Below, in pieces: positions 1 to 64,000 of a stretch of DNA of 64,000 nucleotides. Location: positions 18,917 to 82,916 of the forward strand of contig CAXIWS010000359.1 of NCBI GenBank assembly GCA_964036195.1. The letters run 5' to 3'. The notes below the pieces were generated by a model. The model had not been told where the DNA came from, made no database searches, and saw only the letters and a program-made list of their open reading frames with translations. Numbering within the stretch: the stretch's first letter is position 1; each line of letters opens with the position of its first letter. A program made the translations under genes and the position numbers. This DNA comes from Sphaerolaimus hirsutus (taxonomy: Eukaryota; Nematoda; Chromadorea; Monhysterida; Sphaerolaimidae).

Positions 1-346
1 AGCGAACTTTTAAATAGCTTCTAATAGCTTTCACGCAAAAATCTATGTTATCTAATCTAACGTAAATGTTATGTCAAATGTAGCCGATATTTCAGAGAGC
101 GTGGTGGAATTACTATCCAGTTATTTCAGTTAACTGCAAGTTTTGCAAGTAGTGGAAATGCTTTCTGTGATTTTTTTTATTTTTAGAAGTCCTTACCAAG
201 ATCTGTTCCTATAAGCAACTGTTATTTCCTTTCCTTTTTTTGTTCTTTTAGTTGCCCCCCAGCAATAGAAAAAACACGTCACTTTGTCGCTCTTCGGAAA
301 TCATCACTTTTGCTCACTCATAGGAAATTTTTTTGAATTGAGCAAA
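1..346. other. Upstream region, no gene seen
   Basis: T-rich sequence with no credible open reading frame. It presumably holds the promoter and 5' untranslated region of the gene that starts at 347. I saw no clear TATA box and no Polinton terminal repeat here. Confidence 0.4.
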
Positions 347-3300
347 ATGTTTGCATTTTTTCTAACAATTTCGCTGTGCACACAAATAATTGGATCTGCG
401 AATGGTTCTGTGTGCCATTTTTATTATTCACCCTCGCGTCACGGCGTGTAAGTTTTTTTTGATATCTGATACGCCTTATTTTTTATGTAGTTAATTTCCT
501 CGAACGATTACCGTATTAGCTCGAATTAACCCCCCCCCTTGAATTAACCCCCCCTAAGCGCAGTTTGTGATCTGTACAATGCAGAACACACGTTAAAACT
601 GATGATTAAGTGACGTTAGGGAAGGTTTTTTGTGTATATACAATTATATATGCGTATAAACACATATACAGGAGTGGGCATCTTTAGTTACCGCTGGAAA
701 AACGCGATAGCTTGAGCTACGGTTGAGCGATCGCAGTGAAATTTTAACAGAATAGAGTAGACTCCATAGGACACCTATTCTGAAGTTTGCAACCCAAACG
801 GCCACATTTTGGGTGAGTAGTGGAACACACCGTTTTTTAGTGTAATTTTATGACTAGGCGTCACTCATAGGATAATTCGAGGGTGGCATTTGAGGGGGGG
901 GGGTCACCGGTCTTTGGTGTTGTCCCATTCTGTTGTACATTGGCCGATTTTGATACCTTTTGAGTATGTTGGGGTTTGGGGTCGGGGCTACAACCAAATT
1001 CTTTGTTTTTTTCGAATAGTCCCCCAGTCCTGAGATAACGGGGGACAAGTCGCAATCACCCAAAATGTGGCCGTTTGGGTTGCAAACTTCAGAACAGGTG
1101 CCCTATGGAGTCTACTCTATTCTGTTAAAATTTCACTGCGATAGCTCAACTGTAGCTCAAGCTATCGCGTTTTTCCAGCGGTAAGTGAAAATGCCCATCC
1201 CTGTACATCAATGTAATTCTTCGATTTTTCTACGTCAGCGTATGGGTAATTTCCAAAAATTTCTGGCGAAATAATAGTCCCGCCCCTCGAATTATCACCC
1301 CCCTCAAATTTTGCTGGGGAAATAATAAACCGTAATACGGTATTTACGTTTTTCTCTCAAAAATTTCACTCTGAAAAAATAAAGCCCCGGGGGTAATTCG
1401 AGGAAATATGGTAGCTTATTTTTTATGATTTTTTTTGCAAGCGAAATATAATATTTACTCAAAAAATCACCCTATTTTTGCGGGGGGGGGAGGGGGTATT
1501 TTGAGCGGGGACTTTAATTATTTTGCCAGAAAGTTTTCAAAAATAGCAGTACGAAATTGTCCGGTAAGTGAAAATGCCCATCCCTGTACATCAATGTAAT
1601 TCTTCGATTTTTCTACGTCAGCGTATGGGTAATTTCCAAAAATTTCTGGCGAAATAATAGTCCCGCCCCTCGAATTATCACCCCCCTCAAATTTTGCTGG
1701 CGAAATAATAAACCGTAATACGGTATTTACGTTTTTCTCTCAAAAATTTCACTCTGAAAAAATAAAGCCCCGGGGGTAATTCGAGGAAATACGGTAGCTT
1801 ATTTTTTATGATTTTTTTTGCAAGTGAAATATAATATTTACTCAAAAAATCACCCTATTTTTGCGGGGGGGAGGGGGTATTTCGAGCGGGGACTTTAATT
1901 ATTTTGCCAGAAAGTTTTCAAAAATAGCAGTACGAAATTGTACTTTAATTTTATCTAGCTTATTTTTTATTTAAGTGCATAATTTTTCACTCTTTAATCA
2001 TCTCGCTAAAATCATAAAAAAATAAGCTAGATAAAAATTAAAGTACAATTTTGTACTGGTATTTTTGAAAACTTTCTCGCAAAATAATTAAAGCCCCCGC
2101 TCGAAATACCCCCTCCCCCGCAAAAAATAGGGTGATTTTTTGAGTAAATACGTTTTTTTGCATAAATAAACAATAAATCTGGAGAAAAAAATTTATTTAT
2201 GTAAATACTGACATTTTACTGACTCAAAAGTTTTTTTAAAAACTAATACTAATGAATTTACCCTTATTTTCAAAAATACTGAAAATATATAAACACGTTT
2301 TCAGCACTGGCTACTGCACGGAACTCCCATCTTCGATGGAACTGCTCAAGCAGGATTTGGTATTTCTTCGCGTGAACAACGAGGACTGCATTTTCAAAGC
2401 GAATGCCGATCAGTTTGTGGCTAATGTCATTGAAATGAACAGAAATTTGGCAGTAGAAAACATCAAAATGGGAAAAATTTGCCAAGAAGTTCAGGTGAGT
2501 TGCTTTTTATCATTGAGTGGATAATTTTTGGTGTCTTGGATATTTTGTCTATCTGGCTTGAGTCTGAGATTCCGACCGGTTGCATTTTTGCTTCTGAATA
2601 AGATATTCGCTCCAACGGTGCAATCCATCTAGATATTCACGAATGATGTTTTTACAGGGCATTTTACATGACTTTTGAGACTTTGCATGACATTTGTTGT
2701 TTTTAGAGTGCTACTAACTTAGAGAGTTTTCGATACATTTATTATGTTGGATAAGTCATAATGTTCAGTCAACTCATAAATTTTTGAACAACTGATAAAT
2801 ACGCCATTTGAATTGAGTCAAGATACATGTTATTGCAGAGGGAGTAAGGATAGGGGATGATGTTTTAGCAAGGATTTTGCATGACTTTTGACACTTCGCA
2901 TGACATTTGTCGTTTTACACTGATTTTTACTTCTAGCGGTGATATTTTTGGTAGTGGCTAACATCTTGTTGGAAATTGCGTATTTATCAGATGTTCAAAC
3001 ATTTATAAGTTAACTGAACATTTACGAGTTAACGAAAGAATAAAAAATCAACAATTAAGTTCACAACAAAATTTAATATTTTGCATTTACTCTGATTACA
3101 GGCTGACACTCTAACGAGTCAAGCTGCAAATTTCGAGCCACTTGCCTTCACGACCCCAGCGCCAGTGATGGCACCAAAGCCCACGCAGAAGTTTTACAGT
3201 GCTGTCACAGAACGAGTGGCGACTTCACCCATACCGGCAAAGAAAATCTACACTGTGGTCACCGATTTGCCACTGGAACTCATGGAGGAGACTGAAAATG

Positions 3301-6300
3301 GCCTGGTTTGTTTTATTTTCACTTTTGGGTCTGTATATGAGAGTTGTTAAAAGTACTGAACTTTTTATAAGTATACGTAAACAAAAAAATTTAGGTGAAA
3401 AAAGTAAAAGGTGACTAAATTTATAGTTAATTCTCAAAAATAGGGTCTTGAAGCATTTTTTTCAGACTTTACAGGGTTTTTTTTAAGCATTGACACACAG
3501 TAAATACAGTTTAACATTCGAGTTCTGACTTCTATGCATTATTCTGTGTTATACAGATTATCCCCAGCATACGGCATCTGGTAGCATGTGAGGATGTTCA
3601 TTTCCAAAGTTACAATTGTCAAAAATATTATATGACTAATCAAATATATCAAAATTACATTTTTGCAAAGACTGAGTTTTATGAGTATATTCTTTCATTC
3701 AGGCCAAAGCACAAATGAGTGCTTCTTGCGAGGGTTGTCAGAAAAATATGACTGAATGCAATAAAAAGTTGATGTTTATTAATGAAAATATTTCTTCACT
3801 GGTGTATGCGAGGCAGCATGACCAGACAGGTGTGAAGAAATTGAATATATGTATATAATATATATTGTTGATCCTTGAATAAGCCCCTATATGGTCTGGT
3901 AAATGAATCATGTTTTTTTACCAATAATTCTGAGGAAAAATAACTACTCAAGGGGGCTTATTCGAGGAAATATGTTACTCAATATTCATTTTTATTCTAC
4001 CAGCGCTGCAAAATTGTGTTGCAAATGCGACGAGATTGGAAAAATGTTGCGGCACTTTTGAAAATTTAAAGCAGCAGAATTTGGAATTAGAACAGCAAAA
4101 TAAAGAACTCAAAGTGCAAATGTCTGAGTGCAGTGCAATTTACAGTCGTTTAAATACGCACAAGCAATTTTTGGAACAGAAACTAGCAAATGCTACCATT
4201 TTGACTGCGAAATTGCAAAATGGTTAGAATTTTTTTAGTGATATTTTTCCAATCTCTGACCATTTTAGTATTCTTGCTCTTCTAATTACAGTTTCTGACA
4301 ATTGCCACACTACTGTGGCTATTTGTGAGGCACAGTTGGGGAAGTTACTAGAAAATGCCAGTTTTGTGTCCAAGAAAAATGCGAAGCTCCAAAATCATGT
4401 AGAGAGTCTGCAAGTGAATCTGGACAAATCTTCTGAAAGTGCACAGCGTCTGAATCACAGCAACCGGATTTTGGCTGGAAAATTGCAGAATGTAAAGCGG
4501 CGTCTTTTGACTGTGACAAATTGTGAGAAAAAATTTTTTGGTTATTTTCCCAACTGTGCCCAGAATGAGTGAATATTATTTTTCAGTGTCTGACATCTGT
4601 GAAACCCAGCGCATGGGTTTAATTTCAAAGTATAATGAGTTAAAAATGTCTACCACTGATTATGACGGGAAAATATCAGTCTTGGAAAATGCAAATAAAC
4701 GGCTCCAAACCATTGTGAATGTTTTGGAAAGTGAAAAAGTCACTCTATTGGCTACATCTACTGAGTTATCCAGTGCAAATTCAGAAATGGCTATGAATTT
4801 GTCGCAATTTTACCCTCAATTCAAAAGTTTGCTGGAAAATGTCACTAATATTCAGTTCGACTTGAATGTGTGCACTAAAAATCTGAGAATGGCTAAAATT
4901 GAACTGACTTCTACTAAAACTGAATTGGGCATAATGCATGACCAAAATTTTAATTTGGCTAACTTGAATTCAGAAATAGAGTTCACATGTGAATTACAAT
5001 TGCATGAGTGCATTGCTAATCTGACACAGTGTGCACAACTCTATCAAAATGAATCTGACGGCAAAATTGACCAGTCCAGGTGGTGTTATAACTCATAATA
5101 TAACAATCATACAAGTGGATATGTACAGCTCCTTTCAAAAAAGTACGCAAGTAACTAAGTACCGGCATTTTTTCAAGAGGAATCTATTTACACACTTTAC
5201 GCTAAATCTCATCCCTAACATTCCTGACATTGTTACATTTTACACCCGGGATATTTTATGATCGAGGGAAAAAATACCGGTACTAAGTTACTTGCGTACT
5301 TTTTTGAAAGGAGCTGTACATATCCACATGTTTTAATTGTTATCCTATGGGTTATATCACTATTAACAGCACTACCATGTTGCAAATTCTGGTGCAAAAT
5401 TTGACATTTTCAAAAGAAATATTGGAGAAAAAATTGGCTGGCGTCACAAACAGAATGCATTGCCTACTAGAACTAAAAAAATTATTATGTCAATGTCTCA
5501 CAATATTGGGAGGCAATGTATCAGGAAAACCACAGTGTTTCCAAGGTAATTACTGTCCCAATATTGTTAAATTTTTGCTCAATTTTTGCATAATTTTTGC
5601 CAATTTTAGCTCAATTTTTGCATAATTTTTGCCAATTTTAGCTCAATTTTTGCATAATTTTTGCCAATTTTAGCTCAATTTTTTTGTTAATTTTAACTCA
5701 ATTTTTTAATTTTGCTGAATTTTTTGCTATGTGAGCTTATTCTATTTTACTGCTGTTTACTGCTCTTATTAACACTTGTTTGCACACACTGTTCAAAAAT
5801 CTTTTAAAAAATGCAACTTTACAGGTGGAGTGTCAGCAATACAATATGGCTCATGGCATCAAATCCATTGAAATTTTGGAAATTGCAGGTGAATATTTTT
5901 TATTCTTGTAGCCCACTGAAAAAAATATGGCAAAATTACATAACTCAAAAAACCTTATTCACAGAATTTGCCTGTGAAATCATTGGTGGGCTGTGGTTAC
6001 TTGGCACACTTGTTTTTGGTCCCATGTGTGGTGTGGCTAGCAAACACATTTCACATACAAGTTTCAATGGCAGTGTGCTCCATTCTGTTGTGTCTTTTGG
6101 GCAGAAAAGTGTCAGCCAAATTATTCAGAATGCTTTGGTAAGTGATAGTACTTTACTGAGTTTTGACTAAATGCACTCAAACATAAATTATCTTTAATAA
6201 TGTCTATCAAGTCACATTTGATACTCAGGTGACTTTGCTCTGCACTATTGGACATTTTCTCTGCAAATGTTGCCAGAAAAAGCAACCATCTGTGGTTGAA

Positions 6301-6621
6301 TTGGTTGATCTAGAAGCTGGTCAAATAAACCCAGGTGTCATTCACAGACCCTGTAAAGTGTAAAGTAAAGTGTAAAATGTTATGATAGAATGTCACATAA
6401 TTTGAAAACTGCTATGTCACTTTGCATAAAAAATTAAAGTTTTTTTCAAATAATGTGATATTCTATCATAATATTTCACAGGTTACTTTACACTTTACAG
6501 GGTTTGGGAATGGTCAGGTGGACTACTTATGGCTGACATTTCCCAGATAACACCAGTGAGGAATAATAATGTTTTTGGGCCCCTGAGCTCTACTCCCAGT
6601 CTGTTATATTTTTTATTATAA
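347..6621 (+). CDS. Spliced type I membrane glycoprotein with coiled-coil ectodomain, unknown family
   Basis: Hand-built model of 12 exons: 347-447, 2305-2494, 3102-3305, 3703-3829, 4004-4222, 4292-4522, 4587-5079, 5370-5565, 5825-5888, 5965-6137, 6229-6334 and 6518-6621. All junctions are GT-AG and frames agree, giving about 735 aa. Exon 1 encodes a hydrophobic signal peptide (starts MFAFFLTISL). The middle is long heptad-rich coiled coil with a dozen or more N-x-S/T sites and paired cysteines. Near the C-terminus are two hydrophobic stretches (IIGGLWLLGTLVFG and ALVTLLCTIG), then a Cys-rich, Lys-rich tail, as in a membrane anchor with a cytosolic tail. The weakest junction is the donor after 5565 (GTTAAA); the more obvious donor near 5545 breaks the frame. 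I do not recognise the family. It could be a host adhesion-type protein or an attachment/fusion-type protein of the neighbouring Polinton; the sequence alone does not decide. Confidence 0.6.
669..1203. mobile_element. hAT-like miniature inverted-repeat element
   Basis: Arms of about 145 bp (669-815 and 1058-1203) are near-perfect inverted copies. The ends read CAGGAGTGGGCAT on the left and, reverse-complemented, CAGGGATGGGCAT on the right, which is hAT-like. Flanking 8-mers (CACATATA and TACATCAA) match at only 5 of 8 positions, so the target duplication is uncertain. It sits inside intron 1 of the membrane-protein gene. Confidence 0.6.
1180..1945. repeat. Recent 383-bp tandem duplication
   Basis: Bases 1180-1562 and 1563-1945 are almost identical, differing at a handful of positions. 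The unit starts with the last ~24 bp of the preceding hAT-like element, so the duplication came after that insertion. Each unit also carries the C-rich CTCGAATTATCACCCCC-type repeat seen elsewhere in the window. Confidence 0.85.
1828..2150. repeat. Inverted repeat in intron 1
   Basis: The segment running from about 1828 to 1970 is repeated in inverse orientation at about 2018-2150. The arms contain the GAAATACCCCCTCCCCCGC block and TACTTTAATTTTTATCTAGC. This is probably a foldback or miniature element whose ends I could not fix. Confidence 0.6.
5080..5369. mobile_element. Hairpin intron made of one inverted-repeat element
   Basis: The whole intron between exons 7 and 8 of the membrane-protein gene folds on itself. 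The left arm begins at the donor (GTGGTGTTATAACTCATA) and the right arm ends TTATATCAC just before TATTAACAG, the acceptor. The arms run about 85-90 bp and share TGGATATGTACAGCTCC and AAAAAAGTACGCAAGTAACT. The donor GT is the element's own first two bases, as in introners, but the terminal sequence differs from the main introner family here. Confidence 0.7.
6335..6517. mobile_element. Introner 1 (intron of membrane-protein gene)
   Basis: 183-nt GT-AG intron whose ends are inverted repeats: ACCCTGTAAAGTGTAAAGTAA on the left, and the same sequence reverse-complemented before GGGTTTGGGAATGGTCAG on the right. The arms extend about 70 bp. Exon ends CAG, and the intron also ends CAG. Removal keeps the frame and leads to a stop at 6619-6621. 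Confidence 0.8.
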
Positions 6622-7807
6622 ATATTTTGACAAAGCTCCAAAAATTTCAAAAAAAAGTCATTTATATAAAAAATTGCAGTGGTTCACTTCGCGCGCCAGG
6701 AAGCTATGGTGACATTTCACGCGTCCGATGAATGATTTTGTTCGAGGGAATTCCTGAGGGATGTTATTTTTTTGTATTTTTTATGATTTTGGATGTTAGG
6801 AGAGATGATAAAAATACTGAAGTTTTGAAAAGTATACTAAATTACTTTTTAGCCAGAAATACTTTTTTTCAAAAATATGTCATATTTCCTCAAAATACCC
6901 CCTCAAAATAGACAGCGAGTATTTATAAATCCGTTAAAATACTCCCAAATTTAATGTATTGAGAATGAGTCTCATTTTTGCATAAATTACACCCAATGAT
7001 TTAGTACTGCGAATTTTTGAAAAAAATTTCAGTAAATAAAAAAATAAATTTGAGGAAATATGACATATTTTTGAAAAAAAGTATTTCTGGCTAAAAAGTA
7101 ATTTAGTATACTTTTCAAAACTTCAGTATTTTTATTATTTCTGCTACTCACCAGGAAATATGCCAGATACATTTTTGATGATCATGAGTATTTATGAGTA
7201 TTTCGATATATATTCAAAATATTTCTTCTGAGTATTTATGAGTTGATGTTCAATTGTGGCATAATAAATATGTTATGATAAATTTATGACAAAAAAGTTG
7301 CATGGATGAAAATGATTGACCAAAAGTCTTTACTTTTACTCAAAAATACGTAAAAAATACGTGGGACTAAAAAGTATTTAGTTTTACTCGAGTATATATT
7401 TTTTTCAATTTGGTGGACTTTTGTGGAACGTTCTCAGAGTTATTACTTTTAATGTTTACCTAGAGTAGTGATAAAATCATTGCCAGCTTAGGTAGCACCA
7501 AACTTTGAACTGTAAACATGAAATTGTCACAAGGCAGCACTACAGTGTTCTGCAAACATTGGTTAATTAGAAATGTAAATATGATTATGGTAGAAAATGT
7601 CACTGTGTGCTACAGATTTGAAAAAAGCATTGATAACTTAAACAAATGTCACTTCCCCACTGGTACAGTTACATTGCTTTATTAGAAATGTAAATATGAT
7701 TATGGTAAAAAATGTCACTGTGTGGTACAGATTTGAAAAAAGCATTGATAACTTAAACAAATGTCACTTCCCCACTGGTACAATTCCTTATCCTTATCAC
7801 AACTTTC
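6622..7807. repeat. Gene-free stretch with an inverted-repeat element and a tandem duplication
   Basis: Between the two left-hand genes. Bases 6808-7134 hold a palindromic element: arms of about 85 bp share AAAATACTGAAGTTTTGAAA and TAGCCAGAAATACTTTTTTT. Bases 7567-7681 and 7682-7786 are a 115-bp direct duplication containing AAATGTAAATATGATTATGG. No coding exon seen. Confidence 0.65.
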
Positions 7808-7809
7808 AA

Positions 7810-7819
7810 GATATATAAG
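7810..7819 (+). promoter_or_regulatory. TATA box of the 7924 gene
   Basis: GATATATAAG lies about 105 bp before the ATG at 7924. It is followed by a short pyrimidine-rich leader made of repeats of CTCACTTCACTGCTCTG, consistent with a compact 5' untranslated region. Confidence 0.55.
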
Positions 7820-7923
7820 TGCATGCTTTCTTGAGTCTCCTCACTTCACTGCTCTGCTCACTTCACTGGTCTGCTCTGCTCACTTCACTGCTCTGCTCAC
7901 ATCACTACTCCAGAAGTGTCAGA

Positions 7924-9476
7924 ATGGACAAAACTCCCAAGTTTCAAAAGAAAGTTAAGCGCCCACTGTTCCCGCCACATGAGGAGGACGAAACTGAGCA
8001 TTCCGATCAACCTGATGAAGAGGATGACCTCGAAGCACCGCGTCTGCCCAGAAAGCCTGTGAAACCTGTAAGGGCTGTTCCAAAAGTCAAGCGGATGAAT
8101 GCTGTTCAGTATGAAACTTCACCAGGTAGAGCTTTGAAAGGTTGCTTTTAGATACTGTTTGGGGTGAATGATGAATCTTTGCCAAAAACAGAACTTAAAA
8201 TGTTCCTTGACCACTGGTCACTTTTTTCATCTATTGGTCAATTGTCCAGTGGTCACTCTGTCTAATGGTTACTCCCTATAAATAGCTAGAAATAGGATCC
8301 AGTTTCTTTACAATCCAGTCTAAAGTGCAAGTGACCAGTGTAAAGTGCAAATGCAAGTGTTCACATAATTTAGAAACATTTTTTTCTACTCTCTCACTGT
8401 TTATTTTCAATAAGTGTTTTTTAAGGGGTTTTAAAGTGGTTCGTCATAGGAGTAATTCATAACATAGACATTATTTGTCTATACTAGCATCATTGCCTAG
8501 TTTTTAAATGAGTGATGCTGATTCTACTATGACTGACCAATGGTCAAAGATACATAAATAAATAAATAAATAATGTCCCTGCCATCTAATCTTTGCAGAA
8601 TCGGTGGATCAAGAGCTCGTTAAGCAGGAGACACAGTATGCAGCTGATTTTCAACAAAAGCAGGAACAGAAAAAACGGCAAGCTGTGGACAACGTCATCG
8701 GGTCAAAGATCCATTGGATTTCGAAAAGTTGCCGTTCGGAAGGATTCAGGTATGTGAGGGTTATATTAAGCTTATGGATAGGTAATTTCATTTCTCCTGT
8801 GTATAACTATGAGTTTTGCAAATTTAAAAAATTGCAAGACAATCTTCCTCAATAAATTTTTATGGAACTTATGATGTGTCCATAAAAAATGCTGTAATTT
8901 TCACATTACAGAATTCTCTTCAAGGACTCAATGCCGTTTTTGCAGGTGACATTCCCAAACTCTGTAAACATGAAATGTTGAATATCAGTTTTTTAAAAAA
9001 AAATTCAAAATGTGAAATTTATAAAGTTTAATGTGAGATCTCAGAAATCTCGATTTTTTATTCAGTTGATATTTGATCTTTTCATATAACCAGAGATGGG
9101 GAATGTCTGTTTAGATCGGCTCATTTGAATTCTGTCGAATTTTTTCAATATATAAGCCCGTGAGGAATCAGGGTTGGCAAAATGGTCCAAATATGCAATT
9201 CAAGTCGGTAGCAGAAATTCCACTTGGAGACAGCAAAATTTTTGACATTTTTGCTGGTAAATTTCGAGGTGTTTTCGAAGCTGCTATAGCTGAAGCAGAG
9301 GTAGGTTGACTTGTGACTTACACTATCACAAAAAAATGTTTTTGTGTATGTAAGGCACTTGCCTCCTACAGGAAAAGTTCGCCAATCACACTGCGAGGCT
9401 CGTAGAACAACAGGAAAAATATCAACAATCGCGTTTTGGAGGGAATTATGGTGGAAAGTTCAACAATTATGCTTGA
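7924..9476 (+). CDS. Spliced 225-aa protein of unknown function
   Basis: Five exons (7924-8125, 8599-8749, 8912-8945, 9115-9300, 9372-9476), all GT-AG and in frame. The N-terminus is basic (starts MDKTPKFQKKVKRPLF), then an acidic stretch (HEEDETEHSDQPDEEDD), a Pro/Lys/Arg segment, a Gln/Lys-rich helix, and a C-terminal part with LGDSKIFDIFAGKFRGVF. It ends in a Gly/Asn-rich tail. I do not recognise the family. Its place between the membrane-protein gene and the Polinton polymerase, on the same strand, and its TATA-led compact promoter, make it a candidate accessory gene of the Polinton, but a host origin is not excluded. Intron 3 is a diverged introner. Confidence 0.6.
8946..9114. mobile_element. 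Introner 2 (intron 3 of the 7924 gene)
   Basis: 169-nt intron. The left end GTGACATTCCCAAACTCTGT pairs imperfectly with the right end AGAGATGGGGAATGTCTG, and the intron closes with TTTAG. This is the most diverged of the copies; only the terminal ~20 bp are clearly related. Confidence 0.6.
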
Positions 9477-10244
9477 ACACCTCACTCACTTTTAAAGTGG
9501 TTTTTAATGTCTAAGATTCTCTTTATAAGTATTTATGGTAGTATTTATATTTATCGGTAATAATTATGTGTTTTTTTAATGGGGGGGTATGATTTATTTG
9601 CTATTTTCAAGTAAGTATATGTGATTTCTATGTACTGTCCATTAGAGAATAAGTGAATAAGGGAGAAATTAAGGTGTAATTCTCAAGGGCTGATTCAATT
9701 GCAAAAAAATTTTATGTGTAGTGACCGTCGGTCACTAGTGAATAAGGTAGCAATCATGAATTCATTAGTCAATATGTTCACGTTGTATTTAAGGGGGTCG
9801 TTTATCAATTGTTCACTAGTAAATAAAGCTGACCATCGGTCACTAGTGAATAAAGCTGACCATCGGTCACTAGTGAATAAAGCTGACCATCGGTCACGTG
9901 ATTAAAGCTGACCATCGGTCACTAGTAAATAAAGTTGTATTTGAGAATCCATAATCAATATGATTAAGCTGCATTCACATTCAAGGGGTTCATTTACCTA
10001 TTCTTCTGTAGTACTTTTCTGGAACTGATGGTAATATTTTATTGTTATACTTATCATTTAGTAGTTGCAGCTGTTTATAATAATATATATGGAATAATAA
10101 AATGATTAATAAATGAAATGATCCATTTTTATGTCAAGTTAAATGAGTTGAGACTCTATCTCATTGCTATATGAGATATATCTTGAAATTATTGATAAAT
10201 TTATTTCAATCATTATTTTTGATGTACTTTCAGAATAAGGTAAT
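9477..10244. repeat. Intergenic stretch with 27-bp palindrome-rich tandem repeats
   Basis: At 9812-9936 a 27-bp unit (GACCATCGGTCACTAGTGAA plus TAAAGCT) repeats about four times; each unit contains AATAAA and the self-complementary core GGTCACTAGTGA. A related palindrome, GTGACCGTCGGTCAC, lies at about 9719-9735. The AATAAA copies could serve 3' end formation for the upstream gene. No other gene signal seen. Confidence 0.7.
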
Positions 10245-13200
10245 ATGGTGAATTATTCTTGCGAAGTTTGCGGGGCATCCTTTCTTACAACATACATGAT
10301 TGGACGTCATATGGAACAGTCGCATCAATTGAAGAAAACCAATATCAGTGTTGATAAATCCGATGCCAATAATTGGATTTATAAAAGTGTTAGTGTGTTG
10401 ATTTTTTATTATAAATTTGCAAAAAATTTGTAAAAAATTTGCAAATTCATTTTTTTGCAGTGTGCAAAAAAATCATATTCAAATGTTCCATATCTCGACT
10501 TCAACATTGTGTCACCCCTTCAGAAACTGAATGACACTATGAATGGGAATAAAGGAAAAGCTGATGTTGTAGCAATGATAGATGAGGTAGTACAAAGACA
10601 AGTGAATAGTGAAAGTTTGAATGGTGAAATTTTAGAAAAACTCACTGAACTAAGCTTAAGGATGGAGAGAGTCATTCATCAAGTATGTGAATTATTTTGA
10701 GGAACATATAAGAGCTTTGTTATAAATTGGTTTAATTCTAGGTTGACCAACTTTATTCTGCTACCGCAAATATGCCTGGTCCATCTTCTGAAAATCAAAC
10801 GGGTCATCAGGCTGTTGAAAAACGCTCACGTGCTCCAAAACGACCCAAGAAAGCACCTGAACCAGTACAAGAGTTGGATAGTGATGAAGAACGTATGTTT
10901 CCACAATTATCTTCTGAATTAGCTAATAAGTATGGTTTTGGACACCTTCCATCCCCCATTTTTGCTAAACAGAATGCTGTCATTAATTCTGACCCAGAAT
11001 TAAGCTTTTTTCAACAAATGTATCAATATCAATATAAGCCGAGAATTACAATATACCAAAAGGGGCGTAAAATTGAATATCGTTTTCCTATTTTTGGTGT
11101 GTACAATGACAATCTCAGGCAATTGCTGATTCAACAGCTAAAGGCGTTTCTTGGTGCATACCCGAAAATATTCCGGCTCAAATGTCAAATCGGCTTTTTA
11201 TTAGTCTCGCGTGAAATGCCAGAAATAAATACTCGTTTTTTTCGTCAATCCTTCAATACCCAATGTTACGATGGTATAGTAAATGGCAATTTATATCTCA
11301 AATTTAATCAAAGTATTTCTGAATTATGTAGCGGTAATTGTGAATCATACTGTACCTTTATCAATGATATGTTTTCATCTGGTGCTGCTTATAAATCGCT
11401 TCCATTTTCTATTTCCTATATCGGAATCATTATGTAAACGTTTTTAAATACGTAGATTTAATTTTTTCAGAATCAACATGCTTTGGTGGAACACGTTCGT
11501 ATATAAGACGAATTATGCAAATGAAAATCAATACAAAAATTTTGGAATGCACTATTATTCTTGCATTTGCCGAATTCACAAAGCAGAAAATAAATAAAAA
11601 TGAATTGTCAGAATTGGTGGCTGAAATTGAATCAGCTACTGCACATGATTCATTGTACAAAGCTACTATGTTATTTAATACACCGATAAAAGTCTATCAT
11701 TCGTCTCTGAATGAAAAAATTTTTTATGAATCAAATATGTTCCAATCAAAATGGTTAAACAAGACACAAGCACAACTGCTATATCAGAAAAATGGTCAAA
11801 TTCGGCTCATTGTGGATTTGCATTTATTCCGGAAAACCTTCCAATGTACTAATTGTAGCTTAATTATTTCTAATCGCCATTCATATTGGAGACATAAAAG
11901 ATATAATTGTCTAGCATCTGCAAAGCGCCAAAAACGGTTTGTCCTTCCAATTCATATTTATATGAAATGATTTTCTGATCTAATTTGAAAGACCTTTTGA
12001 AAAAAACCTCTCAATCTGATCTGTACAGATTGAAAGCAAATCAAAAGGTGATTTCAATGGATGACAATGGGCTACCTAGGCTTGTAATTTCGGAATACGT
12101 AGCAGGTCGCTGGAGTGAACAACCAACCCTGATTGATCGATTAGAGGCACTGTTAGATAAGAAACCGCTTTACCATATAGAAAGCGAACACATTCCTGTA
12201 GATGATTTACCAGCTGAATTAATTGGCTTGTTAAACTTAAACACCTTTCTAACATATGACTTAGAAACAACAGCTGTCAAATCAAATCTTCCAATAGACA
12301 CCGCAAACTATTCGTTTATTGGTCGCCATGTACCGTTAATCATTACTGTTACTCGCGCAGACACAAATGAAACTAGAATATGGGAAGCTTCTAGTTTTTC
12401 CAATACCCAAATTGTAGAGTCATTTGTGCTATACTGTTTAGAAGTAGCACTGGAATTTACCCAGAAAAAGCGTGCATATTTAGCTGAATTTTTTCATTTC
12501 ATTACAAGTAAGAAGCAATTTACACAGAATGGTTTTGAAATGCAAAAATTGGTGGTTTTAGAAAAGCAATTATCTCAGCACATAAACACTACACCAATTT
12601 TTGGATATAATAGTGCTAGATTTGACCTACCTATATTGTTAAACTCTAAGCTGATTGAATATTTGTATTTGCATGATTTAAGTAGTGATGGTAAGCAGAA
12701 AATGCCTACTGCTATTAAAAAGGGTGAAAAGTATATAGTGTTGAAGTCCCCTCATCTAAATTTTTTAGACGCAATCGTGTTTGAGGGGGGTAGTCCATCG
12801 CTCAGTGATTCTTTACAGCAAACTTTTCCAAATGATACTTCTTTACATAAAAAATTTTTACCATATAAAGTTTTAAAAAAAGGTATCGCCTGTTTTTCTT
12901 ACGGAATTCCGGAATATGAAAGTTTTTTTGATGAAATGGCTTATACCAACACATTAGATATTGAATACAATGATTATATTAAAGCGCGACATAGATACAA
13001 AATGTCAAAAAATGAAGCGCTAGAATATTTGAACTTGAAAAAAATTCCTCAAGTTGGCAGAGAAAAGCATGCTAAAATAGTAGAAGCATGGAAAGAAAAA
13101 GGATTTACTTGCTTTAGGGACATATTAATTGATTACTGCATTAGTGATGTTAAGCCGCTAATTCGTTTTTTACAAACCCGCATACTTTCTTATTATATTA

Positions 13201-15666
13201 TTGCACAACAGTATTTACATGGTTTTGTAACAATTTCTAGTTTTGCATTTCATATTACTTATAATAGTATGCAAGAGAATCAAGCTCAGTTATTTTATAT
13301 TCCCGGTGAGCATTTGACAAACTTGATTCGTGCTAATTTGTTAGGTGGTATGACATTTATTTGTACCAAATTTGTTGAATTAGGTGTAACCAAAATTCGT
13401 CCATATGACTATGAAAACCCGAATGTAGCAAAGGCAATTCTGGGTTATGATGCTAATAGTCAGGTGCTTTTATAAAGCTCTTACTTATTATACAATTTTT
13501 AAAAAAACCTCTAATAACTTATTTATTATTACTTTTTAGTATCCATCGGTGATGTGTCAGAAACAATTCACTGGTCCGCCAATATATCGGTGTGCAGAGG
13601 ATAACTTTAAAGCTGATTTCATTCAGAGACATAAAATTTCACCACTTCAATATGTGGAATATGTGAATCGCACAGAAAATTGTGAATACATGCATTCACT
13701 ATGTAATAAGGGAGAAGTTTCAGTATTTTTAGAGAGTATACAGGAAGTATATAGACTAGATGGGTTTGTTTGTTAGGAAAATATACCTGTTGAAAAATAT
13801 GATACTTTTTTTGAAAAAATATTCATATTTTTCTTTACAGATATGGCGTCCGCCAGCAAAATGGTCGAATTGTTCCTGTTGCTGTTGAATTTTTTGAATG
13901 TAACGGTTCACATGGATTTTGTGGCAAAAATTCCTGTCTTTTCAAAAGACAGGCTAAAAATGATAAACATGTTTGGATAAATGGTTTATCACACCGTGAA
14001 AACAAACAAAACACTCAAATTAGAATAAAAAATCTGAAAAAGATTTATGGACGTAATTTTCATTTTGTCTGGTCATGTGAATGGATGCATATGACAAAAA
14101 CAAACCCAATAGCTAAAATGATCGTGAAACATTTTTCTATTGGACCAGCTTTTGTTCCAAATCAAGAGTATACTGAACGGGAAATTCTGGATGAAATTTT
14201 GAATGACAAAATCGAAGGGTTGGTGCTTGCATCTGCTTGTGTAAGGCTGAGATCTAGAAAAAAATTCGCTGATTACCCACCTATAGCGAAAAGAGAAAAC
14301 ATTTCTGTATCAATGCTCAGTCCAGTGCAACAAGCATATGCAAAAAAAATGGGGTTGCATTTATCAACCACTCGTTCACTGAACATACCAGGATTTTTCT
14401 CAGAAAATGTCCTGTTTACAACAGAAGAAATTAAACAATTAGTGTTTAATTACGATACAAAAATTTATAATATTAAAGAGATTTATCAATTTTCAACAAA
14501 TTTTGTATTGAAGCCGATCATGGAAAAACTTTTCAACATGCGGAGTGAGGCTAAAAAAAACAATCAACCTGCTTTAAGTATTAGTGCAAAGGTTCTCATG
14601 AATAGTGTATTTGGGAAGACTATTCAGAAAGTGCACTCATACAAAGATACATTTTTTGTGGATACCGATACTTCAGCAGGGGAACAAAAAATTGCAAAGG
14701 CGTTTTGCTCTCCGCATTTTGTCAGTGATCGTCATGTTAGTGAAAGCATTGCTGAATTATCAATGAAAAAGGAAAAAATTATACATAAACTACCTATAAT
14801 CGTTGGTTACTTTATTTTGGCTCATTCAAAACGCCAAACCCAAAACTTTGCTCATCAATTTTTGGGTAAATTTATTGATCCAAAAGATTACATTGTGTTG
14901 ATGTCAGATACCGATTCAATTTATGTAGCACTATCTCAGCCAACACTGGATGAATGTGTGTCACCAGAAAAACAACAGGCATTTCAAATAGCAAAGAAAG
15001 AATTGTTTACAAACCGGCTTTTTGGGTGGAAATTGGAGTGTGAAATAAAATTCCACGGAGGATTTGCAGCTCCACAAGAAAAGGTCATTTGATTAGATTA
15101 ATGTTCCCTGCGATTTTCTGAACAAATCTAGCCACTGTGCACTTTTTTTGAAAATTTGACCGGTGTCCACCTATTTTTAAAAAATCTGACCAATGTTCAC
15201 TCCATTTTTTGAATAACGAAACAATATCCATTCCATTTATTCTCACTCAAATACATCATCATAATGGTCAGCAAAAATAACTGTTGTGAAGACTAGAACC
15301 CTTTCTCATATGGTCACATTTTGAGCAAATTTTAAGTTATTTACTTTTACTCATAATGCTTATTTATAAACACAGGTATATGGTATTTACAAAAAATCAA
15401 GTGGAGGTGTTTATTACCAATATAAAGCTGCAACAAAAGGTGTCAACATGCGGAATGTGAACAACCATGAACTGTTTGAATACGATACTTTAAAAAAAAC
15501 CGTTTTTGGTGAAATTGAACCATTAAACTGTCAAGCAGTTAGTTTTCGAAACATTAAAGGTGGAATAGTCACAACAGAGTGTACTAAACAAGCAATGACC
15601 GGACTCAGTTTCAAACGCTATTTATTGGAAGACCAAATTAATACAGTACCACTCCCTAACCTTTAA
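10245..15666 (+). CDS. PolB: Polinton/Maverick protein-primed DNA polymerase B, eight exons
   Basis: Exons 10245-10388, 10461-10682, 10742-11381, 11471-11936, 12029-13463, 13540-13763, 13841-15083 and 15376-15666. All seven introns are GT-AG, with matching phases, giving about 1554 aa. N-terminus: a C2H2 finger (CEVCGASFLTTYMIGRHMEQSH), then a second Cys/His cluster near 11850 (CTNC...HRHKRYNC-like). Exonuclease motifs are TYDLETT and FGYNSARFDLPIL, with YCISDVKPL as the third. Polymerase motif A is cut by an intron: GYDANSQ ends one exon and YPSVM opens the next. Motif B is KVLMNSVFGKT and motif C is MSDTDSIY. It would replicate the element from a protein primer. Donors GTGCTG, GTGCTT and GTTTGT are non-consensus but recur. 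The 3' end overlaps the convergent gene by 11 bp. Confidence 0.9.
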
Positions 15667-16379
15667 ATTGCTGTTTGAAATAAAAACGTAATTTTGGATT
15701 CGGTACATTATCAGAATCCAAAATTTTAAAGCCATTCATATCTAATAAATGCAATAGTGCAAGTAACCCAGGAATTTCTGTAAAATTTGGTCTTGCAACA
15801 TTTTTCCGTTTTCTTTTATTCGATGTAATTAATTCAATGCATGTTTGTAGATTTGAACCTTCAAAACTTTTATTCATGATTTCAAATGAAAGATCTGGAT
15901 TTACTTTAAATGCAACTTCATGCAAACCTTCTAAAATTGTGATCACTTTTTCAGCATTTGGAACATTATTTTCTATCTTGGAAAAAATCTCTTCTGTCGT
16001 TAAATCTTTTGTTTGAAACCCTGTTGTTTTTCCATTTTCTAAATGATTTTGAGGAATGTCTTGTAACTTTTGTGTGGAGTCATGATGTATATTATTTGAA
16101 TCTGGTAATTGCTCATCTTTTGCTCCGCCATCTATTCCCTCTGTTGTAATGGGTTGAAATTCATCTAATTTTCCTGTAAACAAAATACAAACTGATCCAT
16201 TATATTTCAATATTCAAAAGAAAAAAACTACCCTCTGTAGAGACAGGTCCAGTCAATTTCTGATGTCGAATATTACGTTCATTTTGTTCCAAATTATGAA
16301 TTTTAGTTTTCAATTTTTTGTATTCATTAGCAGGTACCATAACAAATGGGTCAATTTCATAGTTTGCTTTTCCAGTCAT
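15656..16379 (-). CDS. Small Polinton protein beside the polymerase, two exons
   Basis: Starts at 16379 with MTGKANYEIDPFVMVPANEY; a 58-nt intron (16174-16231) joins in frame to the main exon, giving about 221 aa. The N-terminus, with VPANEYKKLK followed by a short coiled segment, and the C-terminus, with a basic KRKRKN patch and a folded-looking end (GLLALLHLLDMNGFKIL), resemble in layout the mid-size protein found next to ATPase genes in many invertebrate Polintons. The 358-aa protein at 54711 in the second element is the likely counterpart. Function is unknown; a virion-associated role is inference from neighbourhood (ATPase, protease and capsid genes follow on the same strand). Confidence 0.7.
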
Positions 16380-16382
16380 ATT

Positions 16383-17210
16383 TTATGAATTTTCACTCAA
16401 TGCAAAGCAAATAGGCGGGTAATCAGGTGTGTAAATCAAGCCGCTACGTAGTTTGTATTTTATATTTGTGCTAGTGGTATTTCTCTCTATTAATAGGTAA
16501 TTATATCCGTATTCTGTGAAACAAAGCTGCGCAATTTTATGAATGAGTCCACCTTTTCCAGCAAAATATCGCTTTTGAATTTCAGTTAAAACATTAGTGC
16601 CTACAGTAGATCTTGAAAGAAAAATATAATTTGCATTATCCAAGAGTGGCGTGAGAGACATGTGTGCATTACCACTACCAGAAATACTTTGTAATGTCAA
16701 AAAACACGATAAACTTTTGTGATGACAAATCCGCTCAAAATAATTACGTATTTCTGCATAAATAGCCTTAGATGTACGTATAATAGATCCAAAATCTTCA
16801 AATACCAATAATACATCTTCATGCTGATCACGAGTAGAAAACCATGTTAAATCTGTTACATCCCATGTGGCGTCAAAAACTTTGAAGCTTTCAAAGAAAT
16901 TCACAACATTTTCACATGCAGTTTTATACTGCTTAATTGTAACATCATCTAAAGCAAACAAAATCACACCCAACAAAATACGACTTGGACGTACTTCTCT
17001 CCAATTTTGTATCAGCTGAATAATAGTTGTCGTCTTATAACTCGATGATCCACCGATGTAAATAGCAGTGAAGTAATCACGTCCATTATTGGATAATGTC
17101 ATCTGATCTCTCTGACGAATTTTATTTGCCTGATTTTCTTCATCTTTTTGAACTTGCTCATCGAAATAAGCTTTCATTTTTGTTACAAATTGAGCTACTT
17201 TCGAATTCAT
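16383..17210 (-). CDS. FtsK/HerA-type genome-packaging ATPase
   Basis: 275 aa, intronless. Walker A is the variant IGGSSSYKTTTI (residues ~52-63), and Walker B is DVLLVFEDFG. A downstream SISGSGN segment and arginine-rich C-terminal part fit the A32-like ATPase family of Polintons. It would drive DNA into the capsid. The ATG overlaps the protease stop codon by 4 bp (17207-17210), suggesting a tightly packed viral-type arrangement despite the heavily spliced neighbours. Confidence 0.85.
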   Translation of the reverse strand: MNSKVAQFVTKMKAYFDEQVQKDEENQANKIRQRDQMTLSNNGRDYFTAIYIGGSSSYKTTTIIQLIQNWREVRPSRILLGVILFALDDVTIKQYKTACENVVNFFESFKVFDATWDVTDLTWFSTRDQHEDVLLVFEDFGSIIRTSKAIYAEIRNYFERICHHKSLSCFLTLQSISGSGNAHMSLTPLLDNANYIFLSRSTVGTNVLTEIQKRYFAGKGGLIHKIAQLCFTEYGYNYLLIERNTTSTNIKYKLRSGLIYTPDYPPICFALSENS

Positions 17211-17644
17211 AGAAATTGTTTAGCAAACCATTCCGATACTAATTTATCATTAACTATACCTGTGAATTTTTGAATTATTGTATTCCATGACTTACCTTCT
17301 AATAAATGGAAAATAATATAAAGACAATACTTAGCACATAAATGTGACAAAGACGGTTGAATTGAGCGTTTTAAAAATAATGGTTTCCCATACATATATA
17401 AAAACTCAAACAATTTAGTATATTGCTGTGGGTCTACCCCTTTTGGATCTATATAGCACACCATTCTTTGTGAATAATTTATATAGACAGCTGTAAAATG
17501 GTTCTGATGAAGTATAAAACAAAAATTTGGCTCATTTAAATTTAGCACTAAAGACTTACGTATATCAGCGAATGAAAAGATACCCCTATAAAACTTGGCA
17601 TAGCTAGAATTAATCACATAAGCATGCAACTCCTTTGCCTGCAT
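17207..17644 (-). CDS. Adenain-like cysteine protease
   Basis: 145 aa, intronless, shorter than adenovirus protease (about 200 aa). The catalytic order is visible: His in NHFTAVYI, Asp in CYIDPKG, Gln in SIQPSL and Cys in HLCAKYCLYIIF. The family processes capsid proteins during maturation. It starts 4 bp after the end of the major capsid gene and overlaps the ATPase start. The usual Cys-Gly pair is Cys-Ala here, which is a mild departure. Confidence 0.85.
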   Translation of the reverse strand: MQAKELHAYVINSSYAKFYRGIFSFADIRKSLVLNLNEPNFCFILHQNHFTAVYINYSQRMVCYIDPKGVDPQQYTKLFEFLYMYGKPLFLKRSIQPSLSHLCAKYCLYIIFHLLEGKSWNTIIQKFTGIVNDKLVSEWFAKQFL

Positions 17645-17647
17645 GAC

Positions 17648-19959
17648 TTAAGCACTTCCAAGTGAGACAAGATTCGAGATCTGTATCGATCGATGCACGT
17701 CTACTGTAATTATTTCTATGCGGCACTCCCAAACCCTATAAAGTGTAAAATAAAGTGACAAATATAAACAAAAAATGAAGCTAAGTAACAAAAAATACCA
17801 AAAGATAATGTTATTTCTGAACTTTCTGTTGGCAAAAAACAGTGTACTTTACTTTGCTGTATCATTTTGATTTGAGTTTACATTTAGTCGTTTACTTAAC
17901 AGTTTACAGAGTTTGGGACTGCCACCTGAAATAACTGCCACTGCAAACATATGATAAGTTTGTGTAGTTGGCGATGCCAATTCCGCGCGAAAACGTGTGA
18001 TACCTGCCAAAATTCAAAAATAAGCGTGACTAAGTTATGGCGCGAAAATATGGGATAGCCGCCAAAATTCAAAAAGCATCAAAAACATGTGTTGCAATTT
18101 CATACACGTTAAACAAACAAACCAGTGTCTGATGGTACATTAGATGCACTATTGGTTAACCCATGTTGCTGGAAGATGATAGGTACAACAAAATATCCAC
18201 CCGCAAAGTCTTGAAACTTAATTCCAGACTGACATCCAGGAATTCCATTTGTACCTAAGATTTCAAAGAAAAAATAAGTTTGAAGAAAGTTGTACAAAAC
18301 CAATAAAAAAATCACCTTGAAATTCAAGAAACTTGTTATACATATATTTCAGTACAATGTTTTGTTTCCCACCGCCTTCCGGAAGCATTTTTGTTATATA
18401 TGGATTTGTTGGGAAACGATCCACAGATTCAAACGATGCCTGACACGACACAATTCCCAAATTACTGTACAAATGTGGGTTCTTAGCGTAGCTCCCTGTA
18501 AAAAAAACTGTTATGAAAAAATAATTTATGTATTGATAAAAAGGTATAAAAACAACCTCTATCTCTATCTGCTTCAATAAAAAATATTGCTATCGCATCA
18601 GGTCTAGTTCCATTAATAATTTGGCTGTCAATGTGACTAATGCCACTATTTACTGACATGGGTCCAAAGATCTTAAATCCTTTGTACGAATAATTGATAA
18701 CGTTAGTCTGGTAGCAGTCGCAACCCCCATAAACTATAAAGTAAAGCAACGAATGCAAAACTGAAATAACAGTTGACATTTTTTGTTTTCAAATGAAATG
18801 TTGGTTTCCATTTGTCTTTACATTTGTCGCTTTAGCTTAGATATTATACAGGGATTGGGGCTCCTACCTGACTAAAGCGTCTAAAAATTTTGTCACACAG
18901 CTCTGGTTGGAGAGTATATCTTTCAATCAATAAGTCTGTGTCCAAAAATTCAATTTTTGGATCCAAATCTGCAACAGCAGTATTAAGTACCTTTGCCCAT
19001 GGCGCCCAACGTATTTCAACTGTTACTTTCATTCCAGGAATTAAAAGCTTTCTGCGAGTTAATGGAGTGGACATTAGTCAGTTGTTCTAAAAAATGAAGT
19101 GGAGATTCGTCACACCATCCAAAAAACAAGAAAAGTGAACCTCTGATACGCAAGCGGATAAAAAATCCGTGAAATTGTTTCAATTTCCATTGAACCATTT
19201 GCATTAAAACAGCATTTCCTACGGTAAGCAAATCCTGGATTATCATCATCCATTGCCTGGAAAAAAGTGTCACCTTAACAATCCTTACATTTCTTGAAAA
19301 GTATAGGTATCAACATACGTCAAAATTTCCCTCGTCTTTTGCATAAAACGCCACTTCTCGTTGGTAATTCTCTATAACATTTAAAAATAGTTCTAGGTCA
19401 ATTTTTTCAAGTCAGACATAACCAATATAAGCTTACCAAGTGTATCTAAGGTACTCCCAAAAGTAACCAAAAAATAATTGAGTTGACTTTGATTAGCTCC
19501 ATATCCTGAAATCACTTTATCGCCAACTCTGACAATAAGGTCCGAAATCATTGAATGAGGAAATGCATTAGCCAATGCTACCTTTGTATCTAAATAAGAG
19601 AAAAAAGTTTGATATGATTACACCAAGAATTTATCATGCTAACATACCGTTTGGTATTGTCTCTCCATTTTTGTTTACTATTTTGAAACGACAATGAAGA
19701 TAAAAATGGGGCGAAGTGAAGAGAGTTGTAGATTTCGGTATTTCAAATTGCACAAACTGTTCAGTGTGAACAGATGGTTTGATTATCAAATCAAGTTTAT
19801 TAGTATAAATAAACTGGGTTGGAAGATCACCATACAAGTCAGACCTGAAAAAAAGAATTCAGAATGAACAAGCAAGCATACAAAACAAAAAAATAATCAC
19901 AAGTCTTACCGTGCATCAAGCAAATTAGAGGACTGTTTTGGTACAATCCTTGTGTCCAT
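17648..19959 (-). CDS. Polinton major capsid protein, eleven exons
   Basis: Exons (minus): 19959-19910, 19844-19648, 19589-19437, 19371-19319, 19256 to about 19150, 19051-18868, 18707-18557, 18495-18316, 18254-18123, 18003-17926 and 17703-17648. Phases agree, giving about 446 aa. Recognised from layout and family features: opening with DLYGDLPTQ and PHFYLHCRFKIV, DDDNPGFAYRR then KLLIPGMKVTVEIRW at the jelly-roll junction, and the C-terminal strand RFRAELASPTTQ ending with VDVHRSIQIS, typical of double jelly-roll capsids. The donor of exon 5 is uncertain: GC|GTATCA near 19150 is preferred, and one near 19112 is possible. Two introns (18708-18867 and 17704-17925) are introners. For a capsid gene, ten introns is extraordinary. 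Confidence 0.8.
17704..17925. mobile_element. Introner 4 (last intron of capsid gene)
   Basis: 222-nt intron read on the minus strand. The left end is GTGGCAGTCCCAAACTCTGT right after exon CAG; the right inverted end is GGGTTTGGGAGTGCC, followed by 18 nt ending TTACAG. Here the element provides the donor, but the acceptor lies a little beyond its right end. Confidence 0.8.
18708..18867. mobile_element. Introner 3 (intron of capsid gene)
   Basis: 160-nt intron read on the minus strand. It starts GTAGGAGCCCCAATCCCTGT after exon CAG and ends GGGGTTGCGACTGCTAC followed by CAG. The two ends are imperfect inverted copies. Removing it keeps the capsid frame. Confidence 0.8.
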
Positions 19960-19961
19960 CT

Positions 19962-20491
19962 TCACTTTTTTACTTTTTTCTTTTTATCACTAGGATCAGT
20001 TTCAGACGCACTTGAAAAGCTATCAGTTACAGTCTTTGATGAATGTTCTGCACTTTCGTTTGATGCAATTGGCTTATATATCACAGAGTCAGTAGGCGGA
20101 GCCTTACGTTTTCTTATTGGTCGTGGTTTACTGTTTAAATATGAATCACCGCGAAATGTAACAACATCACGTGAAATTTTTTCTGGTGGACGCCGCTGAC
20201 CACCCATCATGCCACGAAGGGTATTTGCTGCCGTTATATTTTGTCCATAAACCTCAAAAAAATGGTATCATTCAAAAAGTGTTCATAATACAGAGAAACA
20301 CAACACAAGTACATTACCTGATCTGCTTCAAAATTGCGTGCATGTATAGAACTGATCTCCATTTTACTGTGTGAATACCATGGCGCATAGTGAATGCCTA
20401 AACGTTCATCAGGTGGGCTCAATAGTCCAATAATTCCAGAACGACAGCTTTCTAAGTTTATAACAGCGGGGTTCACGACGTAATCTTCCAT
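19962..20491 (-). CDS. Small basic virion-type protein, two exons
   Basis: Exons 20491-20318 and 20252-19962 give about 154 aa. N-terminal part SKMEISSIHARNF resembles the SVPSAKFHKENIASRANF stretch of the basic protein at 58352, and both genes lie between the penton-like and major capsid genes. The C-terminus is Lys/Arg-rich (RPIRKRKAPP and a run of Lys). By position and composition it may be a DNA-condensing or capsid-interior protein like adenovirus core proteins; that is inference. Confidence 0.65.
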
Positions 20492-21441
20492 TAGATCTCA
20501 ATAAACTCTAATTCAATATATCCAACAGGATGATAGAGGTGAAACTTTGTATCAACTGGAAATGGTTTGTTATACTCATTAACAAAATCAAAAGTAATAC
20601 AATAAAATGCTGTAGATTTTGTCTCAGAATAACGAATAGAAGATGCGTTTGTTACATAATCAAAACTCGGAAAATTAGAAATTTTCCGTAAAGAAATTAA
20701 ATCAACATTAGCCACCTTTCTAGACTGATCAGTTACTTCACCCTCTATATAATCAGAATAAATAGGTACTAGAGCATATGGTAAAATTGCTAACAAATTT
20801 TCATACTTATTGCCAACTCTAACGTTAGCGCAAATATTAGAATGAACTTTCAAAAAATGATTCCCATAACTCAAATCACTCTCTCCTATTCCATAAATTT
20901 CATTATGGCCAACTTTCCAATTCAAATAGTCGAATATAACTTCTTTAAAAATACCTAATTTTTTTCCAAGTACTGGGGAAAATTCAATCCCGAAACTCAA
21001 ATCTTTTTGTGTAGCAGCACGCTGTAAATCTGGAGCTCTCATATAAAAATGCATTACCTTATTCTTCCAAGTTACCTCAAAAACACAATGTTGCTTAGGA
21101 AGTTCAACATATGGGCGTTGCCAAAAAAAAGTTTGAAACATTTTACTTTCAAAGACCTTATTTATAGACATAGCGAAATCAACAGCTGAAAAAATTTTAT
21201 GTGTATTAATCGGAAAATGTGCGGTATCAGTCAACACACCATTTTTATACAAATTCCCAATAAAATAACCATCAAAACGAGATAAAAGAGAAGTAAAAGG
21301 TGCAAAGAAAAAATGTTTCATACCTACTTTATACTGCTTTGTTGGATCAAGTGTAAACGGAGGTGAAAAATCTATTTTTGCAGATGAAAGGTCTTCATTC
21401 CATTCACAATCTGATAAATCAATAGTAAGTGATTCAGGCAT
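20491..21441 (-). CDS. Penton-like minor capsid protein
   Basis: 316 aa, intronless. It begins MPESLTIDLSDCEW and shows a beta-rich profile with FTLDPTKQYKVGMKHFFF near the N-terminus and HLYHPVGYIELEF at the C-terminus. Size, position next to the integrase and major capsid genes, and strand are those of the Polinton minor capsid (single jelly-roll) protein. No catalytic motif. Its start overlaps the integrase stop by 8 bp. Confidence 0.7.
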   Translation of the reverse strand: MPESLTIDLSDCEWNEDLSSAKIDFSPPFTLDPTKQYKVGMKHFFFAPFTSLLSRFDGYFIGNLYKNGVLTDTAHFPINTHKIFSAVDFAMSINKVFESKMFQTFFWQRPYVELPKQHCVFEVTWKNKVMHFYMRAPDLQRAATQKDLSFGIEFSPVLGKKLGIFKEVIFDYLNWKVGHNEIYGIGESDLSYGNHFLKVHSNICANVRVGNKYENLLAILPYALVPIYSDYIEGEVTDQSRKVANVDLISLRKISNFPSFDYVTNASSIRYSETKSTAFYCITFDFVNEYNKPFPVDTKFHLYHPVGYIELEFIEI

Positions 21442-22561
21442 TTTCGCTAGTAGCTAAGACCAACCTATTTTCAGGAAATGTACCAATTAATCGTAATTGC
21501 GTATGCAGTGATTTTAATACATAACTATGTAATGGTTCAGTAGAAATCACACTTTCAACGACACAAACTTCTGGGTTGTATCGGGGTTGCCCAATCTTGC
21601 GGAAAGGATTTGCAGCTAAATTTTCCCGAATAAACACTCTATCTCCAACTTTAAACTTTGCAGGATAATAACTTTTTGGTAGATTAACTAAATCTCTCTC
21701 TGTCTTTGCTCGCGCGAAAATCTCTTCAACAGCAAGATAGTTGCCCTTGTTAACCTATAAAAAGAACACAGTAATGAGATACAAATTTTTATTATACACG
21801 ACTTTTTTGATTAAAAAATACTTACTTGCGATGGTGAAATGTTGCCTAATGGGCTGCGTTTCTCATTATTATATGATGACACCACCGAATAAATTGCGTC
21901 ATTGAGTAACAGGTCTGGACGTGTTTGCAGTAGCATTGAAACACGCTGACGAATTATCCTTATCATCTTCTCAGCCTACACAACAGTGAGACATTTTTAT
22001 AGATAAGAACATGACGAATGACATATGCAAACAACTTACCTGTACTGTTTTATGCATTGCATAAACACTGGTGTACTTATGCGAATATCCCAGTTCTGTC
22101 ACTCCAGTGTGAAAATCCTTCAAAAATTCACTGCCATTGTCAGTTAAAACATCATAAACAGGGGTTTTATAAAATTTAATCACGTGTTTAAACGCATTAA
22201 GAACATTACTAGATGATAAAATGTTTATTGGGGCTACAGTAGTAAATCCAGTTAAACATTCTACACAAATCAACATAAATTTATTAGTACTTTTTTTAGC
22301 AAAACCAGTTAAGTACATAATATCACATGCCACCATTCCAACAAATGGAATTATATGTCGACTTGCGATTCCACGCTTAACAGGGTGTTCTGGAATCACT
22401 TTGTTCATTAGATAGCCTTTCTGAGTGTCAAGCCATTTCTGAACCTCTGGTAATGTTACATGATATCCTTGTGCATTTGCTTCTTTCCATAATTTTTTAG
22501 CACTACCATATGCACCAGCGACTCCAGGTGTTGTCCAAATATTTTTAAGGACGTCATCCAT
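21434..22561 (-). CDS. INT: Retroviral-type DDE integrase of Polinton, three exons
   Basis: Exons 22561-22040, 21975-21826 and 21754-21434 give about 330 aa. The DDE triad is D in CDIMYLTG, D in LTDNGSEF, and E in AEKMIRIIRQR. The E is encoded in exon 2, so splicing is required to complete the active site. The C-terminal SH3-like part has FKVGDRVFIREN and YNPEVCVVESV. It integrates the element into the genome. It reads toward the penton-like gene, starting about 400 bp inside the foldback end at 22959. Confidence 0.9.
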
Positions 22562-22693
22562 TTCATTGAATTTGCGCGGTGCGTGAAATAGAGGACATTA
22601 ATAATAGACTGAACAAAAAAACGGCGCGTGGAGTCAATGCAAAGATGAATAAGTGTAAAAGTTCACCGGTTCATAGAACATTTTGCGATCCGT

Positions 22694-22959
22694 AGTGGGT
22701 ATACAAACCTGTTAGAAATTTGCCATCTCTAACGGCATTTTTCTGTTTTTCAGAAATTTTGGCGTAAAATCGCATCTTATGTAAATATTTTTTCTGTTCT
22801 GTTTGCACGGAGCCAGCCGGAGGTACGACGGCTGAAAAAGCGAAGTGAAAACAGAACAGAAAAAATATTTACATAAGATGCGATTTTACGCCAAAATTTC
22901 TGAAAAACAGAAAAATGCCGTTAGAGATGGCAAATTTCTAACAGGTTTGTATACCCACT
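22694..22959. repeat. Foldback with AGT...ACT ends, possible Polinton terminus
   Basis: Two near-perfect ~105-bp inverted arms (22694-22800 and 22853-22959) surround a ~50-bp GC-richer loop. The outer ends are AGTGGGTATACAAACC and its complement ending ACCCACT. AGT/ACT termini are typical of Polintons, and this lies just outside the integrase. No 6-bp duplication flanks it, and no matching left end occurs in the window, so it may instead be an independent foldback element. Confidence 0.5.
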
Positions 22960-23079
22960 TATACTACTACGTATTTTGGGAGTAAAAGTAAATACGCTTT
23001 AACAACTATGCTGTGCAAGATATTTGCGCTGAACCAGCCTTAGCGTCTAGCTAGCATTGAAAAAATATTTAGAGATACC

Positions 23080-23410
23080 GTATTTGCTTGAATAGTTCCC
23101 CCCCCCCTTGAATAATTCCCCCCTCGAATAATCCCCCCTGTAAGACGAGTGAGGAAATAATAATTCCCCCCTTGAATAATCCCCCCTTTAAAGATTTGAT
23201 TAATTTGTTGTACTTAATTTTAACAAAAATGTCACGTTATTGTGTTTATAAAGCATATTTTGTGAAACGAGTTGATAGAAACATGCTTGAAAATTTTGAC
23301 GGAATAATAATTCCATCTTGAATAATTCCCCCCCTCGAATAGTTCCCCCCTAAAAAATGTCTGACGAAATAATAATCCCCCAGGGAAATTTTTCAAGCAA
23401 ATACGGTATA
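23080..23410. repeat. C-rich CGTATTTGCTTGAATAA-type dispersed repeat
   Basis: Repeated TTGAATAATTCCCCCC and CTCGAATAATCCCCCC blocks, ending with GCAAATACGGTA. Related blocks occur at about 500-560, 1280, 1660, 3880-3960 and 26400. It looks like a dispersed non-coding repeat of the host genome. Confidence 0.6.
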
Positions 23411-26400
23411 TATTTTGAACTGAAGGCTTATTTCACACACCAATCTCACAAATGGCTGCCTTTGAATTCGTACATTTAGCAATGGAGTAAGAGTTTGGTG
23501 TGCTCTTTTTCACAGCACATCCCTTCGATGTCAATGCATTCTCGTCTGGTTTCCCATCCAACCAGGGGAGGTAGTTGTCTGCAGGAAAGTGGCAAACTTT
23601 GCATTATGCATTTGCACAACTTTAAAAATGAGGGCATCTGCATCAACTTTGGAATCAATTTTTTGTTTACAATGCCGTATCCCCAGTTGTTTTTGTGTGT
23701 GATATGGAGCTGATACTTAAGAGGTATAAATATACCATGGTGTTAGAATACAAGAATCACAACAAGCCAACGAGTCAATAGCTATCCAAGCCCACGCACC
23801 AGTGACACCATGCAATTGCACATTTCCGGACACGGCGGGTAGATAAAACTTTCGATTTTGGTGATCGAGCCAGTGCCAGCCTTGGTGCGCCCCAGCCGCC
23901 CCTGGATCTCGGTGCAGCCCGATCCACCACTTCCATGCGCCGCCTATCTGCGTGCAATGGAATTTTTTTTTGCATTTTTAAACACTTTTAAGAGACTTTT
24001 TGGGGAATTATTCAAGGGGAATTGTGATTTCATCAAAATCAAAGCATGTTTCTATTACCGTATTTATTCTAATAGAATGGCGTTGTTCTATTTTTTCCAC
24101 ATTTTGGTTACTTTCTGTCATGAGTCTGTGTATTCAGCTGTTTTTTGTCTATACAATTCAGAGATGTTTTTTACGACACCACTTTCCCTATCACTCCACT
24201 TCACCACCCGCTTGTCTCTGGTGTGCACTGCACTGGGCCCGGAGGTCCAGAAAATGATGCCATTTGTAAGTTTTAAGGGAATGTGTCCGAAGACAGTTGT
24301 TTTTGCAAGACGTGCAGTGATCCACGCAGGGATAACGCTGTCCTGTTTCTCGTGGCACGCACAGTGCTGACACTAGCACAAGCAGCACAGTAATTAGAGC
24401 GGTTTGTTAATTAGCAAACTAAGGGAAAAGCAGTTAGTATTACTACTCAAGGGGGGTCCAAGTTGAGTTGAGAAGAGAGTTTATTTTTAGGTGATGGAAG
24501 AACACTAGCAGCAGAGTAGAAGCAAATTCAATTTTTGTTGAAAGTCAAAAGATTGTCTAAAAACAACAATTCAGCTACTTATAAGGTGAAGTTAAGTACC
24601 ATAATCGACGTGAATAAAAAGGCTAAAAAAGTATAATATCAGAAAAAGGCACTAGATCACTTCCAACTCAAATTAGCACTTAATAAAATCGTAAGGTACA
24701 AACGGTGATAAAAAGCGTAATTAATTAGATCAGCCAATTGTGCGGTAACAATTAAATACAATTTGTGATTTCACATATTAGCTTCATGCGACATGGGGCT
24801 TACTTCAAGGAATGATAAATGTACAAGAAACAATTAACCACTTCCATAATTACCTACAACTTCCTACTTAACTTTATACAACCTAAAATACTTAACAGCG
24901 CAGTGCAATGCATATTTACAAAAGCAGGAGAGAATAAAATAAAACCAAGGTAGGCATGAAGTCATGAATTCATAGGAAATCATAGGAAATCATAGGAAAT
25001 CAACTTGACTGTATCAGACAATTAACGCAAGCTTACAATTAATACTAATTAATTAACCTGCTAAATATGACTGATTAAGCTCATGGAAATGAAAGACATT
25101 GGCGTGAAACAATATTTACAGCATTTTCTACATGTCAGGTGGAAACTTTTTACAAGGGGTTTGTATTCAAGAGTTACGGTAGCTAGCAGAATGCTCGCGG
25201 GCGCAGGTGCTTATCACCCTCAACGCCGCAACACATTATTGTGACTATCTGGTCAGCTCAGCTCAGCTCGTGATCAGAAGCTGTTTCTACCACCCACCAA
25301 TACTAGATGACACTGCCGACAATCTAGTCAATGTGGGGAGAAACTCAGAACAGTATTTATTTTGATACGCTTCAGTGAAATTCATTGTTCCGGGCTTCTG
25401 GTCGCCACCTACCATCAGTCGCAGTCTCCACCTCTGCCCAAAGATAAGTAAAGAGTGGAATGAGCATTTGGCTGCCCAGAGAGTCACAACACTGTGCCGA
25501 CAACTTCAAGGGCGTCCGCATGCCGCGCCGAGGCATTCTAAAGTGAAAATGTGAAATTCCCCTCTCACCTTGTGCCACATGGAATGTAGTTTATTTTTGG
25601 GCTAGTGATAACTTAGCTAGTCTTTGATTGGATTAGAACATGTTAATGCGAAAAGTTAATGGGGGGTAGGGAAACGAAAATGTGCAGAACACTACAACTG
25701 GGAAAACATGCGGAGCCAGTGTAGTGATCAATCTTGCTGTGCAGTGCTCTATCGGGGCGTAGCGCAGCTCACTGAATGGCTGCGTGTTGCCATGCAGGCC
25801 CCGTAGACTACAAAAAGTCGCCAAAATACCTGATGGGATTTATTCGAGTTTTAGTTTACAAAATACCTTGTAGTTTACATTATGTGAATTGTTATTGCAT
25901 TTGTTTGTCTAAATCGTGGGGTGGTGTTATCCCATCGTTAAAATGCTCTTACACTTGTTATTCTATTGGAGGCTGCTGTCGTTCAATTTTTTGCGTCAAA
26001 CTTTTTCACAGTATTTTCATTTGAACATAGTATTTTTAGTGAGACATGAGCGACATTTGAATGTCAGAGCATCAATTTAAACGAAACCAAATGTGAAAAC
26101 AACACCTATATCATAGTTCTGAACACCCTTGATGCTCTCACCAACAATTTTTCAAATATATTTGTGTTTTGGCACTCTTACAAAGTAATTTCTACCTGTC
26201 ATTCTATTGGAGGTGCCTTTATATTGGAGACTGCCATTTTATTCTCTTCGTGGGTGTAAAAAAGCGCCAAAAGTGTTCTATTGAGGTATGCCGTTCTATT
26301 AGAAGAAATGCGTTAAGTCATTTTGTAAAACACCATAACATGCTACTTTCCTCTAAAAAAGTCTAATAGCATAACAAATAGATAAAATGGTTGGAATTAG

Positions 26401-27084
26401 AGGGGGAATTATTTCGATGGAGGATCATCGTTTCCTCACTCGTCTAACACTGGGGATTTATTCGAGTGTGAATAATCCACCAAATACAACACATCTACCA
26501 AAACTTGCAACATTTGTAAAGAGAGCCCTAACTAAACCAACCAAAAAAGTGCCAGCCATTTGCGAAGCCTTGTAGCTGGCTGGCACTGCCAACCTTCCCA
26601 GACCCTTCAAATTGTTTTTGCATCCAGTGGAGTGTTGTTGGGCATGTGGATATTTCTCAGTGTGGTATATAAGACACGACTCCCCAGTGTACAGGGGAAG
26701 GGGTCAACAAAGTGAAACACTTTATGTTTATTTTAAGTGACCTGGTTGCATAGATTTGGAACTTGGCCAACTATTGAAATAGGAAACCAAATAAAAAGAG
26801 GGTCTTACAACAAAATGTTGAGGTGCATTTGCTTAGAAGGGGTCCCTCAACCCATGGACCAGCCATTGTTCAGTGATAAAACCTCTTTTTTGACATTTGA
26901 CATTTGGCATTAGATTTGACACCTTACAGAGTGCAGGACTGCCCCAGATTGAATTGAAAGAGCAGGTGCTCGGTCATAACGTGAGTGGAGGTCACTGATC
27001 GTTGAAACATGACAGTTACAGGCATAGGCTGCGCAAGGTCACAATTTGCGCCTGTGACATTCACATTAGCCAAAATTTTCCCCT
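23411..27084. other. Long gene-free stretch
   Basis: No exon chain I can defend. There are TATA-like sites (GGTATAAATATACC near 23721 and GGTATATAAG near 26665), but no convincing downstream gene. Small repeats: three ATAGGAAATC units near 24970-25000, and several TTCTATTGGAGG-type blocks at 25960-26300. The end of a diverged introner-like sequence (TTACAGAGTGCAGGACTGCCCCAG) lies near 26926-26950 without a clear left partner. Confidence 0.5.
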
Positions 27085-27284
27085 NNNNNNNNNNNNNNNN
27101 NNNNNNNNNNNNNNNNNNNNNNNNNNNNNNNNNNNNNNNNNNNNNNNNNNNNNNNNNNNNNNNNNNNNNNNNNNNNNNNNNNNNNNNNNNNNNNNNNNNN
27201 NNNNNNNNNNNNNNNNNNNNNNNNNNNNNNNNNNNNNNNNNNNNNNNNNNNNNNNNNNNNNNNNNNNNNNNNNNNNNNNNNNNN
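27085..27284. other. Assembly gap of 200 N
   Basis: A run of exactly 200 N, so the real gap length is probably unknown. Any reading frame across it is meaningless. Confidence 0.99.
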
Positions 27285-27299
27285 GTGACAACTTTTTAT

Positions 27300-27975
27300 C
27301 AGAGCCCTATGTGATGTTGACAGCCAGCCAAAAATTTTCGAAATCGCTATAAATATAATTGAAATGGGCTACAAATATGTAAATATATAACCATGTAAAT
27401 AGATGAAAATAGTGATTATATAGGTGAAAATTGGCAAAATGGAGCAAATCTTAGCGATTTTGAGCTAATTTTGAGATTTCATTCTCGTTTGTAAAGTCCG
27501 CGGACATTTCACCCTACAAAATCGGAGAGTTAGAATTCACTCGTGAATAGAGAGAACAACGAAACTTGTGTCCCACGCGGACGCTAGAAATTGAAAAAGA
27601 AAATCATTTTAAAAGAAAAATGGACGTTTCGCTGCGTCCGCGCGTGCCACGCCCTATAGTTATCTACATTTTCAACGTTGCTCGTAAAGAATTTGACCGT
27701 TCAAACTACCGTTTTACTGTTCAAACTATCGTTTTACCGTTCAAACTACCGTTTCTGTTTTTATTTTATTTTTCATTCGTTGGCTCCGTTCCAACAAAAG
27801 AGAACTTGGCAGCCGGCCAAAATTTCGAAATCCGCTATTAATATGAATAAAATAGGCTCACAATAGCTATATAACCATGTATATAAACAAAAATAGCGAT
27901 TATGAAGGTGGAAATTGGCAAAGCGAAGGTAATTTTAACGATTTTTAGCTAACTTTCAGTTTTCACTCTCATTTG
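27300..27975. repeat. Diverged direct repeat of ~180 bp
   Basis: About 27318-27475 and 27805-27970 share CCAGCCAAAA/CCGGCCAAAA, ATATAACCATGTA, AGCGATT and ATTGGCAAA in the same order. Between them, TTCAAACTACCGTTTTAC repeats three times (27696-27755). No gene seen. Confidence 0.6.
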
Positions 27976-28336
27976 TATAATACGCAACTGGTAACTGGGA
28001 TAAGGGCCAAGTTTTCATAGGTGGCCCGATCTATTCCAATCGTTAAAATTTTGCGTCACAACTCACAATACCTAATGCCGTCATGTACTCTCCACTGGAG
28101 AGATTGACGCAAATGTTTGTAGGGCGATACGTCTGCCGACTTTACAATACACGCTTGTGAATGTCACAATGTGACAGTGAAATTTACGCTTGTGACACCA
28201 AAAACTCCGCTTGTGACATTCACAAGCGCACAAGCACTTCGCCGCCTATGGTTACAGGTTTACATAACCCACCTACAACTTTGATGTCGGGTAAAGTGAT
28301 GCAGTGCCGTATTTCTCTGTGTAAAGCACCCGGGTG

Positions 28337-29187
28337 TAGTGATGGAATGGCGCCATGGCGCTGGCGCCATTTGAGGGCGCCAAAGGGCGCCGCGCCATGG
28401 CGCCATTGGCGCTTGGCGCCATTTTTCTGTGGCGCCCTTGGCGCCTGGCGCCCACATTCTGAAAGGCGCCATGGCGCCCTTGGCGCCTGGCGCCCTTTTT
28501 CTGTGGCGCCTTTGGCGCCTGGCGACCTGCTTTAAAAGGGCGCCAAAAAGGCGCCAGCAGGGTTTCAAGGTGAGCGTTGTAATTATAAATGAAAAAAATG
28601 AACAACGCATCCGTGGATGATCTAAATTCGCCAAAAAATGGACAAAGTGGTTTGAGTGGGTGCGAATCTTTCGTCAAATGGTTCATAAGATGTGCCTGAC
28701 CGATCAGAAGACGAGAATGATGGACCACCGAAATTGCAAAATCATAAATCAATGGATTCAAATCGTTGCAATTCTGTTTTTGTCCATTTCAAGGGAACAT
28801 TGATTGAAAAAGTCTATTTGAAGTGAATGGATTGTTGTCTAATGACAATTTCCATTGTGTTTGAATTTGCCATGTGGATTTTTTATAAAAATATTCTGTT
28901 GCTAGTCTTGTTTTTGTTTATTAAATCCTGGAGAACGTGAATTAAGACGTAAATGCATGTACTAAAGTGCTGTAGAAGCATTTTTAGCACACACAGGGTG
29001 TTGTACGCACCTATTTATACTGGCGCCCTTGGCGCCTGGCGCCCTATTTGTCAAATGGCGCCATGGCGCCCTTGGCGCTTGGCGCCCTCTTTCCGTGGCG
29101 CCCCTGGCGCCTGGCGCCCACTTTCCGAATGGCGCCATGGCGCCGTTGGCGCCTGGCGCCCTTTTTTCTGGCGCTTTTCCATCACTA
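28337..29187. mobile_element. hAT-like non-autonomous element with exact 8-bp target duplication
   Basis: The ends TAGTGATGGAA and TTCCATCACTA are inverted, and the element is flanked by CCCGGGTG on both sides (28329-28336 and 29188-29195). Eight-base duplications and TAG.G-type ends are hallmarks of hAT transposons. Both subterminal regions are dense in GGCGCC and GGCGCCATGGCGCC. No transposase remains, so it depends on another copy. Confidence 0.9.
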
Positions 29188-29801
29188 CCCGGGTGCTATA
29201 CAAAATTGAGACCCTTTCCAGGAACTTTTTTCAAAACTTGTATAACACCTGGGTGTTCCGTCAGGGGGTGTTTTACATGGAAACACAAACTTGAGTGGTT
29301 AGATGTTTGTGTTGTTAGATGTTCTTTAAGTGAGTGCTTTCGTTTTCTATTTGTGCTGCACATTCCTACATATTTAGTCTTTTTTGGTTCCCAGCGTGCA
29401 GCAATTCAATGGAAAAATGAGTGCCGCGGAATTACTTGGTCCGACTGAAAAGTCCCCGGGCAGTGCTCGCCATCTGCGCTGGGGGTAAGCTACGGTCATA
29501 CAATTTTGACAGGTTAAGATAGGTGTTTTGAGTTTTCACCCAAAATTTTACCCCTCTAGCTCCACCCACTGCGGAACTGTGGGGGTTATAATTTCGGTCA
29601 TTTTGTACTGATGTACAAATGGTGTTCTAGCTCAATGCTGCTTTAACTTGTGATCAAGAAACTTTGGCTAGTGTAAGCCACCAGTGTTGGCAATGTGCCA
29701 GCACTAACCAAAATTAGCTTTGATATCATAAGCCTAGTCCATATTGTCATTACTGTCATCATTAGTACTCAGTACTGAAGTATAAAATATTTTGAGTAAA
29801 C

Positions 29802-30449
29802 ATAATTGAGGCGTCTACTTCTAAAAGTTGACAAGTCCAAAATATGAAAATTTCGAGTTAGGCTCGGAAACGTCATCTGGGGCTACTTCCTCACAATTTT
29901 TATCATTTTCCATAAAATTTTTGACCTCACATGCCCATATGGCAAAGTGCCAAATTTGTCATTTTTGGGGAAAAACGCAAAAACTTCGGGCAAAAATTCA
30001 ACAAGTCCACCTAGTTAAGTGCAAGAAGTCGACAAGTCCATCCCTCCGTTTCCTTTTTTATGGGCAAAAAAAGCAAGAAATGTGATATGTCCACCATGGA
30101 CAGCTACTTCCAAAAGTCGACAAGTGCATAAATTGCCCATAAGGCAGCCTCGGCCTCCCCGGGAACAAAAATGTTCTCTAGTGCAAGAAGTCGACAATTC
30201 CCTCCCAATAACAGTTTTGCTCTGACCGAATGGAAATTTATGGACACCCCATTTTTCACATAAAGGTTGAGAGCAGGGGCTGAAAATTTGACACTTTATT
30301 GTCAACATATGGAACTTGATGGAAAGCATGAGAGAGCCAAATTGGACACGCACCACGAGCCTGGAATTGGGTCCGAAACTTAAAATGCGATTTACTCAAA
30401 ATCACATTTTGTGGACTTGTCGACTTTTAGAAGTAGAGGCCTCAATTAT
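29802..30449. mobile_element. Miniature inverted-repeat element
   Basis: The ends ATAATTGAGGCGTCTACTTC and its near-complement (GAAGTAGAGGCCTCAATTAT) form 36-bp terminal repeats continuing into AAAAGTTGACAAGTCCA. The interior has several more AAGTCGACAAGT copies. The flanks may share AAC as a 3-bp duplication. No coding sequence. Confidence 0.7.
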
Positions 30450-30571
30450 AACGTGACATAGCCATAGGTTCTCTGTTCTGTTGCCCGAAATAAAGTACAA
30501 AAACCGATTGAAGGACTCAATCTTGATTGAATCGTTACCGGTACCGGTAGGTTTAGTGCCTGCTTCCAACC

Positions 30572-31386
30572 TAGTGATGGAAATAGCGCTAGAACGTTGA
30601 TGCCGAGCGCCAAAGCCAGGCCAGGTTTTTTCCAGAGTTGTGAAAGCGTATTTACGCTTAGCCGAAATACCCGGGTAAATGGGTATTTATACTTACGCAT
30701 ACGTTTACGCTTTCATAAAATACCCGTACCTTTATTACGCTTTCCCGGCCAAAATACCCGGGTACTCAAAAGTAAAAAAGCTATTCACATGGTCCGGTTT
30801 TACACTTTTGAAAAAGTGTAAAACCACGAAAAAAGAAAGTGAACAATACTGCGTACCAAATAAATATGACTGTGTGTGTGCACTGTGCAGTAAAGCACTG
30901 GAAATAGCAACACATGTACAAATTGTGTCCCAATATGAATGTCATGTTGACACTGTGTCTTGGCTTTAGATTAGAAATTTTGGGGTCAAAAATGGATTCC
31001 GACGACGATGTTGCTGCGTCAACAGCATGAGTTAGAAAATGAATCTGACTCAAGTGTTGCTGCCAATCAATTGCCATCAGCATCTAAGGGCAGGCTACCA
31101 AGTGGACGTCAGAAAAATGTTCCTGAGACTGAGAGCTTGATTTCGGAAGAATTCACTGAGAAAAACTGTCTTAAAGTTTTTTACGCTTACGCTTTTTCTA
31201 ACGTTTTCCTAGGTATTTTAATAATAACTTACGCTTTCTGTAGCCATGCTCAAAATTTGAAAAGTTTTATTACGCTTACACTTACGCTTTCCAAAAATAC
31301 CAGTATTTTAACAACTCTGGTTTTATCCTGTCGCCATGCAAAATAGGACCAACCGTCAAAAGCGCCGTGGCGCTTTTCCATCACTA
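30572..31386. mobile_element. Second hAT-like non-autonomous element of the same family
   Basis: The ends are TAGTGATGGAAATAGCGC and GCGCTTTTCCATCACTA, flanked by TTCCAACC at 30564-30571 and 31387-31394 (exact 8-bp duplication). The ends match the element at 28337, but the interior differs: it is rich in TTACGCTTTC and similar words. Confidence 0.9.
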
Positions 31387-32017
31387 TTCCAACCTGTGCC
31401 TTTGCAACCATTTCACAAAAAATAAGCAGGTCTTATTACTTTGGTGACCTATAAAAACCTTGTGGAACGCACTCCTGTCCAAGTGGTGTACACCGATGTA
31501 CAGTTGTACTCATAATCTGTGTTTTGCGGGTTTTTTGCAGTAAATTTTTTTTTGTGGCAGCTTAGGTATAATTGAATGGTTAAATATGGGGACCATTCAT
31601 GTTTGTAAAGATCTGTCAGGTGTGATGATTGCAACCCTCTGGAAAACAGTGTCTAATTCTTCAAGTTTTTTTTTCTTCAAAAGTTATGTAATTTAATTTT
31701 TTTGTATACTTTTTGAATATTTTAATTTTAAACTAGAATATTACTATTTAAAATTTTTCTGGTCAATTTTGAATGCCTCTTTCTTATCGTGCACCCTCCT
31801 AAGCCGTTCCTATTAGCTGTTACAACACACTTTTTTGATGTCATTCTAACGGTGTGGGTGGGACTGGTCCCCTAACTGAACTTACCTGCAGCTGTAGGGT
31901 TTTGCGAAAATATGATGTAATTGGCCACAATGAAAAACCAATAATGCCTCTGAGAAGTCATGCTAGAAAGCAGAATACCAGGGACTTTTTACCTGTGGGA
32001 CAAGTGGTTGTTAAGTC

Positions 32018-32429
32018 GGAATTACAGCTCAGCGGCGTTTGACGTGAAATGATGACGTCCTAAAATTGATTACATGAAATTGGACAAAGGTACAGGTGAA
32101 ATTTCAGAATTAGATAGTTCTAGTAATTGTGTGTAATGTCCCAAAATTTTTTTATCAAATAATCATTATTTAAGTAGTTATTAATTTAATGGCAAAATTT
32201 TTTGGTGACATAAAATGTTTGACGTGAAATGTTGAAGTAGACTGTAAATTTTGACATAAAATTCATAACTTATCAAATAATAATTACTTTCTTAATTTTT
32301 TAAGGACATTACACACAATTACTAGAACTATCAAATTCTGAAATTTCAACGCTATACCTATGTCTATTTTGATGTAATCAATTTTACAACGTCATCATTT
32401 CACATCAAATGCTGCTGAGCTGTAATTCC
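32018..32429. mobile_element. Foldback element with ~190-bp arms
   Basis: The two halves are inverted copies nearly to the centre: GGAATTACAGCTCAGC at the left end and GCTGAGCTGTAATTCC at the right, with GTGAAATGATGACGT and TAGTTCTAGTAATTGTGTGT inside the arms. No target duplication could be fixed, and there is no coding capacity. Confidence 0.8.
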
Positions 32430-32512
32430 AGTTTTATGTCTACTTCATTCCCAGTAATGATTGTGGTCACACAAGATAGTTTTCATGGTTCCGATTTGAA
32501 AACTCAATTTGA

Positions 32513-32945
32513 AACTGAATGGCGACGAGTCGCCATACAGTTTTCAAACATTGTAAATTTGCATTAAATTTTTCAAAAAGTGTAAACGTATGCATGCAAT
32601 GGTTTCCACAAGTCACATTTATTGTCTAAATTTAACATTTGTTGAACATTTTTGAAAACTGTACCGTGTCACATTGTGCCCACACACACTAGTTTTCCGC
32701 GTGACGCTTGGGAAAACTCAAATGGCGACATGTCGCCATTCAGTTTTCCCATCTTGCATGAAGTAAAATTTAGAGGTAAAAATAAATTTGTTTTGGTTTC
32801 GGCAAGTCACAATTTTTCCCAACATGAATGCAATAGGGGAAAACTGAATGGAAAATGTCGCCATGTGGTATGGCGACACTTGTTGAATGTCGCCATACCA
32901 CATGGCGACATGTCGCCATTGTCGCCAAATGTCGCCATGGACTGT
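32513..32945. repeat. Cluster of TGGCGACA/TGTCGCCA palindromes at the left end
   Basis: Perfect or near-perfect palindromes TGGCGACGAGTCGCCA (about 32519), TGGCGACATGTCGCCA (about 32723 and 32902) and further GTCGCCA copies at 32860-32940, each near AAACTGAATGG or CATTCAGTTTTC. The first lies outside the proposed terminal repeat, so the true boundary may be further left, or another copy abuts here. Confidence 0.6.
32678..32722 (+). repeat. Left terminal inverted repeat of the Harbinger-like element
   Basis: GCCCACACACACTAGTTTTC then CGCGTGAC, followed by GCTTGGGAAAACTCAA. Immediately inside is the 16-bp palindrome TGGCGACATGTCGCCA (about 32723-32738), a possible transposase-binding site. Confidence 0.7.
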
Positions 32946-33053
32946 ATAAGTCAGTTTTCGACATGTGAATGCAATATGTGAAAACTGAAAAACTTTGCTG
33001 TGTATGTGACTGCTGAACTGGCAAAAAACCACACAACCATTTTTGACATGCAG

Positions 33054-33143
33054 ACAGCCGATGAGGAGGAGGAGGAGGAGGAGAATGTCGATGTGAACCA
33101 AAGTGATGCCGTATCAACGCAGTTTAATCGAGGAAACTGTTGA
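33054..33143 (+). pseudogene. Orphan acidic terminal exon
   Basis: Preceded by a splice-acceptor-like ATGCAG, an open 30-codon stretch encodes a run of seven Glu followed by NVDVNQSDAVSTQFNRG and a TGA stop. Upstream exons are not visible. It may be the relic last exon of a gene lost when the element rearranged. Confidence 0.3.
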
Positions 33144-33783
33144 AATATGATTGTTTTTCGTTTTGGTTTTGTGTGTTTCTTTTACATTTCGTTAATGTTT
33201 CATGCGTGATATTTTCCATTTGTAAAATTATAATAAAAATACCATAGCAACATTTTTTTTCCATTTTACTTTTTACACATGACAGAAAGCTTACAGAGAA
33301 TACAACTGTAAAAAGAGAGCAATTGATGTATTTGTACTGTATCTAGCGAATTTATAAACTGTGAATAATGCCTTACAAAATGTAACCATGCACACCGAAA
33401 TCATCATCATGTAAATCAAAAATGGGATCAGAACGTTGAAATGGCAACAAAAACGTGAGAAAAAACGTGAGAAACAAAAACATGACTATTTGTATTTTGA
33501 CCATATATTTTGAGCTTTTCATAGCCGTAATTGTATTGCACAATAAAGTGAATGAGATTTGATAAGTGACAAATGCATTGAAAATGGACAAGTTTGTATG
33601 AAACTATATCAATGTTGAAACGAGATAGTTACTTACTTAATTATTGCACATAATTGACCTACTTAACACGAAAGTTGACCTACTTAAGTAAAATTGACCT
33701 ACTTAATTACTTCTAAGTACTTCAGAAACTACATACTAAACCAATTTTTAAACAAAATTCCAAATCAAAATCAACATGAGAGT

Positions 33784-33877
33784 GGCCATACACACAGTAC
33801 TTTTCACCATGACTTGTGTGAAAACTGCAATTGCATGCTAGTCATGGTGGAGAGTAGTGTGTGTAGGCACACTAAAT
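33784..33877. mobile_element. 94-bp miniature element sharing the Harbinger-like terminal motif
   Basis: The ends GTGGCCATACACACAGTAC and GTAGTGTGTGTAGGCAC are imperfect inverted copies, with CACCATGACT inside the left arm and AGTCATGGTG in the right. The GCCTACACACACTA core equals the terminal repeat of the large element, so this may be a small derivative. Confidence 0.55.
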
Positions 33878-33918
33878 TATTTCAAAAATATTAATTCATC
33901 ATTCTGACAACCGGCATC

Positions 33919-36900
33919 TCAGTGGTCTGTGTCATCTGCATTGTCTGCTGGCAGTCCCAACCCGTGTATACTGTCAAGTAAACTGTCAAATGTCAAATGA
34001 AATGTAGACTAAACTGTCCAATGTCATGAAAAGTTCAGTATTACAATTTTTCCTATTTTTATTCTGATCGACACTTTACCTAGCATTTCAGTTTACATTT
34101 GACACTTTACTTGACACTTAACACGGGTTGCGACTGCCCCCTGAATCATCGGAAGCGTCATCTGAGTTTTCCGAGTCATCCTCTACGTCGTCATCGTCGT
34201 CGTCCTCCTCCTCGACGTCCTCCTCCTCGACGTCCTCCTCCTCCTCGACAATCTGTGTTTAACGTTAAACTGTGCATGGAATTAGTAAACTAGTGTGTGT
34301 AGGCACTATGTTCCTAATTTTTAATGTACGATACAGCAGTTTTCCCACGTTGCATTCAAAATAGGAATGTTTTATGTATGAAAGAGACATGAGTTTTCCC
34401 ACATTGCATTCAAAATAGGAATGTATTATGTATGAAACAGACATGAGTTTTCCCACGTTGCATTCAAAATAGGAATGTTTTATGTATGAAAGACAGGAGT
34501 TTTCCCACATTGCAATCAAAATAGGAAATTTTGTACGTATGAAACAGACAGGAGTTTTCCCACATTGCCATCAAAATAGTTTTCACAAAATATGTTGGAC
34601 TTACACTTCTCAACAGTAAAATGTTTAAACTCACTTCCAATCGGCCTGTGCTGCTTTTTTGACTGTGGTCGCGAGCCGCCGCGCCACCAGCAGCCGCCGC
34701 GCCACCAGCAGCCGCCGCGCCACCAGCAGCCGCCGCGCCACCAGCAGCCGCCGCGCCACCAGCAGCCGCCGCGCCACCAGCAGCCGCCGCGCCACCAGCA
34801 GCCGCCGTGCGACCGGCAGCCGCCGCGACGCCGCCTGTACCAGCTGCAGCGCCAGCGCGAGTCGCATCCTGAAGTTTTACTTCAATAAGTTGTCACAGTA
34901 CTTTACGTTTGAAATGGGATTCAGTTTTCAGTATCGTGATCGGTATTCACTTTTTGAGATTTCGGGATCGGGATTTTTGTTTCGTAATCAGGACCGGGAT
35001 TGTTTTTTTGAGATTTCGGGATTGTGATTGGGTTTTCAGGATAGGGATCGGGACTGCTAACTCCCTGAATTTCACGGGATCGGGATCGCGATCCCATTTG
35101 AAGCCTACACTACTTTGCACAGTATTTTAAAAAATACTATATAAGCTTTGAAAGTGGAACATAAAAAGTTATCTATGAGAAATAAATAATGAATTGAAAC
35201 TGCTGAAACTGACATTTTGCACACCGACGTGAGCCTGCGCACACTGCGCTGCCGCGCGCTGCCGCGCCGCATCTCGTTTGCAGGCTTCGCGCAGAATTCG
35301 CTGCTGGTATTCAGCTGACGCTGCATCGGAGCCGTAACCGTGCGATGTCACCTGACCACTTTTCCTTTCCGCCACCGCACTTTTTTGTCTCTGTTGAATG
35401 TTCTGCGATGCCTGTGTGAAAAGTTATGTCGTAAATTTAGTACAGGTTTTTGTAAGCAGCCTGATAGTACATAAATGTTAAATGAATAACCAACCATGTC
35501 GATATCGTCTAGATATGGAACTAGGCTGTCATCGCAAGTTGTCCCCTCTGGAAACGGATCCAGTGGCATGTTCGTCTGAAAGTTGTGACAGTGTGTCGAT
35601 ATTATAAACTTCGAAACTGTTTGCATGGCCATTACGACTACGCTGTCAACAAAAACTTTTTGTGGGAAAATGGAAACGGAATATTTGTTGTACATGCCGG
35701 AAAAGGGAAACGAAAAGTAATGTGCATTTGTCGGAAAACGGAAAAATGGAAGGCCTGAAAACGGAAACGGACAAAAAATTGCCTGGGGAAAGCGGAAAAT
35801 GGAAATTTGACAACGTCATTATGACTGACCTCCATTGGCGTGCGATTTGTGTCCATGGCCGGTGCCACCAACTGCAGCGACAGCGGTGATGGTATGTGTC
35901 CCAGTCGGCGACGGGATGAACCACCGGATGCGCCACCATCCGTGGAATTTCCGGCGCCACGAGCCGAAGTAGCACCAGACGGCGTCACCAGCGAGATGGC
36001 AGGAGCTGGACTGGCAGCGCACGTAACGCCACTGGCGCCAGTGCTCGGATTATTCTGCATTTAACAACAGTTTTCCCACGTTGCAATCAAAATCTGAATT
36101 TTTTATGCATGAAACAGAGAGTAGTTTTCCCATGTTGCAATCAAAATAGGAATTTATTATGCATGAAACAGAGATGAGTTTTCCCACGTTGCAATCAAAA
36201 TAAGAATTTCTTATGCATGAAACAGTAGTTTTCCCACGTTGCAATCAAAATCGGAATTTTTTATGCATGAAACAAAGAGGAGTTTTCCCATGTTGCAATC
36301 AAAATAGGAACATTTTATGTATCAAAAAGACAGCGAGTTTTCCCACGTTGCAGTAAATATGTGCATGCACATAAACTAACTTCCATGAAAATCTCCAGTG
36401 CATCTACCAAATCGGACAATTCCTGATTGGACAGCGAATTGATGGTGTCCATCCATTCGTCCAGGGTGCCCAGGAAGCGCCAGTGCTTGATGACGTTGCA
36501 GACACATTGCAAGTCGATGGTTTGCCTGGATCGTGTGTCCGAGCACCCCTACAATACGTAAATGTAGTGAAAATTGTAAAGGAAACTTGCAGTACAGAGT
36601 TTATAAAAATGCAACTGACACGTTTGGTATTTTCCATGGCTTTGTTGATGGTGCTGCACAATTCGCGCATTTGTGGCCTGTCCAATGCGTTTATTTGCTG
36701 TGCGAATTGGCGCAGCGACGCGTGCAGGAGCGGCCGTCCGAGCCTCTTGTGTGTGCACCCTGACTCTGTTATGTCATTTTGCATGGGCATTGGCTCTGAC
36801 ACTTTCACCGCAATTGCAACTTTTTCGGGATTCGGTTTTTCAGGTGTCAAACTTTCCGGTGTGAGCAATGCTGCCACTCTGCGCACAGTTCTGAACATCA

Positions 36901-39900
36901 TTGTCTGTTCGTGGCAGCGCCACCAGTTTTCCACCTTTAACTCAATTCTTTCGGCTGAAAGTTAAGCAAGTTAAATGTATTATATGTTTGTGCAGCCAAC
37001 ATGGAAAAGCGCAGAAAAATATACCTCGGGTGCATTTCCGATCTGCCTTCAGCTCTACAAAATCATTCCAGCTGAGTTGGATCATTTGGTCAGACATGTT
37101 AAACGCTTTTTCCTCGCTCAAGCCAAACTTGATCATCAGGTGATTCAGAATGAACGCGTGCAACTCTTTCTTCTCTTTTAGGATGTTTTGTTGCATAGCG
37201 ATGTCCTTTAGGTGTGCGCGGTGAATCTGAAGAGCAAATTAGGAAGTTTTTATGCATGAAAGATAGTAGTTTTCCCACGTTGCATATCAAATAGGAATTT
37301 ATTATGCATGAAAAAGAGAGGAGTTTTCCCACGTTGCAGATCAAATAGGAATTTTTTATGCATGAAAAAGAGAGGAGTTTTCCCACGTTGCAATTCAAAT
37401 AGGATTTTTTATGCATGAAAAAGAGAGGAGTTTTCCCACGTTGCAATTCAAATATGATTTTTTATGCATGAAAAAGAGAGGAGTTTTCCCACGTTGCAAT
37501 TCAAATAGGATTTTTTATGCATGAAAAAGAGAGGAGTTTTCCCACGTTGCAAACAAAATAGGTTTTTTTTGGTATGAAACAGCATGTATAAAAAAATGTT
37601 GTTCGCAAAGAAACGTTATACAGCAGATATGTAACCTTTGCTTTTTTAGCTCTTTGTGATTTGACAGTCGCTTTTTTTTCCTTCTTTGCTCCATCAGCAC
37701 CAATGTCAGCAGCGGTGTCTGCGTCGCTGTGCACGTTTGTCCATTTTTCACCCAAATCGTCGGAGCTATGCAGGCGCGTAGCACGCTCAGGAAACGCTGA
37801 GGCAGTTGTACAATAAATGCATGAAAAATAGTGTCACATAAATTAATTAAAATGTTGAAAACTCACACGCCTCCCTTGCAAACCACTCCATGCCCTCCAG
37901 TCCTTTGTACTTTGAATCGAGCGTTTCGTTCATGTACTCAGCGCCGGCACTGTCCTGAGCAACGCCACTCAATTGTGACTTTGAATCGGCAAATCGCTTC
38001 TGAAATGGTGTTTTGTCATTTACAGATAACTGTAAAAGTCATCACAAAAAGGGTTCAAACGGGATCCCTATCCCAATACAGTTCCCGAAATGTCAAAAAC
38101 TGAATCCCAATCCCTAAAAGTCAATCCCGTTCGAACCCTACAGACTGTAAAGTGTGCGGTCAGTGGTCAACATGGGTATCACAAATTATCTGTTTGGCGC
38201 AGTATAAAATGTAGGTTATTTGTTTGGACGCACTGAGGAGAGTATAAAACATAAACCCAACTTTTCAGAACACAAAAAAAACCACCCAAAAGCAAATAAC
38301 AACTAAGTTAACCTTGAATTGTCGCCTCTTCGCACGCCACATCGCTTTCAAAAGTTTCAGGCGCGCGTTAAAGCCGCCTTCATTCACAGGTTTGTTGGCA
38401 TCCTTCACTTTGCGGAACATGATGCCATCGGGGTAATCGGGGTACGGCGGCTCAAAGTACTCCTCACTGACAAATTTGCGCCAGTCCGCTGCCATGAGGT
38501 TCTTGTTTAGACGCTGCAATGTAAAAATACATATATTTGGGAAAAAAATTATGCATCACTAATTACGGTTGAAGCGTTATGCCGTTATACAGAGACATTT
38601 CTGTATTTCGTTGTCCCCATGAACATCACGATCCCAAAAGTTCAATGCTCATCCCAATACCTAAATTTCAAAAAGCCGACCCGTAAAACTGATTCCCGTA
38701 AATACTTTAACTTACGCTAGCCGTGATGTGATTGCCGTGTTCATCAATGCGCGACGACTCCTCAGTGCTCCAAATTCTGTGAATGTACAAAGTGATACAT
38801 TTTCTGAAGCAGTCAAAGTAGAAGAAAATCAGTGAACTCACAGCCGATATTTCCCAAGCAGCTGATTGAACTTGAGATTGAACTCATCCAATTTGTCTGG
38901 ATGGATGTGAACTGATTTGCGGCCACCGACACCAGCCCTGGACGGGTCACCCTTAGAGGGGGAATCGATGCGGCGCCGTTTCTGTTTTGTGCCAGATTTC
39001 TGTTTTTCAGCAGTTTTGCCCCTCTTTTTGCCATGCAGCGCCGCCTTTGCAATGACAACTGACTTTTCATCTTCTCCTTCAGGCGTCTGCGCTCTGCTTT
39101 GCGGAATAGTTTCCTGTATTGAATTAGCTTATTTTATTACAAATAAACGACTTTTCCCACGTTGCACTCAAAATAGGAATATTTTTTGTATGAAAGACTA
39201 ATGAGTTTTCCCACTTTGCAATTCAAAAAGGAATTTTTTGTGTATGAAACAGACATGAGATTTCCCATGTTGCAGTATACATGTTCATAAACATAAAATA
39301 ACTTGCATGTAAATCAAAAAACGTTTTTCTTCTAAAACTAACAATTGAGCAGTTGCTGCTGCCACTGTCACTTTCCTGGCCGTCATCCTTGTAGTCCTCG
39401 TCAGGGTCGTTGTCACTGTCGTCTTCTAAGCGGCGCAGCGGCTTCGAGTTGCGCGACGCTCGGCGCCGCTTACCACGGGAAGGGGAACCGGCCACAATCC
39501 GGTTTCTTTCTTGCTCCAACAGGTACGCCGTGGTTTCTTCAAACTCGTCGCTGCTGTCAGAAATCTGCGATGTTTAATGTAGTATTTGTCTGCACATAAA
39601 CAGTTCTATTTACCGATCACTGACACACAATTACAACACACAAAAAGTACACAAAACAGACATTTCTGTGATAAAAAAAATGTCTAAACATTTACCTGTT
39701 CCACATCATCTGTCTCATCCCACTTTTTCCGTTTTTGCTGCAGCTCCTTTTTCACTTTTTCCTCCTGTTTCTTCCTGTTCGAAACTTTGGCTTTGGCTGA
39801 ACTTTGCTCCTTCAATTCCCGCCAACGCTTCTGAAACAGTGAATCAATTGTTTTACAGACTATAACGGTTAAAACGGGATTGACTTTTCGGGATAGGGAT

Positions 39901-42900
39901 TGACTTTTCGGGATTGGGATTGACTTTTCGGGATCGGGATCGGGATAGCGGTTTAGGTTCGGGATCGGGATTGGGATCCCGTTTTAACCATACAAACAAT
40001 TAAAATTGAAATGGTGCAGTCACTGAAACTAACGACTTGTGCCACGGAGAGCATCGGGCTGGGCGCGGCACGCGTGGGACCTTGGTAACCGATAGTAGCC
40101 GCCTGGTTGTCGACAACGCTGACAATTTGCACGTCATCGTCCATTTCCTGAAAAAAATTGACATTACAATGCGCATTTTGCAAACTTCCGCAAAAGTTGA
40201 ATAAATGTGAGAGAAGCGGTAGCAGCAGCAGCAGCAGCAGCAGTACTACAGCAGCATGAGCAACAACGACTTCACCCAGCGCCAGTTCACCGCCATGCCA
40301 CAAGATGGCAGGACAAGCAGGCCGAACACTGCCCTACCACAGCTGAACTTCGCGCAAACGTTTGCGGCACCCGAGTGGCGGCAGTGGCGCCTCCAGTCTT
40401 CATCAAGCAGGGTGCAGCCAACGCAAGTCACGAGTGCGACAAGTGCAGTTTCGACCGCGTCACCCATGAGCGTTGAGGAGAGTGCTCGTGAGGAGATGGG
40501 GAACTCAATGACACCCCTCCATGCAGTAAGTTTTCAGTTTTCCCACCATGCATACATGTTGTGACAAAAAAAGTTGCAATGTGTTCACCTTTTTATGCAG
40601 TTTTCCCACGGTGAATGCAATATGAGTAAAAAGACAGGAAATAATTCAGGAGTAGTTTTCCCACCATGCATACATGTTGTGACAAAAAAAGTTGCAATGT
40701 GTTCACCTTTTTATGCAGTTTTCCCACGGTGAATGCAATATGAGTAAAAAGATAGGAAATAATTCAGGAGTAGTTTTCCCACCATGCATACATGTTGTGA
40801 CAAAAACTTCTACATACAGATGGAGGAGGTGATGCATTTTTGTCGGACCGCGGATGCTCAATTGAAGATGGCCAACAACCGACTGAAGCTGGCTAAAACT
40901 GCCATGACCGAGTTTGAAGGCAAGGTGCCACTCCCAAACCGTGTAAAAATACAAGTAAAATGTAAAATGTCATGCAAAGTGAAAAGTCGTGTAAGATAAC
41001 CTGTAAGGCCATTTTATACGACTATGGACACTATTAATAACATTTGTACAATTTCCCTGGCTTTTTACACGGTATGTGAGTGTCACCAGGTGAACATGAT
41101 GACCAAAGCTGGTGAAGTCCTTGTGGCACACGTGAAGCGCACAGAGAAGAAAACAAACGCGTATTACAAAATGCTGCACACTCTTGTCCCCCCGGAGACC
41201 TTGCGCTGCCATGACGTGAACAATTTCATGGATGATTAGTTGATCATCATTGTAGGAACATAGCCATGACATTCAGTGTTCAGATCAGACGTAAAAACGA
41301 CAAAGGCGTCATCCTCTGGCTATGTACCTACATTCTTAATTGTAATACCACTGAAGTCTACCTATCGTGAAAAGTGATACTAAAAGGGCACCCACACAAA
41401 CAAGTGATGACTGAATTACACTGAATAAACGTACCTCGGGAGAATGTTGCGACTCTGTTGAGCTCTGCTGTGAAACTTGCTCGGACGGTGCAGCGGTACT
41501 GCTTTTGGCAGGTGATGGAACAACGTTGACGTAACACGCGTCAGTCTGAGAAAAACAGTTTATTGAAAGTTACTGTCATGGACAACGTAGTTGATGAGTA
41601 TGTAGTCTATGTTATTTCAGAAGTGCATGTGTTATGAAAAAGCTAATATGTTTAGTAAAATGAATCTTCTAATAAACTAAATGGGTAAATTTAGTAGAAT
41701 AACGAAAACACCAAAACACCAAAACACCAAAATACATGACACACAGAAACACAACACCTTTTAAACTTACAGCTGAATGGATAACACCTGACAATTGCAA
41801 CTTTGCTTTTTTATGTACAGCAATTTGCAATTAACACTATTCGCTAACCGATACGGCCGCAGGGGATGAATTCGCCTTACTTTCCAATTCGGGCTTCTCA
41901 GTCACTTTGGGCAGCTGTGCGGAAGTTGAAGTCACGCACCAGGTGTTCCCGCCTACAGCGTATTCAGTTCTCGCTGCGGACTCTTCATTTTCACCCACGA
42001 TGACCGTTTTCATCTGTGAAAAAGGGATATCAGTTAACAGAAGTGTAATATAATATTTGTAACATAAAAAACGTTTTATACTTATTTCACGACCTTTTTT
42101 TTTTGTTGTTCCTTTTCAAATGGCGATAACACGTCTGGATTCAGTAATGATCGCACGTGGGTGCCATTTCTGCCATACATCTTTTCAAATTGTGAAGGCA
42201 TCAAATACAGATCAGGTCGGTATTTCTGAAACATTTTAGACAATTTCTTCAGTTTTCAGACATGTCTTAAAGTTACAAAAAATCTAACAACGGTGCCATG
42301 ACACTGGTGACATTTTTCATCAAGAGGGTGGGTTGCCAATGAATCAGCCACATCGTTTCCGGCTTCCGGTGCCATTTTCCCCTTTTGAAATGTTTTATTT
42401 CATTTCAGAAGTTTTCCCACCAAGTATTCATTGTATGAAAACTTACAACAGTGCTCTCGCCATCGCAGGCTGAAGTCACGGTGACGTCTGCATCGGGAAG
42501 TGAAGACACAGTGTCAGCCGTGCCTGACTGCGCTTCGGCGGCCGGTTCACACGCGGGCTGAAATTGTGCATACAGAAGTAAACAAAATATGCAATTTTCC
42601 TACATGAAATGCAACATGTGAAAACTAACAGCGCCTTTGTCCTCAACCGCGTCCTGGGTGCAGAACATATCATCCTGGGATTGCTGTACCGCAGGTTGCG
42701 ACTTTGCCGCCTGTGAGTGTGGTGCACATGGTGATTTTGGTGATTGAATGGCGTCATGGCGCTGGCGCCATTGTATGGCGCCACGATATGGCGCCATTGG
42801 CGTCAGCGCTTTCAGTAGGGTGGGTGTGGGTTTGGGGGGGGGGGTTGCCCGAACACCAATCCGTAACTAACCACGTCAACATTCTCTGCATCAGTGCTGA

Positions 42901-44597
42901 CGCTGCGCGAACAATTTGAAACTGCATCACTGGCGACTGCGTCCACACCTGCGTCCACACCGGCATCCCGGATTGCGTTGATTTCGCTTTCGAGCTTCTT
43001 CATCTCCAATTCTTGCTGCAAGTGTGAGAAAAAGATTGAAAAAGAGAAAAAGTATGCAAATTGCTAAAAATAAATGCTACAAGTATTTTTGAGGGGGGTG
43101 GGGGCAATTGTTTACGGATACCGGCGAAGGGGGAGGGGGCGCAACCCCCCTGCCTAGAATTTTTGAAAATTGAGCCTGGAAAAGTTGCACGAGAACACAT
43201 TTCCTTACATTTCCATGTCTCACCCCTGAAGGGGGGGGGCGCGCCCTGATCGTAAAATGGTAAATGTAAAAAAAGTATAACCTTTTTCTTCAAAGCGCGC
43301 CGCTTTTTAGTCGCCTCAGCTTGGTTTTTCTTTCTGGCCGCACGCTTGGCAGCCTCCAATTCCTTTTGCTTTTCCTCTTTCAAACGCTGTTCCTCCTCTA
43401 CCCGCTTTTTCTCTTCTTCCTGTTTTTTCTGTTCCTCGAACTCTTTCTGGTGTGCAACAATATCCTGCAAAGTTGTAATTATTGGGGGGGGGGGCGCGGG
43501 GGTTCAATATATATATGCAAAGAAGGGAGAAAAGTATAGAAATCGCTCAAAGTAGGTGAATAATGGCTAAAAATGGGTATATAAGGACATATAGTACTTA
43601 AAAAGAGCTTAAAATTCATAAAATCGCTTAGATATGTACATAACTGGCCGATTTCTGGGGGGGGGGTTTGGTGATACTGTCCAACATATTTGCCTACGGA
43701 ATCGATACGTTTTCGGGCGTACCACATAGATAGATAGCTGAAGGATTTGGATGTTAAAACACACCCCACCCCATCCCCTACAAAAACCATTAAAATTAAG
43801 TTATAACTCACCGGTGAAACCACATTGACAAAGGACCCTGGCAAAACGTCATCCGGTTGTAGAATCCGCTCACTACTCACAGCGCCATCTTGGTGTGAAG
43901 TGTGAGTCTGCGCCCACGCTGCGCCGCGGCTCTGCATGAGTTTTGCCTCGTCTGCAGCCTTTTTCGCTAGCCGGCCGGAACTCCTGCAAAAATTTCTTAG
44001 TGTTCGTTTACTAATTGGCTTACGTCTAAATGACACTGCTACTAGGGTTCAAACGGGATCCCGATCCCGATCCCGGATCCCGTGAAATTCCGGGATTTAC
44101 CAGTCCCGATCCCGATCCCGTGACCCCAATCCCGGCCAATCCCGATCCCGATCCCGAAATCTCAAAAAACCAATCCCGATCCCGAAACCCCAATCCCGAT
44201 CCCGAAATCTCAAAAAGTGAATCCCGATCCCGAAAAGTCAATCCCGTTTGAACCCTAACTGCTACCTCCTTCCAGAGAATGACCGCATGAACGAAACACT
44301 CAAACCTAAGCGTAAGCCTAAACAGACCCGAAAATATTGTAAAATTGTTGCAAAAAGAATCCCCGATTAATATAATAACCTGTCGTCAGTTTTAGGCCGC
44401 AATTGTGCTCTGGCAGACGGTGCCGGCCGCGCAGTATCTGCTTTGCTGGGCCTTCCTCTTTTGCCACCACCGCCGCGACCGCGTCCGCCACCGCGTCCGC
44501 CGCCGCGTCCGCCCCCGCGCCCAGCGTCCGCGCCGCCGCCTGCGCCGCCAGCGTCCGCGCCGCCGCCGGCGCCGCGATTCGCCGCCGATTTGACCAT
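33919..44597 (-). CDS. Large multi-exon nuclear-type protein with AT-hook, coiled coil and acidic tail
   Basis: ATG at 44597. About 27 small exons (kb): 44.60, 43.99, 43.47, 43.02, 42.71, 42.56, 42.38, 42.23, 42.01, 41.55, 40.15, 39.83, 39.57, 39.11, 38.78, 38.52, 38.00, 37.80, 37.23, 36.95, 36.55, 36.06, 35.58, 35.41, 34.87, 34.26 and 33.94, ending at 33919. Exon 1 is Gly/Arg-rich with an AT-hook (KRGRPSK). Next is a highly charged coiled coil (FEEQKKQEEEKKRVEEEQ), Ser/Thr/Ala-rich exons with a CHQC pair, several KR-rich basic patches, folded-looking exons (DWRKFVSEEYFEPPYPDYP; HWRFLGTLDEWMDTINSLS), an Ala/Gly repeat (34650-34870) and a Glu/Asp tail. I do not recognise it as a known family. 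It is divergent from the transposase, start codons 236 bp apart, the arrangement expected for the DNA-binding partner gene of a Harbinger element. Exon borders are hand-called. Confidence 0.5.
33945..34140. mobile_element. Introner 5 with a GG instead of GT donor
   Basis: Read on the minus strand it starts GGGGCAGTCGCAACCCGTGT after exon CAG and ends ACGGGTTGGGACTGCCAGCAG. Everything matches the introner pattern except the second base (G for T). If spliced, the acidic tail continues to a stop at 33919; if retained, translation stops within about 9 codons. Confidence 0.65.
34320..34580. repeat. Intronic minisatellite, GTTTTCCCACGTTGCA family
   Basis: About five ~56-60-bp units, each beginning with GAGTTTTCCCACRTTGCA, then TCAAAATAGGAA and TATGTATGAA. 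The flanking copy ACTAGTGTGTGTAGGCAC at 34287-34304 matches the Harbinger-like terminal repeat. Confidence 0.85.
34660..34830. repeat. 18-bp coding tandem repeat (GCCGCCGCGCCACCAGCA)
   Basis: About eight near-perfect 18-bp units, inside an exon of the minus-strand gene, where they encode an Ala/Gly-rich run. Because the length is a multiple of three, all frames stay open across it, which creates spurious frames on both strands. Confidence 0.85.
34905..35112. mobile_element. GGGATCGGGAT-rich hAT-type miniature element, degraded
   Basis: The ends TTTGAAATGGGATTC and GATCCCATTTGAAGCC are inverted and similar to the intact copy at 44043. The interior has repeated TTTCGGGATCGGGAT words. Other degraded relatives lie at 38055-38145, 38625-38700 and 39868-39993. 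Confidence 0.5.
36066..36355. repeat. Intronic minisatellite, second array
   Basis: About six ~58-bp units with GTTTTCCCACGTTGCAATC and TTTTATGCATGAAACA, same family as at 34320, in another intron of the minus-strand gene. Confidence 0.85.
37235..37570. repeat. Intronic minisatellite, third array
   Basis: Six ~56-bp units with GTTTTCCCACGTTGCA and TTTTTTATGCATGAAAAAG, more homogeneous than the other arrays, suggesting recent expansion. A three-unit array of the same family lies at 39145-39290. Confidence 0.85.
40256..41239 (+). CDS. Small nested gene, 174 aa, unknown function
   Basis: Three exons, 40256-40525, 40820-40924 and 41090-41239, all in phase 0. The N-terminal exon is Ser/Gln/Thr-rich and low-complexity (starts MSNNDFTQRQFTAMPQD). 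The C-terminal two thirds form a helical, coiled-coil-like segment (ADAQLKMANNRLKLAKTAM; VAHVKRTEKKTNAYYKML) ending NNFMDD. It lies on the strand opposite the large AT-hook gene, in one of its introns (41.43 to 40.15 kb). No family recognised. Intron 2 is an introner; intron 1 contains a 119-bp tandem repeat. Confidence 0.55.
40534..40800. repeat. 119-bp tandem repeat in intron 1 of the nested gene
   Basis: Two full units plus a partial third, each starting GTTTTCCCACCATGCATACA, contain GTTTTCCCACGGTGAATGCA in the middle. The GTTTTCCCAC word links it to the minisatellites in the opposite-strand gene. Confidence 0.85.
40925..41089. mobile_element. Introner 6 (intron 2 of nested gene)
   Basis: 165-nt intron. 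It starts GTGCCACTCCCAAACCGTGT after exon AAG and ends ACACGGTATGTGAGTGTCACCAG. The ends are inverted copies with mismatches. Removal joins GK to VNMMTKAGE in frame. Confidence 0.8.
42735..42812. mobile_element. Remnant of a GGCGCC-rich hAT element
   Basis: ATTGAATGGCGTCATGGCGC and GGCGCCATTGGCG words match the subterminal regions of the element at 28337, but the outer TAGTGATGG ends and the target duplication are lost. It lies in an intron of the minus-strand gene. Confidence 0.45.
44043..44257. mobile_element. 215-bp hAT-type miniature element with exact 8-bp target duplication
   Basis: The ends are TAGGGTTCAAACGGGAT and ATCCCGTTTGAACCCTA. Flanking ACTGCTAC occurs at both 44035-44042 and 44258-44265. 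The interior is repeated CCCGATCCCGAT. It is inserted in an intron of the AT-hook gene. Confidence 0.92.
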
Positions 44598-44832
44598 TTT
44601 CGGCGTATTCTTGGCGATATACGCGTCCGGAGAATTTTTTATTTTTATTTTCTTTTTTACTTTTTGAATTGAAAACCGTAAATGACATCATAAGTGTACC
44701 AAAAAAAAAATTCGCTTGTGTGAACAGTATTCCATACAAAATGGTCACTTTTTTTTAGTTTTCTCATCGTGACAACATAAGATGAAAACAACTTATGCCC
44801 AAAAGTAAAAAATTTCAAAAGTCGATAAAGAA

Positions 44833-47738
44833 ATGGCGGACGAACCGCAAAACGCGCCGCCTAACGGGGCGCAAAACGCGCCGCAAAATGCGGCACAAAA
44901 CGAAATAGAACTAGAGCGCCTAAATAGAATAATTGACGGTCACGTCGATGGCTCAGCGCCGTTGACTGATCAACAGCGCCACTGTATTTTAGTGTCAATT
45001 ATTGGTCTGGCAGCTACTGTATTTGATTATGAAGATGACCAGCAGGTGACACTCCCACACACTGGAAAATGTCATGTAAAATGTCTAATGTCCTGTAACA
45101 TAGGCATTTAGCAGTGCATGAACATACATTTTACACGCCATTTTAAAGTGTCTGGGACTGTCCCCAGGACAGCGATGATGACGATGAAGACGACGGCGAT
45201 ACTATGAAGAAAAAGCGCTATATGTGTCCATTTATGGAGGATAGAGTTGGCTCGCGGGGCCGCTATTGGCGTGCGGTTCTCGTAGCGAAAAATACAGACC
45301 CAAAGTGGTTCTACAAAATTAGCCGGGTGAGTATAACTTTATATTGTTAAATATTCACTGTTCACTCAGTTCACAGGTATTTTGAATAATTTACACAACA
45401 ATTATCAACTTTTCACTTTTTTCACTTTTTTGTTTACTTTTCACAAACGACATGTACAACTGTTGTTTTACTTTCAGTTGTGGCCATCGGAATTTGAAGA
45501 GCTCCATGAAAAGTTGACTTCTGTGAACCCAGCGACTGGCCAACCGTATCTGCGACAGCGGGACAAAAAGAGACACAGAGCGGTCATTACTACAGAGATG
45601 AGGCTGTTCTATTTTTTGTACATTCTGGGCAATGGCAGGGAAGTTGATGATGCTGCTGGTACTTCGCAGGTACACACATAAAATATTTTAATTTTTTTTC
45701 TGCCATACAATTTTTTATGACACTTTCAGATAAGTGCCAGTAGTATACGTACCATCATCGATGAAGTGTCACATGCCATCGTGTCAGCTTTGCAAGACTG
45801 CATGAAGAAAATTGGATCAGACAGCAGGCAAATGAACAATTATGCGCTAAATTTTTGGAAAATGTGGCAAATCCCAAACGCTGTTGGCAGTTTGGACGGG
45901 AAGCACATTCGCATACGGAGACCAAAGAGTAAGTACAATGAATTGCTGTTTATCCTAAGTGAAAAATGCTATAATTAAAAATAATACAATTTGTACATCT
46001 TAAAAGAATATTATGAGTTTTCACAATGTGCATGCATCTTGATAATATTCCTATGATAATAAGCTTTTTTTACAATGTACCAAGCAGTTTTCCCATTTGT
46101 CAGTCATTATGTGAACAGTTTGCATACACATTGTGAAAACTGGCGACACGTGGCGACACGTGGCGACACGTGGCGACACGTGGCGACAAGAAATGTCGCC
46201 ACACGTGTCGCCACTCGTGTCGCCAGTTTTCACAATATGCACGCCACTGTGGAAAACTGTCGCCATGGCGACAGAAATGGCTACATTTTGTCGCCATTTC
46301 TGTCGCCATGTCGGTGAGTTTTCACACGCGTGGCCACTTTTAAAAATTATCTTTAAGGGAGAAATGAAAGGAATTTATGTCTGAAATTTGGAGGTCATAT
46401 ACAGAATTTATTCCTCTATTTTTGGTAGAGAGATGAGCACTTGGCGATATGTATTAAATGATTTAAAATTTTTTAAATTTTTTGAGTTTTCACACCGTTT
46501 TTATGGCGACAACCATGGCGACAGTAAATAAATTGTAGTTGGACCCAAATAACATCATGTTAGGAAAACTTAAATGAACTTTGACATTATATTTGTTACA
46601 TGTTTAAAGGTAAAAATTTAACTTTTCAGAGAGTGGCACACGTTACCACTGCTTCAAAGGATTTTATTCAGTGATACTGTTTATATCAGCATCCGCGGAC
46701 CTGCAAATCCAATATGTTGATATTGGGATGCCCGGTAGCCAGTCTGACAGCACGGTGTTGCACACATCACAGTTTGGCGAGGATTTGAGGTAAGCAAATA
46801 AACTGATAAATCATTACATTTTACTATTTTACATTTCAAATTACTTTGTAATGTATACATACTTTACAGCAACGGACGCTTGGTGATGCCAAAACCGTGC
46901 CTCCTTCCGGGAATGCCAAATGAACCGGACAATTACCTTCCGAGCTATTTCATTGCGGACCAGGGGTTCGCATTGACAAAATGGTGCATGGTTCCATACA
47001 GCGTGCAAAATGAGGCTGACCAAAGGCATTTTAATTACAGGTTACATATTTTCCTAAATTGTTGATGCATACATATAAATAATTATGATTTCATTACAGA
47101 TTGTCTCGAGCCCGCCGCGCTGTGGAGTGTGTTTTCGGGGTATTGGCGGCGCGCTGGCGGATACTGCTGACAACTATCGCGATGGAACCGGAAAGAGTCA
47201 GCAGGCTGATCATGGCCGCCTGTTATCTACACAATTGGTTGAAAAAGATTAGGGGCACAAATGTAGAGGACCATTTTGACCAGGTTGCAGTCACAAACTG
47301 TGTAAAATACCACTGATAAATGTCAAATGTAATGCAAACTGTCAAAAGTCATGTAAAACGCACTTGTCATGTGACTTTTGACACTTTGCATGACATTAGA
47401 CATTTTTCACTGCATTTTACACAGTTTGTGACTGCCACCAGATGGGGAATGAGAAACCACCGCTGCGCGCCCCAGATGAACAAACGCTTCGCGACCGCAC
47501 AGTTTGTTTTCTTTTTGTTTTAGTTTTACATTTATCACTGTTTTGACATGTTTTTATTACAAAAAATGTATGCTAAATAATGCAGTTGGACTGGAGGGAT
47601 GCATATGACGGGCTGGATAACGTGCAACATGGTGATCAACGACGCGAGCGTGACCACAGAGGGCTGAGAGAGCAACTGAAGGAGTGGATGAAGACTCCAG
47701 AGGGGGTTGTGCCGTGGATAAATTGGCGGAATTGTTGA
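44833..47738 (+). CDS. PIF/Harbinger-type DDE transposase, spliced and apparently intact
   Basis: Exons 44833-45045, 45168-45326, 45478-45669, 45730-45928, 46630-46789, 46870-47040, 47100-47283, 47442 to about 47501, and about 47584-47738. All are GT-AG with consistent phases. After an Asn/Ala/Gln-rich N-terminus and an acidic stretch come the DDE domain landmarks: D in GSLDGKHIRIRR, D in YVDIGMPGSQSDS, and E in RRAVECVFGVLAARWRIL, followed by AACYLHNWL. This is the DDE_Tnp_4/HARBI1 fold. It cuts and pastes DNA by recognising terminal repeats, here plausibly the pair at 32678 and 48624. Two introns are introners. A domesticated HARBI1-like host gene is the alternative. Confidence 0.85.
45046..45167. 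mobile_element. Introner 7 (intron 1 of transposase)
   Basis: 122-nt intron, starting GTGACACTCCCACACACTGG after exon CAG and ending AGTGTCTGGGACTGTCCC followed by CAG. Interior inverted words GTAAAATG and CATTTTAC. Splicing joins two acidic codons in frame. Confidence 0.85.
46130..46330. repeat. TGGCGACACG direct and inverted repeats in transposase intron
   Basis: Four direct copies of TGGCGACACG are followed by inverted TGTCGCCA copies and flanked by CATTGTGAAAACTGGCGACA. The motif is the same as at the left end of the element (32513-32945). Confidence 0.8.
47284..47441. mobile_element. Introner 8, best-preserved copy (intron of transposase)
   Basis: 158-nt intron with about 75-bp arms: left GTTGCAGTCACAAACTGTGT, right ACACAGTTTGTGACTGCCAC, then CAG. 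The exon also ends CAG, so CAG flanks the element on both sides. The interior words CATGCAAAGTGTCAAAAGTCA recur at 2656-2700 and 2877-2925 in intron 2 of the membrane-protein gene. Confidence 0.9.
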
Positions 47739-48990
47739 ATTTTTCTAATTTTGTTATGACAGATTTTCATTGTGCATGTGTGTGCTCATGAATTGGTGAT
47801 AAGTGAAAAGCTAAATGAAAATTTTACTACAAAGTGTAAATCATTTTTCACCTTCTGCATGCAACGTGGGAAAACTACATATTTTAGCTTTTCAAGTATA
47901 CAATTAGTTGAGTTCGTGATTTATGCTTGATTTGGATTTCATGTGTTCCGGCATATTTTTGTCTTTCGATAAAAGTCTAATGAGCGCTCAGGGTAAAAAA
48001 TTCGATTTTTAAGACATGTTTTAGAAATAGAAATTGAAAAAAAAATTATTTCGTTTTTTATGCTGTAGATATATTACTTTTTTTTTTGACGATATACTGA
48101 ATACATGCTGTGGCTTGTGTGAAAAAAGTGCAGCTGATTGCCAAGTGATTATAATTTTATTGATTTTTTTATGTCATACATGTTAAATTCATTCATTTTC
48201 CAATCCGTGGTAATGACAGTGTGTGATTAGTATCAAATAAAAGAGAAAAAAAAACGGTACATGGCTCTAAATTTACAAGTATTACAAAGTAACCAATGAT
48301 TTTATAAAAATTATTATATTCATGATTTTCAAAAATTATTTAAAAAAGAACAAAAGTGACTGGAAGCACAAAAATGTACATATATATACAGTTTCACATA
48401 ATGTATAACATGCAACATAAATAACGTTCCGGAAATCAATTTTTTTATGGTGCAAAACTCATTAAACTTTCACCATTTTTTCACAGTTTTCCCAAATGGG
48501 TGTCACAAAGGGATCACCATAAAAAAATTGCAAATGGCGGCCTCTTGCATCTGTTGCCTGCACAATGGGAAAACTAAATTGAGTTTTCCCATGAAAGTCA
48601 CGCGGAAAACTAGTGTGTGTAGGCCCAATATGAATTAAATTAAATTAAAATAAATAAAAATAAAAATATATAAACTCACAACTTTGAAAGTTGTCTCTGA
48701 AAGTTGTCTCAGTAATGTAGACACTGTGTATCGATTTGTACGATATTTTGATTTGGTGACTGAATGAAAATTCTCATTTCTGGGCAAGGTTTTATACTCT
48801 GAGTGTGGGACTAATTCACGTATTACATTATTGTTTTATATAAACAAATTTTCAATTTTTAGGACACATTTTTGATTTTTGTAAACATTTCCAAATTTTA
48901 TGCGATTCAAAGATACGTAACGTGTACAAAAGTATAGTGATTCTCGAAAATGCAAGTGATTTTTTTGGACACGCCCACTCATTTTTCCAC
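47739..48990. other. Transposon end and junction with second Polinton-like element
   Basis: AT-rich. It contains TGCAACGTGGGAAAACTACA (47862-47881), the same word as the minisatellites, then the right terminal repeat (48597-48624). Beyond that, 48630-48660 is AT simple sequence and 48680-48720 holds a repeated GAAAGTTGTCTC. No gene seen. Confidence 0.55.
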
Positions 48991-48998
48991 TATAAGAA
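48991..48998 (+). promoter_or_regulatory. TATA box of the second polymerase gene
   Basis: TATAAGAA lies 80 bp upstream of the ATG at 49071, followed by an initiator-like TTTCAGTCT. Placement is typical of an RNA polymerase II start. Confidence 0.55.
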
Positions 48999-49070
48999 GA
49001 CAGTTTTCCACACATCTTTCAGTCTACTAACTGTTTCCTTCAAAAGTTATTTTTGGAAACGTGTGAGAAT

Positions 49071-52000
49071 ATGGGTGAAATAGACCCTACTTTTGATGTG
49101 GAGCCTATTGAATATCAATTGCGTGATTCAGAACCTGATGATTTTGAAATCGAAAGTACAAAAAACGATGAAGTGATACCCGAAAATTTCGAAGATTATG
49201 ATGAAACTGTTAATGAAGTTGATGAGGATGATGACTTATCTATTGAGGACCAGTATAATTTTTTTGAAAAAAATATTAATGAATTTGAACAGGATAATCC
49301 TGAATGGAAGGAATATTTTGAAATTATGGAACCGTATAAAGAAGAAAATGGTAAATTTCTGGTTAAATATTTCGTATATGATGTCAAGTTTGTACAAAAT
49401 TTAAGCGAAAAAATTTCTGAACCAATTTCATTTTTAGAATATGTATTAACAAAATGCATGAAAAAAGTATTTCAAGATTGTCTATCTGAGACGGATGAAA
49501 GTAAACGTAGAATGTATGCGGGTGTTAAAATTATGAGTAAGGCATTCGATAAGGGCTATATTTTAACTAAAATTACAGATATTAGAAATTTTTCAATTTC
49601 GTCAATTTTAAACAAAGTTGAATTAATTTTTCAATCTGAAGCTCTTGAAGAGCATTCATTATTGAATGGGTTTTTTGTCCATGTAACTACTGTAGAAAAA
49701 AATGTAAATGTCGCAAATGGATTTACTGGTAAATTCAAATTAATATCAAGTGTTGAGAAGAGACTGAAACACTATAAATGTATTTTCAATCCACCAGAGT
49801 TGAGTGGTGCCAATTTGAAGGATAAATGTCTAGCAACAGCCTTATATGTAGGACGCTATCATGTCATATCTAAAATAACAAAAAAACCAAAATATTTGAG
49901 ACGAATTTTGCGACGATCTAGGGTTGGGAAATATAATAATTTAGAGAGAGAAATGAATGGTTTTTTGGATTTTGCTAAAGCATATGGTTACGGTAAGTCT
50001 AATGATATGAATAAAGAGTTGAAATTTTTGGTTAATGCTTTGAATAAATTAGAACCAAAAATGAAAAAAATGTATTTTGGTACTCGTGTTTGGATTTTTG
50101 ATGATGGTGGCTTAAATTTATCATTTAAGTATCCAGAAAAACCGGGTAAAAGTGTTGTTTGGATTGATTTATTATATTATGGTGAACATGTGGCATTAAT
50201 AAAATCTATATCTAATGTTGCAAATGCGTATGCTGTTACAGATTGTTGTTCAACTTTTTTGTACAATAGAAATCAATTTTGTAGATGTGGAAAAGGTTAT
50301 TGCCCCATGTGTTATTCATCAAAATTATGTAGATTTGATTTAAGAGATAAACCTATTTTATGTGAAATTTGTCAACGGAAATTTTACTCGAAAACTTGTT
50401 ACCAAAATCACTTGGTAAATATTTTTCCACAATTTAAAAAATCGAATTTAAAGCAAATACATTTAGATGAAAACTTGTTAAATAATGAAGACGAACTGTA
50501 TAATGAAACTCAATTCTTAGACTTTGAAAGGGAAATTGAATTGGATGAAAACGATTTAGATAATAGACAAGAGTTGACTGTTTGTCAGGCTGTTCAAATT
50601 TGTACAAAATGTCAAAGAAAAATTATTTTGGGAAAAAATCATAAAATTTGTGGTTTTACAAAGTGTTATTATTGTCATAAACTTGTCTCTTTGGATCAAT
50701 CTTTTAGACGTCATCAGTATGAGTGTTTTTTTCAAAAACCTATTCCATATGAGGAAACTTCTCCCGACAAAGATTTTCAGCTAATATTTTATGACACTGA
50801 AACATTTATGCAACCTTCTGAGGAAAATGTAACTATAAATGAAGTGAATTTTGAGAAAAGGGCGGAAAATTTGATTAAAAAAAAATTACACAAAACATAT
50901 GCCGTGTATTCTACACGTAGATGTAAAAAATGTTTTTTTACTTCTAATCCCTGTTTTGTATGTGAAAATGCAAAAAAATTCTTTTATGGTTTAAATGCTA
51001 TTGAAGAATTTTATTTCTATGTTATGGATTTTAAATTTAATTCTAATGTAACCGTAATTGCTCATAATCTGAGTTTTGATTTGTGTGAAATATTATCTAT
51101 AATAATTAAAAATAGTATAATACCTAAGTTGGTAATAAGTAATGGTAAGCGTATTTTTTATATGAGGGTAAATAAATGTTTAAGTTTCATGTGTAGTCTC
51201 AAATATTTTCCCATGTCTTTGGCTGAATTGGGAAAAGCATTTAAATGTAAAACATTAAAGGGATTTCACCCACATTTATTTATAAACAAAGATAATATAT
51301 TTAAATATTATGATTCACTACCTGAACCTAAATTTTATGGGATGCAAAATATGAAAAAAAAACAACAGGACGAATTTTTAAAATGGTACTATGAAAATAA
51401 AAATGATGTTTTTGATGTAAAAAAACCTGTTATTTATATATAAAGAATGATGTAGAAATTTTAGAAGAGGCATTTATGAAGTTTTCTCAGGAAATTTATT
51501 CTATGTTTAAAATTATACCACATTTAAATGCAAAATCAATTAGTAGTTTAGCAAATTTCATCTGGAAATGTAAATTTGTAAATTGTGATTTAATATTACA
51601 TACACCTATAAATAATTCTTTCAATTTTCATGATAGGCAAAGTATGTCTGGTTTGAAATCTATTGTAGCACTTGCAACTTTTTTTGGATACAAGTATATT
51701 CAATATTCTAGATCAAGTGGTGGTGAATATGCGTTAGGCTTTTACCATCCAAATACTGGGGAACGAAGAACTTTTAAACTTGATTGCGTTATTTACAAAG
51801 ATAAAGAAAAAAAAGAAATTGATCATATACTCGAGTACGAAGGTTGCTCGATTCATGGATGTATTCGTTGTTTCCCAAATAGAAATGAAATATTACCACA
51901 AATGCATTTTTCACATAAACATAATTTTGAAAAAACGATGGAAAGAAAAATGGCTATTGAAAAATATATGGGTGTTCGGGTAGAGCAATGGTTCACGTGT

Positions 52001-53623
52001 GATGTGAACAGATTGAGAGAGTCATCAACAAAATTTAGTGAAATATACAAAAATACTAAAATACGTGAACCTTTAGATATACGTTTAGCTTATTATGGAG
52101 GACAAACTAATGTTTTTAGAACATTTTGTAGTACAAATTCTAATGGCACCTTGTTTGAAGAAAATAAGAGTGAAAATTTCAATGACGACTTTACTATTGG
52201 TTACGTTGATGTCTGTTCAATGTATGCTAGTGTTATGAAATCATGTTTGTTTCCGGTAGATAAGCCGCAAATAATGACGCGGGAACAATTGCAACAATAT
52301 GATGGTTTTGAATGGGGGGAATTACCGTTCCCGGCCGGAGTATTACAGGTAGATATTTTACCCCCAGATGATAAATTTTTACCATGTTTACCGGTAAGAG
52401 TGGGTGATTTTTCAGTTTATACCTTGTGTTATAATTGCGCCGATTTATACGTTAATGGTAAAAAGCCGTTACCAAAACCTGACGGCTCTTATAGGTGTGT
52501 ATGTTCTGATAACCAAAGACGTATTTTTGGAACTTATTCTGTGAATTGTCTGAATATGGCTATATCTAGAGGTTACAAAATTACTAGATTTTATGAAGGT
52601 CTCATATACTGGTCTGTTAGAAAGTGGGAACCTAAAAACCCAAAGACAGAATTATTTAGCGAATTTATAGATGTTTTATATGCTAAAAAGCTAGCGTCTT
52701 CAAAAAAATTTGAAAATGAATCAGACAGAATTGAATTTTGTAAAGAATATACACATAAAGAAAAATATGATATTGGGAAAGAAAAGTTTGAAATTAATCC
52801 GACAAAAGCAAAAATTTGCAAACTTTTAATGAATTCGAGTTACGGACAGTTGGGCTTAAATGCAAATAAGTCTAGATTTTTATTTATTAAAGATATTGGT
52901 AAATTTTATGACATTGTTTTTAATAGTGAAAATGAAATTTTAGAATTGTTTTCAATGTCAAACAAAGTTATGAGAGTAAAAATGCAAAAAGTTAAACTTT
53001 TCGCCCATAATTCAAAAAATAGTTCTTTAATATTGGCACTTTATGTAACCAGTCATGCAAGGGCAATTTTGCAAAAATTATTGGAATTTTTCCAATATGA
53101 TCGTTTATTATATTGTGACACAGATAGCGCCATTTTTTGCACGAGGAAGGGACAACCTTTACCAAAGTATACACCTAATGATTTAGGCGGCCTCAAAGAT
53201 GAAATTCCAGCAAATTATTTTATTAGTGAATTTTGTTGTATTGCACCAAAAATGTATATAAATATATTTAGGGAAAAAAAACAACCAGAAAAGGGATTTG
53301 CAGATGTAAAAGCTAAAGGGGTTCGGCTTACAAATGAAAATACGTTGAATTTGCAAGCTAATTCTTTTAAAAAGCAATTAGCTTCATTTTATTACGAGGG
53401 TAATAAGGCTGAGCCTATAAATACATTGAATTTACAATTTCGAAATACTCAATCGCTAACTGGAGTAACAACTGAAATTGTACCTAAAAAAGTGAGCCAC
53501 CATTTAACAAAAAGGTATTACTATATTCATAATCATAAAACTTTTTCTGTACCTTGGGGATATTCGTCTAAATTTATGCCACACCAATTAAATTATTTAT
53601 CGTATCGTCCTGATGGAATGTAA
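49071..53623 (+). CDS. PolB: Protein-primed DNA polymerase B of the second element, frameshifted
   Basis: The gene starts at 49071 (MGEIDPTFDVEP) and is read in two frames, 49071-51443 and the frame ending at 53623. The break lies in a short TA run near 51432-51446, where the length is off by two bases; the next frame is open from just after it. N-terminal half: acidic start and Cys/His clusters (CRCGKGYCPMC; CTKC...CYYCHKL). Exonuclease motifs are LIFYDTETF and IAHNLSFDLCEI; the third (NDVEIL) falls just past the break. Polymerase motifs: A is DVCSMYASVM, B is KLLMNSSYGQLG, and C is YCDTDSAIF. Total length would be about 1,515 residues, normal for Maverick/adintovirus polymerases. A sequencing error in the TA run is as likely as true inactivation. 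It is intronless, unlike its counterpart at 10245. Confidence 0.88.
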
Positions 53624-54362
53624 ATTTTTTAATTTTGAAGATATTAGATTTGTAAATTGGCGACAGTCTTATCTCTTAGTAGGTCCCAGTCAAGCAGGAA
53701 AAACTCAGTTTTGTGTAAAATTTTTACATGCAGCTCTAGATGGGGAATTTGAACTAGACCCACCAGTTGAAAAAGTTGTCATTTGTTCCGGATCTAATCA
53801 AAAAAATCAAAAATCAATGTACCCCACATTGGTGGAAAAGTTTCCAGGAAAAGTGTCCATTTTAGAGCGTAATCAGGTTGTGAATTTAGATAATTTGGAA
53901 GATAGCCAAACACCCACAATTTTGGTATATGATGACCTACAATTAAACATGCCATTACACTATACTAGCAGACTATTTTCAAATGTTGTGAGTCATGCTA
54001 AACATTTGATTGTTCTTTATTTAGCACAAGACCCTTTCGGTTCAGCTCAAGGTTCGGCTCAAATGAGGTCGATAAGAAAAAATTGTTCTTTTTTAGTTTT
54101 ATTTCGTTATCCCATGTCGTCTGTTGTATCGAGTTTGGCAACTTCTTGGTTCGGTAAAAGTTCCAAACGGCAAAAGTTTTTGGAAGCCTACAACGACGCT
54201 GTTATGCGTGAGAAATACGGTTATTTAATGGTTAGTTTTTTACCTGACACAAACCCAATGTTTCAAGTACGTTCAAGTGTATTTAATGAAAGTGATTTAG
54301 ATTGTAGTATTATTTATGATCTATCAAATGCGATAGAGGGTGGAGAAGTTTATACTTTGTGA
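53613..54362 (+). CDS. FtsK/HerA-type packaging ATPase
   Basis: 249 aa, intronless. Walker A is LVGPSQAGKTQF (residues ~23-34), and Walker B is TILVYDDLQL. It overlaps the end of the polymerase by 11 bp and the next gene's first possible codon by 4 bp. The protein would pump DNA into capsids. It is clearly diverged from the ATPase at 16383, where Walker A is GGSSSYKTT. Confidence 0.88.
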   Translation: MECKFFNFEDIRFVNWRQSYLLVGPSQAGKTQFCVKFLHAALDGEFELDPPVEKVVICSGSNQKNQKSMYPTLVEKFPGKVSILERNQVVNLDNLEDSQTPTILVYDDLQLNMPLHYTSRLFSNVVSHAKHLIVLYLAQDPFGSAQGSAQMRSIRKNCSFLVLFRYPMSSVVSSLATSWFGKSSKRQKFLEAYNDAVMREKYGYLMVSFLPDTNPMFQVRSSVFNESDLDCSIIYDLSNAIEGGEVYTL

Positions 54363-54364
54363 TA

Positions 54365-54709
54365 ATGGCCAAAAAAGTCCCTAGAATTTTAAAGTATTTA
54401 GAGTCATTGAGATACATGACACATTTGAAATCAGATACGGAACTGAGGTCTTATATAAGTAAAATGTCTGTAAATGTTTTTATGGCATTCTTAGATTGCA
54501 TATATAATTATGTTGCGAATGAATCTTACCGAAAAAGTTTAACAAAATTGCAGAGAAATCGAATCGACTACTATAAACCATTATTGGGAAAAATTTTTAT
54601 ATCAAAAAATATACATTTGAAGAAAGTACGTAAAATTCTCATTGATCACGCTACGGTGAAGTTTGTGAAAATTATTTTGCACCCAATTTTGAAGTTGAAA
54701 GACGGGTGA
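54365..54709 (+). CDS. Small basic Polinton protein
   Basis: 114 aa from the ATG at 54365. Basic throughout, helical, starting MAKKVPRILKYLESLRY, with a LHLKKVRK-like basic stretch near the end and a hydrophobic C-terminus (IILHPILKL). Many invertebrate Polinton and adintovirus loci carry a similar ~100-aa basic protein just after the ATPase; its role there is unproven, probably a virion component. One base separates it from the next gene. Confidence 0.65.
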   Translation: MAKKVPRILKYLESLRYMTHLKSDTELRSYISKMSVNVFMAFLDCIYNYVANESYRKSLTKLQRNRIDYYKPLLGKIFISKNIHLKKVRKILIDHATVKFVKIILHPILKLKDG

Positions 54710-54710
54710 A

Positions 54711-55787
54711 ATGGATGTATCCAAAACAAATAAAATTAATGTAAAAGATTTCAAGTGGGTATTGCGTAAGTTCGCAAATGAGGAGTCTGACAAGCTTTCA
54801 TTAGATAAATTAGTGGATCGAATATTAAGTAGTAATCGTCTTACAGGTATTGAAAAGCAACATTTATTGATCGCGGCTAGAGAAAAAATTTCAAATATTC
54901 TCAAGTCCAAAAACTATTCTCAACCGTTTCCATCAATTATGTCCACTACTGGTGTAAATGCGACATTAAATACTGGAAATAATCAATCGGGACCAACTGA
55001 ACCCCCCACAGAGCAACTTGAACTCCCCACAGAGCAACCTGAGCCCTCTGCAGAGCAACCCCAACATTCCCCCGTGCAACTAAATTTCCCCTCAGAGCAA
55101 CATGTTGAAGCCCCACAACATCAATCTACTCCAAAACTAAAAAGCAGTCGACGGCGTTCCAGTCCGAGGAAACATGAAGAATTTTTTTCCCCTAGTGAAA
55201 TATCTTTCGGTGATGAAACTGGTGATGATAATCGTTTGAGTAGAAGTATGATTAGAGCTAGTAGGGTCGGTAGAAGGTCAACGCCTTCTTTGAGCACTAG
55301 AAGGCGAACTATAGTAAGAAAAAGAATTTTTGACGAGGATGAGACCCCAAAGCAACGTCCCACGAATGAACAAATACCTTTAATTTTAGGCACACCGCGC
55401 ATTAAAACTGAAATTGACGATAGTCCGAAACTCAAAAAATTGATTAGTACCGTAAATAATCAATTAAAGAAGAGAAAAATTAGAGTTGATAGTCAAAATA
55501 GAATATACTCCCCATCTACAAATACACCTGTACCTGGTAGTAATTATGCCAGTTTAGTTAGATATATCGCCTCCATAAAAGCGAATGAAGGTGAAATGTC
55601 AGATCAGAGGCAACCAATAGGCTTGAGAGAATTGAGCAAACAAGTGTCTAATTTACCGGAAGCACATTATAGGCAAAGTACTACAGCATATGTAGATAAT
55701 ATCCTAAGCCGAATAGGTAGGGGCTCTTTGTGGGTCAGGAAACCAAAACCGCAAATTAATTGGATTGAAAATGTCTGGAAAAAATAA
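54711..55787 (+). CDS. Mid-size Polinton protein with Pro/Gln/Glu repeat and basic patches
   Basis: 358 aa. Helical N-terminus, then a repeated EQPE/TEQLELPTEQ low-complexity segment (residues ~95-135), Arg/Ser-rich patches (SSRRRSSPRK), and a conserved-looking C-terminus (VDSQNRIYSP then TPVPGSNYASLVRYI). The -GSN- C-terminal block is what I know from proteins adjacent to the small basic protein in other Polintons. It is the probable counterpart of the 15656 gene. It overlaps the integrase by 17 bp. Confidence 0.65.
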   Translation: MDVSKTNKINVKDFKWVLRKFANEESDKLSLDKLVDRILSSNRLTGIEKQHLLIAAREKISNILKSKNYSQPFPSIMSTTGVNATLNTGNNQSGPTEPPTEQLELPTEQPEPSAEQPQHSPVQLNFPSEQHVEAPQHQSTPKLKSSRRRSSPRKHEEFFSPSEISFGDETGDDNRLSRSMIRASRVGRRSTPSLSTRRRTIVRKRIFDEDETPKQRPTNEQIPLILGTPRIKTEIDDSPKLKKLISTVNNQLKKRKIRVDSQNRIYSPSTNTPVPGSNYASLVRYIASIKANEGEMSDQRQPIGLRELSKQVSNLPEAHYRQSTTAYVDNILSRIGRGSLWVRKPKPQINWIENVWKK

Positions 55788-56820
55788 ATATGATAAACTG
55801 TTAAATTATTTGTGGACTGGAAATTTAGTTAGTGGTAAAATACACGCCAAAAAAATCACAAAAGGACTTTTTGCATCACCAGAAATTTTATATACAGAAG
55901 CAGTAAAATATAGGCCGGAAATAAGGCGTCAAGATGTACGTAATTGGCTTCAAAGAAAACGCGGTTATGTGTTAACAAAGCAAACTAAAACAAATAAGCG
56001 GAATACAAGACCCGTAATTGCTACCGGATTGTATAAAACTTTATCTATTGATATAGCTTTTTTTGCACCCGCTAAACCGAATTATAATTATGTTGGTGTA
56101 TTATTAGTAGTGTGCCCTTTCTCCGATATGATTCATTTTAGATTGTTGAAAAATAAATCAACTCACCATGTGAAGGTAAAATTTTCAGAAATTTTAAATG
56201 AAGTTAGATCAAGAGGTGGTGAACCTGATACAATTACTTGTGATTTGGGTAAGGAATTTGTTAGTAATGAATTTCGTGAGTTTTTGGAGGAAAATGGAAT
56301 AAATTTGAGGCCTTTAGCCTCGTATCAAAAAAATAGTCCAGTTGAACGAATTATTGGTACTATACGTTCTCGTTTAGGTAGACATTTTGCAACTACAAAT
56401 TTCAAACGTTATTATTACATAATTAAGCACTTAATTGATGCAATAAATAGAACACCAAGAAAGTATTTAAATGGTAAAGCACCTATACAGGTCACTATAT
56501 TCGATGATAGAAAAATATTTAAGAAGAGATTTTCACCCAAACTTCAACGTGGAACATTGCGAAATGTACCCCAAAACCGAAGACCAAAAGTAAAGTTTAA
56601 ATTGAATGATATTGTACATGCGCGTATACACAAAACATTTGCAAAGTCATCAGATCAACGATTTAGTGAAAATAAGTATTTTATTGCGGAAATTAACACA
56701 AATTTTGTACCATACACGTATAAAATATCAAAAGCCAAAGACGGTGAAGGCACATTGCCTACAGTTTTTTATGCGGGAGATTTAGTGTTAGCTGTTCAGA
56801 CAGAGGAGGATATTGCGTGA
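55771..56820 (+). CDS. INT: Retroviral-type DDE integrase of the second element
   Basis: 349 aa from the ATG at 55771. Triad: D in LSIDIAFF, D in TCDLGKEF, and E in NSPVERIIGTIRSRLG. N-terminal helical region QDVRNWLQRKRGYVL resembles the one in the 22561 integrase (PEVQKWLDTQKGYLM). C-terminal SH3-like part: FKLNDIVHARIHK and FYAGDLVLA. It inserts the element into host DNA. The position in the middle of the gene block, between the mid-size protein and the membrane protein, differs from the terminal integrase of the first element. Confidence 0.9.
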   Translation: MSGKNKYDKLLNYLWTGNLVSGKIHAKKITKGLFASPEILYTEAVKYRPEIRRQDVRNWLQRKRGYVLTKQTKTNKRNTRPVIATGLYKTLSIDIAFFAPAKPNYNYVGVLLVVCPFSDMIHFRLLKNKSTHHVKVKFSEILNEVRSRGGEPDTITCDLGKEFVSNEFREFLEENGINLRPLASYQKNSPVERIIGTIRSRLGRHFATTNFKRYYYIIKHLIDAINRTPRKYLNGKAPIQVTIFDDRKIFKKRFSPKLQRGTLRNVPQNRRPKVKFKLNDIVHARIHKTFAKSSDQRFSENKYFIAEINTNFVPYTYKISKAKDGEGTLPTVFYAGDLVLAVQTEEDIA

Positions 56821-56822
56821 AA

Positions 56823-57182
56823 ATGGCATTTGCGGCTGCTTTGAATAAAAGAAATCCCAATTTGAACACCAAAACTTCTCATGTGGACAAGAGTACAATT
56901 GAACCATTGGTTATGGAGGCCCCCAGGACTCAAACGAGTGATAAAGTTTGTAATGTGAATAAAAAATTAATTTTTCAATTTAGTATTACAACTTTGCAAT
57001 TTTTTACAGTCGTCATGTTGATAGTATTTATAACTACTTACTATGTACCGATAAATCAGTTTACTGAAACGTACACATTTGATTTTTTTAAATTACTCAA
57101 TTCTCCAGAGTCTTGGGAGCAATTATTACGATTATTTTATGTGAGTATAAATAACGCAACCAATCAGACTGTGATATCATAG
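56823..57182 (+). CDS. Single-span membrane protein
   Basis: 119 aa from the ATG at 56823. A polar N-terminal ~45 residues is followed by one hydrophobic span (TLQFFTVVMLIVFITTYYV), then about 50 residues with an N-x-T site near the end. No family recognised. Small membrane proteins are common in adintovirus-like elements and may sit in the virion membrane or assist exit; this is inference from location between integrase and penton-like genes. Confidence 0.6.
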   Translation: MAFAAALNKRNPNLNTKTSHVDKSTIEPLVMEAPRTQTSDKVCNVNKKLIFQFSITTLQFFTVVMLIVFITTYYVPINQFTETYTFDFFKLLNSPESWEQLLRLFYVSINNATNQTVIS

Positions 57183-57215
57183 ACTCCACCCATCTTTAAC
57201 TACAGTATCCTTATA

Positions 57216-58283
57216 ATGGAAACATACTCAAATCAAGCATATTTAGATTTAGTTTTGGATACCGATAATTTAACTTTTAATTTCCCAACTAATTTACAAT
57301 TTCATGCTAGTGAAAATTGGGAATTGGCGGTTCAATCTCTTTACATTAATAGCATAGATAAAAGTTGCGATTTTTTTAACGCTCAACTAGATGAATACTT
57401 TATCGTGTTAGATATTTTTGGTCAGTTTTATTTTGTAACGGTAAATTTTGATTCAATTTTATATAAAGTAGGTAATAAAAATTTTCTATTGAATGTTCCC
57501 ACAAAAGATGATATTTTGGCTTGTATAGTGAAGTCGATTGAAACGGATGCAATAAAATGTGATTTTATGGAGTTGTGGAATAAATGTAATCATCATTGGG
57601 CAGATATTTTATGGCAAATTAAATTATATCAACAGCAAAGTGAAAATGTCGGCGGCAAGGAAATCGTAAAGCGTGATGTCGCAGTTGAACAAGCTAGTAA
57701 ATCTCGTTTGGCTTATTTGGACACCACGCATGATTTTCGATTAACTAGAATAAGTAAGGAAGTAATGCCCATTTATAGGAGTGGAGACTTGGCTCCGAGT
57801 AGTAGTGGTGATGGTGGTGATTTGAAAAATATATTAAAATATAAAAATATACATAATTTTTTTGTTCTGGAAAAGTCACCTCAATGCTCTATGATTTTAC
57901 TCTCAAAACCTCTAAAGGAGTTGATCGGTATAAAATCTCAATTTATTTTTTCACAAATTGAAAAAAATATATGTAATATGGAAAATGGTGTGAGTAATTT
58001 TATTGGACGTAAAATGTTTTATCTAATATGTATGTCATCTCTGCAAAATACGATATTTGGGTCAAATAGGGTGAGTATAGCTAATATCCCTTTAAATTGT
58101 CAATTAATTACGGAAACAATTGATTTTCAACCAAAAAATATAAAATTTTTCCCATTTAGTTCAATTTTTACCGATAAACTACAATTTTTATTTTTGTTTG
58201 AAAATGGTACACATGTTTCATTTTTACCAAATGCTCAAATATTTTTATCATTGATTTTGCGTAAGAGACCCTTGCTACAATGA
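57216..58283 (+). CDS. Penton-like minor capsid protein
   Basis: 355 aa, beta-rich, beginning METYSNQAYLDLVLDTD. The N-terminal strand pattern (ENWELAVQSLYINSI) parallels the minor capsid protein of other Polintons, and it lies directly before the basic protein and the major capsid gene, the same order as penton, basic, capsid in the first element. Assignment rests on position and size more than on a diagnostic motif. Confidence 0.65.
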   Translation: METYSNQAYLDLVLDTDNLTFNFPTNLQFHASENWELAVQSLYINSIDKSCDFFNAQLDEYFIVLDIFGQFYFVTVNFDSILYKVGNKNFLLNVPTKDDILACIVKSIETDAIKCDFMELWNKCNHHWADILWQIKLYQQQSENVGGKEIVKRDVAVEQASKSRLAYLDTTHDFRLTRISKEVMPIYRSGDLAPSSSGDGGDLKNILKYKNIHNFFVLEKSPQCSMILLSKPLKELIGIKSQFIFSQIEKNICNMENGVSNFIGRKMFYLICMSSLQNTIFGSNRVSIANIPLNCQLITETIDFQPKNIKFFPFSSIFTDKLQFLFLFENGTHVSFLPNAQIFLSLILRKRPLLQ

Positions 58284-58301
58284 TTTTATCATATCAGATA
58301 C

Positions 58302-58309
58302 TATATAAG
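58302..58309 (+). promoter_or_regulatory. TATA box of the basic protein gene
   Basis: TATATAAGG begins about 50 bp before the ATG at 58352, just after the stop of the penton-like gene. Confidence 0.6.
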
Positions 58310-58351
58310 GACGATAATTGTACTATACCGCAATTGTTTGTGTGAATAAAA

Positions 58352-58810
58352 ATGGATAACGAGGCGTTGGAAAGTGATTGTCAAGAAATACATCAATATA
58401 ATTATGGAATGTCGTCAGTACCGAGCGCCAAGTTTCACAAAGAGAATATAGCCAGTAGAGCTAATTTTACGGGAATTGTGGGTTTGGGTGTTAATCCAAA
58501 TTTACAGTCAACTAGATCACTGAATGAGCCTGTTGTTGTCAGCTCAACTCACGCTAGTCAGAGCAATACTGGAACAAATAGAAAAAAACCAAAAAAGAAA
58601 AAACTTAAAAAAATGGAGGCAGATGTTTCAAAAACTGTCGGTTTAGGGGCTAAGAAAACTGGTAGGGGTAGGCGCAGAAAGCGACGGCGCGGTAGACCAA
58701 AATTTATGAAATCTGGATTTTTAGGCGGTAGAAAACGTAAAATTGGAGGGCGTAAACGACGCAAGAGATCCAAAAAAAATCCCGTTACAATTCCACTTTT
58801 TCCTACTTGA
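58352..58810 (+). CDS. Basic, core-like virion protein
   Basis: 152 aa. The first 60 residues are mixed (VPSAKFHKENIASRANFTG), then the protein becomes extremely Lys/Arg-rich (GRGRRRKRRRGRPKF; GGRKRKIGGRKRRKRSKK), ending VTIPLFPT. The composition is that of a DNA-condensing core protein such as adenovirus VII or X; GRPK is also AT-hook-like. Counterpart of 19962-20491 by position and by the shared Ser/Lys/Phe-Ala-Asn-Phe segment. Confidence 0.7.
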   Translation: MDNEALESDCQEIHQYNYGMSSVPSAKFHKENIASRANFTGIVGLGVNPNLQSTRSLNEPVVVSSTHASQSNTGTNRKKPKKKKLKKMEADVSKTVGLGAKKTGRGRRRKRRRGRPKFMKSGFLGGRKRKIGGRKRRKRSKKNPVTIPLFPT

Positions 58811-58826
58811 TTGGGTGTGGTGTGGG

Positions 58827-58836
58827 TATATAAATA
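58827..58836 (+). promoter_or_regulatory. TATA box of the major capsid gene
   Basis: TATATAAATA, 45 bp upstream of the ATG at 58881, supports that ATG rather than the longer upstream open frame from 58743. Confidence 0.65.
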
Positions 58837-58880
58837 GATGTTATTTTTCATTTGTATCGTATTACGTGGAAATAAAAATA

Positions 58881-60320
58881 ATGACTTCAATAAACGAAGT
58901 TGGGGGCACTGTTGTCGCTCCTGAAACATTACTCAAATCCAAACCAGATATAGACAGTAATTTTATTACTCCAGAATCTTTATATTATTATAAAGCGCCT
59001 GTTATAGATAGTTCATTCGTTGAACAACACATTTTACCAATCCCATTAATTACTCAACATCAAAATGACAGTACAAGTTGGACATTTGAAATAAATAGCT
59101 CTCAATATTATCTAGATTTGAGTAATTTATGGATTAGAATTCAGTTTAAGGTGGTTAAAAGTAATGGTAATACTATTTTCACAACGTGGGGAGATCCGGT
59201 ACCGCCCAGTACTGCGGGACAGGATTGTCAAGAATGGGTGGCCGTAATTCCGGGAATATCTCAAACAATGTGGCGAACTATAAAACTATTCTCAAAAGAT
59301 CAACTTTTGACTGAAACTTGCGATAATTATAGTTACATTTGTGAATTGAAAAATACAGTGTTGCAAGATTTGCAAAAAAATTACAAAAATAAAGAAATAC
59401 AAAATTGGTACTTGGAGGAATACGATAAACCCGATAGTGAAACAGAGTCATTCAAAAAACGCGCAAGATTAATTTCAGGTTCCAAAGTTTGCTGTTCTTA
59501 TGCACCATTGTTAGTAGATTTATTACAAACACGGTGTTTATGGCCTGCATCGTTTCCACTCAAAATTCAATTACAACGACACGAGGATGCATTTTTGCTC
59601 GAATGTTTCAAGAATGAAACTGACGCCCCAGGTTTTTTAGATGAAGTAAAAAAATATAAATTTGTTTTTCAAAAAGTTGAGTTATTTGGCAGATTTTTGC
59701 AACCAGATGCGGAAACCGGTAGAGCTATTGAGGAATTGATGGGAAAAAGACCTTTAAAAATGCACTTTTTGAATTGTAGGGTAGCTAGAACCCACATACC
59801 GCCGGGTGTCATGGAATCATCTACTAATGCCATATTGAGTGGAAAACTTCCAGCTTTTGTTTTGTTACAATTTATAGATAATAACAGGTATTTAACAAAC
59901 GATGTTTCAAAACCTAAATTTAATTTTACCCCGGCAAATATACAGAGAGCATCCGTTATTTTTGGTTCAGCTAGGATACCGCTTTATCCATATGAATTAG
60001 GATTGTTACCGCATTCGGATTTAGGATTTGAAATTGCATTTGCAGATTTATGTAGATGTATCAAGAAAAATTTTGGTGTTGAAAATTCAGTTTCATTTGA
60101 AGATTTTAAAAGTGGAAAATTTATATTAGCAATTGACCCAACACCGTGTAAAGTAGATTCTGAACAAAGCAATTTGAATAGTATTGGGAGTTTAGCGTTA
60201 GATTTGAGATTTAATCAACCAATTGGACCCCACGGCTTAACTGTACTAGTTTTTATGTTCAATGTGGCTTCAATACATTTACACCCTGATAGAACAATTT
60301 TAAGTAATGCAAATTACTGA
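58881..60320 (+). CDS. Double jelly-roll major capsid protein
   Basis: 479 aa from the ATG chosen by the TATA box (starts MTSINEVGGTVVAPETLL). N-terminal HILPIPLITQHQND then SQYYLDLSNLWIRIQFKV are the first-barrel strands shared by adintovirus/Polinton capsids. The middle has LQTRCLWPASFPLKIQLQR, the equivalent of the LLIPG segment of the first element. The C-terminus GLTVLVFMFNVASIHLHPDRTI matches the usual final strand with the Ile-x-Asp/Arg ending. It would form the icosahedral shell. Intronless. Confidence 0.85.
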   Translation: MTSINEVGGTVVAPETLLKSKPDIDSNFITPESLYYYKAPVIDSSFVEQHILPIPLITQHQNDSTSWTFEINSSQYYLDLSNLWIRIQFKVVKSNGNTIFTTWGDPVPPSTAGQDCQEWVAVIPGISQTMWRTIKLFSKDQLLTETCDNYSYICELKNTVLQDLQKNYKNKEIQNWYLEEYDKPDSETESFKKRARLISGSKVCCSYAPLLVDLLQTRCLWPASFPLKIQLQRHEDAFLLECFKNETDAPGFLDEVKKYKFVFQKVELFGRFLQPDAETGRAIEELMGKRPLKMHFLNCRVARTHIPPGVMESSTNAILSGKLPAFVLLQFIDNNRYLTNDVSKPKFNFTPANIQRASVIFGSARIPLYPYELGLLPHSDLGFEIAFADLCRCIKKNFGVENSVSFEDFKSGKFILAIDPTPCKVDSEQSNLNSIGSLALDLRFNQPIGPHGLTVLVFMFNVASIHLHPDRTILSNANY

Positions 60321-60325
60321 TTGAT

Positions 60326-60844
60326 ATGGATATGAGTGACATTATGCTCATTTTGACAAATGATCGAGTAACTAAATTGAAAGCTCATTGTGTTACTTTG
60401 GAAAATGTTTTTACGTTACCAGTAGGTCATGCAGTTGTGATCTTTTTACAATACAATCAGTTACCATATGGTCATTTTGTTTCGTTATATCGTAAATCGC
60501 ATGATTCTATTGTTTGTTTTGATAGCCTAGGTGCTGCACGAAATCTTCATGGTGAAACCACTAATTATTTATTGACAAATTATGCACCCAATTGTACTAA
60601 TATTGTGATAAATAGCATACAACAACAAAATACAAATTCATCTAAATGTGGTATTTTTGCCCTAATATTCGTAAAACTTGTACTTTTGTTTTCAATGAAG
60701 CGGCAGAATACTACGCTAAAAAATGTGATTCATATAATAAATGATTATAAAAACAATATCAATGTACTTTTTAAAATGCTATTTTCTACCGCTAATTTAT
60801 ATCATAAACTTAGTCAAAATGCGATAAAATTGATAAAAGAATAA
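60326..60844 (+). CDS. Adenain-like cysteine protease
   Basis: 172 aa. Catalytic His in YGHFVSLYRK, Asp in VCFDSLG, and Cys in SSKCGIFALIFVKL (normal Cys-Gly, unlike the first element). It follows the major capsid gene by 5 bp, as in the first element. It would cleave capsid precursors in maturing particles. The C-terminal ~40 residues are lysine/asparagine-rich extension. Confidence 0.85.
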   Translation: MDMSDIMLILTNDRVTKLKAHCVTLENVFTLPVGHAVVIFLQYNQLPYGHFVSLYRKSHDSIVCFDSLGAARNLHGETTNYLLTNYAPNCTNIVINSIQQQNTNSSKCGIFALIFVKLVLLFSMKRQNTTLKNVIHIINDYKNNINVLFKMLFSTANLYHKLSQNAIKLIKE

Positions 60845-60902
60845 ACTGTTAATACCTTCACCACAATCAAATGAATAACCATCACCACTACAGTCGGTAA
60901 AT

Positions 60903-61838
60903 TTAGATGGTAGCATCTACGAAGCCCGCATCAGGCGGCGGTATGGATGTATCAATCACCGGGTCTTTGTTCAGATTCCTAATTAGATTGTCATTGTTTA
61001 TGTTCAACAAATCATTTAATGGACTGTCTGTGCCCTGATACACGGGTGGTGGCAATGGTTTTGGTGGGAAGTTGGTGATCCAGTCGGGTTTTTTTGGTGC
61101 GAAAAACAGGGCGTTACCATTACACGAGTGCTTGTTGTGGTGATCCTTCGGGTGATAGACAGAAGACCCCCATTCTGGTCCATATTCGTCCACGTAACCT
61201 ACATTTGAATACATTAATAACTCACAAAAATTAAAAAATATGGTTAATTTACCCTGTGGAATGGGGTTTCGTCCTTCGGCAAAATCTGTCCTCATCAAAT
61301 AATTGTGAAATCCTTGTTCTGGATTGGGGGGGTTGCCAGCGTGGATTTTGGCCTCCATAGGAATTTCCACCAGACCGACCCTCGTAAACACTTCGCATAT
61401 GGCGTCTACCACATGCATGCCGCGGTACACGTAGAATGGTGCATCCGAGAAGTTGAACAGCAAAACGCCGGTATTACCGTACCAGGACATATTGTCTGAG
61501 TATTTTTAGTCAGGTATACTTACCACAAATGCATTCATAATTCGACGTAACGTACCCGCATGCATGACCACTCCATTGTATAGAGCTAATCCTAGTCTAC
61601 TGACCAGTCTAATGTAACGACCGGGTGGTGCACGCAGCTTCAAATCAAACAAGATGTAGGCTCGCCCGCCGTAGGGAGGGATTTCGTAGTCGTACGCGCT
61701 ATACAGCTGGAAGTGATTGTCACCAATTGACAAGCTTGGGTGAATTCCGCGATTGGATGCCATTTGGTAGGCCACAGCCGGTGCTGGACATTTGACCACT
61801 TGTTCGGTCATTTTGTCTTTGACCACTTGTTCTGTCAT
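60903..61838 (-). CDS. dUTPase-fold protein with altered active-site motifs, spliced
   Basis: Exons 61838-61556 and 61495-60903 (60-nt GT-AG intron), with an optional in-frame 54-nt intron at 61199-61252. About 290 aa. dUTPase landmarks are plain: YSAYDYEIPP then FDLKLRAPPGRYIRL (motif 1 and following), RLGLA where motif 2 has RSGLA, and GNTGVLLFNFSD with RGMHVVDAICEVF (motif 4 region). The motif 2 serine is Leu, the Asp before YSAYDY is Gln, and the glycine-rich motif 5 is replaced by a long Pro-rich extension (FPPKPLPPPVY). The enzyme is therefore probably inactive and reused, as with dUTPase-related proteins in large DNA viruses; that use is inference. It runs opposite to the capsid genes. 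Confidence 0.75.
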
Positions 61839-61930
61839 TTTGTCTATTCAACAGGTTGTAGACTGGAACTCGGCTGGTTGTTTTCTTTTCTCAGTTGACT
61901 GAATGATGGCAATTACTTCAAAAGTGGCCA

Positions 61931-61940
61931 CTTTTATATT
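61931..61940 (-). promoter_or_regulatory. TATA box of the dUTPase-fold gene
   Basis: Read on the minus strand, AATATAAAAG lies about 95 bp upstream of the ATG at 61838. With the box at 62124 it forms a divergent promoter region. Confidence 0.55.
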
Positions 61941-62123
61941 CACCCAGTGAGTGGTTAAAATGTGATGCAAACTTTGTACACGTGTTGAAAAGTATAGGTG
62001 ATTTCAATAATGGAATCCAAAAAATATTTTTTTGTATAGTGAATTTAGTGACGCGGTCTGCAAATTTTTATTTTGTATAGGGGAATTGACAATGCATTGC
62101 ATTTTAACACTCAACAGATCTAG

Positions 62124-62131
62124 TATAAAAG
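62124..62131 (+). promoter_or_regulatory. TATA box of the right-end plus-strand gene
   Basis: TATAAAAG, 93 bp before the ATG at 62217, followed by CATTCTGTCTGTCTTG where transcription may start. Confidence 0.55.
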
Positions 62132-62216
62132 TCAGCCCTTTTCTCATACTAGTCATTCTGTCTGTCTTGAAAAGACTCGACTGATTACCAAAACGGCCAC
62201 ACCGCAAATTCACTTA

Positions 62217-62951
62217 ATGTTTGCCCCCTTGGCTGCGGCACACAGCGCGATGAGTAAAGTAGGGAAAAAGCAGGGTGTAGACGTGGAAACTAAACAACCA
62301 CCTCTTGAAAAAGCCCCCAGTGATGATATTGCAGAAAATGACCAACAAAATGGTCAAAATAAGAATACTTACACAGGTGAGGTAAATTTTGAATGACAAG
62401 TAGTGGCTGTAAAAGCATAAAATTTACAGAGGGTGGTCCGATGTGGAATAAATGGAAGAAATATAATCGACCCCTATGTACCGTCAATAATTACAGTCTC
62501 CTAACCTTTGCTCTATGCGCGTGGTGCAGCTCTAAAACTAAATATTTACCCAGTATTCTATGGGGAGATGAAAGTATCAATGTTTCAGTTAGATTGTGTA
62601 AACATTGTCGTGTTAGGCATGAGAAGATGGTGAATATTTTACGCAGTCGACAAAATAAAAGAGATGAAATTGAAAGAAACATTTACAGGACACCCACAGA
62701 AAGTGAAAAGTGGGATAGCCCACCTGAGGAAGGACCACCAACCAAACATGGAAAAAGAGGTAATAATTTGAAAACAACTCACCGGTCTGTTTTACCTCAG
62801 AGTACTCACAGACGGAAATGGAGAACGTGGGGGAACGCCCACCGACGCCGATACCGCCGATACAACACATGAGGAGGAGGCCGAGACCTCCACCGCTGCC
62901 ACCACTAGATCCCCAGCAACCAGTTCCAGCAGCCGCTCAAGCAGAAAATAA
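62217..62951 (+). CDS. Spliced right-end protein with paired CxxC motifs
   Basis: Exons 62217-62376, 62430-62759 and 62812-62951, with 53- and 52-nt introns, in frame; about 209 aa. Polar N-terminus (SKVGKKQGVDVE), then CAWC and CKHC separated by about 27 residues, a likely zinc-binding ribbon, then a charged linker and a Thr/Ser/Ala tail. No family recognised. Its own TATA box and its splicing, unlike the unspliced core block, suggest an early or regulatory gene; inference. It shares its last exon, in another frame, with the 62818 frame. Confidence 0.55.
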
Positions 62952-63258
62952 AATGGACAAAAAACCCACGGGGTTGTGGGGTTTCATTTATAAATTTCCC
63001 GATATTGATGAAGGTGAGGGTGATTTTGACCACGACGACGATCCACGCGCCGGATTTATGACTTCACGCTTTTCAAAACCATTTTCTGCCGTACTGCATG
63101 AACATTGCCACCATTATCACCCGTCTGATGCCACCGACGAAAATGAGGAAATGGAAACCGGTGAAAGTGATGAAGTGAAAAATTTTAAAAAAGGAGGTGT
63201 ACGCCTACTTAACGGTGGCAAATTAACCCTGAATGTTACATGCAACAATAAGCTCTAG
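62818..63258 (+). CDS. Acidic protein overlapping the CxxC gene in another frame
   Basis: 146 aa, MENVGERPPTPIPPIQH start, Pro-rich beginning, then GLWGFIYKFPDIDEGEGDFD with an Asp/Glu cluster, a His/Cys patch (HEHCHHYHP), and ENEEMETGESDE. The first 130 bp overlap the last exon of the preceding gene. It could be a separate protein or an alternatively spliced exon of the same transcript; I cannot tell. No family recognised. Confidence 0.5.
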   Translation: MENVGERPPTPIPPIQHMRRRPRPPPLPPLDPQQPVPAAAQAENKMDKKPTGLWGFIYKFPDIDEGEGDFDHDDDPRAGFMTSRFSKPFSAVLHEHCHHYHPSDATDENEEMETGESDEVKNFKKGGVRLLNGGKLTLNVTCNNKL

Positions 63259-63399
63259 TACTTACCATGTACATTTGATAATAATGTTTTAGTATTTTTG
63301 TGCACGTGCGCCTAGTTACTCGTTCGCCCATATTTACTCGTGTTACCCGCTTATGTTACACATTTCCTACCCATTTACCCAATAAAATAACACAAAACC

Positions 63400-63540
63400 G
63401 TAAATTGTGCCCGAGGAATGCAAACAAACACACGCGAGCACCCCCGCGATGCAATCGCGTCACTTGCGTACAGTGTGCGAGCGCACGCGTGCACTCGCGC
63501 ACTCGTACGCAGGACCGCACTCGCGTACGCACTCACGTGG

Positions 63541-63575
<35 letters not shown>

Positions 63576-63590
63576 CGTTTGGGGGGTACC
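63400..63590. repeat. ACGC/ACTCGCGT microsatellite
   Basis: Degenerate CGCACTCGCGTACGC repeats run into a pure (ACGC)n tract at 63541-63575. Frames across it are products of the repeat. Confidence 0.85.
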
Positions 63591-63599
63591 ACCCATAGG

Positions 63600-64000
63600 G
63601 TGGTTGGGTAATCTGCGGGTGTCAACTCACCCGCTTGCGACGGCGGCGGCTACTTGAGACCCCAAAGTAAAAACACGCAGCCGCCGCCGTCGCTAACGAA
63701 GCGGTCTTTGAGACCGCGCAGGGCTGCGAAATGATGGGGGTTGTATTGCGCGCGGTGCAGCGCTGGCGTGCCGTTGGACGGGTGCGTGAGCGCACCCTGG
63801 GGCGCCCGAGCGCCTCACTGCGTGCGGACCGGCCCGCCCTGGGGCACCCGAGCGCCGCACTGCGCGCGGGCCGACGCGGGCGCGCGAGCGCGCCCTGGGG
63901 CACCCGAGCGCCTCACTGCGTGCGGACCGGCCCGCCCTGGGGCACCCGAGCGCCGCACTGCGCGCGGGCCGGCGCGGGCGCGCGAGCGCGCCCTGGGGCA
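63600..64000. repeat. GC-rich ~94-bp tandem repeat, continues past the window
   Basis: From about 63790, units with CCCTGGGGCACCCGAGCGCC and CACTGCGTGCGGACCGGCCC recur every ~94 bp, each unit built of two ~47-bp halves. Just before it, GCGACGGCGGCGGC (63637) and GCCGCCGCCGTCGC (63681) form a hairpin. Base composition contrasts sharply with the AT-rich element to the left, so the Polinton-like element probably ends by 63.3 kb. Confidence 0.75.

Follow-up and report, generated by a model that had tools for sequence, protein, structure and literature searches.

Eight short inverted-repeat segments in a 64,000-nucleotide stretch of the Sphaerolaimus hirsutus genome (the window) are very probably diverged copies of a large, non-autonomous DNA transposon family acting as introners, a leading candidate source of new introns on a large scale. 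The family recurs across the genome, carries a 3-bp target duplication, leaves reading frames restored when removed and, in coding sequence, shows an excess of copies that begin with GT. We propose that the element targets CWG trinucleotides and duplicates the one into which it inserts, such that the sense strand would read CWG/GT.../CWG, with the GT at the tip serving as the 5′ splice site, the upstream CWG as the exon end and the downstream duplicate as the 3′ splice site; the predicted intron would thus comprise the element and one duplicate, and the protein would be unchanged. Copies would be moved by a transposase supplied in trans. Duplication of CWG means that the 3′ end need not be CAG, and a 3′ copy reading CTG in some elements and CAG in others is a new feature; CTG-flanked introns, if spliced exactly, would end in TG. 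Two unlike ends combined with two possible duplicates amount to a natural experiment in which one transposon makes four splice-site combinations, and the strength of donor and acceptor selection is therefore directly readable. If CTG works as an acceptor, S. hirsutus departs from a strict AG rule, and the departure could be measured copy by copy.

Copies in the window and their host genes

The common end GTGGCAGTCCCAAACC matches the window nine times with up to three mismatches (100 shuffles: mean 0.21, maximum 2), and the eight segments with shared ends named in the first-pass annotation are genuine copies of a single inverted-repeat element that duplicates 3 bp. Scanning for pairs of facing ends up to 450 bp apart, with a matrix made from these same eight copies, gave 31 pairs at the strictest cut, the eight reported copies among them, against a Markov null with a mean of 4.6 and a largest value of 18. 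A ninth copy was rejected, the other pairs being weaker, re-using an end of a reported copy or lying in a tandem repeat at about 34.7 kb.

Coding exons hold seven of the eight copies. On the forward strand, E1 (element 6335–6514; intron 6335–6517 including the 3′ CAG duplicate; phase 1) is supported by ends, flanks and frame (...EAGQINP(G)^GLLMADIS) and interrupts the tail of a membrane-protein-like gene without a Pfam name; E2 (element 8946–9110; intron 8946–9114; phase 0; ...DSMPFLQ^IGSFEF) and E6 (element 40925–41086; intron 40925–41089; phase 0; flanks AAG/CAG) lie in unknown genes; and E7 (element 45046–45164; intron 45046–45167) and E8 (element 47284–47438; intron 47284–47441), both phase 0, form introns 1 and 7 of a Harbinger transposase gene. 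On the reverse strand, E4 (element 18711–18867; intron 18708–18867; phase 0) interrupts a multi-exon capsid-like gene of Polinton-like element A, E5 (element 33948–34140; segment 33945–34140; phase 1) the acidic tail of an unknown gene (...SDDS^DNADDTDH-stop), and E3 (element 17720–17925) is non-coding, between the protease-like and capsid-like genes of the same Polinton-like element.

The first-pass picture of an introner family of inverted-repeat elements, dispersed by insertion among unrelated genes on either strand and restoring the frame on exact excision, is supported. Removal of each segment had been said to keep the frame, which holds for seven of eight when the element is taken out with one duplicate; the exception, drawn at 17704–17925 and now shortened at its border to 17720–17925, has no supported coding frame and lies between two Polinton-like genes. 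The segment 33945–34140 begins with GG and is therefore not a GT–AG intron. With the borders as first drawn, GT is found at the 5′ end of seven copies and AG at the 3′ end of all eight. The sense-strand triplet before the junction is CAG in seven copies and AAG in one (40925), and the 3′ end is CAG except for an imperfect, TAG-like triplet at 8946 and at 17704, the sense strand of the latter being assumed from neighbouring genes. On the sense strand, all eight copies are CAG-type (P = 0.004), and the coding subset gives 7 of 7 (P = 0.008).

The Harbinger (DDE_Tnp_4) gene (44833–47738, forward strand; nine exons) gives an open frame of 496 amino acids once the two introners and the six ordinary introns are taken out; with the introners kept in, stops arise after 21 and 10 codons. 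At the E8 junction, local alignment runs across in 30 of 63 homologues, many of which are gapped there. Polinton-like element A (approximate bounds 10239–22597) has PolB pieces on the forward strand and ATPase-like, protease-like, capsid-like, minor-capsid-like and integrase ORFs on the reverse strand. Pfam matches are DNA_pol_B_2 at 37.9 bits (cut-off 25.8) and 24.0 bits, and rve at 24.5 bits, below its cut-off of 32.6; the other identities are putative, assigned by position. The element showed no terminal repeats and no distant inverted repeats of at least 40 nt around it, and relatives were found neither for the PolB ORFs in phages or viral_contigs nor for the ATPase-like and capsid-like ORFs in the protein database. 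For the capsid-like ORF of Polinton B, AlphaFold modelling was uninformative (mean pLDDT 32), and Rfam returned 13 matches, all under gathering scores and mostly to microRNA-like models.

A genome-wide family with CWG duplications

Across the 348-Mb genome, the 14-base end word GGCAGTCCCAAACC (up to one mismatch) has 4,328 + 4,319 = 8,647 matches, compared with 16 + 15 = 31 for the reversed word; a search for further copies had been named beforehand as a refuting test, and the family withstood it. The elements are about 120–620 bp long, form an end-to-end hairpin and have two related but unlike ends (GG... and GT...), L (GGGGCAGTCCCAAACCCTG) and R (GTGCCAGTCCCAGACCCTG); the first description, of one end and its complement, was incomplete in this respect. 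Directly after CWG, the exact R-end word has 1,572 genome matches against 0 for the control.

We sampled 100 loci listed from the 8,647, of which 86 have a facing end; the 14 without one within 650 bp were left out of the counts. Every sampled locus has the exact L-end word, and the sample is therefore biased to young copies. The flanks are CTG/CTG in 31, CAG/CAG in 22, one of each in 14 and others in 19, such that 53 of the 86 have identical CWG on both sides, a 3-bp duplication of CAG or CTG. GC content around 58 insertions is 0.488 within 100 bp and about 0.41 past 200 bp.

PIF/Harbinger MITEs duplicate TWA, and this identity was rejected on the CWG duplicate; CACTA/EnSpm elements have a 3-bp duplication, which fits, and terminal repeats beginning CACTA/G, which do not. 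A paralogue search for empty sites with the end of the Harbinger gene found none, and a portion of the same introner is present at 39 other places that match this gene end, of which four were examined individually. One introner has also been amplified in part within deletion derivatives of a Harbinger transposon. The introner end had no relatives in viral_contigs and genome_contigs.

Coding copies, GT-first bias and the CTG junction

ORF length across the junctions separated poorly as a coding test (means of 92 and 98 codons versus 72 at control sites), and its place was taken by a small home-made codon model. Its training set comprised the window Harbinger gene and nine sampled loci, with leave-one-out scoring of each; the cut-off of 12.6 corresponds to the 90th percentile of a null obtained with an earlier model whose training partly used these loci. 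Of the 86 sampled sites, 37 are called coding, compared with 7.6% of 880 random sites (background drawn from 88 loci). Among the 35 deduplicated coding calls, which still include the look-alike pairs L062/L098 and L099/L100 (all four GT with CAG), 29 have GT at the sense 5′ end and six do not (base rate 0.471, P = 1.4 × 10−5), with GT first in 20 of 26 loci outside training (P = 0.0019); the 3′ triplet is CAG in 19, CTG in 12 and other in four. This excess therefore points to selection for splicing acting on a large family of introners.

Pfam domains span the junction with no net gap at L042 (TMEM144, 5.9 × 10−28), L014 (Sugar_tr, 2.8 × 10−15) and L069 (ASC, 1 × 10−6), and Reeler does so at L060 (1.4 × 10−8) with eight residues more than the profile. 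At L019, where the protein was joined one base off, a Cation_efflux match beside the junction (E = 2 × 10−5, just under the Pfam cut-off) lies entirely downstream of it, and the codon model preferred the opposite strand, below the margin used. The concentration in genes of selfish elements proposed in the first-pass annotation is not supported: sampled copies sit in ordinary host genes (Sugar_tr, TMEM144, ASC sodium channel and Reeler, with Cation_efflux beside one). Four of the eight window copies do lie within a Polinton-like element or the Harbinger gene, but elements of this sort crowd the window.

Were this an ordinary MITE family, the genic copies would be unspliced disruptions and frame restoration would merely reflect precise insertion. 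Removing any insertion with a 3-bp duplication does restore the frame, and 49 of the 86 sampled copies are not called coding; we nevertheless consider this reading highly improbable given the strong GT-first bias of the coding copies, the intact domains that flank four of them and the position of the two Harbinger copies between exons that together encode an uninterrupted 496-aa protein.

The E1 hairpin has a predicted energy of −87.6 kcal/mol, and arms match one another better within a copy than across copies (permutation, 2 and 1 of 40,320; 2 of 720). The introners are without a pyrimidine tract, whereas the window's ordinary introns, delimited by eye for this comparison, have T-rich 3′ ends. 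CAG ends the exon at seven of eight introners compared with two of 13 ordinary introns (P = 0.002), and equal left and right triplets are commoner than in ordinary introns among the coding copies (five of seven, P = 0.02), though less clearly so among all copies (five of eight, P = 0.056). Such end-to-end hairpins, with arms matching best within a copy and with CTG acceptors, would suit removal without the ordinary spliceosome, as proposed for euglenid nonconventional introns. The strong 5′ GT preference, however, points to U1-type recognition, the window's ordinary introns have T-rich 3′ ends and the paired CAG/CTG of the stem, read from E8 only, lies at +5 to +7 and −10 to −8 instead of +4 to +6 and −8 to −6. 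As stem position and splice signals differ, we did not adopt the euglenid type and regard such removal as improbable.

Each of the 12 coding copies with a terminal CTG begins with GT (P = 1.2 × 10−4; outside training, 8 of 8, P = 0.0024), and four have a Pfam domain across the junction. An AG lies 18–20 nt before the CTG junction in all 12, as TTTTACAG in seven, by counts made by eye. Use of this inner AG as the acceptor was judged unlikely, because with the tip GT it would leave 19 nt in nine copies and 20 in L079, a frame shift in 10 of the 12; for L064 and L069 the remainder would be 18 nt, in frame, and frame does not argue against the inner AG there.

It is possible, although we lean against it, that within the same introner family only copies with a CAG duplicate are spliced, coding CTG copies representing alleles, damaged gene copies, or insertions that are recent or neutral. 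All eight diverged window copies are CAG-type, compared with 15 CAG and 12 CTG in an earlier state of the sample (Fisher P = 0.03), and TG acceptors in human genes are reported only beside an AG acceptor (PMC2374985). The GT-first start of 12 of 12 coding CTG copies would nonetheless be hard to explain without splicing, and CTG copies are no nearer the consensus than CAG copies (1.9 versus 1.3 facing-end mismatches, P = 0.16). Splicing of CAG copies only also predicts a CAG excess, whereas the 100 R ends listed comprise, by eye, 52 CAG and 48 CTG. An evenly poised proposal is that, through this transposon, CTG has become functional as a 3′ splice site genome-wide: its own GT and the near-end AG (often TTTTACAG) would provide early recognition and the terminal hairpin would place the duplicated CWG, CAG or CTG, as the joining site, with TG-ending new introns arising about as frequently as AG-ending ones and old introns drifting to, or surviving as, CAG.

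Comparison with known introner and intron systems

Introners have been found in only two animal groups in the survey of Gozashti et al. 2022, where they are families of introns similar up to the splice boundary, many with terminal inverted repeats and short target site duplications, including a class in which the element carries the 5′ splice site and the duplication supplies the 3′ splice site; they also favour genes and GC-rich sites (PMC9860276). These features are common to the present family, which appears to be set apart from the 548 surveyed there by its CWG duplicate, two unlike ends (one GT), 3′ CTG or CAG and thousands of copies in an animal genome. Introner elements of Amoebophrya share inverted repeats (theirs 8–20 nt) and direct repeats (theirs 3–5 nt) over the exon borders, a border-joining hairpin and non-canonical borders; as described there, they are without family-specific inverted repeats and mostly have AG-A(N) borders, whereas here one family has recognisable ends and GT donors (PMC7789003).

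No paper in the literature searched joined introners with Polintons, or introns, Mavericks, capsids and intron gain; introner, virus and capsid together led to the mirusvirus paper, which reports 69 candidate introners in mirusvirus genes, 21 of them in MCP (PMC12768974). Capsid genes of virus-like genomes are common ground, here through one copy in a Polinton-like capsid-like gene; the main text of that paper is without the terms 'terminal inverted' and 'target site', and the elements here have both features (PMC12768974). Euglenid nonconventional introns share an end-pairing hairpin, a stem CAG/CTG, direct repeats at the borders and a proposed MITE origin, and differ in stem position, in the GT favoured here and in the 3′ ends of ordinary introns, T-rich in the window and C-rich in Euglena gracilis (PMC4770533, PMC11170887).

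In tunicates, introner transposons with weak splice sites are described as one possible source of splice-site divergence; unlike the non-canonical introns there, the donors here stay GT and only the acceptor varies between CAG and CTG (PMC13326754). Human TG–AG tandem acceptors use TG as a U2-intron 3′ splice site with an AG within 28 nt, and TG is described as an alternative site only, whereas for 10 of the 12 copies here TG would serve as the principal site that keeps the frame; common to both is an AG near the TG, here 18–20 nt before the CTG junction (PMC2374985).

Hairpin elements in the window and across the genome

The eight segments that the first-pass annotation grouped by their common ends are similar there far above chance, and a facing-end scan of the 64-kb window, using a matrix built from these copies, recovered the same eight and no acceptable ninth. 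Minus the duplicated triplet, the elements measure 119–206 bp (n = 8). The accompanying claim, that removal keeps the reading frame, holds for seven sites at which excision of the element with one triplet restores an open frame (6335, 8946, 18708, 33945, 40925, 45046 and 47284). At 17704–17925 the copy (17720–17925) is non-coding, with a gene of a Polinton-like element on either side. The element at 33948–34140 has GG as its first two bases.

Every element folds into a single long hairpin (−41 to −88 kcal/mol), the arms of which are more alike within a copy than between copies (2 and 1 of 40,320 permutations; for the six indel-free copies, 185 of 240 cells paired and 2 of 720 permutations). 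Several sub-families, homogenised arms or a hairpin under selection could each produce this likeness. AAATGTAA and AAGTAAA words, possible transposase-binding repeats, are about 16 times as frequent in the interiors of the eight copies as elsewhere in the window.

The assembly containing the window (348 Mb in 762 contigs, the longest reaching at least 34 Mb) holds 4,328 + 4,319 matches on the two strands to GGCAGTCCCAAACC with at most one mismatch, compared with 16 + 15 for the reversed word; CWGGTGCCAGTCCCAGACC gives 794 + 778 matches and its control 0. All 100 listed matches of GGCAGTCCCAAACC were fetched as loci, and 86 of them have a facing end no more than 650 bp away. The two ends are unlike: in the first batch (n = 58), 42 L ends open with GG and 45 R ends with GT. 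With borders allowed to move by up to 2 nt, the flanking triplets (n = 86) are CTG/CTG in 31, CAG/CAG in 22, CTG/CAG in 9, CAG/CTG in 5 and others in 19; the target is thus mostly CWG (CAG or CTG), with a 3-bp duplication.

Fourteen of these 86 loci (including L001, L006, L016, L028, L030 and L050) have mixed flanks, one CAG and one CTG, through either mutation in one of the duplicates or a mismatch arising when the element inserted. ATG flanks both sides of L022 and L051, the former also containing inner palindromes of GTATCCAAATCTTAT; the target site may be wider than CWG.

Insertion into coding sequence and the predicted splice donor

GC content beside 58 insertions is 0.488 in the nearest 100 bp and about 0.41 from 200 bp outward. 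A codon model called 37 of 86 sites coding, compared with a rate of 7.6% at 880 random positions drawn from these loci. Removal of listed duplicate loci left 35 coding copies, of which 27 are R-first and 8 L-first. On the sense strand, GT stands at the start of the element in 29 of these 35 (47% expected from the ends, P = 1.4e-5), and in 20 of 26 once the training loci are set aside (P = 0.0019). A GT-reading L end, present in only 11 of 86 L ends overall, occurs in three of the eight L-first copies (L038, L042 and L085). Judged from sequence, the GT-first excess is the signature expected of selection for a splice donor.

The triplet ahead of the junction is CAG in seven of the eight window introners, and the exon ends in CAG at 2 of 13 ordinary introns in the window, with limits set by eye (six in a Harbinger transposase gene, seven in a capsid-like gene). 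Pyrimidine content before the 3′ end is 0.69 in these ordinary introns versus 0.49 in the seven coding introners (P = 0.0065).

CTG as a candidate acceptor

The predicted 3′ triplet in the 35 coding copies is CAG in 19, CTG in 12 and another in 4; GT stands at the 5′ end in 12/12 CTG copies (P = 1.2e-4) and 16/19 CAG copies. Ten of the CTG copies have CTG on both sides, the upstream triplet being TTG in L012 and CAG in L050. Pfam domains span the CTG junction with no net gap in L014 (Sugar_tr, 2.8e-15; also a xylose symporter match in PDB, 2.3e-8), L042 (TMEM144, 5.9e-28) and L069 (ASC, 1e-6), and with a sequence eight residues longer than the profile in L060 (Reeler, 1.4e-8). A family-2 AP endonuclease match in L012 stops about six residues short of the junction, and a Pfam search of L038, L058 and L079 gave no match. 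Across the ten CTG copies examined for this, a retained element would introduce one to eight in-frame stops. Given the usual taxonomic range of these domains, the ASC and Reeler matches suggest an animal host for the family; a Cadherin match reaches only 0.012, under the Pfam cut-off.

An AG lies 18–20 nt upstream of the CTG junction in all 12 copies, in seven as TTTTACAG (by eye). Use of this inner AG with the tip GT would leave 19 nt (nine copies) or 20 nt (one) and shift the frame, which makes it unlikely there; in L064 and L069, 18 nt would be left, compatible with the frame. Human TG acceptors always have an AG acceptor no more than 28 nt away (PMC2374985), suggesting that the intron is defined first by AG and TG possibly picked later; the introner likewise has a nearby AG. 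Its hairpin places the two tips side by side, and we propose that the terminal CWG would thereby be selected as the 3′ joining site. Counting against this proposal, the window copies are all of the CAG type (8/8, P = 0.03). These copies are diverged and therefore probably old, so CTG may be a weaker or short-lived acceptor.

Host elements and known systems

The best-documented host gene in the window encodes a Harbinger transposase (44833–47738; nine exons, 496 aa stop-free), with DDE_Tnp_4 matches in two exons (2.8e-8 and 7.6e-6). Introns 1 and 7 are introners and the remaining six are ordinary. Local alignments span the second introner junction in 30 of 63 homologues, often with gaps there, the stretch being poorly conserved. 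The end of this gene, starting inside the introner, recurs at 90–92% identity at no fewer than 39 other places in the genome (among 40 candidates scored out of 2,007 found at first look). In the four that were read (L101–L104), the gene middle is absent, and the right arm of the introner (47284–47438) and the last exons are kept; the introner was therefore already inside the Harbinger element before the latter multiplied as a deletion derivative. No empty site was found via these matches (39 places, four read).

Half of the eight window copies fall within a Polinton-like element or the Harbinger gene. The first-pass suggestion of a concentration in selfish-element genes is not supported by the genome sample, copies of which also occur in ordinary genes. 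In Polinton A, a minus-strand gene (18112–19940) contains seven ordinary introns of 58–65 nt (by eye) and an introner (18711–18867). This gene is named capsid-like from its position, the gene order and a weak similarity, that of two exons to a 531-aa capsid-like open reading frame (ORF) in element B (E = 7.8e-4 and 0.006). Element B (48996–61505), a second Polinton-like element, has long open frames, unlike the intron-rich Polinton A, with PolB (51416–53620) and rve integrase (55717–56817) above Pfam cut-offs and AAA-like and protease-like ORFs below them. Other inverted repeats in the window, which are not introners, lie at 664–1208, 1486–2174, 5111–5331, 6797–7146, 22694–22959 and 32018–32429, with arms of up to 153 nt and complementarity of up to 99%.

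The CWG duplication and tip sequence rule out a typical Harbinger MITE and a CACTA element as these are usually defined. The family has the introner features that sequence can address, and its splicing is predicted. Its stem position differs from that of the euglenid nonconventional intron (PMC4770533). Introners in virus-like capsid genes have been reported from mirusviruses (PMC12768974). Amoebophrya elements combine a hairpin with direct repeats as here (PMC7789003), and an introner class of Gozashti et al. (PMC9860276) likewise carries its own 5′ splice site and obtains the 3′ site from the duplication.
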